Source of the DNA: Taxawa tesnikishii (nom. ined.)
Lineage: Eukaryota > Ascomycota > Dothideomycetes > Dothideales
Assembly (NCBI GenBank): GCA_030247885.1
Contig: JAPDRO010000001.1
Span: 2,480,001 to 2,544,000, forward strand
DNA: 64,000 bases
Direction of reading: 5' to 3'
Under the pieces are notes generated by a model. It was not told the DNA's origin and made no database searches. It saw only the letters and a program-made list of their open reading frames with translations. The position numbers and the translations under genes were made by a program. Of this stretch, positions 1 through 64,000 are shown in pieces. The stretch's first letter is position 1; every line of letters begins with the position of its first letter.

Positions 1-253
1 CTCCAGAAGAGGCTGGAGACCGAGGCGAAGACCAGGGCTAGGGATGAGAAAAGGCTCGAGCTGCCGACCAGCGAGCCTTGGCCAAGCAGCAGAAGCTGCG
101 CACATCAGCGAGGCGCGCACCAGCTCCCGAACAGCGTTCGGATATCGTCGCCCGCGTTCTCACCATGCACAACATGGGCAATGCCGCCGTCCCATCCCCC
201 CATCCGCCCCTACTAAGGGTGCGCTCACCTTGGGAATATCTTCTCGCGCGATC
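1..253 (+). other. Probable upstream coding exon(s) of the SAP protein, cut by the window edge
   Basis: The first 60 bases read in frame 1 as a charged, coiled-coil-like peptide (LQKRLETEAKTRARDEKRLE). From about base 60, frame 3 continues in the same style (AADQRALAKQQKLR) to a stop near 251. The one-base jump resembles the single-base deficits seen elsewhere in this window. A TACTAAG branch-point-like motif at 211-217 suggests an intron may join this stretch to the SAP frame that follows. The exon structure cannot be settled because the gene runs off the left edge. Confidence 0.35.
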
Positions 254-853
254 ATGAGTGCCAGCGAGCTCCGCAGCGCATGCCGCAACCGGGGTTTACC
301 TATGATCGGAAGCAAAGAACCTAAGGCAATTCTCATCGCTCGTCTCCAAGATGCCGACCGCGCTCTCGGCGTCCACGCTCTACAGAGAATGCTCATGGAG
401 AAGGGCATTCCAGTCAAGCAGGCAAACAAGCAGCGGTTGATACGCGAGCTGGCTGAGGCTGACGCTCGCGACTCCATCAACTATCGTCCTGGTGTACCAC
501 TGCCAGGCTCGACGCCACAGCCCTCGCCATTTGCCAGAAAGGCAAACAAGCCCGGACTGAGACGTGCCCTTCCACCTGTGCCTGCTTTTGCCACGACCAG
601 CAACGATGCCGGTCCCACTAACGCCGACAACACCGATGGTCATGGGCAGATCATCGACGACAACAGCAGGGACCAGGAGGAGCACGCTGGCGATCAAGAG
701 CAGGTCAACGACGACAGTCCCGACAATCACGAGCAGGCCGACGACGACAACACCACCAACCCAAATCCCCACCTTGAAGCTGCAGTCGCCCTTCAGGAGC
801 TTCCCGCTGGTCTCGGCCATACTGCCGCCAGCCAGCAGCACACTGATGCTTGA
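254..853 (+). CDS. SAP-domain-like protein, 5' end uncertain
   Basis: The ATG at 254 opens a frame of about 200 codons, and the same frame stays open upstream to an ATG at 44. Residues 1-35 fit the SAP fold, a DNA/RNA-binding helix-turn-helix: ASELRSACRNRGLP, then GSK, then a helix ending LIARLQ. A second weaker copy follows (LQRMLMEKGIPVKQANKQRL). The rest is low complexity: a basic/Pro stretch near residue 100, then an Asp/Asn/Gln/Glu-rich tail, probably disordered. SAP proteins commonly act in chromatin, RNA processing or SUMO ligation; nothing here chooses between them. The true gene probably starts to the left of the window, so the N terminus is unsafe. Confidence 0.55.
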   Translation: MSASELRSACRNRGLPMIGSKEPKAILIARLQDADRALGVHALQRMLMEKGIPVKQANKQRLIRELAEADARDSINYRPGVPLPGSTPQPSPFARKANKPGLRRALPPVPAFATTSNDAGPTNADNTDGHGQIIDDNSRDQEEHAGDQEQVNDDSPDNHEQADDDNTTNPNPHLEAAVALQELPAGLGHTAASQQHTDA

Positions 854-1782
854 GATGACTGCATGAAGCATCCTATTACATCCTTTCATAACCTTGTCTT
901 GATGCATCACAGCGTGTCAGACCTGCATTGCTTGGCACAAAAAATTTCCTTCTTTGGCACTCCCGAAGGGTAACACACATTCAAAACAAATTGGTCTCAG
1001 ATTGGAATTGGAGAGTTGGCATTAGGCGAGTGTTGTAGGTAGCTAGGTCTTTGTTGCACAGGTCGGCCAACGAGGGCATATCCAAAATTGAATCTGTTTC
1101 AAAACTCAATTCCCCTCTATAACCACGCCCGAGGCCGACAGCCAGCACAACGATGGCAAAGACAACAACGTTCTCAATGGTTGGTCAGACTGACGGACGA
1201 GCCACTGTAACAGAGTAGGCAGTGTGATGGACGCTGTGTGGACGCAAATGCGTTTCTCCGCAGACGAGCCTCTCGGTCATTGTTAGCCCAACGGTCGCTT
1301 CTCTTCCGCTCAACGTAGCAGAGCGCGTTTTGTCGTTGCGGGAAAAGCTCTGTCGTTCGCATCGGTTAGAGCGGAGGGTTGACGGTCTTCGGACGTTTTT
1401 TGTGTGTACGTGCTGCGACGGCCAGTCAGTCGTACCCCTTCGCTACCACGACATGTCGCGAGAGCGGAAAATGCGGCTGCTGTGCACTACTCTTCTCCCT
1501 ACCATCGACAGCGACAGCGACAGGTCTAAAGGCACTGCCACCCCGGGTTCTGTCCTGGCTGAGAGAGCCAGCGCTCTACACGAGTGTAACGGGTGAGAGG
1601 TGAAGGTGCCGGTCGCTGGGTGGCGCCGTCTAGCGCGGCAGACGATGCCGCAGCATGGGCCGGGGATGTGCTGGAGCGTTTGTGCTTCTGCCCCGTGTGG
1701 ACAAACTGAACAACGGTGCGGTGCATCCAACGGCCAAACGTGCTGCATGCACGCTCGCACCTGCTCTTATTATGTCGACGTG

Positions 1783-1810
1783 CTACGATACTACGATACT
1801 ACGATACTAT
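1783..1810. repeat. Short tandem repeat, 8-bp unit TACGATAC, about 3 copies
   Basis: Three head-to-tail copies of TACGATAC are visible at 1784-1791, 1792-1799 and 1800-1807, with partial flanks. No gene overlaps it. Confidence 0.9.
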
Positions 1811-2707
1811 TGTGTTACACTACTACACAGCAGAGGTCGCCAGCGGACAATGTGCGGCCATAGAAAAAGAAACATTTACTAGCGGACGACGTTCGAGCTC
1901 TAGACAGGTAGCCCGGCCTGATCAGCTCGATTGGTCGCGGCCGGCGGCGGATGCACACAAGCGAAGCTTTTCTGGGACCCCGTCAAGGGAAGCACTGTGT
2001 GGAGGTCGCTGATCCCGAGCACATCCTCATCTCCTTTTAATCTCGCTCCACGGAATCTTTTGCTAAGAAGGCGTTCAGTATAGCTGTGGCCATTGGCTGG
2101 GCAGAAAGCGTGCTAGTCGCCGGGCATGAAACGATGGCTTCGCATCTGGAGGGCGCCAATTCTAGCCACTTGGCGAACGGAACAAGGGGCCCTCGCGAAT
2201 CACCGTCACCAAACTGCGCTACCCTACGGCCGCCCGGCACATGGCCGCTGAGGTCTGTACCTGCTTCCTGCGCTTTGCCCTCCGCCGCGCCGTGCTTCAC
2301 TGCTACCTCCCATGCACGGCCTCGAGTCTTCGGACCCCGATGCAGTAATGCCTTATCCACACGCACGTTCTGAAACAGGGGCCTTTTCGTTGCCGCTGCT
2401 GTACCTGCATTAGTCGCGCCCGCACAGGCACCCCATGGCGAGACTGCTCGCGACCTCCACCTGTCGTGAGCGAAAGACCATCCGCTCGTTCCACCCTCAG
2501 ACGCCCGTCTGCCTGAGCTCGTGCTGACTCGCTGGCGTACGGCCCGTGATAGGCCCAATGGTCACCAGGGACCGAAACTCTACTGACGGTAGCCAGCGCC
2601 GCGTCCGTGGACGAGGTCAACCAAGCGCAACATCGCAGTGGTCCACCACAGCGACTCGGCCTGCCGATGTTTCATGCTCCCACCGGGGGCAAAGGTAGGC
2701 AGACACC

Positions 2708-2887
2708 TATAAGCATCCTTCTCCGTCCGCTCTCTGCTCTCACTCCATCTCACAACAACTTTCTTCCAACATCTTTCTGGGTTGATCCTTTCGAAGAGCT
2801 AGAGTCACTCGCTTCTCTGCTCTTTTCTTTCGATATTCTCTATTTTCACAATCTTTTACTGCATTAGTCAATCCCTTAATAGCAATC
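2708..2887 (+). promoter_or_regulatory. Putative core promoter and CT-rich leader of the wall-protein gene
   Basis: A TATAAG motif lies at 2708-2713, 175-180 bp upstream of the ATG at 2888. It is followed by a pyrimidine-rich stretch with CTC and CAACAACTTT motifs. CT-rich leaders of this sort are common upstream of strongly expressed fungal genes. Inferred from sequence only. Confidence 0.4.
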
Positions 2888-5800
2888 ATGCACTTCACCT
2901 CTGCGGCGCTCCTTATCGCCGGCCTCACTGCCCAGCGGGCAGCGGCTCACTGGGATGTCAATGCCGCTAGTTACGGCACTCCCGCCAACTCCAACAACCA
3001 GTGTTCCAGCCAGCAATCCAGCGGTTACAACTGGGGTGGCCTGAGCACTGGCTCCTTCAGCAGCTACGGCAGCAACACCTTCTCCGGCTTCACATGCTCT
3101 AACAAGCCCTTGAAGCGGGACCTTCACAGCAAGCGCACTTTCCAGGACAAGTGCATCAGTGGTGACATTTCTGGACACTCTGGCAGCCAGCCAAGCATCT
3201 CTTGCAGCGGCGAAGAGGATGATTTCTCCATCAAGCACATGCAGGTCTCGTCTGACCGCGACACCGACGTTGAGTGCCACTACACCATGCCGGACAACTC
3301 GGTTTGCAAGCAGACCTCCAAGTGCTCTGCTGGCGGTTCTACTATCGAGAACACCCAGTGCGGTGGTGCCAAGTCCGTTACGTTCAAGCAACCAGACTCT
3401 TCGAACAACGGCAAGCCTTGCTCGATCAACATTCACTCTATCGGCTTCGACTGCAACACTGCCAGCTCCACTGTTGCTTACTCCAGCACTGCTACCCCAT
3501 CCAGCACTAGCTCCTCCGTCATCGCTGTGACCACTTCCAGCTCCGGCTCCAGCTACTCTTCCTCCGCCAGCGAGAGCTCCAGCTCTTTCGCCGCTTACTC
3601 CAGCTCTTCCGCTGCTGAGAGCTTCAGCTCCTCCACTGCCGACTCTTCTTCCTCTGCCAGCGAGAGCTCCGCAGTGACCGCTTCCTCCTCTTCCTTTGGT
3701 GCCTACAGCACACCAGCCACCTCCGAGAGCTCCAGCTCATCCGTCGTCGAGAGCTCTTCCACTCTCTCCGCCTCCAGCAGCTCTAGCTCCGAGGTCTCTG
3801 CTGTCACTGAGTCCAGCTCTTCCCTCGTTGCCTACAGCAGCAGCAGCGCCGCCACCACCTCAAGCTACGAGACTTCGCCAGCGACGGCCTCTGCCTCTGC
3901 CTCTGACTCCAGCTCCAGCCTCGTCGCTTACCCAAGCTCCAGTGTCGCTACCGGCTACGGCTTCAACACCACCTCGGCTACCTTGGCTACCTACCCAGCT
4001 AGCAGCTACGGTGTTCCTTCCAGCTCCGTTGTCTCCAGCTCCGAGTCTTCCTCGCCGGTCTCGCCGGTCACTGAGTCAAGCTCCTCTGCTTCGCTGTCCT
4101 CGTCCAGCCCATCTGCCTACGTCCCACTCCCATCTGGCTCAGCAAGCTACTCCGCTGGTAACTCGTCTGCTCCAGTTGCCTACCCAACCTCGTCTCAGGC
4201 TTCGCCAGTCACTGCTTCGTCTAGCTCTGTCTCCAGCAGCAGCCCAGCTCCCTCTGCCAACTGCCCTGAGATCGTGCCCAAGTGCTTGAACACCTGGATC
4301 CAGTACACCGGATGCAAGGACAACACCGACTCTGACTGCTACTGCAAGCAAGCCAACTTCACCACTAATGTCATCGATTGTATCTCTGCCCGCGGTGGTT
4401 CTTCCGAGGAGATCTCCGAGGCTACCTCCTACCTGGTCGGTATCTGCGCTGCTTACGTTCCAGGCAACTCTGGCATCGTCACTGCTGTCCCAAGCACCGT
4501 CACTCTTGCCCCATCTGTATCAGCCACCTCGTCGTCTGTTGTTGCCCCAGTCAGCACTGGCAGCGGCTCCTACCCATCGGCCGCATCCTCTGTCGTCAGC
4601 TACTCTACCTACGGCACTGTCTACGTTACCGATGTCACAGAGACCACCATCACAACATGCCCAGTTGGCCACACCCTTACCCAGTCTGGCTCCACCACCG
4701 TCCTGAGCACCCCATCGGTCATCACCACCACCTACACCACCCAGTCGACTTCTTCCTCTTCTGTTGTGGTTCCGGTCACCTACCCGGCATCTTCCCCAGC
4801 TGGTTCCTCTCCAGCCAGCCCGGTCAGCTCTGGCCCAGTGTCCTCCGCTCCAGCTCTCCCAACCACGGTCACCTTGTATTCCAGCGCCGTGATCACCATC
4901 ACTAGCTGCGCTGCCGACGTGACTGACTGCCCAGCCAGCAGCACTGTTGTGAAGACCACCTCCGTCCCAGTTGGTACTACCGTCACTGTTCCATCTTCCC
5001 CGGCTGTCTCTTCTCCTGTTGGCTCTTCCCCAGCTGCTCCAGTCAGCTCCGGCCCAGTCTCTTCGGCCCCAGCTGTGCCGACTACCGTCACTCTTTACAG
5101 CAGCGCTGTTGTCACTGTTACCAGCTGTGCTGCCGATGTTACCAACTGCCCAGCCAGCAGCACTGTCATTGTGACCACTTCCGTCCCCGTCGGAACCACT
5201 GTTACCGTCCCATCGGCCCCGGTTGCCTACACTTCTCCAGCTGGTTCCTCCCCAATTGCTCCAGTTAGCTCCGGCCTTATCTCGTCTGCCCCTGCTGTCC
5301 CATCGACCATCACCTTCTACAGCACTGCTGAGATCACCGTCACCAGCTGCGCTGCCGACGTCACCAACTGCCCAGCCCGCAGCACTGTTGTGAAGACCAC
5401 CTCTGTCCCAGTCTCCAGCACTGTCACCATGGTTCAGCCATCCGCCTACCCAACCGGTGCTGCCCCAGCTGGCTCCAGCGAGGCCGCTCCAGTCAACTCC
5501 TCCCCAGCTGGCTCTGCCCCTGCTGCCTACACTGGTGCCATGTACACCCCAGCTGTTGCCTCCGCTACCCCAGTCCCAGCCACCACCATCAGCGTTGGCT
5601 CCATGACCATCACCGTTCCTCAGGTTGCCTTCACCACCCAGACCGTCACTGTCTCCGGCTCTACCACCACCACCGTCGGCCTTGTCCAGGGCCCAACCGC
5701 CGCTGCCGCCAACACCACCCCAGCTTCCTCCAACGCTGCTGGCGCTTACGGCGCTTACCCAACTACCCTGGCCACCGCCAGCGGTGCCGGTGTCTACCCA

Positions 5801-5911
5801 ACCGCCACCAGCAGCCCGATCATGCCATTCACCGGTGCCGGTGCCCGCGTCAGCAGCGGCTCCCTCGCCGGCCTGGCCATCGGTGCCGTTGCCGCTTTCC
5901 TTGCCCTTTAA
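2888..5911 (+). CDS. GPI-anchored Ser/Thr-rich cell wall protein with CFEM-like domain and three tandem repeats
   Basis: One uninterrupted frame of 1007 residues. A signal peptide (about 1-20, ending QRAAA) precedes a globular Cys-containing N-terminal domain to about residue 190, with dibasic KR sites near 76-86 that could be cut by a Kex2-type protease. Residues about 195-455 are an almost pure Ser/Ala/Tyr stalk. A CFEM-like module follows (about 458-525, seven of the usual eight cysteines: C-x6-C, DCYC, then two more). Next come three copies of a 73-74 residue repeat containing SCAADVT(N/D)CPA, preceded by a diverged copy. The C terminus (SGSLAGLAIGAVAAFLAL) is a GPI-attachment signal. It is probably covalently linked in the wall, as adhesin, structural protein or haem/iron-scavenging CFEM protein; the missing eighth cysteine makes haem binding uncertain. 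Confidence 0.85.
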   Translation: MHFTSAALLIAGLTAQRAAAHWDVNAASYGTPANSNNQCSSQQSSGYNWGGLSTGSFSSYGSNTFSGFTCSNKPLKRDLHSKRTFQDKCISGDISGHSGSQPSISCSGEEDDFSIKHMQVSSDRDTDVECHYTMPDNSVCKQTSKCSAGGSTIENTQCGGAKSVTFKQPDSSNNGKPCSINIHSIGFDCNTASSTVAYSSTATPSSTSSSVIAVTTSSSGSSYSSSASESSSSFAAYSSSSAAESFSSSTADSSSSASESSAVTASSSSFGAYSTPATSESSSSSVVESSSTLSASSSSSSEVSAVTESSSSLVAYSSSSAATTSSYETSPATASASASDSSSSLVAYPSSSVATGYGFNTTSATLATYPASSYGVPSSSVVSSSESSSPVSPVTESSSSASLSSSSPSAYVPLPSGSASYSAGNSSAPVAYPTSSQASPVTASSSSVSSSSPAPSANCPEIVPKCLNTWIQYTGCKDNTDSDCYCKQANFTTNVIDCISARGGSSEEISEATSYLVGICAAYVPGNSGIVTAVPSTVTLAPSVSATSSSVVAPVSTGSGSYPSAASSVVSYSTYGTVYVTDVTETTITTCPVGHTLTQSGSTTVLSTPSVITTTYTTQSTSSSSVVVPVTYPASSPAGSSPASPVSSGPVSSAPALPTTVTLYSSAVITITSCAADVTDCPASSTVVKTTSVPVGTTVTVPSSPAVSSPVGSSPAAPVSSGPVSSAPAVPTTVTLYSSAVVTVTSCAADVTNCPASSTVIVTTSVPVGTTVTVPSAPVAYTSPAGSSPIAPVSSGLISSAPAVPSTITFYSTAEITVTSCAADVTNCPARSTVVKTTSVPVSSTVTMVQPSAYPTGAAPAGSSEAAPVNSSPAGSAPAAYTGAMYTPAVASATPVPATTISVGSMTITVPQVAFTTQTVTVSGSTTTTVGLVQGPTAAAANTTPASSNAAGAYGAYPTTLATASGAGVYPTATSSPIMPFTGAGARVSSGSLAGLAIGAVAAFLAL
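4862..5440 (+). repeat. In-frame coding tandem repeat, 219-222 bp unit, 3 copies
   Basis: The TVTLYSS-type start of each unit falls at about 4862, 5081 and 5303, giving periods of 219 and 222 bp, both multiples of three. Each unit carries two cysteines and a Pro/Ser linker (PAGSSPxxPVSSG). The copies differ at many synonymous sites, so the duplication is not very recent, but copy number could vary between strains. Confidence 0.85.
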
Positions 5912-6872
5912 ACATAGACGCAAGAGCATCTGCTTATCTGTACAAAAGCATCGCAGCTCGCGCTGCCAATGGTTTCCTTGCTCTATATCCAAGCATGTCT
6001 CCTTTCCTCTCTTTCTCTTGTCTCTCAAAGCATATAGGCGGTGTATGTAATGACGGTGGAATGGGCAAAAAGAAAGGTCGTCCGGTCTGGCATCTGGGAC
6101 GGCGTTTACCATCATCGTGGTCGTTTTGCTTCATGACTCTCCTTAAGTAGCGTTCGTCCGTAGCGGAAAGCCTAATGCAGTTATCGAACCATCAACTCCC
6201 TCGCGGTCCTTCCCTAGCCTCTGTTTGGGTTGAAGCTGGGAGACTTCTTCTCTCGCCTGCGAGGCGGGAGATGCGGCCATGGAACCGTTTGTTTCAGTGG
6301 GGAAAAGAAAACAATGTAGGTAAGAGAGTCGTACGGCTATCCCTCCCTGGGTGGACCTTCAAGACATCCAATCGCTACCACAAGTGAACGCAACGGTGAA
6401 TTGTAACGACTCTGCGAAGCTGATGCGCAGGTTATAGTCCGTACTAAGATTCGTTGGCCCACTCCCCCAGACCCGGTGACGGGCGTTATTTCCCACACAT
6501 GCCAGATCATGGTTTGAGATTTCCCGGCACGCTATCATAACTCTCCTCGCCGGCGTTAGGCTGAGTTGGCGGGGCCATACATCGATTGCTGTTACCTTCT
6601 TTGATCCCACCACAACCCATCTTGTCCAGGCCTCCTTGTCGTGGCGCTGCTGAAAAGCGACCCCATTGATTGAATCAGCCCTGTATGCTGTGTCTTCGCG
6701 ATCCAGCGACTCTGCCACTGTCAGTTGTAAAAGCAGGACTAAGGCAACGTTGCCCGCAGCAACACTCGAGCGTATTCAAAGAAAACATGGGTTGAAAAAT
6801 CACTGGCGTTAACAACAGTTTCGTGAACGATTGGTTTATCCATGCAGAACAAATACGTAGCACATGTCGCCC
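5912..6872. other. Intergenic, about 1 kb, no gene seen
   Basis: This lies between the convergent ends of the wall-protein gene and AFG2. It should contain both 3' UTRs. No open frame here resembles a protein. Confidence 0.6.
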
Positions 6873-9204
6873 TCATATCTTCCTGTTCATACCGTCCCGC
6901 CACCTAACGTACCCCTCCGTCATCTCGGGCGTGATCCTGCGTACCGCCCTCTTGACAGCATCCTCAAAGTCCTGCTGACATATCACCGGCTTCTCCCCAT
7001 CATCCTTGGCCGAGCCATTTTTGAGCTTTGCGATGTGCCGCCTCGCACTGACCCGCCCGGCTTCGAGGCAGATATTGACGATCTCTGCGCCGGAATATCC
7101 CTCCGTCTGCCGCGCAAGCGCCTCGATATCGACGTCAGTGAGAGCAACGCCGCGCGTCCGGATGCTGAAAATCTCCCTCCGCGCATTGTAGTCGGGCGGT
7201 CCGACATACATCAAGCTGTCGAAGCGACCGGGGCGCAGCAGCGCGGGGTCGAGAATGTCTGGCTTGTTGGTTGCGGCGAGGACGAGGACGCCGTTCAGGC
7301 TTTCGATGCCGTCCATCTCGTTCAGGAGGGTTGTGAGGACGTTCAGACCCTTTGTGCCGCCGGCTTCGCGCTCTGAGCCGATCGAGTCGATCTCGTCGAA
7401 GAAGATGATGCTGGGTGCGGCAGCACGGGCTTTGCGGAAGACCTCGCGAACGGCGCGTTCGGACTCGCCAACGTACATTGATGTGAGTTCGGCGCCCTTG
7501 ACGGCGATGAAGTTGAGGCCTGAAGATGTGGCGATTGCTTTTGCGGTCAATGTCTTCGAGCAGCCGGGTGGTCCGTAAAGGAGGATGCCCTTCTGTGGGG
7601 TGAGGTTGAGACTGGACATTACCTCGGGATACCTCAGTGGCCATTCTACGACTTCGTCGAGGGCCTCTTTATGCCGGCCGAACCCCGATATCTGACCAAT
7701 GCACTTTGGGTGTTTCCAGGAAAACCTCTTTCATAGCACTCGGCCGCGTATCCAGTAAGGCCTTCTCGAAATCCTCTATGGAAAGCTCGATTCCTGCTGG
7801 CTCGTTTGGCGTTTCAGTGGAACCCTCTTTACCGACCGTCCCATTGGCAAGAGTCTCTGACGTGCCATCTGCCTCGCCACCATCTTGTACCGGAGCCAAG
7901 TCCAACTGTGCGAGGTAACGATCGGCAGCATGCTCTCGGGCGTTTTCCACCAAAGCCTCCAGATCCTGCCCCACGTATCCATGAGTGCGTTCGCCAATAC
8001 TTTCCGACAGCGCTTGTGACTGTCCGTTTTCACCTTGTAGAACCTTCAAAATCTGAATTCGAGCTTGCATATCCGGAATTGGTACTTCGATCTCGTAGCG
8101 TAAGCGACCTGGCGTACGAAGAGACTTGTCGATGTCATTTTGCCGACTGGAAGCGGCAACGACAAGCACCTGCGTATTCTTCAGGTTGTCGAGCTCGGCT
8201 GCTAGTATAGGCGCAAGGCTAGCTGAGGGCAAGGCATCTCTACTTTGAGCACCAGCTATGATGTCTAGATTGTCCATCACGATTAGACTTGGCTGCTGGG
8301 ATATTGCGTCTGCGAAAATGCTACGAACAGCGGCCTGCGACTTGCTTGTGCTTGCCGTAGTGCCCAGACTCGACTGGTCAATCCGGAGGACTTTGCACCA
8401 GGGCAATTCCGCAAGCCCACGCAACAAGAGACTCTTTCCAGTTCCCTCGGGGCCGTAGAGCAGAATACCGCCATCGCGGCGAATTCCGGTCGGCAGCCTT
8501 CTGCCTCTGACCTCTCCGATTAAGCGAGAAAGCCGTTTATTGAGGAACTCGATCTGTTTGAGGAGGCCACCGATGCCACTCGAGTTCAGCTCGAAGGTCG
8601 GTAGTGATCTTGGCAGAACCGGTGCAGGCGGAGAAGCCTTATCCTGCATCACCAATTCCGTCTCATCGCTGAATGTGAACAAGGTGTTGTTGCTTGCCGC
8701 AGCAGACTCGATCTTCTCAATCCTGAAGCGCTTCTTCAGGCCTTTACGGGAGCTTTCCTCGAAGGTAACTCCAGTGGCAAACGCTTCTACAGACCCTAGC
8801 CTCAAGCTGCACCGAGCCTTCCATATGTTGTCGTCCTTCGCTGGGTCCGCGCCGTTGTTGTCTGGCTGCTCAACCAGGACCACTCGGTCCGCACGCACGA
8901 TCTGCGCGTTGAGTTTTGAGATGGTAAACTGCTTGCCGACATGGAAACCAAACATGTTCCGGAACATGTCTGTCGTCTTCACCGGGTGAGGCCCTTGCAC
9001 CTTCGTCACCTGGTCCGTAGACCTCCAAACATAGCCCATCGCCTGGCAGCCATCGGACCCGGTAAGCTGGCAGAGGTCCCCAGGGGTGATCTCCAGTCTC
9101 TTCAAGTCGTCGCTGCGGATATGGATTCTGAATGCGCCATCCAGTGGGGTGGGCACATCTTGCTTCTCTGGCAGCGGTCGCACAACAAAGATGGATTCTG
9201 CCAT
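6873..9204 (-). CDS. AFG2: AFG2/Drg1 (SPATA5-type) AAA-ATPase for pre-60S ribosome maturation
   Basis: Type II AAA protein of about 775 residues starting at MAESIFVV (ATG at 9204). In yeast the hexamer strips Rlp24 from cytoplasmic pre-60S particles. Residues 1-200 form the N domain. D1 has Walker A GPEGTGKS at 251-258, but the Walker B region reads LIVMDNLDII near 308, with Asn where the catalytic Glu should be. D2 is canonical: GPPGCSKT, FFDEIDSIG and an intact arginine-finger region (LRPGRFD). At the start of D2, after WSDIG, the frame changes beside a run of four G (minus strand, 7683-7686). The next frame continues FGRHKEALDEVVEW, so the gene is split into two open frames. No intron fits. 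Divergent from the mitochondrial gene at 9653. Confidence 0.88.
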
Positions 9205-9652
9205 GTTGAAGCTGTCGAGGATCACGCGCTCTGATATTCAAATGCTGCTGCCACCTAGTTCGAGGAAAATTCGTAGATTACTTACTTGGAGAAATGTTTT
9301 CATTGGTTTGTAGGACTAGTTTACAACCATGCAATTTGACCCTTGACCTTCGGGTGTTACTCACCTCCCTTCTCGATTTTGAATGCCACGACTGTGAGTA
9401 AGTACGACAGCACCTCAGTATGTCGGATAACCTAAGCATAAACTCATGCCCAAGGGGTGTCGAGATTCTTTGGAGTGAGTTGCTATGTGCATGTTGTTCG
9501 AACTCAAACGATCAACTTACCGGTCAAAAGAGCGGGCAGGCCATAAGTCGTGCTCCAGTTTCCGTCCAATGAAGTTGTCCCAAAGGCCGCAAAATATATA
9601 CTCTAACTATTGACTCTCCAGACTAGATGCTCCCGTTCATCATCCCCAATTG
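9205..9652. other. Divergent promoter region, AFG2 / mitochondrial gene
   Basis: About 450 bp separates the two start codons. No coding signal is visible; it should hold both promoters. Confidence 0.5.
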
Positions 9653-10959
9653 ATGCTTCCAGCACTCCGAGTGCGTCCGCGAGCTTTATGCCTGAAAGCT
9701 CCAAGTGGGCCACTAGGGGCCCACGGTAGTCGCCATGCTTCGAGCTTCAGAGGAAAGCAAAGGACCAAGAAAACCGCGCCAGCAAATCGCCAGCCCAAGG
9801 ATGCCGGAGAAGAATCGCAAGCCAAGGGCTTCTCTCTGCTGGAGGAGCTCTTTCCGGAAGAAGTCCAACGACGCAGTGAGCAGAGGCGGGCCGAACGCGA
9901 GGTTCCTCGCCTGGCCTTCGACCAAGAGGTATCCTATCCGAAATACAAGAAGGTGACGCCTGGCCCGTACAGATCGCCGAATGCCCTGAAAGCGGAAAAC
10001 ATGATGAAGGCACAGCCAGAAGAGACGAGCGTTCTGGTGCTACGCAACGCTAGCAAGAGTCTTAGTGAAGAGGATTTTAGGAGGATTATACCCAAGGGCA
10101 AGCATATCGAAGGCTGGAACCTGGAGCAGGGAGATATTCTCAAGAGTGAGCATCGTCAATTGCCACAGCTGTCTAGGCTGGATTCTGACATATTGTAGTT
10201 ATCCCAGGACGCGACTCGGCCACTCTGGAACGACAGAATTACTATATCCTGCTCTTCAAATCCCCTCTTTCTGCATTTACATACCAAGGCCGCGTCACGC
10301 GCTTACACAAGCTTGCCGAAACACACACAGCGTCTTCTCTTCTATCAGTCATGCCACCGCCGCCGGGGATGCTGCATGAGGGAGAGGATGTACATGCGCT
10401 ACTCGATACATACGCATTACTTCCATCTTCACAAAAGATTGGAATTAGACAGCTCAAGCCGCCGCTCACACCGGCCCTCGCACAAATCGTTCAGCATCAG
10501 GGCTATCCTTTCATTGTGAACCGTCCGGGCCGATCGAACGCTGAAGTCCTGCTCCAGCTTGAGGGTCCGCAGCCGACCGCACACGGCATCCGACGCGCTA
10601 TCGTTAAGGCTGAAAGGGAACTTGGTGTCCCCTGGACCGGAGAATTCCTCGGAGATGGTCAAGTTAAAATCACCAAGTGGGAACCCCAGGGAAGAAATGT
10701 CTCGCCCTTGAGTTTGCGGCGGGATTTGCGCGAGGAGGTCCAAGAGGATGGCTCAAGGCCTCGCAGTGCTGAAGGAGAGGGTGGAGACGCTTGGACCGTT
10801 TCAAAACCGCAAGGCAATCCGACTTTCATATTGGGCTTTGCATCGGATGCAGAGGCGGAAAGATTTGTTCGGTATTGGCATCGACGGCCTCTGATGCAGG
10901 AGCCCGGGTATTCAAATGGTGATATAGATCCGGTAGTGAATGCAGAGATATTGTGGTAA
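9653..10959 (+). CDS. Conserved-looking mitochondrial protein of unknown function
   Basis: Two exons, 9653-10145 and 10199-10959, with a 53-nt intron (GTGAGC..TTGTAG) that joins DILK to IIPGRDSATLE in frame. The protein is about 417 residues. The N terminus (MLPALRVRPRALCLKAPSG, Arg-rich, no acids) looks like a matrix-targeting presequence. Residues 110-200 form a compact domain with SVLVLRNASKSLSEEDFRRI and, across the intron, YYILLFKSPLSAFTYQGRV, resembling an RRM-like alternation of strands and helices. Near the C terminus FILGFASDAEAERFVRYWHR again looks like an RRM-type ending. A mitochondrial RNA-binding or ribosome-associated role is possible but only inferred. Confidence 0.7.
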
Positions 10960-11061
10960 CAACATATACGTGTGTGCCTGTGTGCCGGTGTACCTCCATC
11001 TCCCGAACGCCCCAGCGCTATGCCATAGGAAAGACGTGAAGATGGCGTGTCCTCAAAGTAA

Positions 11062-12052
11062 CGTTCATTCATCCATCTGCCATGCGTATTCCAGCTCCTT
11101 TCTGTCCTTTTGTCGGTTTCGGGCGGCGAACCATTGTCTTTCGAAGCCATTACTCCTGTTCACGCCGTCCCATCTGTAACCAGGCTTGATGCCGTATCTG
11201 TTCGGCTCAAACGCACCAGCATAAGTTTTCTTCCCTTTGCAGCCTTTCCATTCTTCCCAGAGCTCTTGCTCATAAGCGCCGCCATTGGATCATTCCACCG
11301 TTCCCGTTCCTTCAGCTCCGCATTCAGCTCCTTATCATCCGCATGCCGTGCTACGGTCATGTACTTTGCATCCTCCAGCTCTCGTTTCCTTTCCTCCTTC
11401 TGCCGTCTCTGCACATCACCCCTCGCGCTCTCTTCCTCCTCTTCCTTCTTCTTCGCGTCTGCTTCCGCCTGCCGCCGCAGCTCCGCCCGCTTCATGGCAA
11501 CGTTGATGATCCGACCCGACGCATCTCGATAAATCGTCTCTTGTGCTTTGCCAGTCGGATCCATGCCAGCCTCCTGCATCGCTTTCCGCTCCTCGCGTTC
11601 GCGCTTCTTCAAGGCAGCAGTGACCTGCGCTGCCGTCTGCAGTCCCGCCATAGCCCCCGACGCCATCTGCGGGCCCGACATATCGACGTCTCCTCCATTT
11701 TCGTCGACGACGGCGGGCTGGTCGTCGTCCTCTTGCGCTCGGGCTGCGGACTCTGCTGCCGCGTCGGCGAGGATGGCGTCGGCGGCCGCTTGCTCGGAAT
11801 TTGTGGGCGCTACGCTGCCGACGGTCTTCCAAGACGTTTTACGGTTGCTGGCTTTTGCCCCGCTGGGTACGAAGGTGGGCGCATCATCGTCGTCGTCTTC
11901 GGCGTCGTTGTTGCGGGATTTGGAGAAGACGTCGACGTCGTCGTCGGCGATGGTGAGGCCGGTTTCGGCTTGCTTGCGCTTGCGTTTTTGCTGGGCTTGG
12001 ATGAGGTGTCGGCCGAAAGGTAATTCTTGGCAAGGTAGTCGGCGAGACCCAT
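11062..12052 (-). CDS. BUD13: BUD13 homologue (pre-mRNA retention and splicing complex)
   Basis: Bud13 is the scaffold of the RES complex (Bud13-Snu17-Pml1) that helps the spliceosome retain and splice pre-mRNA. The start [15 protein letters not shown] (ATG 12052) and the C-terminal signature [20 protein letters not shown]...WFAARN are diagnostic. Between them lie a basic/acidic linker and [10 protein letters not shown]. The coding frame changes twice with no intron that could explain it: near 11993-11995 (a run of three C on the coding strand, before [10 protein letters not shown]) and near 11233-11235 (three G, before [10 protein letters not shown]). Each is healed on paper by one extra base of the same run. 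Divergent from the ATL gene, with 284 bp between starts. Confidence 0.88.
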
Positions 12053-12336
12053 GGTGTGTGAGGTTCGTAAGATGTATTACCTTTTTGAGGATATGGAAGC
12101 GCAAAGCTGGAGTGACGGAACGGTATGCTTGGCATTTTGGCTCGTGCTGTTCGCGTAGGGGAATTGGGGGGGCGGTGAATCTGAGGCAGGCAGTCACGCT
12201 GGGCAGTCATGTTGGTATGCTCGAAAACGCCGACTGGATTCTGTTAACGAAACGCACCCATATCAGAGTGCTCATATATCCACGATCAAGCCTCTTCAAA
12301 GGGAAGAAGTGGCATGTGAAGCGAGCGGTCGCAGAG

Positions 12337-12890
12337 ATGCCGCGCTCAGACGAAGCAGCGGCATGGTTTGCCGCGGTCTATCAAGCCGTACAAGAGATAC
12401 CTCACGGCAAAGTTACAAGCTACGGCCATATTGCTCGTTTACTTGGAAAGCGTGAGTGGGAAGAGGTCAGGCACCGCCGTATCCGTGGCTGACTGATGTG
12501 TTCCAGCTGAGTGCCCAAGACAAGTCGGTGTATGTCTGAAGCACCTACCATCAGCTACCGACCATCCAAATATCCCATACAACAGCAGCACCGTTCCGTG
12601 GCAGCGAGTAATCAACGCAAAGGGAGCGATCAGCCCGCGGTCAGCGCGCTCTTTGTTGTGTGAGCCCAGACCACGTTACAACATGGCTGACTGAGTGTAG
12701 AGGAGCGTCTGGGGCAGCACGTCAAGCTACAGCTTTAAGAGCAGAGGGGGTCGAAGTGGGTAGGGGCAGTCTAGGAGAGTACACGATTGACCTCTCGACC
12801 TACGGCTGGTTCCCCGATATGCTTCCCAGCGATGCTGCAGAGGATGCGAGCAGCAGCAGCAGCAGCGAAGACGCATCTGGCCATGAATAG
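12337..12890 (+). CDS. Alkyltransferase-like (ATL) DNA damage-sensing protein
   Basis: Three exons: 12337-12451, 12507-12639, 12701-12890, giving 145 residues. The fold is the O6-alkylguanine-DNA alkyltransferase DNA-binding domain: VYQAVQEIPHGKVTSYGHIA, then VGVCLKHLP, then the active-site segment VPWQRVINAKG. In a true alkyltransferase the motif is PCHR; here Trp replaces the acceptor Cys, the hallmark of ATL proteins such as S. pombe Atl1. Those cannot remove the alkyl group but bind the lesion and hand it to nucleotide excision repair. The tail is a short poly-Ser/acidic extension. Both introns keep the frame, and this gene shows no frame jump. Confidence 0.9.
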
Positions 12891-13867
12891 GCCAACTATC
12901 AGCTGGAAGTCAACCTTCACATCAACCGGATGATACTTGTCTCTGATGCTTCTGGTTCTGCCTCACAGCGTTACTGGCACGCGGGATGGAGGCGGTGGGC
13001 TCCGAAGGAGGGGAGGAGCGGAGGAGCGGAGGAGGGAGACCAAGGGCTTGGGTGTTGTGGTTGTGCTTTTGTGCAGGCGACTTATGCAAGCACCCGCAAA
13101 TAGCAACAAGCACTGACGACATTGCGTTTCCCCAGCCTGCAGGCTTCCAACTCCCCTTGTCTCGGGATGTTTGGCAGCAAGCTGGACGCGAAAGCAGCGC
13201 AGCACTCAGCAACCACCATAAACGTCAGCACTCAAGCGTTGCCCAGTCGAGCTGCGCACGTTTCCTGTTCCTGACGAGATGACGGACATGGTCATCCGAA
13301 ACAAGAAACAAGGCCTCGTGCCAGCGGTTAGGCTACTGGCAAGCCACCTACTGTAGCTGCTGCTGGCTCGCTCACCTTATCAGTCCCCGCCCCGGAGCAC
13401 CTGTATGGGCATGGGGAAGCTCCACAGTCCTCATCTCAACACAAAGCAACGACTGTTTACTGTGCCTTCTTTGTCCTTCTACGCCACGAGCACTTCCCAC
13501 TTGACGCTTTCCTTGTCTCATACGTTCGGCAGCTGCAGACAAAGCCGCTGACACTATCCAAGCCTGTTTGCGGTTACTCGTCTTGGTCACCGCGCCTCCT
13601 CCTCCTGCTGCACGCCTTGTGACTCAAGCCAGTTCCGAGTCACGACTGCGACAACCACACGTCCTGTGCCATCGCTTCTCCTGTCTCTGTTGAACAGTCG
13701 CGTCTTCGAACTCTCAACACCTACGCTGCCTGTCCATCCCAATACTTCGCGTCAGTACCAACGGTCACCTCTTGATCCTTCATTAACCGTTTCGTCTATT
13801 GCGTCAGCGTATACCGAGGACCGAACACGAACAACAACATCGTACACGCACTACACGGTCTACAACC
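12891..13867. other. Intergenic, about 1 kb, no gene seen
   Basis: No convincing open frame. The last 200 bp before 13868 are pyrimidine-rich and probably form the leader of the next gene. A GGAGCGGAGGAGGG purine stretch lies near 13010-13035. Confidence 0.5.
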
Positions 13868-14499
13868 ATGTCCTCTGAGCAGAGCCTCCCTACTTCCGAC
13901 CTCCGCAAGCCTGCTCAAGACTCCCGTCGCGCGGCGGAGCGCAAGCACAAATGGGCTCTAGGCTCTGTTGCCGGACAAGGCAGGGCTGAGAGCAAGCCTC
14001 GGCCTCACCGTCCCTCTGAGACGTAAGTCAAGATACTTCACACCACCAGACTTGACTAACGATGCATTTCAGCAACTACAGCATCAACCGTCGCTACACC
14101 AAAGCCGCTCTGGCCTCTCTTGATCGCGACGACAAGTCTGCGCGTCGGCGTGACATCGCAGACGGCGAGGAGTACGCCACTACCTTCGCCTCATCGGACG
14201 AGTCTGCCGTCTCTGGCGATGAGGGAGCTGACAGCGCCACTTCTCCAGCCCCAGATGCGGGAGTCATGTACAGCTTCGACGCCTCCCGCGGTCCCAACCA
14301 CGGCAGCCAGATCCTCAACGTCGCGCTCGACAAAGCCATCGAGAAGTACGAGGAGAAGGAGACGGATAAGCTTGTCCGCAACGAATACGAGGTGCTCGAC
14401 TCTGAGGGCGAGAGCTTGGGCCTGACGCCCGCGAAGAAGGGCAAGAGCAAGGAGAAGACGGTCGTGGTTGTCGAGGACGAGGATTACGAATTCGTTTAA
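13868..14499 (+). CDS. Small acidic protein of unknown function
   Basis: Two exons, 13868-14022 and 14073-14499, with a 50-nt intron (GTAAGT..TTTCAG), giving 193 residues. The first exon is basic and polar (AERKHKWALGS). The second has NRRYTKAALASLDRDDKSARRRD, an Asp/Glu/Ser-rich middle, and a more ordered segment with SRGPNHGSQILNVALDKAIEKYEEKETDKLV followed by YEVLDSEGE. No catalytic motif, signal peptide or membrane segment is visible. The clean splice junction and codon pattern make it a real gene; I do not recognise the family. Confidence 0.7.
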
Positions 14500-15172
14500 T
14501 TCTTGAAACTATAGAGCGAGGGCCGACCTACGAGTCTTGTATCCTCTGGGCTTCTCGGCGTTTGGAGGCCAATCAGGGATCCCCATGTGTTCCTTACTTG
14601 GGGGTTTTATTTGGCGGGTTTCGGCTGGATACTGATGTGGAGCGTTCATGAGACTGGTGGCGCAATGCTGTGATACCCGTCAAGGACATGAGTCGCCCGA
14701 CTACCCTTGGACATTTTTTACATTGCCACTTGTTTTTTGTGTTTTACGGGTTTGGCAGCGGTTGTCAGTACACAACAACCACGCGCAATTAAGGCATTAT
14801 CACCGACTGTTCGATTGACTTGCTCTGTTTCGCCGGTGATTCCTTCGGTTCTCTTACCGTCGTTGAGGCAGGACGGCATGCCCATACCGCGATGAGAATC
14901 TCTTCGCGTATCTTCGAGTACAGACGAGAGTTGTGTGCGTGTTTCTGTCCAGACCAACGCGTTGTATCAGATCGGCACTGCGTGAAGTTGGGGCCGTTCT
15001 TCAGTCCCTCTACCCGACTTAGTCCCCTACCTTACTTACTATACATCTTGTTACATCAATATCTTCTATACCACGTACTAATAAAGCAAAAAAAAAAGAG
15101 AGCTTGATCGCAAACTTCAGATCTGTCGGAACCAGAACAATATCCACCCTCTCCTCGCTCCCTCAGCCCGCC
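14500..15172. other. Intergenic, about 670 bp
   Basis: 3' region of the preceding gene and promoter of the next. A run of ten A at about 15088-15097 lies 75 bp before the next start codon. No gene seen. Confidence 0.5.
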
Positions 15173-16628
15173 ATGGCCTCCGTCAACACTTCTTCCACCC
15201 GCCCGCCCGTTCACATCGAGCCCACCGAAGTCTACCGCATCAACAACGACACGACATCGCCCGTCAAACTCCGCATTGCGACCGGTGGCGCCGGTCAATC
15301 GGGTCTGATCCGAGCGTTTGCTCTGGCGTTCATCGAGCACGAGGTCCGCAAGCACAATGCCGAACCGTTCGCGGTGGCGTGGTGTGCGAGTGATACGACG
15401 GTGAGCTTCAACAGCTTGGCGCTCAGGGCAGTGGATCTGAGCATCACGTATCATCCCGTCGCGGAGCAGATCGCGCTCGATCAGGGCGTGGCGGATAGGA
15501 GGGAGTATGCGTGGAGGGATCACTGGCTACTTGTTGGTGAGTTGGTTGGTTCTCTTCCCTAGATGCCTGTCTTGCTTGGTTGTTAGCATCTCTCGTTCCT
15601 TACACTTTCCCGTAATGAAAGGAAAGAGCGTATGGGGGGTTAGTGCATGTAGCGGTAATGCGGTGGGCCGACTTCAAGGGAAGCTTTGCTCCATTCAGCT
15701 GGGTCCGGCAGGGGTTTCAGAAGCGATCGGTGGCTCAGTAAAAGCAAGGACAGAGATGCCTCAAACCATGGCCAAAGGAAAAGCCTTTGCTGGGGCAAAT
15801 CACTCTTCCAGTCTCGGACGTGGGCTTGCAAGATTATGAAGAAAAACTCCACGCTCTCCCATCACCCCTCGTCTTGAACGCCAACATCCCCACCTTGACG
15901 ACAAGACGAGACGGGCGCGCTAGAGCGCCATCCGTCCCACACTCTCTAACAACCACTCCTTCCAGGACCCAAATCCAACCCAGCATGCCTCTCCACCTCT
16001 CCGCACACTTCCATCTACACACTCTTCACGCAGCTCTTCCGAGCCTGCGTGCGCACCCAGGCAACCGCAAACCCCATCCGCTTCCTATCACGGTACGACA
16101 AGTCAGCCAACAACATCAAAGAATCGGCCCTGTGGGCCGCGATCGGCCAGACCCCTGGAGCTACCCGTACTCGCAATGGTACCACCAGTACGTCGAATTC
16201 CCGTTCGGGGCGCTGCGGGCCGCGAGCCGGTTGGGCGAGTACACGGTCACGGATCGCGGGACTTGGTGCATGGTTGAGGACGAGGTGAGGGGGAAATGTC
16301 GGTTTTCGTAAGTCTCCTTAACCTCCCCATGCCCGTTTGCCGCGGCGCGGAGAGAGCGGGAGCACGAAGGGGAAAAGACGGGGACTGACGGGTTGAGGCA
16401 GAAAGAAGGGGTGATGCGGCAGATGACCCGATGCTGAATCCGGCCCATGTTCTCGTGGGCGTCGATGTAGAGAACAAAGCCGTAGCGAATCGATTCGTGG
16501 ATTGGCTGGTTGATGAGAGGGGTGGACAGGCGGTAGTTCGGACGTTCGCCTCGCGGAACGGGCAGGTATTGTATTCGCCGGCTCCCGGGAAAGGGAAATC
16601 GTTGATAGGCGTTCGCAGTCGGCTCTAA
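15173..16628 (+). CDS. Periplasmic-binding-protein-like protein, tungstate-binding (TupA) type
   Basis: The first exon (15173-15536) has VKLRIATGGAGQSGLIRAF, DTTVSFNSLALRAVDLSITY and EYAWRDHWLLV, a pattern I know from fungal proteins related to bacterial tungstate ABC-transporter binding proteins. A long intron (15537-15965, 429 nt) leads to GPKSNPACLS, FLSRYDKSANNIKES and AAIGQTP. The frame then slips at a four-C run (16152-16155) before WSYPYSQWYHQYV and EYTVTDRGTW. The last part (about 16400-16628) carries DDPMLNPAHVLVG and NGQVLYSPAPGKG; the intron before it (donor near 16312 or 16289) is unresolved. No N-terminal signal peptide is visible from this ATG, unlike bacterial relatives. The ligand in fungi is unknown. 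Confidence 0.75.
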
Positions 16629-16728
16629 CGTGTTTATTATGCCTGCATCTTCTAGCGGCTGAGTACGACTCTACAGATTTCGAACCGTAGTGGGCTCATC
16701 TGACATCCTGAAACTATGCAGACAGTTT

Positions 16729-18662
16729 TCACACGAGTGATGAGTACATATTGTTCTTCTGCCAAGCAACGTCTGCCTCGCTGTTGCTTTCACCACGACC
16801 CTGGCCTGCTTTCTTCTTTCTCTTCTTCTTGTTTTTGGCTCCGGTAGTAATTGGCGCCTTTACCCCGAAGGCGTTACATAATTCCTCGACAATGCTAGAG
16901 CACTTCTCCAGCTCACCTTCACCAAGTTGTACGTACTCATCAAACATATCCATCAGGCTCGGCAGATCTGAAAGGGCTCCTGACAATTCCTGCAGCACAG
17001 CCACAGTATCTACATTGCTTCCGTCGCGGCGTAGAACGCTTAGCACGAAAGCGAGTATCTCCCGGAGAGTCCGGAAAGAGTACAGAGCGGCTTGGGTTTG
17101 AGCTGAAGCATGGATGAACGACCAGCTCATGATGCTGCCTCTCGTGTTGGCCACCAGGCGGGTGAGCTCGGTACCAGATGGGACGGGTTTGTCCAGCTCG
17201 ACGTTTGCTCCGCAGACGCAATATACAGCCAAGACACGCCAACGGGTAACTGTAGACATCGTCCCGAATCTTGGTTGCTCTAGCCTGATGGTTGACAACA
17301 TGGAAGTTGCCGCGGCAGAGATGTCTTGACGGGGAGGAGAGATATTGTGGTTTGCGACGTGCGCGTCCCTTTGCGTTCGTACTCGTCAATTTGCGAAACA
17401 GAGCAATCAAGCAGGCGGACAAGAGAGTAAGCCAGGCGCCTTATGCTCTCTCCTGCACGCCATGCGGATGTCTTTGTTGGATCCTCGATCAACACAGGTA
17501 GATACACGTCAAGATCCCTAGCTGGAGAAGACGGTTCAGCTTTCACGTCGATTGTGTGAATCAGTTCTGATATCCTCGGATCTAATCGTGCAAGAATACT
17601 CCTGGTAGTGTCGGGAAGGATGTCGGATCCGGTTTGTAAAAACATGGAGTATACCGGCAGAGTCGCATAATGAAGCCTGAATTCCGCAAATTTTTCAGCA
17701 TCGGGTGATCCTTCCTCGGCCAAGCGAACACAATCAGTAAAGCTCCGGTGGTTGTCCTCAGCTATGAAGAAAGCAAGCTTCAGGAGATCCTCAAGGTTCA
17801 GTCTTGCTGCAATACCCGCTGGATGGTATTCGGTTATTTTCAGTATCAGGCCCTTGCTGGCTATATGTGCGCTCTCGATATCTCTGAAGAGAACCACCCG
17901 GCCTTCCGGGCCAAGATCATGAGCCAGTAGGTCTGAGTCGCTAGTGAAGATTATGCCTCCAGTCTGTCGACAAGTATAAGCACAGTAGGAGTCGGCTTCT
18001 CCCGGAACGACCGACGTGAGGCTTGCGTAGGGACTCGAAAGGAGAGCCTCGATGACAGCAGGCACGAGAAATGTTGGCGCAGGCAGAGCCTTTAGCCTTG
18101 TTGGTGAAAGAGCAGAGTTCAGTAGATCAGAGGGCCTCAAGGAAATACTCGCGAGGCGAGGCGGCAAATCTTCCTGTTAAGTGCTCTAAACGTGACAAGC
18201 TGGTTCGTGTAGCTCTGCAGACGGGATAACCTGACATCCTTCTTCGAGGTAGGCAGCAGTCCATCAAAGTGAATAGCTTGGCTGCAGGAGAGAAGAAATC
18301 AGCCACTTACTCTATTTTCACGAGAAACCTGTTGCATCCGGTTGCTCATATAAAACGGCTCTTGCTCCGAAATAGGACTGCCCATTCGCCAGGCTTACGT
18401 ACACTTTGAGACCATATTTCTCAATCTGTTCAAGCCACCAGATGGCCGCTTGTCCAAGTTCTCGATAAGAAGGAGCAGCCTCAAGCGCATTCCTCGCGCC
18501 AGGACGCTGAGCTAAGCACACGTAATAGACGTGGTAAGCAAGGCTAGGCCCATCAATGATTGCCTTCGTGGCTTCCTGCGGAGAAGGTGTCGCGGCCTGC
18601 TGCTTCAGCGCCGATTTGGTGGCATATGCGTCCAGGTGGTGGACAAGACGAGGTATTCCCAT
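16729..18662 (-). CDS. Asteroid/XPG-domain protein (FEN1-superfamily nuclease fold)
   Basis: MGIPRLVHHLDAYA and IDGPSLAYHVYY form the N-terminal XPG-like region. Exon 1 is 18403-18662; a 121-nt intron (18282-18402) joins KV to QAIHFDGLLPTSKKDVRLSRLQ. The XPG-I-like core follows: VPGEADSYCAYTCRQTGGIIFTSDSDLL, with the acidic residues expected of a metal-binding nuclease centre. The C-terminal asteroid region includes DEYERKGTRTSQTTISLLP and ends in a basic KNKKKRKKK tail. The frame jumps twice: near 18167-18176, before LPPRLASISLRP, and at the four-base run 17331-17334, before RQDISAAATSML. One missing base would explain each. The family function in fungi is poorly known. Confidence 0.8.
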
Positions 18663-21600
18663 ATTGGCCCTGATGTTGCGGTTTCTGCAGTGGAAGCGGC
18701 ATGTGAAAGAGCATCGAATAGTGACGCAGCGCGACAGTGGGGGCAGGGACTTGTCTTGGCAATTCGACTTCTTTCAGCTTTCAAGAGCGTTGCCTGAGGT
18801 TACACCAAGCGACTGCACTCTTGCCTTTCAACAAAGGCACACCTGGCCCAGATTGAGATGCTTTGAAACCAGATTCCACGACCGGTTGCCAATCCGTCAG
18901 GGTGCCACTTCTTAGAACTCGGAACTTCGGAATATAAGATGATGCGACTCGCAGTGTAACTCGCGCAGTATTCGCATATTGATATATAACTCAACTCTAC
19001 TACATACATGAAGATTACCCATTCGTTTTCATCTTCGTATGTTAGTCACCCTGTAATCCGATATGGGCAGGCAATAGAGACTTTGCGTGGGCAGCGGAGG
19101 TTGTTCGAGGCATCCACTCCAGATGCTCTTACTTCCACGTTTAGCCATCCCATGGATCCCTCGATAACGCAGCACGTATCTGTAAAACCTACCAACAATG
19201 ATTCAGCCGTTCGTCGAGTTGTAATCAAACTGTGGAGATCCATTCTGAAGGCAAGCACATTACTGGTTGCAGATAATGGGGCATTGTGGTAAGGCGCGCA
19301 GTGTGGACAGTGAGGTTGCAACGTGCTGATGGAGAGAAAAAGGGAAGAAAGTCTAGAAGTGCACAGTACTATGTGTTCAGAGGCGCTCCGCTAGTAGTAG
19401 CGGTTAGGATGCCTGGCGTGATCAAGCATTTCTGCCGTGCTCGGGATTGCCTCTATACCGCGGCCGGCAATCGTTGTTCTCATCTGCTGTTTCGGGAGGT
19501 TTCCGTGAAACACACGTGGTCTCCTTTGTTCGATACCGGACCATGCTATTGAACGCCAGGGTCAGTGGAAAGCGACCGTTCGTCGAAGTGAAGCTCGAGC
19601 AAGGCACAAGTGGAGCATGAGTGAAATACAATCGAGGCATGAGTGAAGGGGTTGAGTACCCGCCGAAACCCGTACTTCCAACCGTCAATGCAAGAAGGTA
19701 GTAGAAATATCAGAAACTACTATTTTGGCCGGATCTTTCGGGACAGACTTTAATTCAAGGTGAAGTGTTTCATCTTTCATCGCGTGTGATAGATGCAATG
19801 ACGTGTCGCACGGCGCATGAACAACAAAGGCCAGGGACGAACACAAGGCCCGAATGTCCCGTGGAACCAGGCTTTTTCGGGTTAATGGGTCGTGCAAAAT
19901 ATCTGATCATGATGCGTTCACCGTCTTGCTTCATGTAGTAATTCCAAGAAAGGTATCCGCCCCGGTCGCAACGGCTCTGCCTGCCGGAGTTTGACGGCCA
20001 GTATCACAATCATACAGCACACCTCCATCAGACCGGCGGAATTAGGAAAGCTTGCTGTCACACTCCAAGGATACAAACATCTATGTATGGGCGACTGATG
20101 CGCAGTGGCGAAACAAGAATTCCTTGAATGTCTTCGTTGCACACTTGTGGTTATGTAGACATCTACCGTAATTCTTACCAGTGGACGAGCAGTGTCGTTC
20201 TGACCCTGTGGAATCAACTCCGTGGCACGCAAGCATGCTCTTCGTTCTCGGGGTCATCGTCAGATGAACCAGGAGCGCGAGGCGACATGAGGCGCAGGTA
20301 CAGATACAAAGGATGCCGTCGGCGTACAGGGCTGACCATGTACATGCAAACAATACGAGTATACACCGGCGGTCGTGCCGAGGGCTGCGGAAATAAACAC
20401 TGCCGTCTTTCTTTTGTCAAACGACGACACGTCGAGATGATCACGACGTACAAACCAGGCAGATGACGGTCAAAATAACAACTTCGAGTTCCGGTATGCG
20501 TCGTTTGCCAAGATGTGATGAAGTTCCAAAATCGAGGTGACGCATGGCTATCGTTGGATGGATGACAACCACGACTTCATCCGAAACTTCGGAAGTGGTA
20601 GACTATCTCGGCTACTCGATACAAGCTTACAACAACAAGGCCCACGTCGCGTTGACGGCAAAGGCGACGATCCAGTCTCCTCCACTCGTTACGAAGATGC
20701 ACCGGAAGAACCAAACAATGGAGTTCGTTCGTTCAGGGAAATTTGAAGACCGCGGGGACGGAACACCTCCTCCTTGTTTCCGCGTTTGCAAATGAATCGG
20801 GGTTTGCTTGTTCGGCGACCTCACCGAGGCCTACACGGAGCTGCCCCGGCTGTCCAGACCCTTGCTAACCTCGCTGCTGCGCGGACGCGGCGGTTGTAAC
20901 ATGGGGATCGGCGGAATCCCCTTCCCCGTACAACGCGCGCAACGAGGCGGTATGCGCGGATGTTTGACCGCCTGAACCGCCAGCGTGTCAGACAGGGCCT
21001 GACCGACTCATGTGCTGCGGACGAATGCAACATCTCAGCAAAGCCTCGCCGCATTCATTCGCCGGGAGGGCCGTATTATCTCAGCTTGCAGCTGTGTTTA
21101 CTGACCAAGGCGGCGCTGGTACTGGACGTGAATGGTCACTCGTGCCATCTACCATGCTGCCAGTTGCTGGAGAAGGTGGGGATCCTGTGGATATACTCGT
21201 CGAGAGTATCGCGGAGCATTTTCGCCTGTTTGACTCATCGCAGCCATCGCTGACGTTAGCGGGGTTGGCACAGGCAAATCGGCCAACTTCTCCACGATTG
21301 TTTGGCGATTTGCGGAGAAAGAGCGTTCCGGCTACCCTGTTCGGGCTACGCGAAAGCCTAATTGTTCTTTCTTCCATGGAGCGGTTGCCAGCTGATGCAT
21401 GTCACCGCCGTGCAGCCCCCTATTTTGCCCGACTGTTTTGCGATCCGTCGGCCCAGTTGCTACCGGAGCCTTGACCGATATTTGATGTTGGCAAGACGGG
21501 CGAAATCGTCCGATGGATGACCTGTCATATATACACAAGATGCCATTCCTCTGCGCGCCTGCTTGCAGGCATGCAGAAATCATCTCTTCTAGGACACAGT

Positions 21601-21712
21601 GTTTGTTGGTGACACCACACTGCCACAAGCATCTATAAAACCCCTTGCTCATCCAGCAAAGGCATACGTCGAGACCGATCAAGACACACCCCAATCAGCC
21701 AACAGCCAAGTC
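18663..21712. other. Gene-poor stretch, about 3 kb
   Basis: Only short open frames without recognisable motifs; the longest (21010-21474, + strand, about 150 codons) has no family resemblance. No transposase, reverse transcriptase or terminal repeats are visible, and base composition does not look AT-rich. It may hold a long promoter or a non-coding RNA, but nothing positive supports either. Confidence 0.5.
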
Positions 21713-22168
21713 ATGTACATCAGCGCCATGTCGTCCTCACCCATCAGCTCGACTACTTCGGAGCAGAATACGCCCTCACAACCGATTCAAATCGGCTTCA
21801 CGCCTTCGGGCACTGACGCGTTGCTCGACATCTTTCCCAGCGCGCCATCGACCTCATCGTACGCGTCGCAGTGCGCCTTCCCATCCTGGCCGTCTGGCTC
21901 TCGCCTCTTCTCTTCTCAGCAGCGGATGAACATACCCAACTCTTATATTTCCGATGAGGACCTTTTTGGAGACCTTTCCACACCCGGTGACGACCACGCA
22001 CCATACCTCACCGAAGCACCAGAGCCACCTCGCCCAGCCGAGGCATGGTTGGCAGAGCCGTTGCTGCCACTGATCGCCAGCGAGAGGCCCAGAAGGAGGA
22101 GCAGCAAGAAAGAGACGCGTCCACACTTGAAGCCAACTAGGTCCTCTCCCAAGAAGACCCCGGTGTGA
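21713..22168 (+). CDS. Small intrinsically disordered protein of unknown function
   Basis: Uninterrupted frame of 151 residues from the ATG at 21713. A second ATG at 21728 (MSSSPISS) has a better start context and may be the real one. The N-terminal half is Ser/Thr/Pro-rich. The most distinctive segment is QQRMNIPNSYISDEDLFGDL, a type I recall from small Ser/Pro-rich fungal proteins. It ends with a basic cluster (RPRRRSSKKETRP), a possible nuclear localisation signal. No enzyme motif is seen. Confidence 0.6.
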   Translation: MYISAMSSSPISSTTSEQNTPSQPIQIGFTPSGTDALLDIFPSAPSTSSYASQCAFPSWPSGSRLFSSQQRMNIPNSYISDEDLFGDLSTPGDDHAPYLTEAPEPPRPAEAWLAEPLLPLIASERPRRRSSKKETRPHLKPTRSSPKKTPV

Positions 22169-24516
22169 AGAAGAGGAACGTGGCATTCATTTGGAAATGA
22201 TATCTGTGAGTGATGTGATCGAATCTGTCGGCTGGAACCCGCACTGACTGACAACAGTTATCACACTAGACGAATTCGGCAACATGTTTGCGAAGTCATA
22301 TCTAGTTGGAACATGAGCGAGGCATCGACGCCTGACGATATCCATGGAGCTGGACTCCAGAACCTCGTCACCGATCGGGGCCCGACTGCGCCACTCTTGA
22401 GCCGGTAACCGATAACAACGCATATGTCTCGCTGTCCAGCGATCATTATCTGGGACACACAACCGTTTGGGAACGTACATATCACGCCACGCCATAGAGC
22501 AGACAGCGGCACCAGTCATACCGCGTTTTGCCAACCCTCTAGCGGGCCGGGGCTTAGCGGCTTGCAACAATTTGCAGGTGCTCACTATGTGATGAGCAAG
22601 TCGCGACCGAGACGCCGTCAGCCTGGGACGAACATTTCGTTGACGGAGTACGAGAGAGCCACAATCACCATTGCCAGGGGTAAAGACAAGAGGCAGAGCG
22701 GCGATCGGGAAGCGGGCTGCGGAGCGGGCCAGAGCTATTGAGCGGGAGCACAGGCCTGCATGCACGCACTTTATGCGGTGGAATTGTTGATCGCATCTTT
22801 TTTGGGTTGCATTTGATGATGCAGATGTGATAACCCCTGCTGTGGAGATGCAGTTTAGTCCACGTAAATGTATTGATCTTGTTGCCCGGTATCGAAGTGG
22901 GTTTCTTCAATGTGTACTGCTGGCAGAGGCGTCAGAGTTGTGACTATATCTGCAGGACCCTGCGGCAAGATAGCCTCTGTAAACTCGGGGTGCAACGGAT
23001 GGGCTTGCTAGACGATCACCCGCGCGTGGGTGAACGACGTTAGAGCGGGCGCTTAGAGGATAATCAACCGTCAAAATTATCCCGGGATCGTCTCTCACGT
23101 TCGAACGATGGGATTGCCGCACGACGTTCTCTTCGAGACAGGATACAAGCGCTCTTCTGTAAAGAGATGCTCCGAACGCTACCATGCCAAGCGAGCGTAC
23201 CTGATGCGGCTGCATCGCATACCAGTTCTGAAAACGTTGAAACAACTCGCAAGGTGCAAGTATGCGAGGAGGTACAAGCAACGAGACATCGTTTCGTACA
23301 TGCAATGCAGCCCAGAGCATCGAGCATGGGTTTCTCTTCAAAAGAGCATGGTCTCGCTTGCACCGCTTCCGACATGGTAGACCTATGGCCTGCTCGTGTG
23401 GTACAGCCAGAAACGCCGTGCTGATCCAATGCAAGGGCAAGGCCAAGGGCAAGCAGTGCTCCAGGTCTGCGGATCCGGTGCCGTTGTGAGAACATAACAT
23501 GTGTGGACTTGCAAGTCGGGATCCGGGCTGCACAATCACATATACACGAGATGGTGCTTGAACGTCGCGCGCAACACGACACGACACGCCACGCCGCGAG
23601 ACATGTTCGTCGCAGCACACAATAATGGGCGAGACAGCACAGCGCACGAAGAGGCTGGCAGTGACGGGGGCCTAGTGTCGAGATATGCGTGACGAGGGTT
23701 CCGTGGCTTGTTTAGCGCCCTCTCTCCGCAGCCAATGACCGCTCTTGACGCCCAATGTTCACCACTTTTCGTCTACTAGATCCCTGCACGTCCAACCAAC
23801 CTCGCTCCATACAAGCTTGCAAGCTTCTCAACTCCCACTCTGCTCGCCCAGTCGTGCCCGCAATTGATTCCCCTTGACACACATGCACCGCTGGGAATCT
23901 GGCCCGTCGCCCTTGACCGCCTGCAGATATGGAGGTCCGCCCTCCGCTCGTGGCTGCTCTGGCTCCAACGTGCTGCCCATCAATCTCAACCGCCAACCGA
24001 AACGTGCCTCCGGACATTATTTGCCTAGTGTCTCTGCAGCTACCAGAAGTGCCGACGAATAGTACACAAGACCTGTGTTCTCCTACTACTCATAGGCCCT
24101 TTCCCCAGCCTTTGAATTGCTTCTAATAGCCGCTTGTCTGCGCATCCACTGCCGCATTGGGCAGCTTAGATTACTCCGACTCTGTGGCTGTTGGCACCCG
24201 AGTCTGCGACCTGCCTACTTGTACGCGCCGACCTCTAATTCAGTAGCGCTCAGATTGCGCGCCCTTGTACCTTTTCCTGGCTGCTTCTGCTGCTTCCATA
24301 ACTCTGCATTTCCCTAAACATCGTACAACCCTGCCTGATCTCTTCTTGTGCCTTTCCCACATCACTTTTCCAGGGCGGCTGCATGCATACCCTCTGCACA
24401 CTGCAGCAATCCCGGTCATCGACGTGGGGCTTCGAGCACACCAACTGCACCTGAGAGTTCTTTGGCTGCGCCTGGTGTACAGGGTGTGACTTCACTCTCT
24501 TAGCGCGCACATCAGG
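22169..24516. other. Gene-poor stretch, about 2.3 kb
   Basis: Short overlapping open frames only. From about 23700 the sequence becomes pyrimidine-rich, as expected for a promoter and transcribed leader of the large gene to the right. Confidence 0.5.
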
Positions 24517-24691
24517 GTAAGTCTATCTCACACTGCCCTGGATATACATAATGTTTCATGTTCCTGCGAAATTCTATTTCCGGTATCCGCACACACACAC
24601 ACACACACACACACCCGCTGGGAGACAGACCGCTTTCATGACCTCGAGTCCTCTGCCTGTGCGGCCAGCTAACTCAAGACCGAATACGCAG
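24517..24691 (+). other. Probable 5' UTR intron of the WD40/Gemin5-like gene
   Basis: A consensus donor GTAAGT at 24517 (after ATCAGG), a CTAAC branch-like motif at 24669-24673 and an acceptor ACGCAG ending at 24691 define a 175-nt intron. It ends 11 bases before the start codon. It contains the AC repeat at 24590-24615. Inferred from motifs only. Confidence 0.45.
24590..24615. repeat. AC/GT dinucleotide microsatellite, 12-13 units
   Basis: Perfect CA repeat directly visible; it lies inside the probable 5' UTR intron of the next gene. Confidence 0.95.
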
Positions 24692-24702
24692 TGCGTGGGA
24701 AT

Positions 24703-27700
24703 ATGTCCACCGGTCAATTGTCAAGACACGGGTCGCGGTCTTCGGCTGCCAAACGCTCAGGGAACATCAGACCGACCCCTCCGCCTCCGACCCTGACCCC
24801 AGAGAACACCGAGCGAGAACTGGAATCATGCGCTGCGACCGGCTCATTCTTCCTCTACGCGCAGAGGAGTACTATATTGTGCCTGCACCACGACACATTG
24901 GCGATCGAGCGAAGATTTGATAGGCACAGAGAAGACGTGTTATGGATATCGGTGGATACAGTCAGTGAGAGAGGAGCTGGTCGGCTTGCGGTCAGTTATG
25001 ATGCGGGGCAAACGGCGATAGTATGGGATATCTTTACTGGGGATGAGGTTGCGCGGTTCGCTGCATACGAACAGATCAGGGTAGCGGCATGGATGCGCAA
25101 CGGCAACATAGCTTTCGGTAAGCAGTGTGGCCTGCAGAGCAAACATGGCGATGCGTACTGAACCAGACAGGCAATACTCAAGGCAACGTGATACTTTTCG
25201 AGCCCTCGACCTCCGAGCACCTATCGTCGCGGACTATCTTCGATCCCGTTACTGCGATAGCGCCAGCATCAGATTGCCGGACATTTGCAATCGGGTATGC
25301 ATCACGCACGAGCAACGTCCGGCAGTACCGTGCTGATACTCGCAGATACTTAAATGGTTCTATCCTTGTCGCCACCCTTCAACCAACCTTCACGATATTA
25401 CATACTCTTACAACGTCTCGCGCTCCATCACGGATCGTTGAGCTTGCATGGCATGGTGCATCTTCGAAACAAAAATCGGACATGCTTGCCGCCCAAACAT
25501 CGGATGGCGATCTCAGAGTGTGGAGTATACCGAAAGCAGCGCACGGCGGTGAATCACCAAACATCATCAGAGTACTAAACAGGCCAGAGAGCCGTGAGTC
25601 CGGACCTTGTTGGTTTGCCTGGTCGAAGAACGGTCGTATTGTGCAGCATTCTGATGGGTAAGTTGCGTGCACTGTCGCCACTGAGATTTTGTTCTGGCCG
25701 TTTGTTCCTCGCGTAAACCTCCGGACGGTGCTGATACGATCGATAGAGAAACACGCGCTTGGGACGTCCGCACGAAGAAGGTAACATATGAGTCTATCCC
25801 AACCGTAGACGGTGTCGTCGGAATTGCGAATTACGGACCAACTGCCACGCTTTTCACTCTCGGTCGGAACCACACAGTGCAGCAGTACGACATTAACCCC
25901 AATAGTTCGCCAATTCAGGTAGCCACCGTGCAGCATATGCCCGCAAACACGCCACCTTCGCCACCTAACTCCATCGAAGAAGAGAAGAACCCATATGGCG
26001 GGCCTACAACAGCCGTGTCAACTATAGCACCAGCCTTGCCCGTTTACCTGGAGGCTGAGATGAGTGAAGGTGAAGAAGGTGCAATGTCACCTTTGCAAAG
26101 AATTGCGATGGAAATGGAACAGCTGGAAGAAGAGAGACGGGATATGGTAGGCCCGCTCAGTCCGAGCTCCAGCAGAGCATCGTCAGTCAGCTCCAGATCA
26201 TCCGGCGGAGGACAGCGGGCGCCTTCGTATCGTTACGACAAACCTCCTTCATCCCGGATGTCTAACGTATCAGCGAACGAGGGCACGGAATTCTCTTTCG
26301 GACAGTCTTTACCGCGCGACCGCCAGAGCATGTCTATACGGTCGACCTCATCATACGCCTCCTCCAAGTACAGATCGTCGAATCTTCGGAAGGAGGTCTT
26401 GCGGAGTCCGGATGTACAGCAACAAAACATGCACATGGACCTCTTCCCCTTTGTCAAGGTACGCCTTATGGATGTTGAGTTCAGAACTCCTTTCTACGGG
26501 CATGGTGCGCGCACGCCGGATATTTTGAGAAGGGAGATGCTGAGTGTCGTATTTGGGTGGAATGACGACATTGAGTCATTGGTTCGTGACGAGCGTAAGT
26601 CTTTCCCCCTGTTTCCTCGGATCTCTTGCTTACAAAATCCAGTTTCACGGCACAACCCGGGGTCTGCCAGCGGAGTTTTGCTTTCGAAGTGGTTGGGCGA
26701 CCTCGGTGCAGACTCCATGGCTTCCATGATTGGCTCGGAGTCAATGACGTCCTCCGACTGGATGCTTCTGGCATTGAGCTCCATGGGTCACGACTCCCAG
26801 AAGAAAGTGGGCGAGGCGTTTGTGCAGCGCCTCCTTGAGAAAGGAGACATCCATCCGGCAGTCGCAATCCTACTTGGCCTTGGCGAGCATAACGACGCAG
26901 TGGAAGTTTATGTTTCTCAGGGCTACCACATGGAGGCGGTTCTCCTGACCTGTTTGATCTTCCCAGCAGATTGGCAGCGGCAGTCATTCCTCCTCAAAAA
27001 GTGGGGTGAGACGGCTATGGTTCGCGGACAGCCGGAGCTCGCAGTCCGCTGCTTTGCATGCACCAGTGTCGAGACATCAGAGCCATGGTTCTCTCCGGCT
27101 GCGCAAGATGCCGTGTTTAGAGCCGAGAAAGAGCAAGTTTTGGGGCCGTCAATACTCAGTCCACCACTGTCCCCCCATCAGCTACGGGCTCGAGCCGGAT
27201 GGCTAACAAACTAGGCTCATTGAAACTGATTACAACGTTTGGTGACAAAGGGGCACCGCTGCCTGCTACGAGAGATCAGAGAGAAGATGCAACCCCAATG
27301 CAAAGACTCGGCGTCGGTGTAACACCCATTGCGGAGTCAGCGATCTCTCCCGGAGGAGCAGGTCCTTGGCTCAAGGCTCGTGATCGCAAAGAGCGGGAGC
27401 CGTCGACGGCCAGAACCGCGACACCAGGTGCCTACGGTGGAAGGAGGCGGTTCCCTTCAAAGAGTGATTTCCAGCGGGCTCGAGATCCGTCCGAAACGCC
27501 ACTCACCGCTGCACGGGATTTTGCGTCTTTCAAGATTCCGGCTCCTTCACGAGCTGAACAAGACGTGTCAAGTCACTCCTCTCACAGCCGCAGAACGTCT
27601 TCGATCAGCTCGAAGGATGTACCCTTCACTCTGAGCTCGGCTTCATACCAGCAGCGCAAGGTCGGTGACCCGGATCATTTGCCATCACCCGCTCATGGCG

Positions 27701-30048
27701 TCTTTGCCCGCTTGCGGCAAGAGTCAAAGACACGGAATGGATCTCGTGAAAGAATGCCAGAGGGCCTCTCTCTGCAAGTTCTCGATACGGCATTTCTCGA
27801 CAGCGCAGTCACGCCTGGACTCAGCACTCAAGGAACGGAGTCTGGCATAAGCACACTTGACGAGTACGCCAGTCGCACGGGCGCCATCAGTCCACCTCTA
27901 ACGGGCGAGAGTCTGCAAAGTGGCAGAGTGCACGCACGACAGCAGCGTGCCGAAAGCCGTTCCAGAGCAGCAAGTCGAGATGGCAGGACACGCAGATACC
28001 GTGATCCATCAGAGACTCGCGGCCGTGCGGGCGTGAAATACATCAAGCCGGCCAAACGATCACCGTCTTCTCCAGTGCCAATGTCCCCGGATGAAGTCTT
28101 TGCGGCTACCCGGGCAACGGCAAACCAAGCTGATGAAAGCTATTACAACGTAACCTCCCCTGTAGAGTCGACCTCAAGTCGAGTCTCACGAAGCCAAAGC
28201 AGAACCCTGGAGTCTGGGAGCGAATCGCGGTCAGAGCAACAAGCAGCATCTCCAGTACGAGCTTCTGCTAAGGGATCATCGAGGGCCGCGAGCAGAGCAA
28301 CGAGCCGCCACAGGAGCCCAGAAGGTCAACGCCTACGCACCAACATGCGCGGTCGCAGCCAATCAAGAAAAGCAGGTTCCTTGGCAAGATCTCCCTCTTC
28401 GCCGTTGCCTATGTCGCCTGAGACGAAGCATAATGAGGAAGATGAGACACAGAGTGATGGCCAGAGAGTCCGTATCCGGCAACACAGCTCGAGCCGCAAG
28501 CCGAGAGAACCATCCGTCCAAAGAGGAGTATCCCGTGTCCGTGCTGGATCAAGTAGCAGACGACCCGATGAGCTAGATACAGGCTTGGGCATGCACATTC
28601 CTAACATAACCGTCGACGGCACTGCTCAGTCTGAAAGATTCACAACAGCATCAGAGAAGCAACCCCAACGTCGCGATTTGACGAAGTTGACGCGCAAGGA
28701 GCTTGCCGCGAGGGAGCTGGAGGAGCGACGCTTGTCGCTTGCACGACGTCCTTCAGCCCCTGCCATCCCCTGCCGGGCCAATCTCCGGCAAAGAGGCCTG
28801 GCATGGCCCCTCGACACCATACCGAGCTTGGTGACAGTCCACACTCGTTCCTTCCACCCTACTCCGGTCCGTCGATTTCTCGAAGCCAAACCGTGGATCC
28901 CGAAGCTATGATGCGGTATGGTCCAAGGACGACAGGCACTTCGACTCCTTCAGCACCTATTGGTCTCCCGGCTACGCCTCGAGCGATGAGGCACCCTAGA
29001 TATATGAGCAGTGATCCGAACGAGCGGGAGAATATACCTGCAGTGCCGGATATTCCGGACACCCTGCCACAGCTCACTCCAGCAGTCTTTGGCCAGCCGG
29101 TGAAATCTGCCGAGCCACAGACCGACACCTTGGCGCCTCTTCTGCCTTCGACAGTGTATGGCCAGAAAGGGCCTCAAGCGCCCACTCGCTCGGCGTCAGC
29201 GCCGCCAGAGAAGATGGGTCTGCCTTCGCACCCGGCCTACAAGGCAGCCTTGCCGCACTCGAGCCGACGTGCTTCTCTCAGCCGCCACGTACGAAAGATA
29301 TCGCCCACTGAGAACGAAGTCGCGACTCAACCTCACAGCCCGCCCATGGTCACGGGCAGCATCGACCAGGCCCTACATGACAGTCAGGTTATCATCATCG
29401 AAGAGCCCGAAGCCCCAGCTATCGTCCTTCCCGAGCTGCAGCACCTTGCTGGTCCACCCCTCCGCCTCCGCCACCAACGATCTTCTCGAGCGCTGCTACT
29501 GCCCACCAACCGACCAACAGCTTGGGTGTCATCAACATCGCCATCGAAGAAGACGCACCCATGATAATCGACGTCACGCCTGAGCTGCCACGCGCCACGA
29601 CAGCAAGCCCAAGCATGCACCGCCGTGGCCGAGGTTCCATCAGTAACGGCTCCGTGTCCCACGACGCCTCGTCCTTTGGCTCACGCTTCCGCACTATCGG
29701 CGACCGCATGCGCAGCACCTCCGCTCGCGCGCCAAGTCGCCTCCGATGGAGTCCAGCGGTTACAAGCCTTCACCCTACGAAACCGTCCTGCCACCCATGC
29801 CGCGCCGCGAATCTCTTAGTTCCTCGTCGCGTCCCGCACAAGAAGCGATTCCACCTCCGCCGCCACCGCCTCCGGAGCCGCCTGTCGGAGGTCCCGGCGG
29901 CCCGCTTGTCGAGCGCGTGGTCCCACCCGAGAGGAGTCAGAACGCCATGGGCGGGTATGGGGGCTACAGGCATCCGAAGGAGATCAGGGCGAACATGCCG
30001 CCCGAGACGTTGCAACAGGGTGTCTATCAGCCTGGAGGAATGATTTAA
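24703..30048 (+). CDS. Large WD40-repeat protein with Gemin5-like helical domain and disordered SR/Pro-rich tail
   Basis: Exons 24703-25117, 25171-25657, 25747-26594, then 26643-30048. N-terminal half: WD-like blades (TAIVWDIFTGDEVARF, DGDLRVWSI, ETRAWDVRTKKV). Middle: a helical-repeat region (SQKKVGEAFVQRLLEKGDIH, AVEVYVSQGYHMEAVLL) resembling the TPR-like part of Gemin5-type proteins. The C-terminal half is disordered, with Ser-Arg blocks, SPVPMSP motifs and a proline run. The frame changes at C-runs 27171-27176, 28767-28770 and 29458-29461 and near 29725-29733. Each time the neighbouring frame continues in the same style, so I read one protein of about 1,700 residues, not five. A role in RNP assembly or scaffolding is inferred from family resemblance only. 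Confidence 0.78.
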
Positions 30049-30780
30049 ACGCGCGTCTAAGCTTCCCGCGTTTTGTACAGTGTTGTGTGAGATTGGAAGA
30101 GTAACGACTGACGATACCCCCTCTACTTGCCTCTTTTCATCACAGCATGGTCACTCACTGGGCATTGTTATGTTTCCATTGTTTCCATTGATCTTGTGCA
30201 CTAGCGGCGGAGTATCATTCTTAGCGTACAGCATGTGTTTAGCCTACCGTTCTCGACATTCAGTGTCATTAGATGTCGCAGATTCATCCAAGCGTCGATT
30301 TCTTCTCCGTTGACATCTCCTCTCTTTTACTTGCGAGGCGCGTGAATGATTGATGCGACGTCAGAACGCGGTTGGGGAAAGGATCACGAAGCGTTTGCCG
30401 GTATCCGCACGCTTTTCGAATATCAATGGAATAGGGTAGTACATACAAAGGCCTTAGCAGGGTGTGTCTTTCCAGAGTACGTGGTCCAGTCTTGGTCGTG
30501 CATGCATATCTATACTTGTGTCACCTTCCGTTGCGGGAAAACCGTGGTGGGTACTCGGCATTGGGGAAACTCCGTAGTCAGCCATTGAAGGGCGAAGGTA
30601 CGCTTAGCGCATGGCTTGCCGCAGATCTCAGAGATGTATATGCAATTGATGCCCCTCAACCGTCGTTATGTCCGGGATACGGTTTACTATTCCCTATTCG
30701 CATGTCACTGTCACTGTGCGACACGCCGCCAGTCCACTCGTTTCCTTCTACACTGTCTCAATGACCGCGTCAGGACAATC
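30049..30780. other. Intergenic, about 730 bp
   Basis: 3' flank of the WD40 gene and promoter of the MFS gene; no convincing gene. Confidence 0.5.
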
Positions 30781-32647
30781 ATGAACGCCCACAAAGACGA
30801 CGCCAAGCAGACCTCCTCCCCGCCAGCCATTCCCCATCCTCGGTGAACCAGGACGACCGCGCCTCCAGCACCGCCCCGGCAACAACAACAACAAGCAACA
30901 GACGCTCATTATGGCGGCGCGTATACGACCTAACCACCTACACGCCTCCACGATGTCGCTGGGACCCGGAGAAGCCGCCCGTCTTCAGCATGCCGCTGAA
31001 CGTGCTGTTCGGCTTCGCGGGCGCCTTCACCGTCGCGAATCTGTACTACAACCACCCGATCCTGAACATTCTGGCGCATGACTTTGAAGTCGAGTACGAA
31101 AAGGTCTCGCAGATACCGACGGTGATGCAGGCCGGGTATGCGGCGGGATTGCTGTTCTTGTGCCCGTTGGGGGATCTGCTCAAGAGGAGGGCTTTTGTGC
31201 TGAGTTTGGTCTTCTTTACGGCGACTATGTGGTAGGTTTTGCTCTCTCTGAGTTTCTGCGGATTCGGGGTCATGGTGGTTTGGGGAAGGGGGATGAGTTT
31301 AGGTTGGAAGGGAGGCGAGAATATATATATGGGTTCGAGGATGTGAGACGAGGGGATGTTGGAGAGGATTCTGGCGAGGAACAAGGACGGGACGGTGTTG
31401 TTGACGGATCGCAGGATCGGCCTCTGTATAACGAACTCGCTGGCCGTCTTCACGGCCATCTCGTTCATCACGGCCATTACAACCGTAACGCCTCAGCTGA
31501 TGCTCCCACTCGTCGGAGATCTCGCACCACCCAACAAGCGGGCCGCCGCGCTCTCCATCGTGGTCTCCGGGCTCCTCCTGGGCATGTTGATAGCACGTCT
31601 GCTATCCGGAATCCTCACAAACTACACCTCGTGGCGGACGATCTACTGGCTCTCGCTGGGACTGCAATACGCCATCTTCGGGCTGCTCTGGCTCTTCATG
31701 CCGGACTATCCCTGCACGAACCCGGAGGGAATCAACTACTTCAAGCTCCTGTGGTCCATCATCTTGATGCTATTCGAGCACCCCGTGCTCGTACAAGCCT
31801 GCTTCATCACCTTCTTCACCGCCGCCACCTTCACCTGTTTCTGGACCACGCTGACCTTCCTCCTCTCTTCGCCACCCTACTCCTACGACTCCCTCGTCAT
31901 CGGCTTGTTCGCCCTCATCGGCATCGCCTCCATGTTCTGCGGCCCCGTGTACGCGCGCCTCGTCATCGACAAATTCGTGCCCCTCTTCTCCGTCATCCTC
32001 GGCGAGCTCTGGTGCATGCTCGGCATCTGCATCGGCACCTACACGGGCACCTTCACCGTCGCGGGCCCCATCATCCAGGCCTTTCTGAACGACTTCGGCC
32101 TCCAGACCGCACAGATCGCGAACCGAAGCGCCATCTATGCCATCGCTCCCAAGGCCAGGAACAGAGTCAACACGGCGTTCATGGTCGCGACTTTCTGTGG
32201 CCAACTCGTGGGCACGGCGGCGGGTAACCATCTGTACGCGAGAGCGGGCTGGATCGCGAGTGGCAGTTACAGCGTCGCGAGCATCGGTGCCGCGCTCGTG
32301 TGCTGTTTTGCAAGGGGCCCATGGGAGGAAGGATGGCTAGGTTGGAGCGGAGGGTGGAGTGTCAGGAAGAAGAGTGCGACGAGCGCGGATGGCAAGACGG
32401 AGGAGAAGGCGGCGCACGGTGGCGAACACGGCGGCGGTAAGCCGGGGAACAGTTCGCTGCTAACGAGCAGGATGCGGAGAAGGGCATCGAGTTGGCAGCT
32501 GCCGAGGCCGAAGACACTCCCGGTGGCGAGTTGAGGGATGTGGAAGGTAGTCTGGGTGAGAGCAGTGCCAAGGAGAAGGAGGACGAGGACGAGATTACAC
32601 CTCAACGGCCTGCCGATGCTGCTGGAACAATGTCCGAGAAGATGTAG
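30781..32647 (+). CDS. MFS transporter (DHA1/YnfM-like drug or sugar efflux type)
   Basis: Start MNAHKDDAKQTSS at 30781. Hydrophobic segments begin with VLFGFAGAFTVANLYYNHPIL and GYAAGLLFLCPLGDLLKRRAF, the latter containing the G-x3-D-x2-(R/K)-R loop of MFS proteins. A 182-nt intron (31233-31414) separates TATMW from IGLCITNSLAVF. More membrane helices follow to about 32330. The frame is broken near each end: after AIP at a four-C run (30832-30835) and after KPG at a four-G run (32444-32447). Beyond the second, the acidic cytoplasmic tail continues to EKM at 32647. The substrate is unknown. Confidence 0.82.
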
Positions 32648-33230
32648 GTTTCGGTATAGTGAGCATAGCATTGCTTTTGACGATGGGTTGCTGTGTCTCT
32701 TGCATTGTCAGTTGCATGGCGTTGTGCTGATTGCGCGGATGGTTTGAGCATTGGGGGAAGGATAGAATCGACAGCGCCCGGCGTATTGGATCATGCTAAG
32801 AACGGGTCGGCCGCATGCCACATTGGCTTTCTTTGGACAGCATTGTATTCACAGTATTATCGTTGGAAGACTATACGGAGCTGCAACATGAACTTGTGCG
32901 CTTGTCTTCCAAACATTTCCATTCCGACGCGCCTGCAATGCGCTCGATGTCGTCCTTTGTCCTCGGAACTGAAACTGGGGGAATCATATCACACTGCGAC
33001 GTGCATTTCGATACGCTTGCCAGCGTTTCATGTCGATTAGAGTGAGCCATGTTACTGTGTGCTAACGGTAGCTTTCGTAGTAGGGTAGCGTCACCATTGC
33101 CGGAAGGATCACCGGAGCTCTTATCCAATCTCCCCATTCTCGTTTGCTTCGGTGGTCTTGAGTGCCTCCCGCATGGGCAGCACTACGCAAGTTTCTCACG
33201 GCACGATCCATGGAGTTTTGTGTAGACAGC
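32648..33230. other. Intergenic between convergent genes, about 580 bp
   Basis: Holds the 3' flanks of the MFS and TANGO2 genes; nothing else seen. Confidence 0.5.
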
Positions 33231-34245
33231 TCACGAGGTCCAACCCTCGATGTCGAACTCGAACACGCGAGTGTTTTTGTCCGGATCCGCGGGCATTCCC
33301 TTCTCACCATACAATGTCTTTTCTACGAAGGTCGCTTTGCCGTTCGTGTCAACGAGCAACACGGTCTGCTTCTGTGTGCCGTACGAGCCGGCGAACGCGG
33401 TTGCCGGTTTCTTCGACGATGATGCAGCGACGGCATCTGCTGGCTCGGCCTCGAGTTGCTCGCCACCCACTAATGGGATGAAGATGCTGTTTCTGAGCTG
33501 CCCGATATACGTTTCCCAGTCATCGCCCTTCTGCTGCTTGGGCAGTGTATCTACGCTCAATACGTCGAACAGGCTGGCGAGGAGAGCGTCTTTTCCCGCG
33601 TTCCGGGAGACGTTGGCGTGGATGCATTGTTTGAGTAATTGTTCGCCATGAACGACCTTTGGCCACGACAAGTCGCCGTAGTGCGAGTTGCTCAATCCAT
33701 ACACTTGGCCAGGCTGATCCGCGATCCAGGTGACGCCTTTAATATCCGGCGTGCGATTAGAAATAATAGCGAGGCCCCTACTGCCCTCGGCGCTGTCAGG
33801 GGACCTCAACTTTCCAAATGCGAGACTGAAGCCGCCAACATCGCTGACGCCCTCTTCTTCCACCAGGCGTTTGGCGAATTCCTCCGTGGTCTCCGGGCTG
33901 CCGGGCGGTGTCTGGAGGAACGAGTTCACGATGCCTCCGCGGCTCTTCAGGCCGGAGAAATCTTGACCCTTTTCGCGAAAGTTAGTCAGGACGGCTACAC
34001 GGCCTTGCTTCGTGACTCCGAGCCATGTCCCCTGGGTCTCTCGTTGTAGATCTCGTCCGCCGAGGACGTGAGAGTCGGGCTCCTTCCACCAGTGAGCCCG
34101 TGCTGTTGGACGACTTATGTATTCCTGAGAGCGAGTCAGCTCACAAGGTGTTCCGACAACAACACAGATGCTCACACACATCTCGATTGTTGATTAGAAT
34201 AAATGGATAGGCTGGGTGGGCCGTGCTGATCAGAGCTATACACAT
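33231..34245 (-). CDS. TANGO2/NRDE family protein
   Basis: Two exons: 34180-34245 (MCIALISTAHPAYPFILINNRD) and 33231-34134, with a 45-nt intron (34135-34179). Splicing creates the family signature NNRDE, followed by YISRPTARAHWW and HVLGGRDLQ. Further family motifs are GTWLGVTKQGRVAVLTNF and YGLSNSHYGDLSWPKV. Total about 322 residues. In animals TANGO2 affects Golgi organisation and mitochondrial/haem handling; the fungal role is not established. The frame is clean. A shorter open frame starting at 34181 would read through the intron and miss the NRDE motif. Confidence 0.92.
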
Positions 34246-35030
34246 GGTCTCGAAGGGAAGCGTGGTAATCCTTCTCACGGACGATCAAAACCTCTCCTGC
34301 TGCGGTGTGTGTTGCTCCGCGAGTCAGACTTCGGCGGCTACTGGCCCGCAAAGCCTATACAGCCTACGTGCAACAGCCTCCGACAGGGGAATAGATTGGT
34401 ATACGGGCCTCGCCTGTGCAGAGGAGCGTTTGGGGATCAGTGCGACTGGGCGATGAGGTGAGGTTAAGCCGCGGTTGGTACGGCTTGGATCATGCAAGGC
34501 GCCTAGGCTACTGACTGGAGCGCCCGCAAACGCGCAAAAAAGGCAGGGAAGGAGACGGGGGAGCACATGACTGCTGTTGAGTGATCGTCACGGCCTGGTG
34601 GCAGGAGTTCCTGGCCGGACACCTCACGCCGCGTGCCGACTAAACTAGATGAGTATTTTCTCCGCGTCCCCCGCATGCGGCGCATGGAAAATTGGGGGTT
34701 CGATGTTGCGGATGCCAGGTGACGATTGGTGGAAATCTCTATGTTACATGGCCTGCTTCCTGCCATTATGCAACATGCAAGCAAATGACCTCCGCTTAAG
34801 GCGTGTCCCTGCCCAGGGCCTCTCCACCAGCATGAAAAGAAAAGCTTTCGAGCCCTGGCTCGGGTCAACTGTACGAGACTTCAATATATATATACACACA
34901 CATATTCGAGCCGAGTCCCCGTATCGTAGGTGGACTTTTTCCACTTCAAGCATCTGTTCGACCACTATTCGGCTCTGGAGCCTGCATTCCGTTCACTCGA
35001 GAGGCTCCTTCTTGTGACCCCATCGTCAGA
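34246..35030. other. Divergent promoter region, TANGO2 / sugar porter
   Basis: About 785 bp between the two start codons. It contains an AT/AC stretch near 34883-34902. No coding signal seen. Confidence 0.5.
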
Positions 35031-36795
35031 ATGGGTAAGACGTACAACATCTTGTTGGCTTGCTTCGCCGCGACAGGGTATGCACTTTTTTTTCAAACTC
35101 AGCAGTCACAAACCATCAATCTGATGACTTCTCAGCTCGTTCCTGTTCGGTTACGACTCTGGTGTGATGACGGATGTCATTGCATCTCCCAACTTCCTCA
35201 ACTACTTCCACACGGAGGACACCTCTCCGATCATCGGTGCCATCAACTCGACCTTCAGCGGAGGTGCCGTTTTCGGCTCCCTCATGGGTGGTCTGACCAT
35301 GGACCGCTTGGGTCGCAGGAAAACGATTCAGATCGGTGCTCTCGTTGCCGCAATCGGCGCCATCCTGCAGTGCGCTGCAGTCGACCTTGCAATGATTCTC
35401 GTCGGCCGTATTATTTCCGGATGGGCTGTAAGTGGTTTGATCGACCGCACAACTTTTCGTAATCGTGCTGGTAGCTAATCTTGGTCGGTTAAGGTGGGTA
35501 TCATGTCCATGTCCGTCCCAGTCTACCAGGCCGAATGCGCACACCCCGCATGCGTGGTCTCATTGTCGGATTGACTCAGCAGATGATTGGTGTCGGGTTC
35601 ATCGTGTCCACCTGGATCGGATACGGGTCCCTCCACGCTCCGGATTCCAACTCTGTGCAATGGAGGTGAGTGGGCGCGTGTTGTTGGATCTTGGGTGTTT
35701 GATGCTTATGTTTTTTTACACAGGTTCCCGCTTGCTTTCCAAGCACTGCCCTCTCTCGTGCTCCTCGCCGGACTTTTCGTGCTTCCAGAATCTCCCCGCT
35801 GGTTGATCGAGAAGGACCGCAACGAGGACGGGCTTGCCGTGCTTCAGAAGCTGCACGGCCAGGAGCCAGAGGACTGGATCATGGCGGAATACAACGAGAT
35901 CAGAGCGACCATTGCGGCGGAGAGGGCAGTCACCGTGCAGAGCTGGAGCGTCATGTTCAAGGTGCCGCAGTGGAGGCTCCGCCTGATGCACGGCACTCTG
36001 GTGCAGGTGTTCACTCAGCTCACCGGTATCAACGTCATCGGCTACTACCAGACGATCATGTACAGGGCGCTCGGCATCACCGGTCACCGCAACACCCTGG
36101 TCGCCGGCATCTACAACGTCGTGGGCCCGATCACAAACTTCTTCTTCATCACCTTCTTCTTGGACAGAGTGGGCAGGAGAAAGCCGCTTCTCTTCGGTGC
36201 CGCAGGCATCACCATCGCCCTCATCTGCGAGGCCGTCATCAACTCGCAAAACGTCGACGGAACGCGTCACGGCCTCTCGATCGCCGGCGTCTTCTTCCTG
36301 TTCCTGGTCTCCTGCATCTTCTCCGTCTCGTTCGGCCCCATTTCGTGGGTATACATGTGAGTAGTTCGGCGGTGCCCCGATAACTTCCTAAAAAATAGCA
36401 CGAGAGCTGACAGCTGGTTCGTTTTTCATTGCAGGTCCGAAGTCATGCCCATGCAGATCCGCGGTCGCGGCAACGCGTTCGCTACCGGCATCGGCAACTG
36501 GCTCGTCAGCACCCTCTTCGCGCAAGTCAGTCCGATCGCTTTGGGCAAGATCGGGTGGAAGTACTACTTCGTGTTCTGCGCGTTCAACATCGTCGTCACC
36601 ATCCCAACGGTTTTCTTCGTCTTCAAGGAGACGAACCAGTTGAGTTTGGAAGAGATTGACTTGCTGTTCGGCGAGAGAGCTCTGGGTAACCTTCCCGAGA
36701 ACCTCGCCGAGAAGGACGTGGACGACGTGATTCGTAATGCTAGTGTCGGAAACGGAAAGGCGGCGGGAGTGAGCACGCATGAGGACAAGGTGTAG
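35031..36795 (+). CDS. MFS sugar porter (hexose/quinate type)
   Basis: Five exons: 35031-35077, 35136-35427, 35494-35665, 35724-36356, 36435-36795; all introns are 58-78 nt with good GT..AG ends. Sugar porter motifs in order: SFLFGYDSGVM in helix 1, DRLGRRKT in loop 2-3, GRIISGWAVGI, PVYQAE, PESPRWLI, the substrate-site QLTGINVIGYYQT in helix 7, DRVGRRKPL in loop 8-9, SEVMPMQIRGRGNA, and KETNQLSLEEID in place of the PETKG-like ending. It should import a monosaccharide or related polyol/acid across the plasma membrane by proton symport. After AECAHP the frame slips at a four-C run (35544-35547) and resumes as RMRGLIVGLTQQ. Confidence 0.92.
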
Positions 36796-37164
36796 AGGCG
36801 CTGCTGCGTCTGGACGAACGTACGTACGGGGATGATTTGAATAGGCTCTCAGATGTGACCCTTTGCGGCTTTTTGTGAGGTCTGCAAAGGAATCGAATGT
36901 CGGTCGAGCCGATCCAACTCACTCTTGTCTTATCAACGTGATACGACCTTGAGCTGTAGGTCAAGTGTCGAGCGCGCTTGACACCAAAGGGAAGAAGCCC
37001 AGCTCAGATAATGCGAAAGAGTCTCGACCGTCAGAATGAGAAAATCAAAGTTCATCCGTTATACCACATGAACTGAACTGCATGATCGTTTCCATTTCCA
37101 ATCCCGGACGCTCCCACGCCAGACCCTTTGGGAAGGAAAAAAAACAGTGGCATTTGCCAATATC
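36796..37164. other. Intergenic between convergent genes, about 370 bp
   Basis: 3' flanks only; no other feature seen. Confidence 0.5.
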
Positions 37165-38022
37165 CTACATATTCTCCCTGAACATGCTCCTTCTCTCCGT
37201 CGGGCTGTCGTCGTTGCTGACAGCGCCCAAACTCTGCTGTTGCCTGTGACCTCTGGCGCCGGCGCCCGCGCTCGCCGTATCAACCATGGGCCGCGGACTC
37301 ATTCCTCGCAAGTTCATGTCGCTCCTTTCCGCCTCGTCGCCGAAAGGGTTGCCGCGTGCTCCTCCGCCCATCTCTTCATCATACCGGTGATCCAGCTCCC
37401 GCTGCCTGCTCCTACTCCTGCCCCTACCCTCCTCGATCCCGCCAACGCCGACGTTACCTCCACCGTACCCTCCCCACCGTACGGGCCCGTGGCGGGATCC
37501 TGCAGCCCGAGCTCCTGCTCCTCGTAGTACCCGCCGTAATCGGCTTCGTTCCCGACGCGCGTGTCCCAGGCCTCGTCCGGATCCAGGGGCCCGAAACCGC
37601 GTCTGTCTCGACCACGTCCTCCCCCTCCGCCGTAGCCCGTCGATTCGTACGCGCCGCCGGCCGTCCGTCCGTTCCGGAACCGATCGATCTTGGACGTGAA
37701 CCAGCCCTGGATGCCGCCTGGAGCGGGAGCGGGAGCCGTGTAGGTACTGTTGTTTGCGCGGGAGGAGCGCGCGAAGGGATTTAGCGACGGTGCTGGGAGA
37801 CCGAGGCGGCGCGCGCGGTACTGAGTGAATCTGTAGACGGAGGGGTTAGTGAGGCTGAAGGAGGCCGGCCGCGGAGATGGAGTATGGGCAATTGAGGAAG
37901 GCGCGGTTTGTGGAAACGTACATGATCCAGCCTACGGCGGCTATGAGGGCGAGGACAACGAGTACGATGATGAAGATGGCCCACCCGGAGGGCCCGTGGT
38001 GGTCGTCGTGGTCGTCAGCCAT
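37165..38022 (-). CDS. Single-pass membrane protein, conserved fungal type, function unknown
   Basis: Exon 1 (37922-38022) encodes a short Asp/His-rich N terminus and one transmembrane helix (WAIFIIVLVVLALIAAVGWI). A 91-nt intron (37831-37921) leads into FTQYRARRLGLPAPSLNPF. The cytoplasmic part has GRDRRGFGPLDPDEAWDTRVG, YYEEQELGLQDP and ends SPTERRSMFRENM. I recall this layout from filamentous fungi, where relatives are sometimes labelled acid phosphatase-like without any visible catalytic motif. The frame slips at a four-base run (37472-37475), after PYGG, and continues as YGGGNVGVGG. About 255 residues in all. Positive-inside charge suggests a short outside N terminus. Confidence 0.78.
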
Positions 38023-38189
38023 CAGCTTTCTGAGAGGCTCATAGAGTTGCTGTCAAAGGGTGGATGTAGGACCTGCGCGCTGCTGCAATTAAGGGTCGTC
38101 GAAATGGTTCAATCGAGCCGTTCTCAAGGGGAAGATTGTATGGATTGCAATGTATGGCGGGAGTGAGGGTAAGGTAAGGCTAGGCGGGT

Positions 38190-38209
38190 GCTTGCTTGCT
38201 TGCTTGCTT
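38190..38209. repeat. GCTT microsatellite, 5 units
   Basis: Perfect five-copy tetranucleotide repeat, directly visible. Confidence 0.9.
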
Positions 38210-38460
38210 CAAGCTACGTCAATCACGTGCAGCAAGCTTTCCGCGCAGACGCTAACTCGGCGCGTTCTCAGCGTGTTACATAGGGATTCTCTGTTACGTG
38301 GGTTTGTGCTGTTTGCACTCACTGCCATGTGCCATGTGCCATTGGATGAGCCTTGACATAGTGGCATGATATGATAGGGATGGGAGAGTTTCCAGCTGTA
38401 GCGATGTCCTGGCTGCTCATGCTCGTGACAATGTCCTTAAGCAGTAATAGCGTCTTCTAC

Positions 38461-38500
38461 TTCTCTTCTTCTCTTCTTCTCTTCTTCTCTTCTTCTCTTC
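38461..38500. repeat. TTCTC pentanucleotide pyrimidine repeat, about 8 units
   Basis: Near-perfect pure pyrimidine tract about 220 bp upstream of the next start codon. Confidence 0.9.
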
Positions 38501-38722
38501 CTCTTTGCCTTTGATCTTGCAGTAACGATGACCTTCGACCTTCGGCCTTCGACCTTCGTTCTGGCATTCCCCGAGCCGCACAGACATACGTCATCGCGCT
38601 AGCTCCGAAGCAGCCCCGTCCTCTCCGAGCTCTACAGCTCTCCAGCTCTTCAGCTCAAAACATCTCCAAAGTTCATCTATCAATCCTCTAAACTGATCAG
38701 TCATTCCAAGCACCAATTCATC

Positions 38723-39399
38723 ATGTCTCTCTCACGCTCTGTATTCAACTCTGCCCTGCGCCCATTCGTTCGGGCACCTCTCTCCTCGCGTCTCCCCATC
38801 AGCGCCCAGCGCTTTGCATCTCAAGACTACGGTTCCGGCTCTGGAGACCCGGTGGGCGAGAACCCTCAGGACCAAGGCGCCAATCCATCTGCCGACCTCG
38901 AGCATCCAGGTCCACCACCACCAAAGGTTGGCCAAAACACTGGCTCCACGCCGACCAAGGGCACAAGTAGCGGCCACAACACCGAGGAGCCAGCACAAGG
39001 CAAGTCGCAAGCCGATGTCAGCACCGGCAACACGGGGAGCGATTCCCTGAAGAGCTCCAATGGGAAGCGGGGATTCCACACCAGCGCCAGGCAACTGAAC
39101 GACGAGTTGAGGAGCAAGAAGACCCAAGGTGCGCAGCCCAAGATCCTGAACGAATCGCCGCCGGAGAACCCGAGTGAGGACGTCAAGAAACACAACGCGG
39201 ATATGGAACAGAGGGCTGAGCAGGCGACTGAAAAGGTTAGCGATGAGGACGCCCAGAAGGATAAGGTCGGAAAGGGCTTTTGGTGAGTTTTACCTGTCGT
39301 ATCTCCCGATGATGATGATGATGATGATGTGCACTTGACTGACTCTGCTTCTCCTCACACTACAGGTCCGGACACGGTGGTGCTGACAGGCAGCCATGA
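38723..39399 (+). CDS. Small mitochondrial-targeted protein of unknown function
   Basis: Two exons, 38723-39282 and 39366-39399; the 83-nt intron adds the final residues SGHGGADRQP. 197 residues. The N terminus (SRSVFNSALRPFVRAPLSS) is Arg/Ser-rich without acids, a clear mitochondrial presequence. The middle is Gly/Pro/Ser/Thr-rich and disordered. Around residue 115 a second motif, KRGFHTSARQL, looks like a mitochondrial processing site, followed by a charged helical C terminus. No enzymatic motif. The intron carries a GAT repeat. Confidence 0.75.
39308..39329. repeat. GAT trinucleotide microsatellite, 7 units, intronic
   Basis: Perfect repeat inside the intron of the 38723-39399 gene. Confidence 0.95.
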
Positions 39400-41330
39400 G
39401 TTTTCCATGAACACGAACCTTTCTCTGTAAAATAGCAACGATATTGCGTGGCGTTGAAGATCGCTTGTACAAACCATGACCTCGACTTTCGAACGCTTCA
39501 TATCTCCAATCCGTCCTGCAACGTGAAGCTGAAGTGAAGCTGAAACGAGCTCGAGTGGGGCTTGGGTGAAGTTCAGGTTAAGTACCGACAACCGTTCACA
39601 TCCGACTGTTAGTGGAACAGGATGGTACGGTGTTCCATAAACGGAGCACCTGCTGCCTGCGTAATTCGGGTGCGCGCACTTCCTGCCGTCAGGAAGCCGT
39701 AGGCAGAAAGTTCAGACTAGGTTATAAGAACTTCGTGCCGTCCGTCGAATTTCCGCTCTGAAACACACGTGTAGGCACGCCCTTCCTGCCGTTGCTAGCT
39801 CTTGCGCTCGTTCGATGAAAGCGCTTGTGTATAGCACGAGCACATGTCCACCCTAACACGGATCACACCACCTGCTACATTCGCAAGATCAAAGACTTAT
39901 ACCAGCTCCCTCCCCAATTGTCAGATCCTGTCCCACCGTTGTGATCTGATCTGCATCGACGGATTTGATCCAGAATACCTTCAAGCCCGGATGTGAAGAT
40001 GGCATCCTTCCGACAATGTCATCCTGGCTCACCTCCGGCTTTCACACCACGGCCAAATGTACCATGCCCGCGTTGACGACCCCGAACAACAACAACACCT
40101 CTCAATCATCACAGGGGCGCCAACCCGAGTTCATGGGATCCCCGGTAATCACTACCTTGACGAGACCACTGGCAAAGAAGTCATGGGTTCTTGACGACTC
40201 TGACACGGAAGGCTCGACTATCCTGGAAGCAGATGGGCCCAATGCCTGCGTCGCATGTGGCCGACAAATCCCAGCCAAATATAAATCGAGAAAAAGATGC
40301 ACCAAACCACGGTACCGCCACCTTCAAAAAAAAAGGGGGTGCGATCCACTCTCCCGCTCAAACACGCAAACGAACTGCTCTCCCGACAGAGCACGGGGCA
40401 CCGTCGACGTGGAGCAGTGGCCGCGCACCGTCCAACCCGACCACGCTATTCCCGGTGAAGCCTGTCCATCTTCGTGCTTGACGCCGGATACCGAGAACTG
40501 CCTCCAAGATAGACGGTGCTGGCCCCCTTTTTCCCACCTAACATCTCTCGGGGACTAGATTCAGCACAAGTAACCTCTCCGAGGCCCTCACGGGTTCTCA
40601 CGTCCCGAGTCGTCATCGAGCCGTGTGACATCCGATCTGGCAGCGGCAGCGCCGGTCACTTGCTAACAGGCTCCCTCTCTCCCTCTCTCTCTGCAACTCG
40701 AGGTTCGTTGTCTTGAGTTTAGCGGCATGAAACATGCACTGTCTGGGAGCTTTTCTGTCCCCAACCGACTCCCGTAAAGTCCGTAATCGTTGCTGCAGAT
40801 GGTGTCGATATAGGTGACTTCGGCACGTTTGGCGGCAGGGGATTTTTGCTTTGTTAATGTCGAAGTCTGTACCGCACCGTCCGTCGCAACATCGAAGAAA
40901 ACGCAGGATACGACAAAACAAGGTGGCAAGGCACGAGCAATGCATTCGAAGCTTGATACCAAAGGCTAGACTAGGCAGCCGCCTTGATCGGACGCCTTGT
41001 GGACTTCTTCCCGATCAAGATCCATCAAGCGTGAGATTTAACGTATTCCGCGGTGTAACAAAATAGGTAGGGTTGCTGGAGAAAAACTGGATCGAGAAGC
41101 GTTGTTGATACGCAGAGACAAAGACTGCTATACAGCTCGAGAGAAAGGAATTGGGAAAAAAGGTCATTAGCACGCGCATTAGTCGTATCCATCGTTCCAA
41201 ACTCCATGCTTTCCCAACGCAAGCACAATCCCGATCCAAGCACAACACAAGAGAGAAACACCGCCCAAGCAAACGCACCGTATGCCACGTGTCCCGTCTT
41301 CCCTTCGGTCTGTAATCCAATTCCACCCGC
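39400..41330. other. Intergenic, about 1.9 kb
   Basis: Apart from the weak open frame at 40016-40558, nothing coding is seen. A run of nine A followed by five G occurs at about 40325-40340. Confidence 0.45.
40016..40558 (+). CDS. Doubtful hypothetical protein
   Basis: An open frame of about 180 codons from an ATG at 40016. The first 90 residues look plausible (LDDSDTEGSTILEADGPNAC, then CGRQIPAKYKSRKRC, a possible single Cys pair). After the A9/G5 homopolymer near 40330 the sequence turns Cys/Pro/Arg-rich and unconvincing. Either a small real gene whose 3' half is misread, or chance. Confidence 0.22.
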   Translation: MSSWLTSGFHTTAKCTMPALTTPNNNNTSQSSQGRQPEFMGSPVITTLTRPLAKKSWVLDDSDTEGSTILEADGPNACVACGRQIPAKYKSRKRCTKPRYRHLQKKRGCDPLSRSNTQTNCSPDRARGTVDVEQWPRTVQPDHAIPGEACPSSCLTPDTENCLQDRRCWPPFSHLTSLGD

Positions 41331-44300
41331 TTACTCCTTCAACTGCGCCCTTAATCCCACAACCTCCCTCTTGAGCCTCGCATTGTCTCTCCTGAGTCTC
41401 GCCGCCTCCTCCTGGCCCTCTCTGATCTTACGCCTCAACTCCTCGACGCCCTCACCGCTCTTCACGACCTTCAGCACGCGGCTCAACTCGTCGTTGAACT
41501 TCTGGTACAGGGCTTCGTTCTCCGCGTTCGCGTCGCGGTACAGCTCGTCCAGCTTTCTCGCCTTCGCTTCAGATACGGCGAGGGAGGAGGAAAGGTCCGC
41601 TTGTATGCTGTCGGTGCGGTTGTTCAGGGGGCGATGAGAGAGGACAGGGTGGATTCGAGAGCAGCGAGGCGGGAGCTTAGTTCTGCAGCTGATGGATGGG
41701 CATTGGCGGAAGTTATGGATGGAGCTGGGGATGACCGGATGGTGTAAGGGGAAGAGGCCAGTCCGGACTTGCCACGCACAGAGCCTACACGACCGGGCCC
41801 CAGTGCGGTGATCTCGTCACCGATACGCGAGAGCTCGTCTTGAAGTGTGTTCTGTGTGCTGGTGATGGCTTTCTGTTCCGTTTGCAAGCGCTCGCGCAGT
41901 TTTTGCGGCGACTGCATGCGCAGTTTCCGTGTTGGGGTCGAGACGGCTGACGGAGGCGGCATGCTTGCTGACTCGTTCTCCTTGGACTTGGTCGAAAGTG
42001 AGGAGGCGGGCTTGATCTTCATAGTATTACCCGTGTTTGGCCGTTCGGAGAGACCGGTGCGGACGGGAACAGGAGTTGAGGAAGGGGCACGCTCGGACCG
42101 TGGCGCGAGCGTGGGGATGTTTGAGTGTCGGAGGGAGGCGTGGGTGGTGATGGTAACTTCATCGGAGGGCTGCTTGCTCAAACTGCGCGGCCGCCCAGTC
42201 GGGATCTGACTCGGCGCTTGAGGCGAGCTTGGTGAGTTCTCCTTGCGAAACGAGGATGGCAAGCGCGAGCGGGGACTGTCACGGACGGGTGAGCCGAATC
42301 TCGCGTTAGTGCCATGAACCGATGCTGTCTTGGTCGGCGTGGGCGCTGTTGTCCCGCCGTTCCACCAAGCGTTGCCGGAAGTGGCCGCAGGTGGTTCCAT
42401 CTTCCTAGCTGGTGAGGGCGTGAAAAGCGGCGAGCCGGTGATGTTCAGGTCCAGCGTCTTGAGATCCGATAGAGAGCTTCTACGCTTCTTCTTCGGTATG
42501 CCACTGGACTGTGGTGTTGTGTGTTCGCCAATGGTTCCCAGTGGCGAGTTCTGGATGAAAGAACTAGCATCTTGAGACGCTGGTCGCTCGAAGGGATACG
42601 CTCCCAACACCTTTGGTCTGTCCTGCGAATTCGGACGTTGTGGAGTCATACGTGAGTCCATGTCTGTAGATTTTGTCCTCTGAAGAGAACCTTTGAGATG
42701 CTCGGAGGATCACCGCGAGTGCTCTTGCTGAGGGTGCGCGCGAAGAAGCCGGATTTCGAGTCGTTCTCCGACTTGCTGTTCTCCCGTGCGAGCGTACCGA
42801 AGCCAAACTTCTTGCGCAAAGACGATGTGTTGGAGGTCAAAGATCCGGTGTTGACGGAACGGGAGCGGGTATGTCCATTTCCTGATCCTGTTGTTGGCTT
42901 GACCTCTTGTACTTCGACTGTCTCACCGAAGAGAGATTCCATGTCCTCTACGAAGCGGTCAATGAGTGACACAAAACTCATCACGTCCGCTTCGGGTGCT
43001 AGCACTTCTACGAACGCCGCAGTGAGGATTCCCCGGTCTCCGTCGTTGCCAGTGCCGTCAAGCAGCTCTGCAAGCAGCTTAATCACACCCTTTAGGGCTC
43101 GCTGGTTTTGAGGGACCATGTTGTGGAAGGTATCCTTGAAGTACTTCTCGAATTCCACAGGGAACAGTGTTTCCGCTTTCGACTGTATCGCCTCCAATAT
43201 AGGCAATGGCATGACTGGTCCAAAGTGGTCTTGCCAGACGACATTGAGGAATTTCTCAAAGGCTGCGAACAGTACATCGACCGAAGCTTGAGCAGGGTAG
43301 ACCATGTTCTGCGGCTCTTCAAGCAGAGAGTTGTAAAGGTCGTTCACAGCAAGCTCATCAGCATTGATTCTCCCTCGTATGACTTTGCCTACCACATTAC
43401 CCTTTCTATGAAGAAGCGCCAGCAGATACGATGACAGTGTGTCTTCGAGCCTGTTTGTCGGCGCGGCGGATACAGCGATGGGTTCAAGGCGTGTTGCGGG
43501 ATTTGAACCCGGTTGGTCTTTGAGGTCGGTCGACTTTGGTCCTTGCTAGTCGGTCTCGAAGCAGAAGTGGCAGGAGGCGGCAGGACGGGTGCATCGGTGA
43601 TCACCGCAGTAGAGTTGTGCAGCTTCTTGGCCCCGCTTGGCTGATGACTCAAGATCGAACTGGACACCAGGTTTGAAATCATCTTCACCGGTGAACGGGG
43701 TCGGTGCGTGTACTCGCCACGTTGAGGAGCAGTCGAGTTTCCTACCGCAGAAGCTGGTCCGGAGTGAAGACGAGAGCACTCCAGTATCTGTTGATTCCGC
43801 ACCACAAAGCAACCGGTCAAGGGTGGGTATCTGATGGAAAAGCGGGCGTGGAGTAGATGCGTTACTGCTCGTGCGGTCAGCCATGACGTCTAGTTGTAGT
43901 ATAGATACAGACTCACATCGCCGTGTTAGCACAGGTAGGAACTCGGTTTCTGTAACGCGATCACGAGTTCCGCTCATCAATATGCTGTCCATTGCGACTT
44001 GCCAGAAGCCATTACCGAGATTGAACACAGAGATAACAGCTTCGACGCCGTCTTCTCCAGCTTTCACGAGAGTTTCATGCTTTGCGGGGTCGAAAACAAT
44101 CCGGATAGGCGCTGAACCATTTCCTGCTGTCTCAAACGGTACAGAAGGGCTTTCGTAAACGGCATTGAAAAGCCCCAATTCGCCTGTTGCAGGTGGTGCG
44201 CTACGCACTTCCCAAGTGGGGCTCTCCCGGACGGTCTCCGTGAATCGACCTTCTACTCTGGCCTTCGTCATCTCCTCGAGAAATCTGGAAGCCTTGCCGG

Positions 44301-46122
44301 CGTACACGCCCTCCAGAAGGTAGACGCGATCAGAAGATGGGCGTACATGTTCAGGGCTCTGAGGATCCATTTTCGGCAACACAGAAAGCGCCGAGTTATC
44401 GAGAAATTCAGCTACATTCATGTCGTCAAGCGCAAACACTTCGGCAAACTTCAAGCTCGACGGTGTACGTGGCCTGGAATCGCGTGCTGCTGGCTTGTCC
44501 AACTCAGCAATGAAAGCCCGCGCAGATAGGGCTTGAGAATTTGTCTTTTCCACCGAGATAAGGCAATTGGAAAAGAGAAGTAGAAGGCCAGAAGGTCCAC
44601 GGCACTCGGTGGGTTCGTATGGCGGATCCAACTCTACCATATCCACGACTGAAACAAGTCTCCCCAGCGATTGGAGTTCTTGGGGCCATGAGCGGACCAA
44701 GAGGTTTAGGCGATCCTGCATGTTAGCCTGCTCGGCTCCGGAAGCGTCCTGAGAGCATATCTCGGATACCAGATCGCGCGCCTTCAGCAAGGACTTGATT
44801 GCAGGATGCGCAACAGGAAGCTGTTTAGCAATAGTGTCGATGTAGAGGGTGTAACGTGGCAGGCGCTGAACAGGCTCGATGAGCAAAGACATGAGTCTCT
44901 TCTCTCCAATCTCACGAATAGCATCTGCCACTGTGGGATCGGCTGATTTGGAGAGCTGTTTGAGCAAGAGGGAGGACTTCGAATGTGCCTGCATGTATTC
45001 CGGATAGCTTCCAGCAAACTTGGGCAGCCATTCTAGAAGGCATTTCGCGAATTGGCGTGCGCCCGTCGGGTCCACCAAGCTACCTGTCTGCGGAGGAGTT
45101 GCGACGTCCGTTTCACCTTGGATGTCCGCTATAGCTGCTTCTTCGGTCTCATCCATAACGGCCTTGATTGCATCGAGGAAGCCACTGTTCGCTTCGAAGA
45201 TCTCGTTCAGGCAGGACGGGAACAACTCTTCAACAGCCCGCTGTGCTGGGCTTGCTACCGGAATTGCTTCGTTCGCTGGGGCCGTCCTGTCTCGCAGTTG
45301 CTGAGCCACGTCATGGACCAACTGTGACAGCTTGCTGACATAGCTGTCCTCGGTGTCCACAAGCTCACACATCTCCTTCCTTACAGTCTCTTTCTGATCG
45401 CTAGAAAACGTGCGACTGCGCCCGATCGCCGTTGGTCGCGAAGGGGCGCGTTTCAGTTTCGAAGTGGGTATGAATCCTGGTTCACCGAGCAGTTTTATCA
45501 AGGGTGCATATTCCATATATCTCTGTGCGAGGATTTGGTCTTCCGTGATCTCGTCCGGCGCAATGCTGTCTCTGCCAGACTTGACTTGATGGACCGAACC
45601 AGGCGGGAGTACAACATCCAGATCCAGCCAAGACACACTCTCTTCCCCCAGCGCCCTTTGTATGTCTTCCGTGACTTCTTGTTTGTTCTCCACCAGAGTC
45701 ATCTTGCTGACGAGGGCGCTGACATGCGCGTTACCGAACAGCATAGCTTCAAAGGGCGTCGCTGCTTTCTTCGAGCCATGCATATGGAGTTTGAAGCGTT
45801 CCTTCACTGCCTGCGGTAGTTCTCTGAAATATTTGGCGAGTCCGAATGCCAATCCTCGCCGGATCTCATCACTCTGCTCTTCGTAAGGTAACTGGCTAAC
45901 AGCGCCATATTCGGGGCTCGAGGGAGAGACAGCCAATCGCGGATAGTATGCAAAACCTGCCGGAGTAAGGACGTGGATTTGAACACGCGAAGTCGCGGCA
46001 CCAATGCTGGCCGCCGGACCGTAGAAGACCAGTACTTGAGCATTCTTGAGGAAAGGATCGGTGGTATGGAACAAGGTGAGCTCGCCAGTCAGAGCTGGCG
46101 GCGCAGGAATGACAGCGACCAT
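41331..46122 (-). CDS. BUD3: Bud3-like Rho guanine nucleotide exchange factor
   Basis: ATG at 46122; about 1,570 residues. Residues 1-250 form an N-terminal domain (GELTLFHTTDPFLKNAQVLV). A DH (RhoGEF) domain follows from about 250 to 500 (KEMCELVDTEDSYVSKLSQL and IEPVQRLPRYTLYIDTI, the conserved helix contacting the GTPase). A 52-nt intron lies at 43865-43916. Then RYPPLTGCFVVR, SNLVSSSILSHQPSGAKKL and GVIKLLAELLDGTGNDGDRG, a combination I know from filamentous Bud3 proteins, GEFs for Cdc42/Rho4 at septation sites. The C-terminal third is Ser/Pro-rich and ends in a coiled coil. Frame slips lie near 43446, at 42690-42691 and at 41627-41631, each explained by one missing base. Confidence 0.82.
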
Positions 46123-47020
46123 GTTGTTGACCGCAGGCCGTTACGCCAGTAGCATAACATGTACAGAAGGTCCGGTCCAAGGCCGTGCGGGTCGTCGAGT
46201 GTATGGGTCAGTATTCGTAAGGTCGTATAAACGTTAGTGCAATCTGCTGGGGACGCGTCAATTCAATGCACGTATTCGCGACGGAGAAGGGATGTAAACA
46301 GATGCGACAAGGACCGGCCTGCAGCGAAGGAAACAGCAAACGAGTGGTACTGCAAATGTTGTGAACCTTCACCTGCATAGATACACAGCAACAGAAAAGG
46401 AAAGACCAAGGTCGCCCAGTCGGCCGCCAAGCTGGCCCCGATCAACAAACACCCACGGGTAGATCCCCGTTAAGGGACAGTTTCAGAGTCCGCGCGTTTA
46501 CGGTAGCCGCGCTCTATCTTATCGCGAGCGGATCTAATCGATCGATCATGCATATCCCGTTCGACTAACACAGCTTCACGAACTACAGACTTGTCACCTG
46601 TGTCAAGCTTCACGACGCAGTTATGGCCTCCATCGTGCACGTGTCGAATGTGTTCAAGAAGGAAGAGATGACAGCCATTTGAAATGTGCAGGATGACTGT
46701 TCGGAGAAACACAAGATATCTCTCGAGACCTGGCCAAGATCCAAGTTAAAGTGCCGCAGAGTATATCATAGGTAAAATGAACGCCTCCCGCCTCGACCCT
46801 GCTCGGTGCGGAAGCCGTATCGAGGCAATACCGCTGTAGCTGCCCTGGCACTGCAGAGTGTCTATGCAGTCAGGTGAAACTCCGTAAGCCTCCTCCGTAG
46901 GTTCACACATCTGTCGAACCCTCCGTTCCCCATAAAACACCCATGGAAATGCCGCAGGCCGGAACGCTAGATAGTAATCAACCTCCCCACTAATCCCCCG
47001 TCAAGAGAAAAGAGGACCGT
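46123..47020. other. Intergenic, about 900 bp
   Basis: Between two genes on the minus strand: promoter of the Bud3-like gene and 3' flank of TMA46. No gene or tRNA seen. Confidence 0.5.
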
Positions 47021-48134
47021 TCAAGGATCGAGCACGTTTCCATCCGGCTCCGCCGCGACCTCAACCATTTCGCCAGCCCCACCAGCCTGCCTCAGCCTCT
47101 CCTCCTCCTTCTTCTCCCGAGCGAGCTCCGTCTGCCGCCTCAATTCCTCAAGGTTCCAGACGCCGTCGTCGCCCTCGTCGTCGCCCTCGTCGTCACTACC
47201 TTGCCAGTCACCCTTTTCGAACATGGCACGGCCAGTCGCCTCCTTCTTGCTCAGAGCTTCGGCTTCTGCCGCCTTCTTGTCCAGCCGGTTCTTTTTCCAC
47301 TCGGCGAAGGTCTCTGGAGTGACGGGCGTGAGCTTGCCGGTCAGTTTGTGGCGTTCGGACTCCAAGAAGTCCTCGAGCGTGAGTGTTGCTAAAGGTGATT
47401 TATCCATGAGTGCTTTCTCGGCGGCACGCTGTTCTTTGGTCTTAAGCACGAAGCTGCAACACATGCCTACATCAGCAAACCTGCCTCAAGGAATTCGTAG
47501 AACAATGCAGATACATACCCAGGTGGCAAGCTGTGTTTGTACATGCACTTGTCGCCTCCATTAGGACACGTCCAAAACCAGCCATACTTCCCGTTCTCGA
47601 CTGCCTCGATGAAGTACTTGCACACCTTATCCGTCGTTGTCTTTGGGTTTCCGTGCTTGCTCATCACCACGCTTCGCAACTTCTCCTCGTCCCAATTCGC
47701 CATATCGTCCTTCTTCTTCTCCTCATCTTCATCCTCCCGGGTGTCCTGGTACAAGCTCTTCTTCTCCGTCTTGCGCTCCACATTCAAGTCGTGACTGAAC
47801 TTGCACTTCTTTCCCTTGTCGCACGTGCCCTTTTTGAAGAACTGGCACACCACCGTCTTGGGATCCACACCGAAGGGCACCTTCTGCACCTGCACAGGCT
47901 TGAAGAGTTCGGCGGCCTCGCGCTTCGCCTGCTCGGCTGCGGCCTTTTCCTTCTCACGCTGTACTTTTTCGGCCTCTTTCTTCTTCTGGTCGGGCGTTTT
48001 GGATGATGCTTGCGCTTGCTCTATCCGCTTGATTTCTTTCTGTGCTGCTCCGCCTTTCTTGTTCTTCATGCCAAAGGTCTTGTCGACGCTGACCTTTGCC
48101 GACTTTTCTCTTGCTGCATTCCCTTCGGCGCCAT
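47021..48134 (-). CDS. TMA46: TMA46/ZC3H15 (DFRP1) ribosome-associated CCCH zinc-finger protein
   Basis: Partner of the DRG-type GTPase Rbg1 on translating ribosomes. The first zinc finger is [19 protein letters not shown]; the second spans [20 protein letters not shown] to CMYKH. An intron of 65 nt (47454-47518) joins SLPPG to [10 protein letters not shown], and the DFRP-type region continues with [13 protein letters not shown] and [12 protein letters not shown]. The tail is acidic ([12 protein letters not shown]). The start is MAPKG at 48134, but the frame slips at once, at a three-base run (48121-48123), before [17 protein letters not shown], so a naive gene call would start later at MKNKKGG. 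Divergent from OST4. Confidence 0.9.
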
Positions 48135-48653
48135 GTTGGGCTACTGTGTTGGGTGTTTTCCGTACGGAGGTTGAGGTGGCGTGGGGTCCTGGAGCGTCCT
48201 AGAGTGCGTCTTGTCCCGTTCGAAGCTAAATGAGTGTCCTGGCGGTCCTGGAAATGTAGGAAGGCCCAAATATCGTGTCCTGGTACGAATCGCTTCGGGA
48301 GGCTGAGGGATGCAAAAGGTGTGTGGAATATGAAAGTGACGTTGGCGGGGTTTTTGGCCCACCGCGAAACCAGTAGATCGGTTTTGCAAGCTTGCCGTTT
48401 TGGGCGCTGCTTCTCCAGCTTCCAGAGACACGTTGCTGGCTTCATGTGATAGTACAACACTCTTGCAACTCGAGCAGTTTATCTGATTTGCTGGAACAAA
48501 AACCTCAGGTATGTATCATATTGCTATTGCGAGCTTCCATTCCAACAAGTCACCATCTAATTCCAGATAGAAACGCATTCGTTCGTCAATTACACAGTAC
48601 TCCCTCGAGCATCGCAACTCTCGCATAACCTCCACAGCCGGCAACCTACCACC
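48135..48653. other. Divergent promoter region, TMA46 / OST4
   Basis: About 520 bp; no other gene seen. Confidence 0.5.
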
Positions 48654-48812
48654 ATGATAACAGACGCCAACCTCTACAGCCTTGCTGTCCTCCTTGGCAG
48701 TGTAGCCATGCTGCTCATTGTGCTGTACCACTTCCTGGAGGTCAATGCCAAGGACGCAGAGCCATTGAGCAGCCAACGGAAAGCCGATACTCTTCCCGCA
48801 AAGGCGCGGTAA
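48654..48812 (+). CDS. OST4: OST4 subunit of the oligosaccharyltransferase complex
   Basis: A 52-residue mini-protein beginning MITDANLYSLAVLLGSVAML and continuing LIVLYHFLEVNAKD. The MITD start and single transmembrane helix are the OST4 signature; yeast OST4 is 36 residues, and a slightly longer hydrophilic tail is normal in filamentous fungi. It sits in the ER membrane, where Ost4 holds Stt3 together with Ost3/Ost6 for N-glycosylation. The start context (CTACCACCATGA) is good. Confidence 0.92.
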   Translation: MITDANLYSLAVLLGSVAMLLIVLYHFLEVNAKDAEPLSSQRKADTLPAKAR

Positions 48813-49279
48813 CACGCTTCAGATCTGGACCGCGGAATGTTGCGGAGGTGATTGAAGCGCAGCCGGGGCGCTCGAACAAGTAGAGACAAGGGAACGGGCA
48901 TTGAGGAAGGAGGTATTCGAGATGACGCGGTCCACGCATGAAGGAGTGGACCAAAGATGATGAGCAGGAAGCAGGCTAGCTGTTGAGCATTGAGGAGGGA
49001 AACTCCATCTTGTGGCATTACTCTCTACCGGGAGAGGCGACTGAACACGGTATGGAGCTTAGGCGTTTATGGGCTGGGACAAAGCATCTGTCCCTTGAAA
49101 AGCCATCTGTATCACCTTCATGAATTCAACAACCTGCCGGAAAGCGAATGAACATTGAAGTTGCTGCTACTCAAGATGCTCCTTTTTTGATGGGTGGTAT
49201 CATGTAAACAATATCGTCAATTGGAGGGCACACTCCTCGAAACCCGTTATGCACGAGCTCTTTAGCAAATCTCATCCGC
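48813..49279. other. Intergenic between convergent genes, about 470 bp
   Basis: 3' flanks of OST4 and the C2H2 gene; nothing else seen. Confidence 0.5.
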
Positions 49280-52200
49280 TTACTCTCCGTCTCTCATGTT
49301 TTCCACTTCGTCAGGCGAAATTTCATCCTCAAAATCCTCATCATCATAGAAGCCCTTCCTCCTCGCATCCGTAACAAGGATAGCGCCATCTCTGCCGAGG
49401 ATGGGTCCGACCTGCTTCTGCCTCAGTTCAAGCGCGACGAGCTTCTCCTCGTCTTGCTCCTGGTTCTTGCTCATTTGTTTAGGACGTCCAGGACCCGTCT
49501 GTCTCGCAGGCCCCGGTTGACCTTCCGCAACGCTTGGTGTTGGAGTTGGCGTGATTTTCGGTGTTACACGTCGACCATGTGCATCACTCATGTAAGCTTC
49601 ACTCTGCTCAGATTCATGAGCGTCTGTCGGACTGTTAGTACTATGCACTGCTGCTCTGTTCAGGTATGGAAGCACCTGACAATCCGCCCCTTGGCCCATC
49701 GCCCAGTTCCCATGCGATTGGCCGAAGGTGGGTTTCCTCGATGTGGTCCAGTTGAGTACCAACATCTTTGAATCGCAGTGGTTGTACTATTGCTTTGCCT
49801 TTTGCGTGCGCTTCGGAGACGGTAGATGCACAGTCCTTCCAAAGACATCTGAAGGGCTTGTCCGACTCGTCCAGTGGTTTGCCATGCACTTTGAGCACGT
49901 GTTTGCGCAGAGTTTCGAGATTATGAAGATTTGCGCCACAGTCCTGCCATCCGCAGATGTATTCCTTAAAATCTGGTTCTGGCAAGATGACTTTCTCTTT
50001 GGGTGGTCTACCAGGTTTCCTCTTCGGAGGCGCGTAATTTGGCTGTTCTACGTCGCGGCGCGAACGGCCTGCTAGTTCCGGAGTGTTGTTTTGCAGCTCT
50101 CCAGTCTGGGCGGCCTTGCTATGGATTGACTTGCGCCAGCCGACGGGACGGCCCTTCTTCTTGATCGGATTCCCATTCTCGTCATATTGTCTGAATGCTG
50201 AGTAGCCAGCAGGACCAGGAGGCGGCGTTCCACTTCCTGCAGCGCCCGCAATTCGCGCGCCGACATGAGTGTTCGCATCACCTGGCGTCGGAGGTGGCGG
50301 CATGGTATTGGTCCTTGCGGGCTGGGATGATCGTTCGCTGTTTGTGGCTTTGTTTACACTCGTGTTTTGGCCTGGGGTATCACCGAATCCGGCTGGGCGG
50401 GAGCTGATTCCGTGGTTTGTGTGACGCGGGGTCGCCCTCTGCGCCTCTTTGTTGGGAATTTTGTTGTTGCTTCTGGAGTGTGAAGTTCGGTGAGCGTCAA
50501 AGTTCCATCTCCATTGTCCACGGCTTGGCGCGACGCCGGAGCGATTCCGGGGACGGAAGCTGGTTCGTCGTCTTCGTCGTCTGCATCTTCCACGCTCTCA
50601 TCATCAGCAACTGACTCTTCTTGAGCCTTTGGTTCGGGTAACGGCTCGCCAGGATCGATTAGGTCCCAACGGACAGTGCTAAGGTCGAACTTGTCCCACG
50701 AGCAGTCTTGCCCGCTATGCGCTTTTAGAAAGTCGGACATGCCCATCAAATGCTGGTTCAAGGACGTCATTTCAGGATGACGACCGGTAGCCAGCAGAAC
50801 GTCCCTAGCGATAGTCTTGGGGTCGTAAGTAGATTTGCGCGCAACCTTTGCACGGCGGATTGGCTCAACCAGAATCCTGTGTCTAAGCTCCTCCTCACGT
50901 GTTGGTACTTTCTGCTGTGCCATTTCTACCGCTTCTGGGAGCTTGACAGTGCCGTCTGGCAAAATTGTCGCTCCTTCAACACCGGTCCCAAGGGGTCCGT
51001 CCACACGAGCTGGACCGTTGTACATGTACTGCTGGAAATTTGATGCGCCGTTAGGCTGCAGTGATGGCGACATAGCAGAGGAGAATCCGGCTGGCTGTCC
51101 CAGGTTTGGGATCTTGTTCGGCTGAAATACCACATCATCGTCATCGTCGGCGGTCAAATCTACCAAATCAGCAAAGTTGCGCTTGCGCGCAGCCTCTTCT
51201 TTGTTACGAGGCTTCGGGGTCGGGACAGAAGGTTGCGGAGCCTGGGATGGCCGTGGAGGCTGGCCGGCTCTTGGCGCAAAGTAAGGGCTTTGCACGGTGC
51301 CATTGTTCACGAGATGTGGAGCAAATGATGGCCTCGGCGGTCCCGGTGGTTGCTTTGGCGCTACGTGTGCTTGACTGGGAGCGGGCGCATAGTTATCGAA
51401 ATCCGGAGGGGCACTGAAACCCAGGTTTGACTGATAGACGACAGTACTGCGGTCAGCAGCCAGTTCAGCTTGGTACATAGTAGAGAGTGATGGTCCAGAA
51501 GACGGCTCTGGAGCCGGCGTGTTGTCGGTTAGATCTACAATTTTCATTGGTCTCGGTTGAGCTGGTGTGCCGTCTTTTCTAGGTCGTCCGCGTGATTTGG
51601 TGCCCTTTGCTGAACTCGAAGGCGTGCTCTTAGCAGACTGCGTCGGAGTGGCAGTTGCGGCACCACTGACTAGTGGCTGCGTCGGGTTGATCTTTGACGG
51701 AGTAGGAAGACCGGTGGCTCTACTTAGGTCTGGGACAGCAGCGAGCAAAGCGCGAGCGAACGCTGCTCTATCAACAGATAAGCCCATTTTCTCGAGAGTT
51801 TCGCACAGAACAATGTATGAGGGATTTGAGTCAAGCAGTGCGACAATGCTGTCGGCTGTCACTGTCTTGCCTGTATTGTCGGGCTTTTCATTGAGCCATT
51901 TCGCAGCGGCTTTTGCAAGATGGATCTTCTTCCCTGGGGGCCAGATACCAGGAGGGTTGCCATTGGCAGACCCTGGTTGTACCACTTTGTGAGTAACTAC
52001 TGCAGGAGGAAGTGCAGGTTTCGATGACGCCGGCACTGGTGGGATTTGCGTAGCACTTGCTGTAAACCGTGGCGCAGGTGGTAGTGGCGCTTTCTTCCTC
52101 TGAGCAGGGGCTGGCGGGGCTGGGTGAGCTTGAGACTTTGTTGTTGGTGCTGATCGAGAGGGTGCAGGAACTGGAGCTTTGCTGGGGGCCGCGGCAGGCG

Positions 52201-53494
52201 ATTGTGATTTCGCTATATGAGCCTGCCTCTCCTCTTCCCAGAGACGGGCCAGCATGCTGGGGTCCTTTGCGTTAAATTCACGCATCTTCTTGAACATATC
52301 ACGCATCTGAGCCTCCATTTCCTCAGCAGTATTTGTTGCCTCAGCGGCCGACGCTGGCGGAGCAGGGGCAGTGGGAGTGGTCTCCGAAGGTACCCGGTTG
52401 TTCGACGCCGCCTGAGACAATACCTTGGCTGCTTGTAATCCCTCAGCATCTTCCTCCACTTGTCTACGCCGGGCTTCATCTTCCGCCTTCCTCGCTTCCT
52501 CTGCCTTCTTCGCCTCCTCTGCCTTCCGTTTCTGTTCCGCACCTATCTGTGCCTTGCGCTGCTGCTCCATATAAGGATCGTAAACCTGACTTGGGTCTAC
52601 AGTCGCGGATGGTTCTATCGAAACACTTTGCCGCGATTGGTTTGCATATTGGCTGCTGTTGGCTTGATGCGCCTGTTGTTGGGCAGCACTAGGAGTCATG
52701 CTATGCACTCGCGTGTGCCCCACGGTTGCGGCCACGGCCACAGGTGATTGCGCCCCGTGCCGCTTGGTACTGCTTGCGTTACTGCCGTTGGTGTATGTCG
52801 GTTCTGTCGTGTGCGATCTTTGTGTTTGTTGGACAATATACGGACTGCTTGGACGAAACTGTTGCGTTGAGCCTGCGCCGTTTGCCAATGCAGAGGGATA
52901 GGTCGTTGTCGCCGAACTCGACTGAGTGACTGTCTTGGATGAGCTTCTGGCTCTGTCGGTAGTGGCTAGCTGGTCCTGTCCGTAACTTCCGTACGAATAC
53001 GAAGTTGTGCTCTCGGGCTGCGCATAAGTTTTTGCAGCGCTGTAGTCGGCCGGCGTGGTACTGGACGGTTGGTGCGTGTTTGACCCGTAACCTGAGCTCT
53101 GCTGAGTTGTCTGCGCTGTAGAAGAGGCTTGATTGCTTGAGGATCCGTAGGTCAAGCTACCCCACTCGTACCCAGTGTTGGATGATGCACGCGTCGCTGT
53201 CCCACTTTGCCGGCGATGCTGAGCGCTCAGACGACTTAATGTCTCCGCTGCGCGATTGTCACTTGCGCTTTGGTTTTGCGTGCCTGTCGCATACCAGTTG
53301 TTGTTCGGGTAGGAGTAGCTGCTAGAATATGCACTCGAGTGTGTAGCAGGTTGGTAACTCGACGTCGTCGTAGGCTCAAGATATTGGGGAGTCGGGCTGG
53401 TGGGCTGCTGGTACGCATACGATGTGCGCTGGTTGTTGGAGCTGTTGGCCGGATCGTAGTAGCTCCCATAATGGCTGCTATTGTACGGTGCCAT
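49280..53494 (-). CDS. AT-hook/C2H2 zinc-finger chromatin- or transcription-type protein
   Basis: ATG at 53494; two exons (49676-53494 and 49280-49623) around a 52-nt intron with a TACTAAC branch point. About 1,385 residues. The N-terminal 300 are Gln/Ser/Tyr/Thr-rich and prion-like. A Lys/Glu/Ala coiled coil lies near residue 310-360. Then come AT-hook-like KSRGRPRKDG and a conserved block KSTYDPKTIARDVLLATGRHP. After a frame slip at a four-base run (50374-50377) two further AT-hook-like motifs appear (KKKGRPVGWRKS, RKPGRPPKEK). A C2H2-type finger follows: ICGWQDCG with HVLKVH. The layout suggests a nuclear DNA-binding regulator; no specific target can be named. Confidence 0.78.
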
Positions 53495-54052
53495 CGTGCG
53501 CGTCTTGCGCTTGAAAGTTCGCGTATGTGGCTTGTCGAACAGACAAGTCTGTTGAGCAACCTCTTAGTCGCAGTCTAACCTGTTCTCCAGCCCGGCGCAG
53601 TCGATTTGAGTTGCGGAGGTTGGTGATGAAGCCAAGTGAGGCGCCTGTGAGAAAACAGACGACGTGACATGATCTTGCGACTGTAGTTGTGTGGAGGGCT
53701 GTCGAAGGGTGTTGTCAATAGAGGATGGAAGTCAATCGAAACGCACGTGTCACTGAATAGAACAACAGAATAGAGCACGCCTGCAAGAGTCGCGTTGCAG
53801 AGACGTGAGCGCGCGCTAACGAGACGAGCGTCTCGTGTCTCGGATGCGGAGGGTGGAGGGCGGACCTGCCGCGGTGTTTGCCGCTAGCGTCTGCCCTACC
53901 CTGCGCCTAAGCGTGCAGCGCCAAGCCGCACATTTCGACTCGCTTAACGAAAAGAGAGCGAATCTTTCCAACTCGTCTTCACAGCGGGCATAACAACCAC
54001 GACCGACGACACCGACAACCCCGACGACAACGACCCCTCCGGAGCCGCCAAA
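53495..54052. other. Divergent promoter region, C2H2 gene / RPL26
   Basis: About 560 bp with no convincing coding sequence. Confidence 0.5.
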
Positions 54053-54654
54053 ATGACCAAGATCAACTCCTGTGAGCGTTGATCCGACATGCTTCTTCTG
54101 TTCAACAGGAATGCTGACTGGTGTAGCCCTCAACTCCTCCCGCCGGAAGTCGCGCAAGGCGCACTTCAGCGCTCCCTCCAGCGAGCGCCGTGTTATCATG
54201 AGCGCTCCTCTGAGCAAGGAACTCCGTGAGAAGTACAACGTACGATACACCCGTTCTCAACACACACAATGCTCTTAAATCTGCGACGGACAATTATCCG
54301 AGCGCGGGAATCTCTTCAATCCACAGCATCAGCACCCAAGGATCAACGCTCAGCTAACCACCCTTCCCTTTACAGGTCCGCGCCATCCCCATCCGCAAGG
54401 ACGACGAGGTCACCGTTGTGCGCGGCTCCAACAAGGGACGGGAAGGAAAGATCACCACCGTCTACCGCCTGAAGTACGTTGTGCACGTCGAGCGCGTCAC
54501 CCGCGAGAAGTCCAACGGCCAGTCCGTCCCAATCGGCATCGCCCCATCCAAGTGCGTCATCACCAAGCTCAAGCTGGACAAGGACCGTGAGCAGATCCTT
54601 GAGCGGATAGCTCACGGCCGCGAGGCCAACAAGAAGAAGACCCAGAAGGCGTAA
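54053..54654 (+). CDS. RPL26: 60S ribosomal protein L26 (uL24)
   Basis: Three exons: 54053-54071, 54127-54239, 54376-54654, giving 136 residues. Residues [19 protein letters not shown] and the KOW motif region [15 protein letters not shown] are characteristic of eukaryotic uL24, an assembly-initiating protein near the peptide exit tunnel. Very short first exon (MTKINS), as is common in fungal ribosomal protein genes. Introns are 55 and 136 nt. The frame is clean throughout. Confidence 0.97.
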
Positions 54655-55430
54655 AGAGCTAGGCGCATCCGGGTTTTGCTTCGAGCGTTGTTCGGAAAAG
54701 GAACTGTTTTACATTGGCATGGGATGACACGGCGAAACGCATTGCTGGGGGAAAAAGGCAAGGGATTTGTGCTAGCAGTGGAATATCGGCGCCCGTTGAT
54801 GCCCGAAATGAGAAAACACACTTTATACCCGTCTCCTGTGTGAGCAACGCAGCCGCAACTGCCATTCCTTCCCGTTGGCACGCTTGTTTCAGACACCGCT
54901 AGGATATCTACTCAGTTGCCCTTCTCGATGGCTTCTAGCAGTTATACGACTAGCGCAGAAGAAGAGTCGAGCTCCCATGAACCGGAGCTCTTCTCGCCTG
55001 CAGACTGTCCGTTGACTCTTCACACTGGGACGGAGAGTTTGATGGTGAGAAACACCAAATGTCGAGGGATGCTAACTGATTTAGGGTTTCCAGTGATTCT
55101 TGGCACTGGTTCTTCGACTGCTGGACAAAGACAAACGACGTTGCTATTGTAGTCGCTCGCCTGAGCCGTGACATGGCTCACGGTCTTCAGGGCTTGAAGT
55201 CTGAGTTGAGGTAGGTTTGTGTTCGTGCTTGCTGGCTTCGTCGATAGTCGAAGTTGCTAGTGGCAAGACTCGGGTAAATGGGATCACTTTTGTTGTACGA
55301 CAATCTACAGACTTTTGTTGTATAGGATAATACTATCAGTAACCTTCTCCTCCCCGGTCTCCCCAAACTTGTAAACCTTGTATTCGCCTCGTGTCCTCCC
55401 TCCTCACTCCGAAAGGATCTTTGTGCCACT
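54655..55430. other. Intergenic between convergent genes, about 780 bp
   Basis: 3' flanks of RPL26 and ARP8; short open frames without features. Confidence 0.5.
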
Positions 55431-57981
55431 CTACCACGCCCACATGCATTTGTAGTTCAAAATCCTAGCACCCAAACGATCATACTCCAATTGACCGATC
55501 CAGCTATCGTTCGTGCCCCTGAGCTTCCCGAACACGCTCCCGCCCTTCCAGACCAGGACCTGGGGTCCAGCTCTCTCGGAGGCGGGCCGATCAGGATCTC
55601 CTTCTGGTAACTCGGCTGCAGAGCGCGCAGCCGTTGCTCCAGGTACACGTTGAAGTTGTAGATTTTGGACCCCCACCGATGACCATGATGCCGCCGAGGA
55701 AGTCGCGGGTCTTGCGCTCGTCGCCGCGCGCGCCTTCGCCGATGGACAAGAGGATTGCTTGATCCAGCGGCATCACGGGAACTGTCCGGTCCTGCATCTC
55801 GGTGTCGGGCTGAGGGCCGCTGATTCCGGCGGTCACGAGAGGCGTCGCTTCTCGCCCCGGGACGGGTGTGGCGTTTTCTTCGGGCGCGGGCGAGGCGGCG
55901 GGCGAGGGGCGTGGCGTGCCATCGCCGTCGTCGTGGAGATGGGAGAGGTGCTCCGTGTGTGTTGGTTTGCTGGGCGTCGAGGCTACGTCGGGAGCGGGAG
56001 AGGCTGCGGGCTTCGGTGCAGTCGTGGGCTCGCTGGGGGAACTTTATCGGCAGTGGGTGTGTCGTTTACGGCGCTCGGCACGTTTTGGATCGCGTATTGG
56101 AGGATGTTGAGCTGTGCTACGGTCATCGGATCGTTGGGCATGCCGTCGTAGAGGTCGGTCGAGCGGTCGATGAGTTTGCGTCGGTCTTGCAGTTTGCTGC
56201 TGTGGTCGAAGATGGTCGGTCGGAAGAAACCCTGCGGATGAGATAAGAAAACAGTTTTCGGCGTGAAGTGAGAAAGTAGACTTACCATCGGCGCAAGCAT
56301 GACCTCGTCATATGTCTTGAATTGATATCTCCTCGTGTCTTGTCCGGCCGCACGCAGATGGAATTCGTACAGCTGGACACTGATGTGCGCATCCTCCATG
56401 GTGCAGAATTTCTGTTTTAACTCTTCCGCTAGCAAATAGTCGTACCGTCTGTTCAGATTGATATCCGTGTAGTTGAAGTGGTCGAACAACATCATTTTGA
56501 TGAATGTCTCCGTGACATCCTCGCCACCATATTTCAGGTTGACCCTCGAGCTCTCGATGCACATACCTTCCTCGACACAGCAAACTGACGTCTTTTGTGC
56601 GCCAACGTCTACAATACAGGCTGTAGAATAGCCCGCACCGAAGGTGGCCGCTAAACTCTCCTGGATGAAGCATACGCGCTGAAATCCGAAATCCCGAAGC
56701 AACTCGTGCAAGGTTTGCGCAAGAACGGTCTTCTCGTACAGGTCCGGGACGACAAACACACACGAATACTGAGCCCAGTCTCTCTTCCGTGGTAGACCTA
56801 GTTGAGACTTAATGGCTTCTTCTATGATGAGAAAGAAATCCCGGTAGAGAAGGGTTTTGTTTTGGTAATCTTTCTCGTTCATCCATCCGTGCCTCAAAGG
56901 CCAGAAAAGTCGATACCTCGGATTGGAGTTGTCCGGTATGCGTAGCGCTGCCTGTCCTGTGAAGTACTCCGGTGCATCCTTAGGATTCGGTGGTATCTCA
57001 GTCCATTCAATCCGCATAGGATCGTTGTGTTCAGAGATGGTGTCAGGCGGATTCCTCGTGTTCCAGTTTACGACCAGCTCCCGAGAGTTGGGCAGAACCC
57101 TCCGCTTGTTGTTTCGTCGATAGACTTTGAAATCGCTGGCCATGTTGTTGTACTCGTTCGCAAACTAGCCTTGGGTTAGTCAGGTTTTTCCTTCTTCAGT
57201 TTTCTGTCCAGAGCGTACGTCTTCACCGAACCAGGTCTCTGGCTCGCCCACAGAGCCATCATCCAACTTCATCCGCTTTGGGCGAGGCTCACCGCCGTTT
57301 ACTTCAGATTCCGACTCGGGTGCCCGACGAGCTATGACCATAGGAACAGTTTTCGGTAGAGCGTCAGTCGCAAGTCCAAGTCGCAAGTTCTGACTACCGG
57401 GGTGAATGACGATGGTTCTAGATCCGTAGGCTTCGGCTTCAGCGCCATCCTCCATTGCAACATCATCTTCAAGATCAGCTTCCGGATCTACAGCCGCTCC
57501 GCTGTTCAGAGCCCTGTCGCGATCTCTGGCGGCTTTTGTCATGCGGTTGCGCTTCTCCTCTTCCTGGAGACGAAGCGCAAGGATTTGGTCATCGCGCTTG
57601 AGGAAGTCACTACGAACAGTTGGGTCAGTGCTTTGTTCTCACTCACAAACACGCAAACGAGCGAAGGTGTACCCTAGTGCTCTCTCATGGCGGACATAGA
57701 CACCTCTCGGCATCTCTGCAGAGGTGACAACGGAATGGAACAGCAGGGAGGAGGAACACGAGTTGCGGTGTGTCAAGCGAAGAAGAATGTTGCGACGCAC
57801 GTGTAATAGTTCTTCTGGTTTATCATAGAAACTTGGGGCCAGATAGTGAGATCCATGTTGTTGTCGGTCCTCTGGAGCCCTAATCTCGTTTTAGTAATTG
57901 GGCATAAGGCTTTCGAGTAATTCGTTCTTAACACACACCCTCCTCCTTCAGGAGTCTACTGCCCGACTTCTTGCCCACCAT
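55431..57981 (-). CDS. ARP8: Actin-related protein 8 (INO80 complex)
   Basis: Arp8 joins Arp4 and actin on the INO80 HSA domain and contacts linker DNA. Exons: 57939-57981 (MVGKKSGSRLLKEE), 57801-57879, 57219-57609, 56286-57164, 55431-56231, with introns of 59, 191, 54 and 54 nt. Diagnostic motifs: LQRTDNNMDLTIWPQVSMIN, IVIHPGSQNLRLGLATDALP, SEHNDPMRIEWTEIP, the actin-fold ACIVDVGAQKTSVCCVEEG, and C-terminal MPLDQAILLSI, GGIMVIGGG, WIGQLEYDRLG. Three frame slips fall in the last exon at base runs 56035-56039, 55670-55674 and 55562-55565; one extra base in each restores the expected C terminus. An acidic/Pro-rich insert (PAASPAPEEN) interrupts the actin fold, as is usual for fungal Arp8. Confidence 0.92.
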
Positions 57982-59288
<1,307 letters not shown>

Positions 59289-59732
59289 CGTGTCTCATGA
59301 TGGTAACGACTGTTGCATTCTGTTCGGCGCTGGGGTATGGGTTCTCTGTGGGAAAAGTATAAGCGTTCACCTCGATACCGCTTTCAATGGTCCAACTGTG
59401 CCGCATGGGTTGCATACTATCTATGTGCGTTCCCACGGGCATCCGAGTAACATGCAACTGGGTTCCAATCCCTAATCATTTTTCTTACCTGCTTTGCAAT
59501 CCTCGGATTCTTTGTCCTTTCGCTGAATTCGAGGACTGTCAACAACACCTTCGTTTGAAGTATTATACAACGAAGTGAATGTCACATCGAAACGGAAAGC
59601 CCGCGATATGTCACATTTTATGCGCCAGAACACAAGAACTTTCAAAAGTCAGGCCTCCGTCCTAACCCTTTCCTTGACCAGCGAAATATCGTCTAGCCAC
59701 AGTACCAACAACATCCAAACTCCGATACGGAC
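59289..59732. other. Intergenic, about 440 bp
   Basis: 3' flank of ARL1 and promoter of the next gene; nothing else seen. Confidence 0.5.
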
Positions 59733-61552
59733 ATGGATACCATGTCCCAGCCATTAGTACGAGCATTCCGACAGCTGAATATCACTAACATCACATTAGC
59801 CTCGTCCTTCTCTCCTGAGACGAATATTGTCAAAGAACGCATACCCGCAGACTCACTGTCAGGCAACCTCCTGACCTTCAACGCAGGCGGCGCAAGAAGA
59901 CAACCCTGCCATGTGACGAGATATGAGTACCCGTCCACAGATGTTCCTCTACCCTCTGGTAGCGCCTTCTACCTCCCACCACCGTTGCACTTCCAATACC
60001 GGATCGATCCCGAAAAATCGTCATGCACGGTGAGCGAGGCGGACACGACGTACAGCACAGTTACGGCGGTGCAAACGCTCCATTGCGTCTCCCAACCTCC
60101 CGATTCACCTTCGCTGGTCCAAGTGATGGAGCGCCTGTCCACGATCGAGGGGTTCACAGACCTCAAGATGCTTACCTTCACCAGCAACACTGTGAATCGG
60201 ATCTTCCGGATCCGGCGCGATACCGTCTACAAAGCGCCTCGGACGACCCGGCGCGTCCTGCGCTCGAGACGTCGTACCATGATTTCGATGCCGAGGGCTG
60301 GCGCTACCTGACGAGAGGGAGCGGATTAGGTGCTGCGGCGACGAAGGACTGCGATTGCGTGTGGGCGTGCCTGCTCCATGACCTTTACCTCCGACAGAGC
60401 GATCACGCGTACTGGGCCGTCAAGCGGGCGCTTCTGCGATACGGTGGAGAAGCCGCCGTTCGTCGATACAGCGGCGCAGACATCGCTTGGGGCTCGGCAA
60501 CACCGCACGCGGCGCGCGAACTGTTCGAGCTGCGGCTGGTGCTCGAGATCCGGAACCAGCGCAACAGATCGATGCGGCAGGTCTCGTTCGGTGAGTTCGA
60601 TCCCCTGACGGAAGATCTGGCCTGCCTTGGCGTGTCGTTGCCATGCGGGCATTCGTTCTCTGGGCCTGAGATCGCTCGATTCTTCCATCCGGATCACTAC
60701 GAAGGCCGCGATGACGACTATTACCTTCGCCTCGGCTGCTGCGTCTGCGCTTCCGAAACGGTCTTCACGCCGCAAGATCTCGAGCATCTAGCACTCAGCC
60801 GTATCTTTGCCGAACGCAAGCAGTACGATGCGCTCGTGGACTCGGTTTCGTACAACAGTCCCAGGATGATATTCTACTGGAGTGAGCGAGAGCTATTTCT
60901 CAGCGGTCCCGTTGTTCTGCAGGTCATCAACGCGGGTCTCGCGCTGCTCAAGCCGCCCGAGACAGTCATGCCTTCCGCGCTGCAGTTCGAGAACTGCGAA
61001 GAAACCCGTTTTGCATTGGAGAAAATGTCCTCCCTTCTCACAGAGGCGGGTAGTGAGCGTTGTCGCTTCCGTGTGCGAGACCTCTACGATAGCCTCAGAA
61101 TCGAGGTGCTCCGGGCGCTGCGTGGCAGCGCAACCGATCTTTCGGCCGACGAGGCAGAAGTGCCCGTGCCGCCGGGTTGGTACGAGTTCTTTGACAGCTG
61201 GCTTGCGCGAAGCATGAATGTTCTGCTGGAGGGAAGATGCGATATAGATCGCGAAGCGCACCATGGGATTCATCGCCACCGGCGTGGAACCGTTATCAAG
61301 TACCACGCCACTGAGGTCGGTAACGGACAGGGTTTGCAGGAACTGGAGGCTACCAGACTTCATGTTGATATCACGGCTACGGTGTTGGATGAGGTAGATG
61401 AGGGACCCGATCCGTACGATGACCTTGAAGAGATAGGACGGCGGATCGAGCGGGAGGCTGTCGAGGAGCAGATTCTTGAAGAGAACGCGGTGGAGATGAT
61501 GGATGAGTTTGGAAGGATGCGTGTGGATGAGGGCATAGACGTGGAAGTGTAG
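59733..61552 (+). CDS. Unknown protein with a RING-like cysteine/histidine cluster
   Basis: The ATG at 59733 (MDTMSQPLVRAFRQLNIT) opens a frame that reads to about 60230, where the neighbouring frame takes over (SDDPARPALETSYHDFDAEG) beside a run of three A (60231-60233). One missing base would join them into about 607 residues. The apparent start of the second frame at 60023 overlaps the first and reads as a shadow, so it is not a real N terminus. Visible features: an acidic/aromatic middle, LGVSLPCGHSFSGPEI followed 25-30 residues later by CCVCASE, a spacing reminiscent of a degenerate RING or other small zinc module, and an acidic helical C terminus. I do not recognise the family; fungal lineage-specific proteins of this type are common. 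Confidence 0.6.
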
Positions 61553-62263
61553 TGCAGTGCTTTCGGCGTTGGTGGACCGGTACTTACATATATCCTTTTC
61601 CTCGCAGCGCTGAGAGCTTACGATCATCAGCTGGCTTAAAGAGGGGAAAGCACTGAGCAGGGGCGTTCGGTGGAGTGGTAAAGGCTCTACATATCACGCT
61701 GATGTTTGCCGCCCTCGCTGGCGCGGTTCTAGTGAAGATGTTATGCCTCCTGCTTCTCCATCCTGTCTTCTTCTCTCACGAAGCATCGACCCACGAGTAT
61801 ATTGACAGTGACAATGATTTGCGCGTGGAACGGTCGCCCAAACCGGATGACAGTCACAATAATCGTCGCATTGGCCGGCTGCGCAAGAGTAGGGGACGAC
61901 GAATCGAGCGCTGAAAATCGGAAATTGGCATATATACCGTTTGCCATTGGGCAGCAAGGCGCTCTCGATGCTAGCGAAGGATGTTGCAAAAATCCGTGCC
62001 CCTGCCATCATCTCACAATCTTCACATGAGCAGCAAAAGCAATCTTTCAAAAGATGACCGTCATGGCGGTACCTGATTATTCTTCGACCGTGATCGTAAA
62101 GTGACCGCGAGGGGAACAGTTCTATCCAAAACGCCCCCGCTACCGGCCCCGCCAGGTGTCTAAACAACAAAAAGAGCAACAAGAATACCAAGGACCTTCA
62201 AGAGTTCGTTTCAACGTTGTGAAGTCCCCCCCAAAATCCGAGCCCAAGAGCAAACCAATTCTA
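61553..62263. other. Intergenic between convergent genes, about 710 bp
   Basis: No convincing gene or RNA. Confidence 0.5.
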
Positions 62264-63223
62264 TCATCTCTTCTTGCTGCCCCGCGCGCTTGCGTTATCC
62301 CAGATGGTCTGCAGCGCATTCCTCGCACGCTGCTCTCTCCTCTCGAACGGTTTATTGTAGATACTCCAAAGCGGCCTCGCCGAATCTGTGCGCTCAACGT
62401 TAGCAAAAATCGTCGGCCCCACGCGGAAAAGCGAGAAGACAAATGTCTCAAACTGCCCACTCTCCCACCGGAAGCCTCAAGCAACCAAAGGGGGTGGAGA
62501 GATTGGGTAAATGCAGCACGGGAAGAAAAGGAGAAAGAAACTCACTGGCATGATCGTCGGCGAACCCAACACTCTCGACCCCTTCTTCCTCGCCTCCTGC
62601 ACCGCGTCCTCCAACAAGGCAGTCCCGACTCCTTTTCCTCTATACCGCAACCTGACGGCCCACCCCTGACCTCGCCGTTCCAACCTTTCCGTCTCTTGCC
62701 CCTGCTGTCCGCCGGCACCCACCCGATGACGACCGCACCGATGACTTCGTCGCCGAACTTTGTCACCAGCACGTCGGCATTCTGCAAAACGCGGGCGCGT
62801 TGCGCGAGAAGTCCTCGGCGAGGTAGATGTAGCCACTCGTGAGCCACCTCACGGAGACGAGCGCGGCCATGGTGATGCCGGCGAGGGTGGTGAAGAGCAC
62901 GCCGGCGTCGGACGAGTCCTTGTAGATGTACCGGCTGACCGCGCTCATGAACGCAATGTAGAGGGCCAGGTTGAGCGGGTGGAAGATCAGCGCCCGCGAG
63001 GCCGTTTGCCGCATCTGGGCGACGCTGTCGGCGACCAGTTTGAGCGCGGCTGTCATCTCGTCGGGATCGTGGGTGACGTAGCTTCGCAGCGGTGGAATGT
63101 CATCGAGTGGGTTCTTGGCAGATTCGGGGAGAGCGGAGGGGAGGGCGGAGCGGCGGTCGCGGCAAGGGGAGAGGGTGGTGGAAGGCTCGAAGTGGAGGCT
63201 TGCATGCTGGGCGGGGTGCTCAT
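62264..63223 (-). CDS. Membrane-linked GNAT-family N-acetyltransferase
   Basis: Exon 1 (62546-63223) starts MSTPPSMQAS, with a Pro/Ser-rich leader. After NPLDDIPPLRSYVTHDPDEM come two hydrophobic segments (FHPLNLALYIAFMSAV and VLFTTLAGITMAALVSV), then the acetyltransferase fold: VLVTKFGDEVIGAVVIGWV, followed by the acetyl-CoA-binding motif A, RYRGKGVGTALLEDAV. A 160-nt intron (62386-62545) leads to NSARPLWSIYNKPFERRE and a basic end. The frame slips at 63126-63129, near 62811-62815, at 62663-62666 and at 62579-62582; all need one extra base, three of them in four-base runs. It resembles fungal GNAT proteins with a membrane-embedded N-terminal part; substrate unknown. Confidence 0.78.
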
Positions 63224-64000
63224 TGGGGAGGGTGGGGGAGAGGCGTGCAGACGGAGGTTTGTGCGGAGGGAGGAGAGAAATGCTTAGGAGTGGATATCAG
63301 CTGGTGGAAAGAGAGAAAAAGAGTAGAATGAAGGAAAGAGAAAAAGGAGGAGGAGCAGGAGGGGGGAGAAAGAGGAATTGAGGGGCTGGAGGAATGGGAG
63401 TGGGAGTAGGAGTGGGAGTGGATTTGTACTGTACCAGCAGAAGTTCTAAAAGCGCCGACGGCGGCGCTGTTGCCATTCACGTAGCTACTACTGTTTGCGT
63501 AGTCTACAGCCCGGCCAGCCGAGAGGTAGTCTGTGTCTTCATGGGCAGAATAGTAGTAGTATGCACCGCCGCGGTCGGAGTTTTCGTGGGTTGTCAAGGT
63601 TCTGGGTTGGAAAGACTTTAAGCTTTGAGCGTGGAGGTGTTCAAGCGCGAGACGCTGCCTCAAGCGCTGAACCATTTTCGTCTCGTCTGCCTCGTATAAT
63701 GGCACAGGGACAGGGACAGCATGGCTCGGGCGCTGCAAGAGAGGCAGCAGAACGTGGGAGAGGCCATCCTTTTCACTGGACGTTTGCAGCCAGTCGCCGA
63801 GGCTCACTATCTAAGGGCACCGTTGGTCGGTAGCGGCGCAGTGTGATAAGCGGCGGCGGAAGGAAGCGCGAGAGGACAAACGAAAACAATCGCCGCCAAA
63901 CGATTGGCCCGATGCCGAGAGCACGTGCTGTTGCAACACCTCAGCTGCACGCCTGCTCACCTGGTACTCTAGTACTCTGGTACTCTAGTACTCTAGCACT
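63224..64000. other. Upstream region of the GNAT gene with polypurine tract
   Basis: About 780 bp to the window edge. The stretch 63304-63421 is almost pure purine on the + strand (CT-rich on the GNAT sense strand) with GGGAGT repeats at 63396-63421, as expected for a fungal promoter/leader. The short open frames here on either strand are unconvincing. Confidence 0.55.
63963..63994. repeat. Tandem repeat of 8-bp unit (A/G)GTACTCT, 4 copies
   Basis: Alternating GGTACTCT and AGTACTCT units run to the window edge, so the array may continue outside. Confidence 0.85.

Follow-up and report, generated by a model that had tools for sequence, protein, structure and literature searches.

The window, a stretch of 64,000 nucleotides (positions 2480001-2544000 of contig C1), is part of a genome assembly of 29,367,862 bases in 34 contigs and contains a series of protein-coding genes in which the reading frame breaks. 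Its gene content, which includes CFEM, Bud13, Arp8, Ost4 and RPL26, identifies the source as a fungus, and more narrowly as an ascomycete. Frames were decoded with a gene model in which coding sequence follows a three-periodic Markov chain, GT-AG introns of 42-160 bases are represented explicitly and frameshifts have states of their own. Training used the window together with pieces taken from the same genome, and the model hence scores its own training sequence. With cheap introns, a first version called 857 introns but just 17 breaks over 293 kb; introns were made more costly in its successor, for which the main setting was a frameshift penalty of 9.2 and an intron penalty of 11.5. At this setting the window yielded 16 breaks in 36,547 decoded coding bases, 15 of them in the sense of a missing base and one in the sense of an extra base.

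At the left end of the window, a forward-strand gene that crosses the boundary has two base-missing breaks (78..200; 90% intervals 51-87 and 186-209). An AFG2-like AAA ATPase on the reverse strand is broken between its two ATPase domains (7679..7714), as judged by both the gene model and homologue spacing. The break was called at 7701, the start coordinate in the original prediction being 7683. This was the window's sole extra-base call, and an insertion could be ruled out: aligned to chain 7nku_A, the pieces pass from residue 520 to 517-521 across the frame change at run 7683-7686 and meet two bases short. The reverse-strand gene for a Bud13-like splicing factor (11219..12025) contains two base-missing breaks supported by the gene model and by Pfam Bud13, which matches over positions 1-100 in one frame and 103-144 in the next, with the frame changing at approximately 11241-11233. 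An asteroid/XPG-like gene on the same strand is broken behind its XPG_I_2 domain (17315..17376; gene model and domain match). In one long forward-strand gene (28766..29743) the gene model placed three base-missing breaks, at approximately 28767-28820, 29460 and 29723.

Two forward-strand transporter genes follow. The first, an MFS transporter, is broken in its C-terminal tail (32440..32460; gene model and domain match), and the second, a member of the sugar-transporter family, has a gene-model break (35523..35549) where the domain match changes frame near the predicted run. On the reverse strand the gene model further called a break in a gene without a Pfam match (37453..37489) and one close to the 3' end of the gene chain in which a Bud3-like RhoGEF is also decoded (41626..41651). 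A reverse-strand C2H2 finger gene (50374..50505) has one break, placed at 50374-50377 in the original prediction and at 50443-50505 by the gene model; the call, at 50469, is perhaps the same event as the one predicted at 50374. Arp8 (55562..56041, reverse strand) carries three breaks, at approximately 55562, 55670 and 56035, which distribute one protein over four successive frames. Besides the gene model this is supported by chain 8a5d_U, to which three of the four frames align, up to 534, at 581-671 and at 703-746; the short middle (fourth) frame returned no matches when searched alone. A GNAT acetyltransferase-like gene (62570..62808, reverse strand) has a supported break at 62663, a called break at 62791 and a predicted break at 62579. 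The GNAT profile runs in one frame from approximately 62665, and the preceding decoded coding sequence lies in a different frame, in agreement with the gene model.

The original prediction had named 21 short runs as sites of a missing base. All 21 were found in place, 42690-42691 being just CC, and at 13 of them the missing base gained independent support. Ten runs lie within the 90% interval of an ab initio base-missing break (11233, 11993, 17331, 28767, 29458, 32444, 35544, 37472, 41627 and 56035), and three more are supported by homology together with decoding (55562, 55670 and 62663). The remaining eight, at 16152, 27171, 30832, 42690, 48121, 50374, 62579 and 63126, fall outside the supported set. 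At 27171 and 42690 the gene model puts introns rather than breaks; their donors are weak and they lack a branch-site match, and therefore the frame-break reading is favoured at both positions. Breaks at approximately 78, 200, 7701, 29723, 50469 and 62791 were called in addition to those predicted.

Genes that had been named as intact looked so where tested: TANGO2 matched over 24-256 of 257 positions and Ost4 over 1-34 of 34, and one exon each of Arf and L26 was matched. For the ATL gene the domain match covers 3-31 of 81 only. The accompanying suggestion that such genes lack G/C runs did not hold up, as runs of at least four occur at 3.82 per kb in the 12 genes for which a break was called and at 3.79 per kb in 13 unbroken genes, that is, those in which the gene model called none. 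TANGO2 and RPL26 carry three and four G/C runs of at least four, respectively, and run scarcity is thus not the reason why they are intact. Unbroken genes are shorter rather than poorer in runs, the median coding length being 579 bp for the 13 unbroken genes and 1778 bp for the 12 broken ones. Two other features of the window may be mentioned here. An open frame of 1007 codons (2888-5908, forward strand), rich in Ser/Thr and bearing a CFEM domain, contains 19 G/C runs of at least four and no called break. Positions 18700-24600 are gene-poor by the gene model, with one open frame (21713-22165) in 6 kb and ordinary composition.

Sampling was extended to 352.8 kb of sequence, including the window, of which approximately 175 kb was decoded as coding. 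The 138,357 decoded coding bases sampled outside the window contained 33 breaks, 30 with a missing base and three with an extra base. Altogether 45 breaks were in the missing and four in the extra direction (P=8e-10 against equality). Planted changes provided a control: the detector found single-base deletions in 172 of 240 trials and single-base duplications in 165 of 240, never called the wrong sign and made no break call in 240 unaltered trials. Since planted deletions and insertions were recovered alike, the 45:4 ratio is not due to the detector. A single missing base everywhere is not upheld, AFG2 having a two-base deficit. For two of the three extra-base calls outside the window, the interval contains a G/C run of five.

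The number of calls depended on the penalties. With the frameshift penalty set to 7, 9.2, 11.5 and 14, the window gave 22, 16, 7 and 2 breaks at an intron penalty of 11.5, and 22, 12, 5 and 0 at an intron penalty of 10. Missing bases outnumbered extra bases in every setting that yielded any call. The missing-to-extra ratios in the window and elsewhere were 7:0 and 20:0 at penalties of 11.5/11.5 (frameshift/intron), 2:0 and 8:0 at 14/11.5, and 0:0 and 4:0 at 14/10. The effect, which had been described for the window, is instead genome-wide, 33 of the 49 breaks lying outside it. Breaks occurred across the assembly irrespective of the gene, although core-gene numbers were small and, for TCP1, low. 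The densest sampled piece (L034, G000:C18:100001-110000) has six base-missing breaks in 10 kb.

To relate the breaks to homopolymers, each break position was represented by its posterior, and the null was obtained by sliding the posteriors along the gene (400 slides). With no prior, runs of at least four held 8.6 of the 45 deletions in posterior mass, compared with a slid mean of 1.8. The enrichment was present for both base classes (G/C 5.7 versus 0.9; A/T 2.9 versus 1.0), and in either class none of the 400 slid controls matched the observed run mass. Estimation by EM gave relative rates per base of 2.4, 25 and 64 for G/C runs of three, four and at least five, and of 21 for A/T runs both of four and of at least five, with values below 1 in the remaining sequence classes. 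Approximately 34 of the 45 deletions were assigned to runs of at least four (90% bootstrap 28-40); the approximately 11 that fall outside count against under-calling. The predicted concentration in G/C runs of four or more was therefore borne out for run length but not for base, the rates at length four being 25-fold for G/C and 21-fold for A/T.

The inferred deficits climb with run length. If the EM assignment is accepted and each affected run is one base short, the shortened fraction of true runs of four, five and six would be 1.4, 19.5 and 84% for G/C and 0.1, 16 and 40% for A/T. Called G/C runs of six in this one genome point the same way, numbering 2 in coding sequence versus 21 expected and 7 in non-coding sequence versus 22 expected. 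A/T sixes are scarce in coding sequence (4 versus 18 expected) but not in non-coding sequence (33 versus 41). The coding deficit of A/T sixes may be biological. No depletion is seen among non-coding A/T runs of at least six (observed/expected 0.81, 0.92 and 1.35), which counts against a simple cap, and therefore there is no hard limit on run length.

Profile spacing in three gene families provided a separate count. Rows were entered by hand (TCP1, 23 of 24; HSP70, 17 of 20; p450, 71 of 106), the choice resting on the presence of a neighbour or, for TCP1 and HSP70, on dropping weak isolated rows; the count omits at least one p450 pair of intron size, and PF00133 was not entered. The resulting 61 neighbouring pairs comprised 49 of intron size and 12 too close for an intron. 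Ten of these 12 lacked one base and two were of another kind; one of the ten is borderline, and a ratio of 9:2 would correspond to P=0.065. Among nine multi-part TCP1/Cpn60 loci one was broken, at a G run, the profile being continuous at 376 across the frame change. The evidence for this break comes from the DNA together with the profile rows; the gene model placed introns there. The TCP1 set thus gave one break in 13.65 kb matched, which is below the expectation from the window rate. A PF00083 search produced nine matches from 323 candidates and no neighbouring pairs. Several further observations were made in the course of these searches. A tRNA-synt_1 match on the reverse strand (G000:C1:572421-574634) has eight internal stops and is overlapped by a match in a second frame, which may reflect introns or damage. 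Across the whole assembly no 5.8S rRNA match was found among 39 scored of 883 candidates, which does not imply absence. A 10 kb AT-rich block (L009, G000:C1:100001-110000) has 76.7% A+T and no decoded gene; the window has 51-61% G+C.

Frame jumps could be mimicked by unrecognised introns, and the gene model itself places introns over several of the predicted sites. Missed introns would, however, be expected to shift the frame both ways rather than 45:4. The donors of the four competing introns (27113-27159, 42664-42713, 55616-55676 and 62597-62663) are weak and none of these introns has a branch-site match, unlike the intron at 62386-62545, which has both a donor and a branch-site match, and the Bud13, Arp8 and AFG2 pieces abut on their homologues. 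Introns are thus a very unlikely source of the breaks. Even less credible is that the short runs are real and that thousands of breaks are tolerated by slipping of the ribosome or RNA polymerase on runs of any base, the frame being restored in RNA or protein. Genome-wide programmed frameshifting, for which Euplotes is the comparison case, or transcriptional slippage would suit breaks that share almost the same sense throughout and sit in runs, at which slippage could happen. Yet approximately 97% of called runs of four remain in frame (15.5 breaks in 590 G/C runs and 9.4 in 430 A/T runs), and stop-linked frameshifting finds no counterpart, with one of 49 breaks within one codon of an old-frame stop compared with a null of 6%.

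A mutator or decaying genome with genuine single-base deletions, such as one that has lost mismatch repair, is improbable, if somewhat less so than either of these. Mismatch-repair defects do give a deletion bias in runs. The break rate was higher in the window than in the rest (0.44 versus 0.24 per kb, P=0.05 at one setting), though not at a stricter one (P=0.48), and the low TCP1 count, small as the numbers are, would fit selection acting on real mutations. A decaying gene would also be expected to show nonsense changes beside its frameshifts, and a model permitting stop read-through found no in-frame nonsense change beside the 49 frameshifts, planted nonsense changes being recovered in 58 of 120 trials. 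AFG2 and the TCP1-family chaperonin, each broken here, are both essential in yeast. Putative mismatch-repair families are present, with MutS-type matches at six places, one of them covering 2-93 of 188 only, and MutL-type matches at three. Together with the absence of nonsense changes, these matches disfavour the loss of mismatch repair that had been raised as the rarer alternative. For Hanseniaspora, from which repair genes have been lost, the accessible text of the report gives more substitutions than indels in homopolymers (PMC6528967).

Read from the assembled sequence alone, the breaks are very probably errors of that sequence, genome-wide and of a known kind. The one-sided direction, the association with runs, the rise with run length, the spread over the assembly and the lack of nonsense changes all favour homopolymer under-calling by the sequencing platform, as originally proposed. 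Single-base runs, most of them truly at least five bases long, would have been called one base short (two in AFG2) in a long-read consensus, and the uncorrected short runs would produce reading-frame jumps scattered throughout the genome. The genes would then be intact in the organism. Gene models of this assembly are accordingly untrustworthy at base level. Provided that the sampled pieces are representative, the 49 breaks found in 352.8 kb correspond to approximately 4,000 detectable breaks in 29.4 Mb, and to more given the approximately 70% recovery. Counts of pseudogenes, lost genes and novel short proteins taken from the assembly would be wrong until the runs have been checked with accurate reads.

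The profile is that of a long-read consensus without homopolymer-length correction, and the platform was probably nanopore. We can only infer the latter because the direction of error differs by nanopore chemistry in published data. As far as the accessible parts of these reports go, homopolymer indels make up most of the systematic errors of nanopore sequencing (PMC8011154) and split genes in nanopore-only fungal assemblies (PMC7500977, PMC5466710), and fewer such errors are reported at depths above 75x (PMC9453082). The assemblies of Drechmeria coniospora (PMC7500977) and Saccharomyces cerevisiae (PMC5466710) likewise combined long contigs with homopolymer indels that split genes, and in both cases short reads corrected them. 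In the accessible text, residual errors after long-read polishing in D. coniospora were more often insertions (PMC7500977), in contrast to the 45 deletions among 49 breaks seen here, and S. cerevisiae R9 reads also erred towards insertions (PMC5466710). The S. cerevisiae R7 assembly was deletion-biased, as is the present one, with 17,445 deletions and 7,707 insertions after polishing (PMC5466710). Early nanopore base-callers, as described in the available portion of PMC5889714, capped runs at five. The sharp drop in G/C runs from five to six and the strong deletion bias are shared with that system; in the present assembly, however, non-coding A/T runs of up to 12 persist, which speaks against a strict cap.
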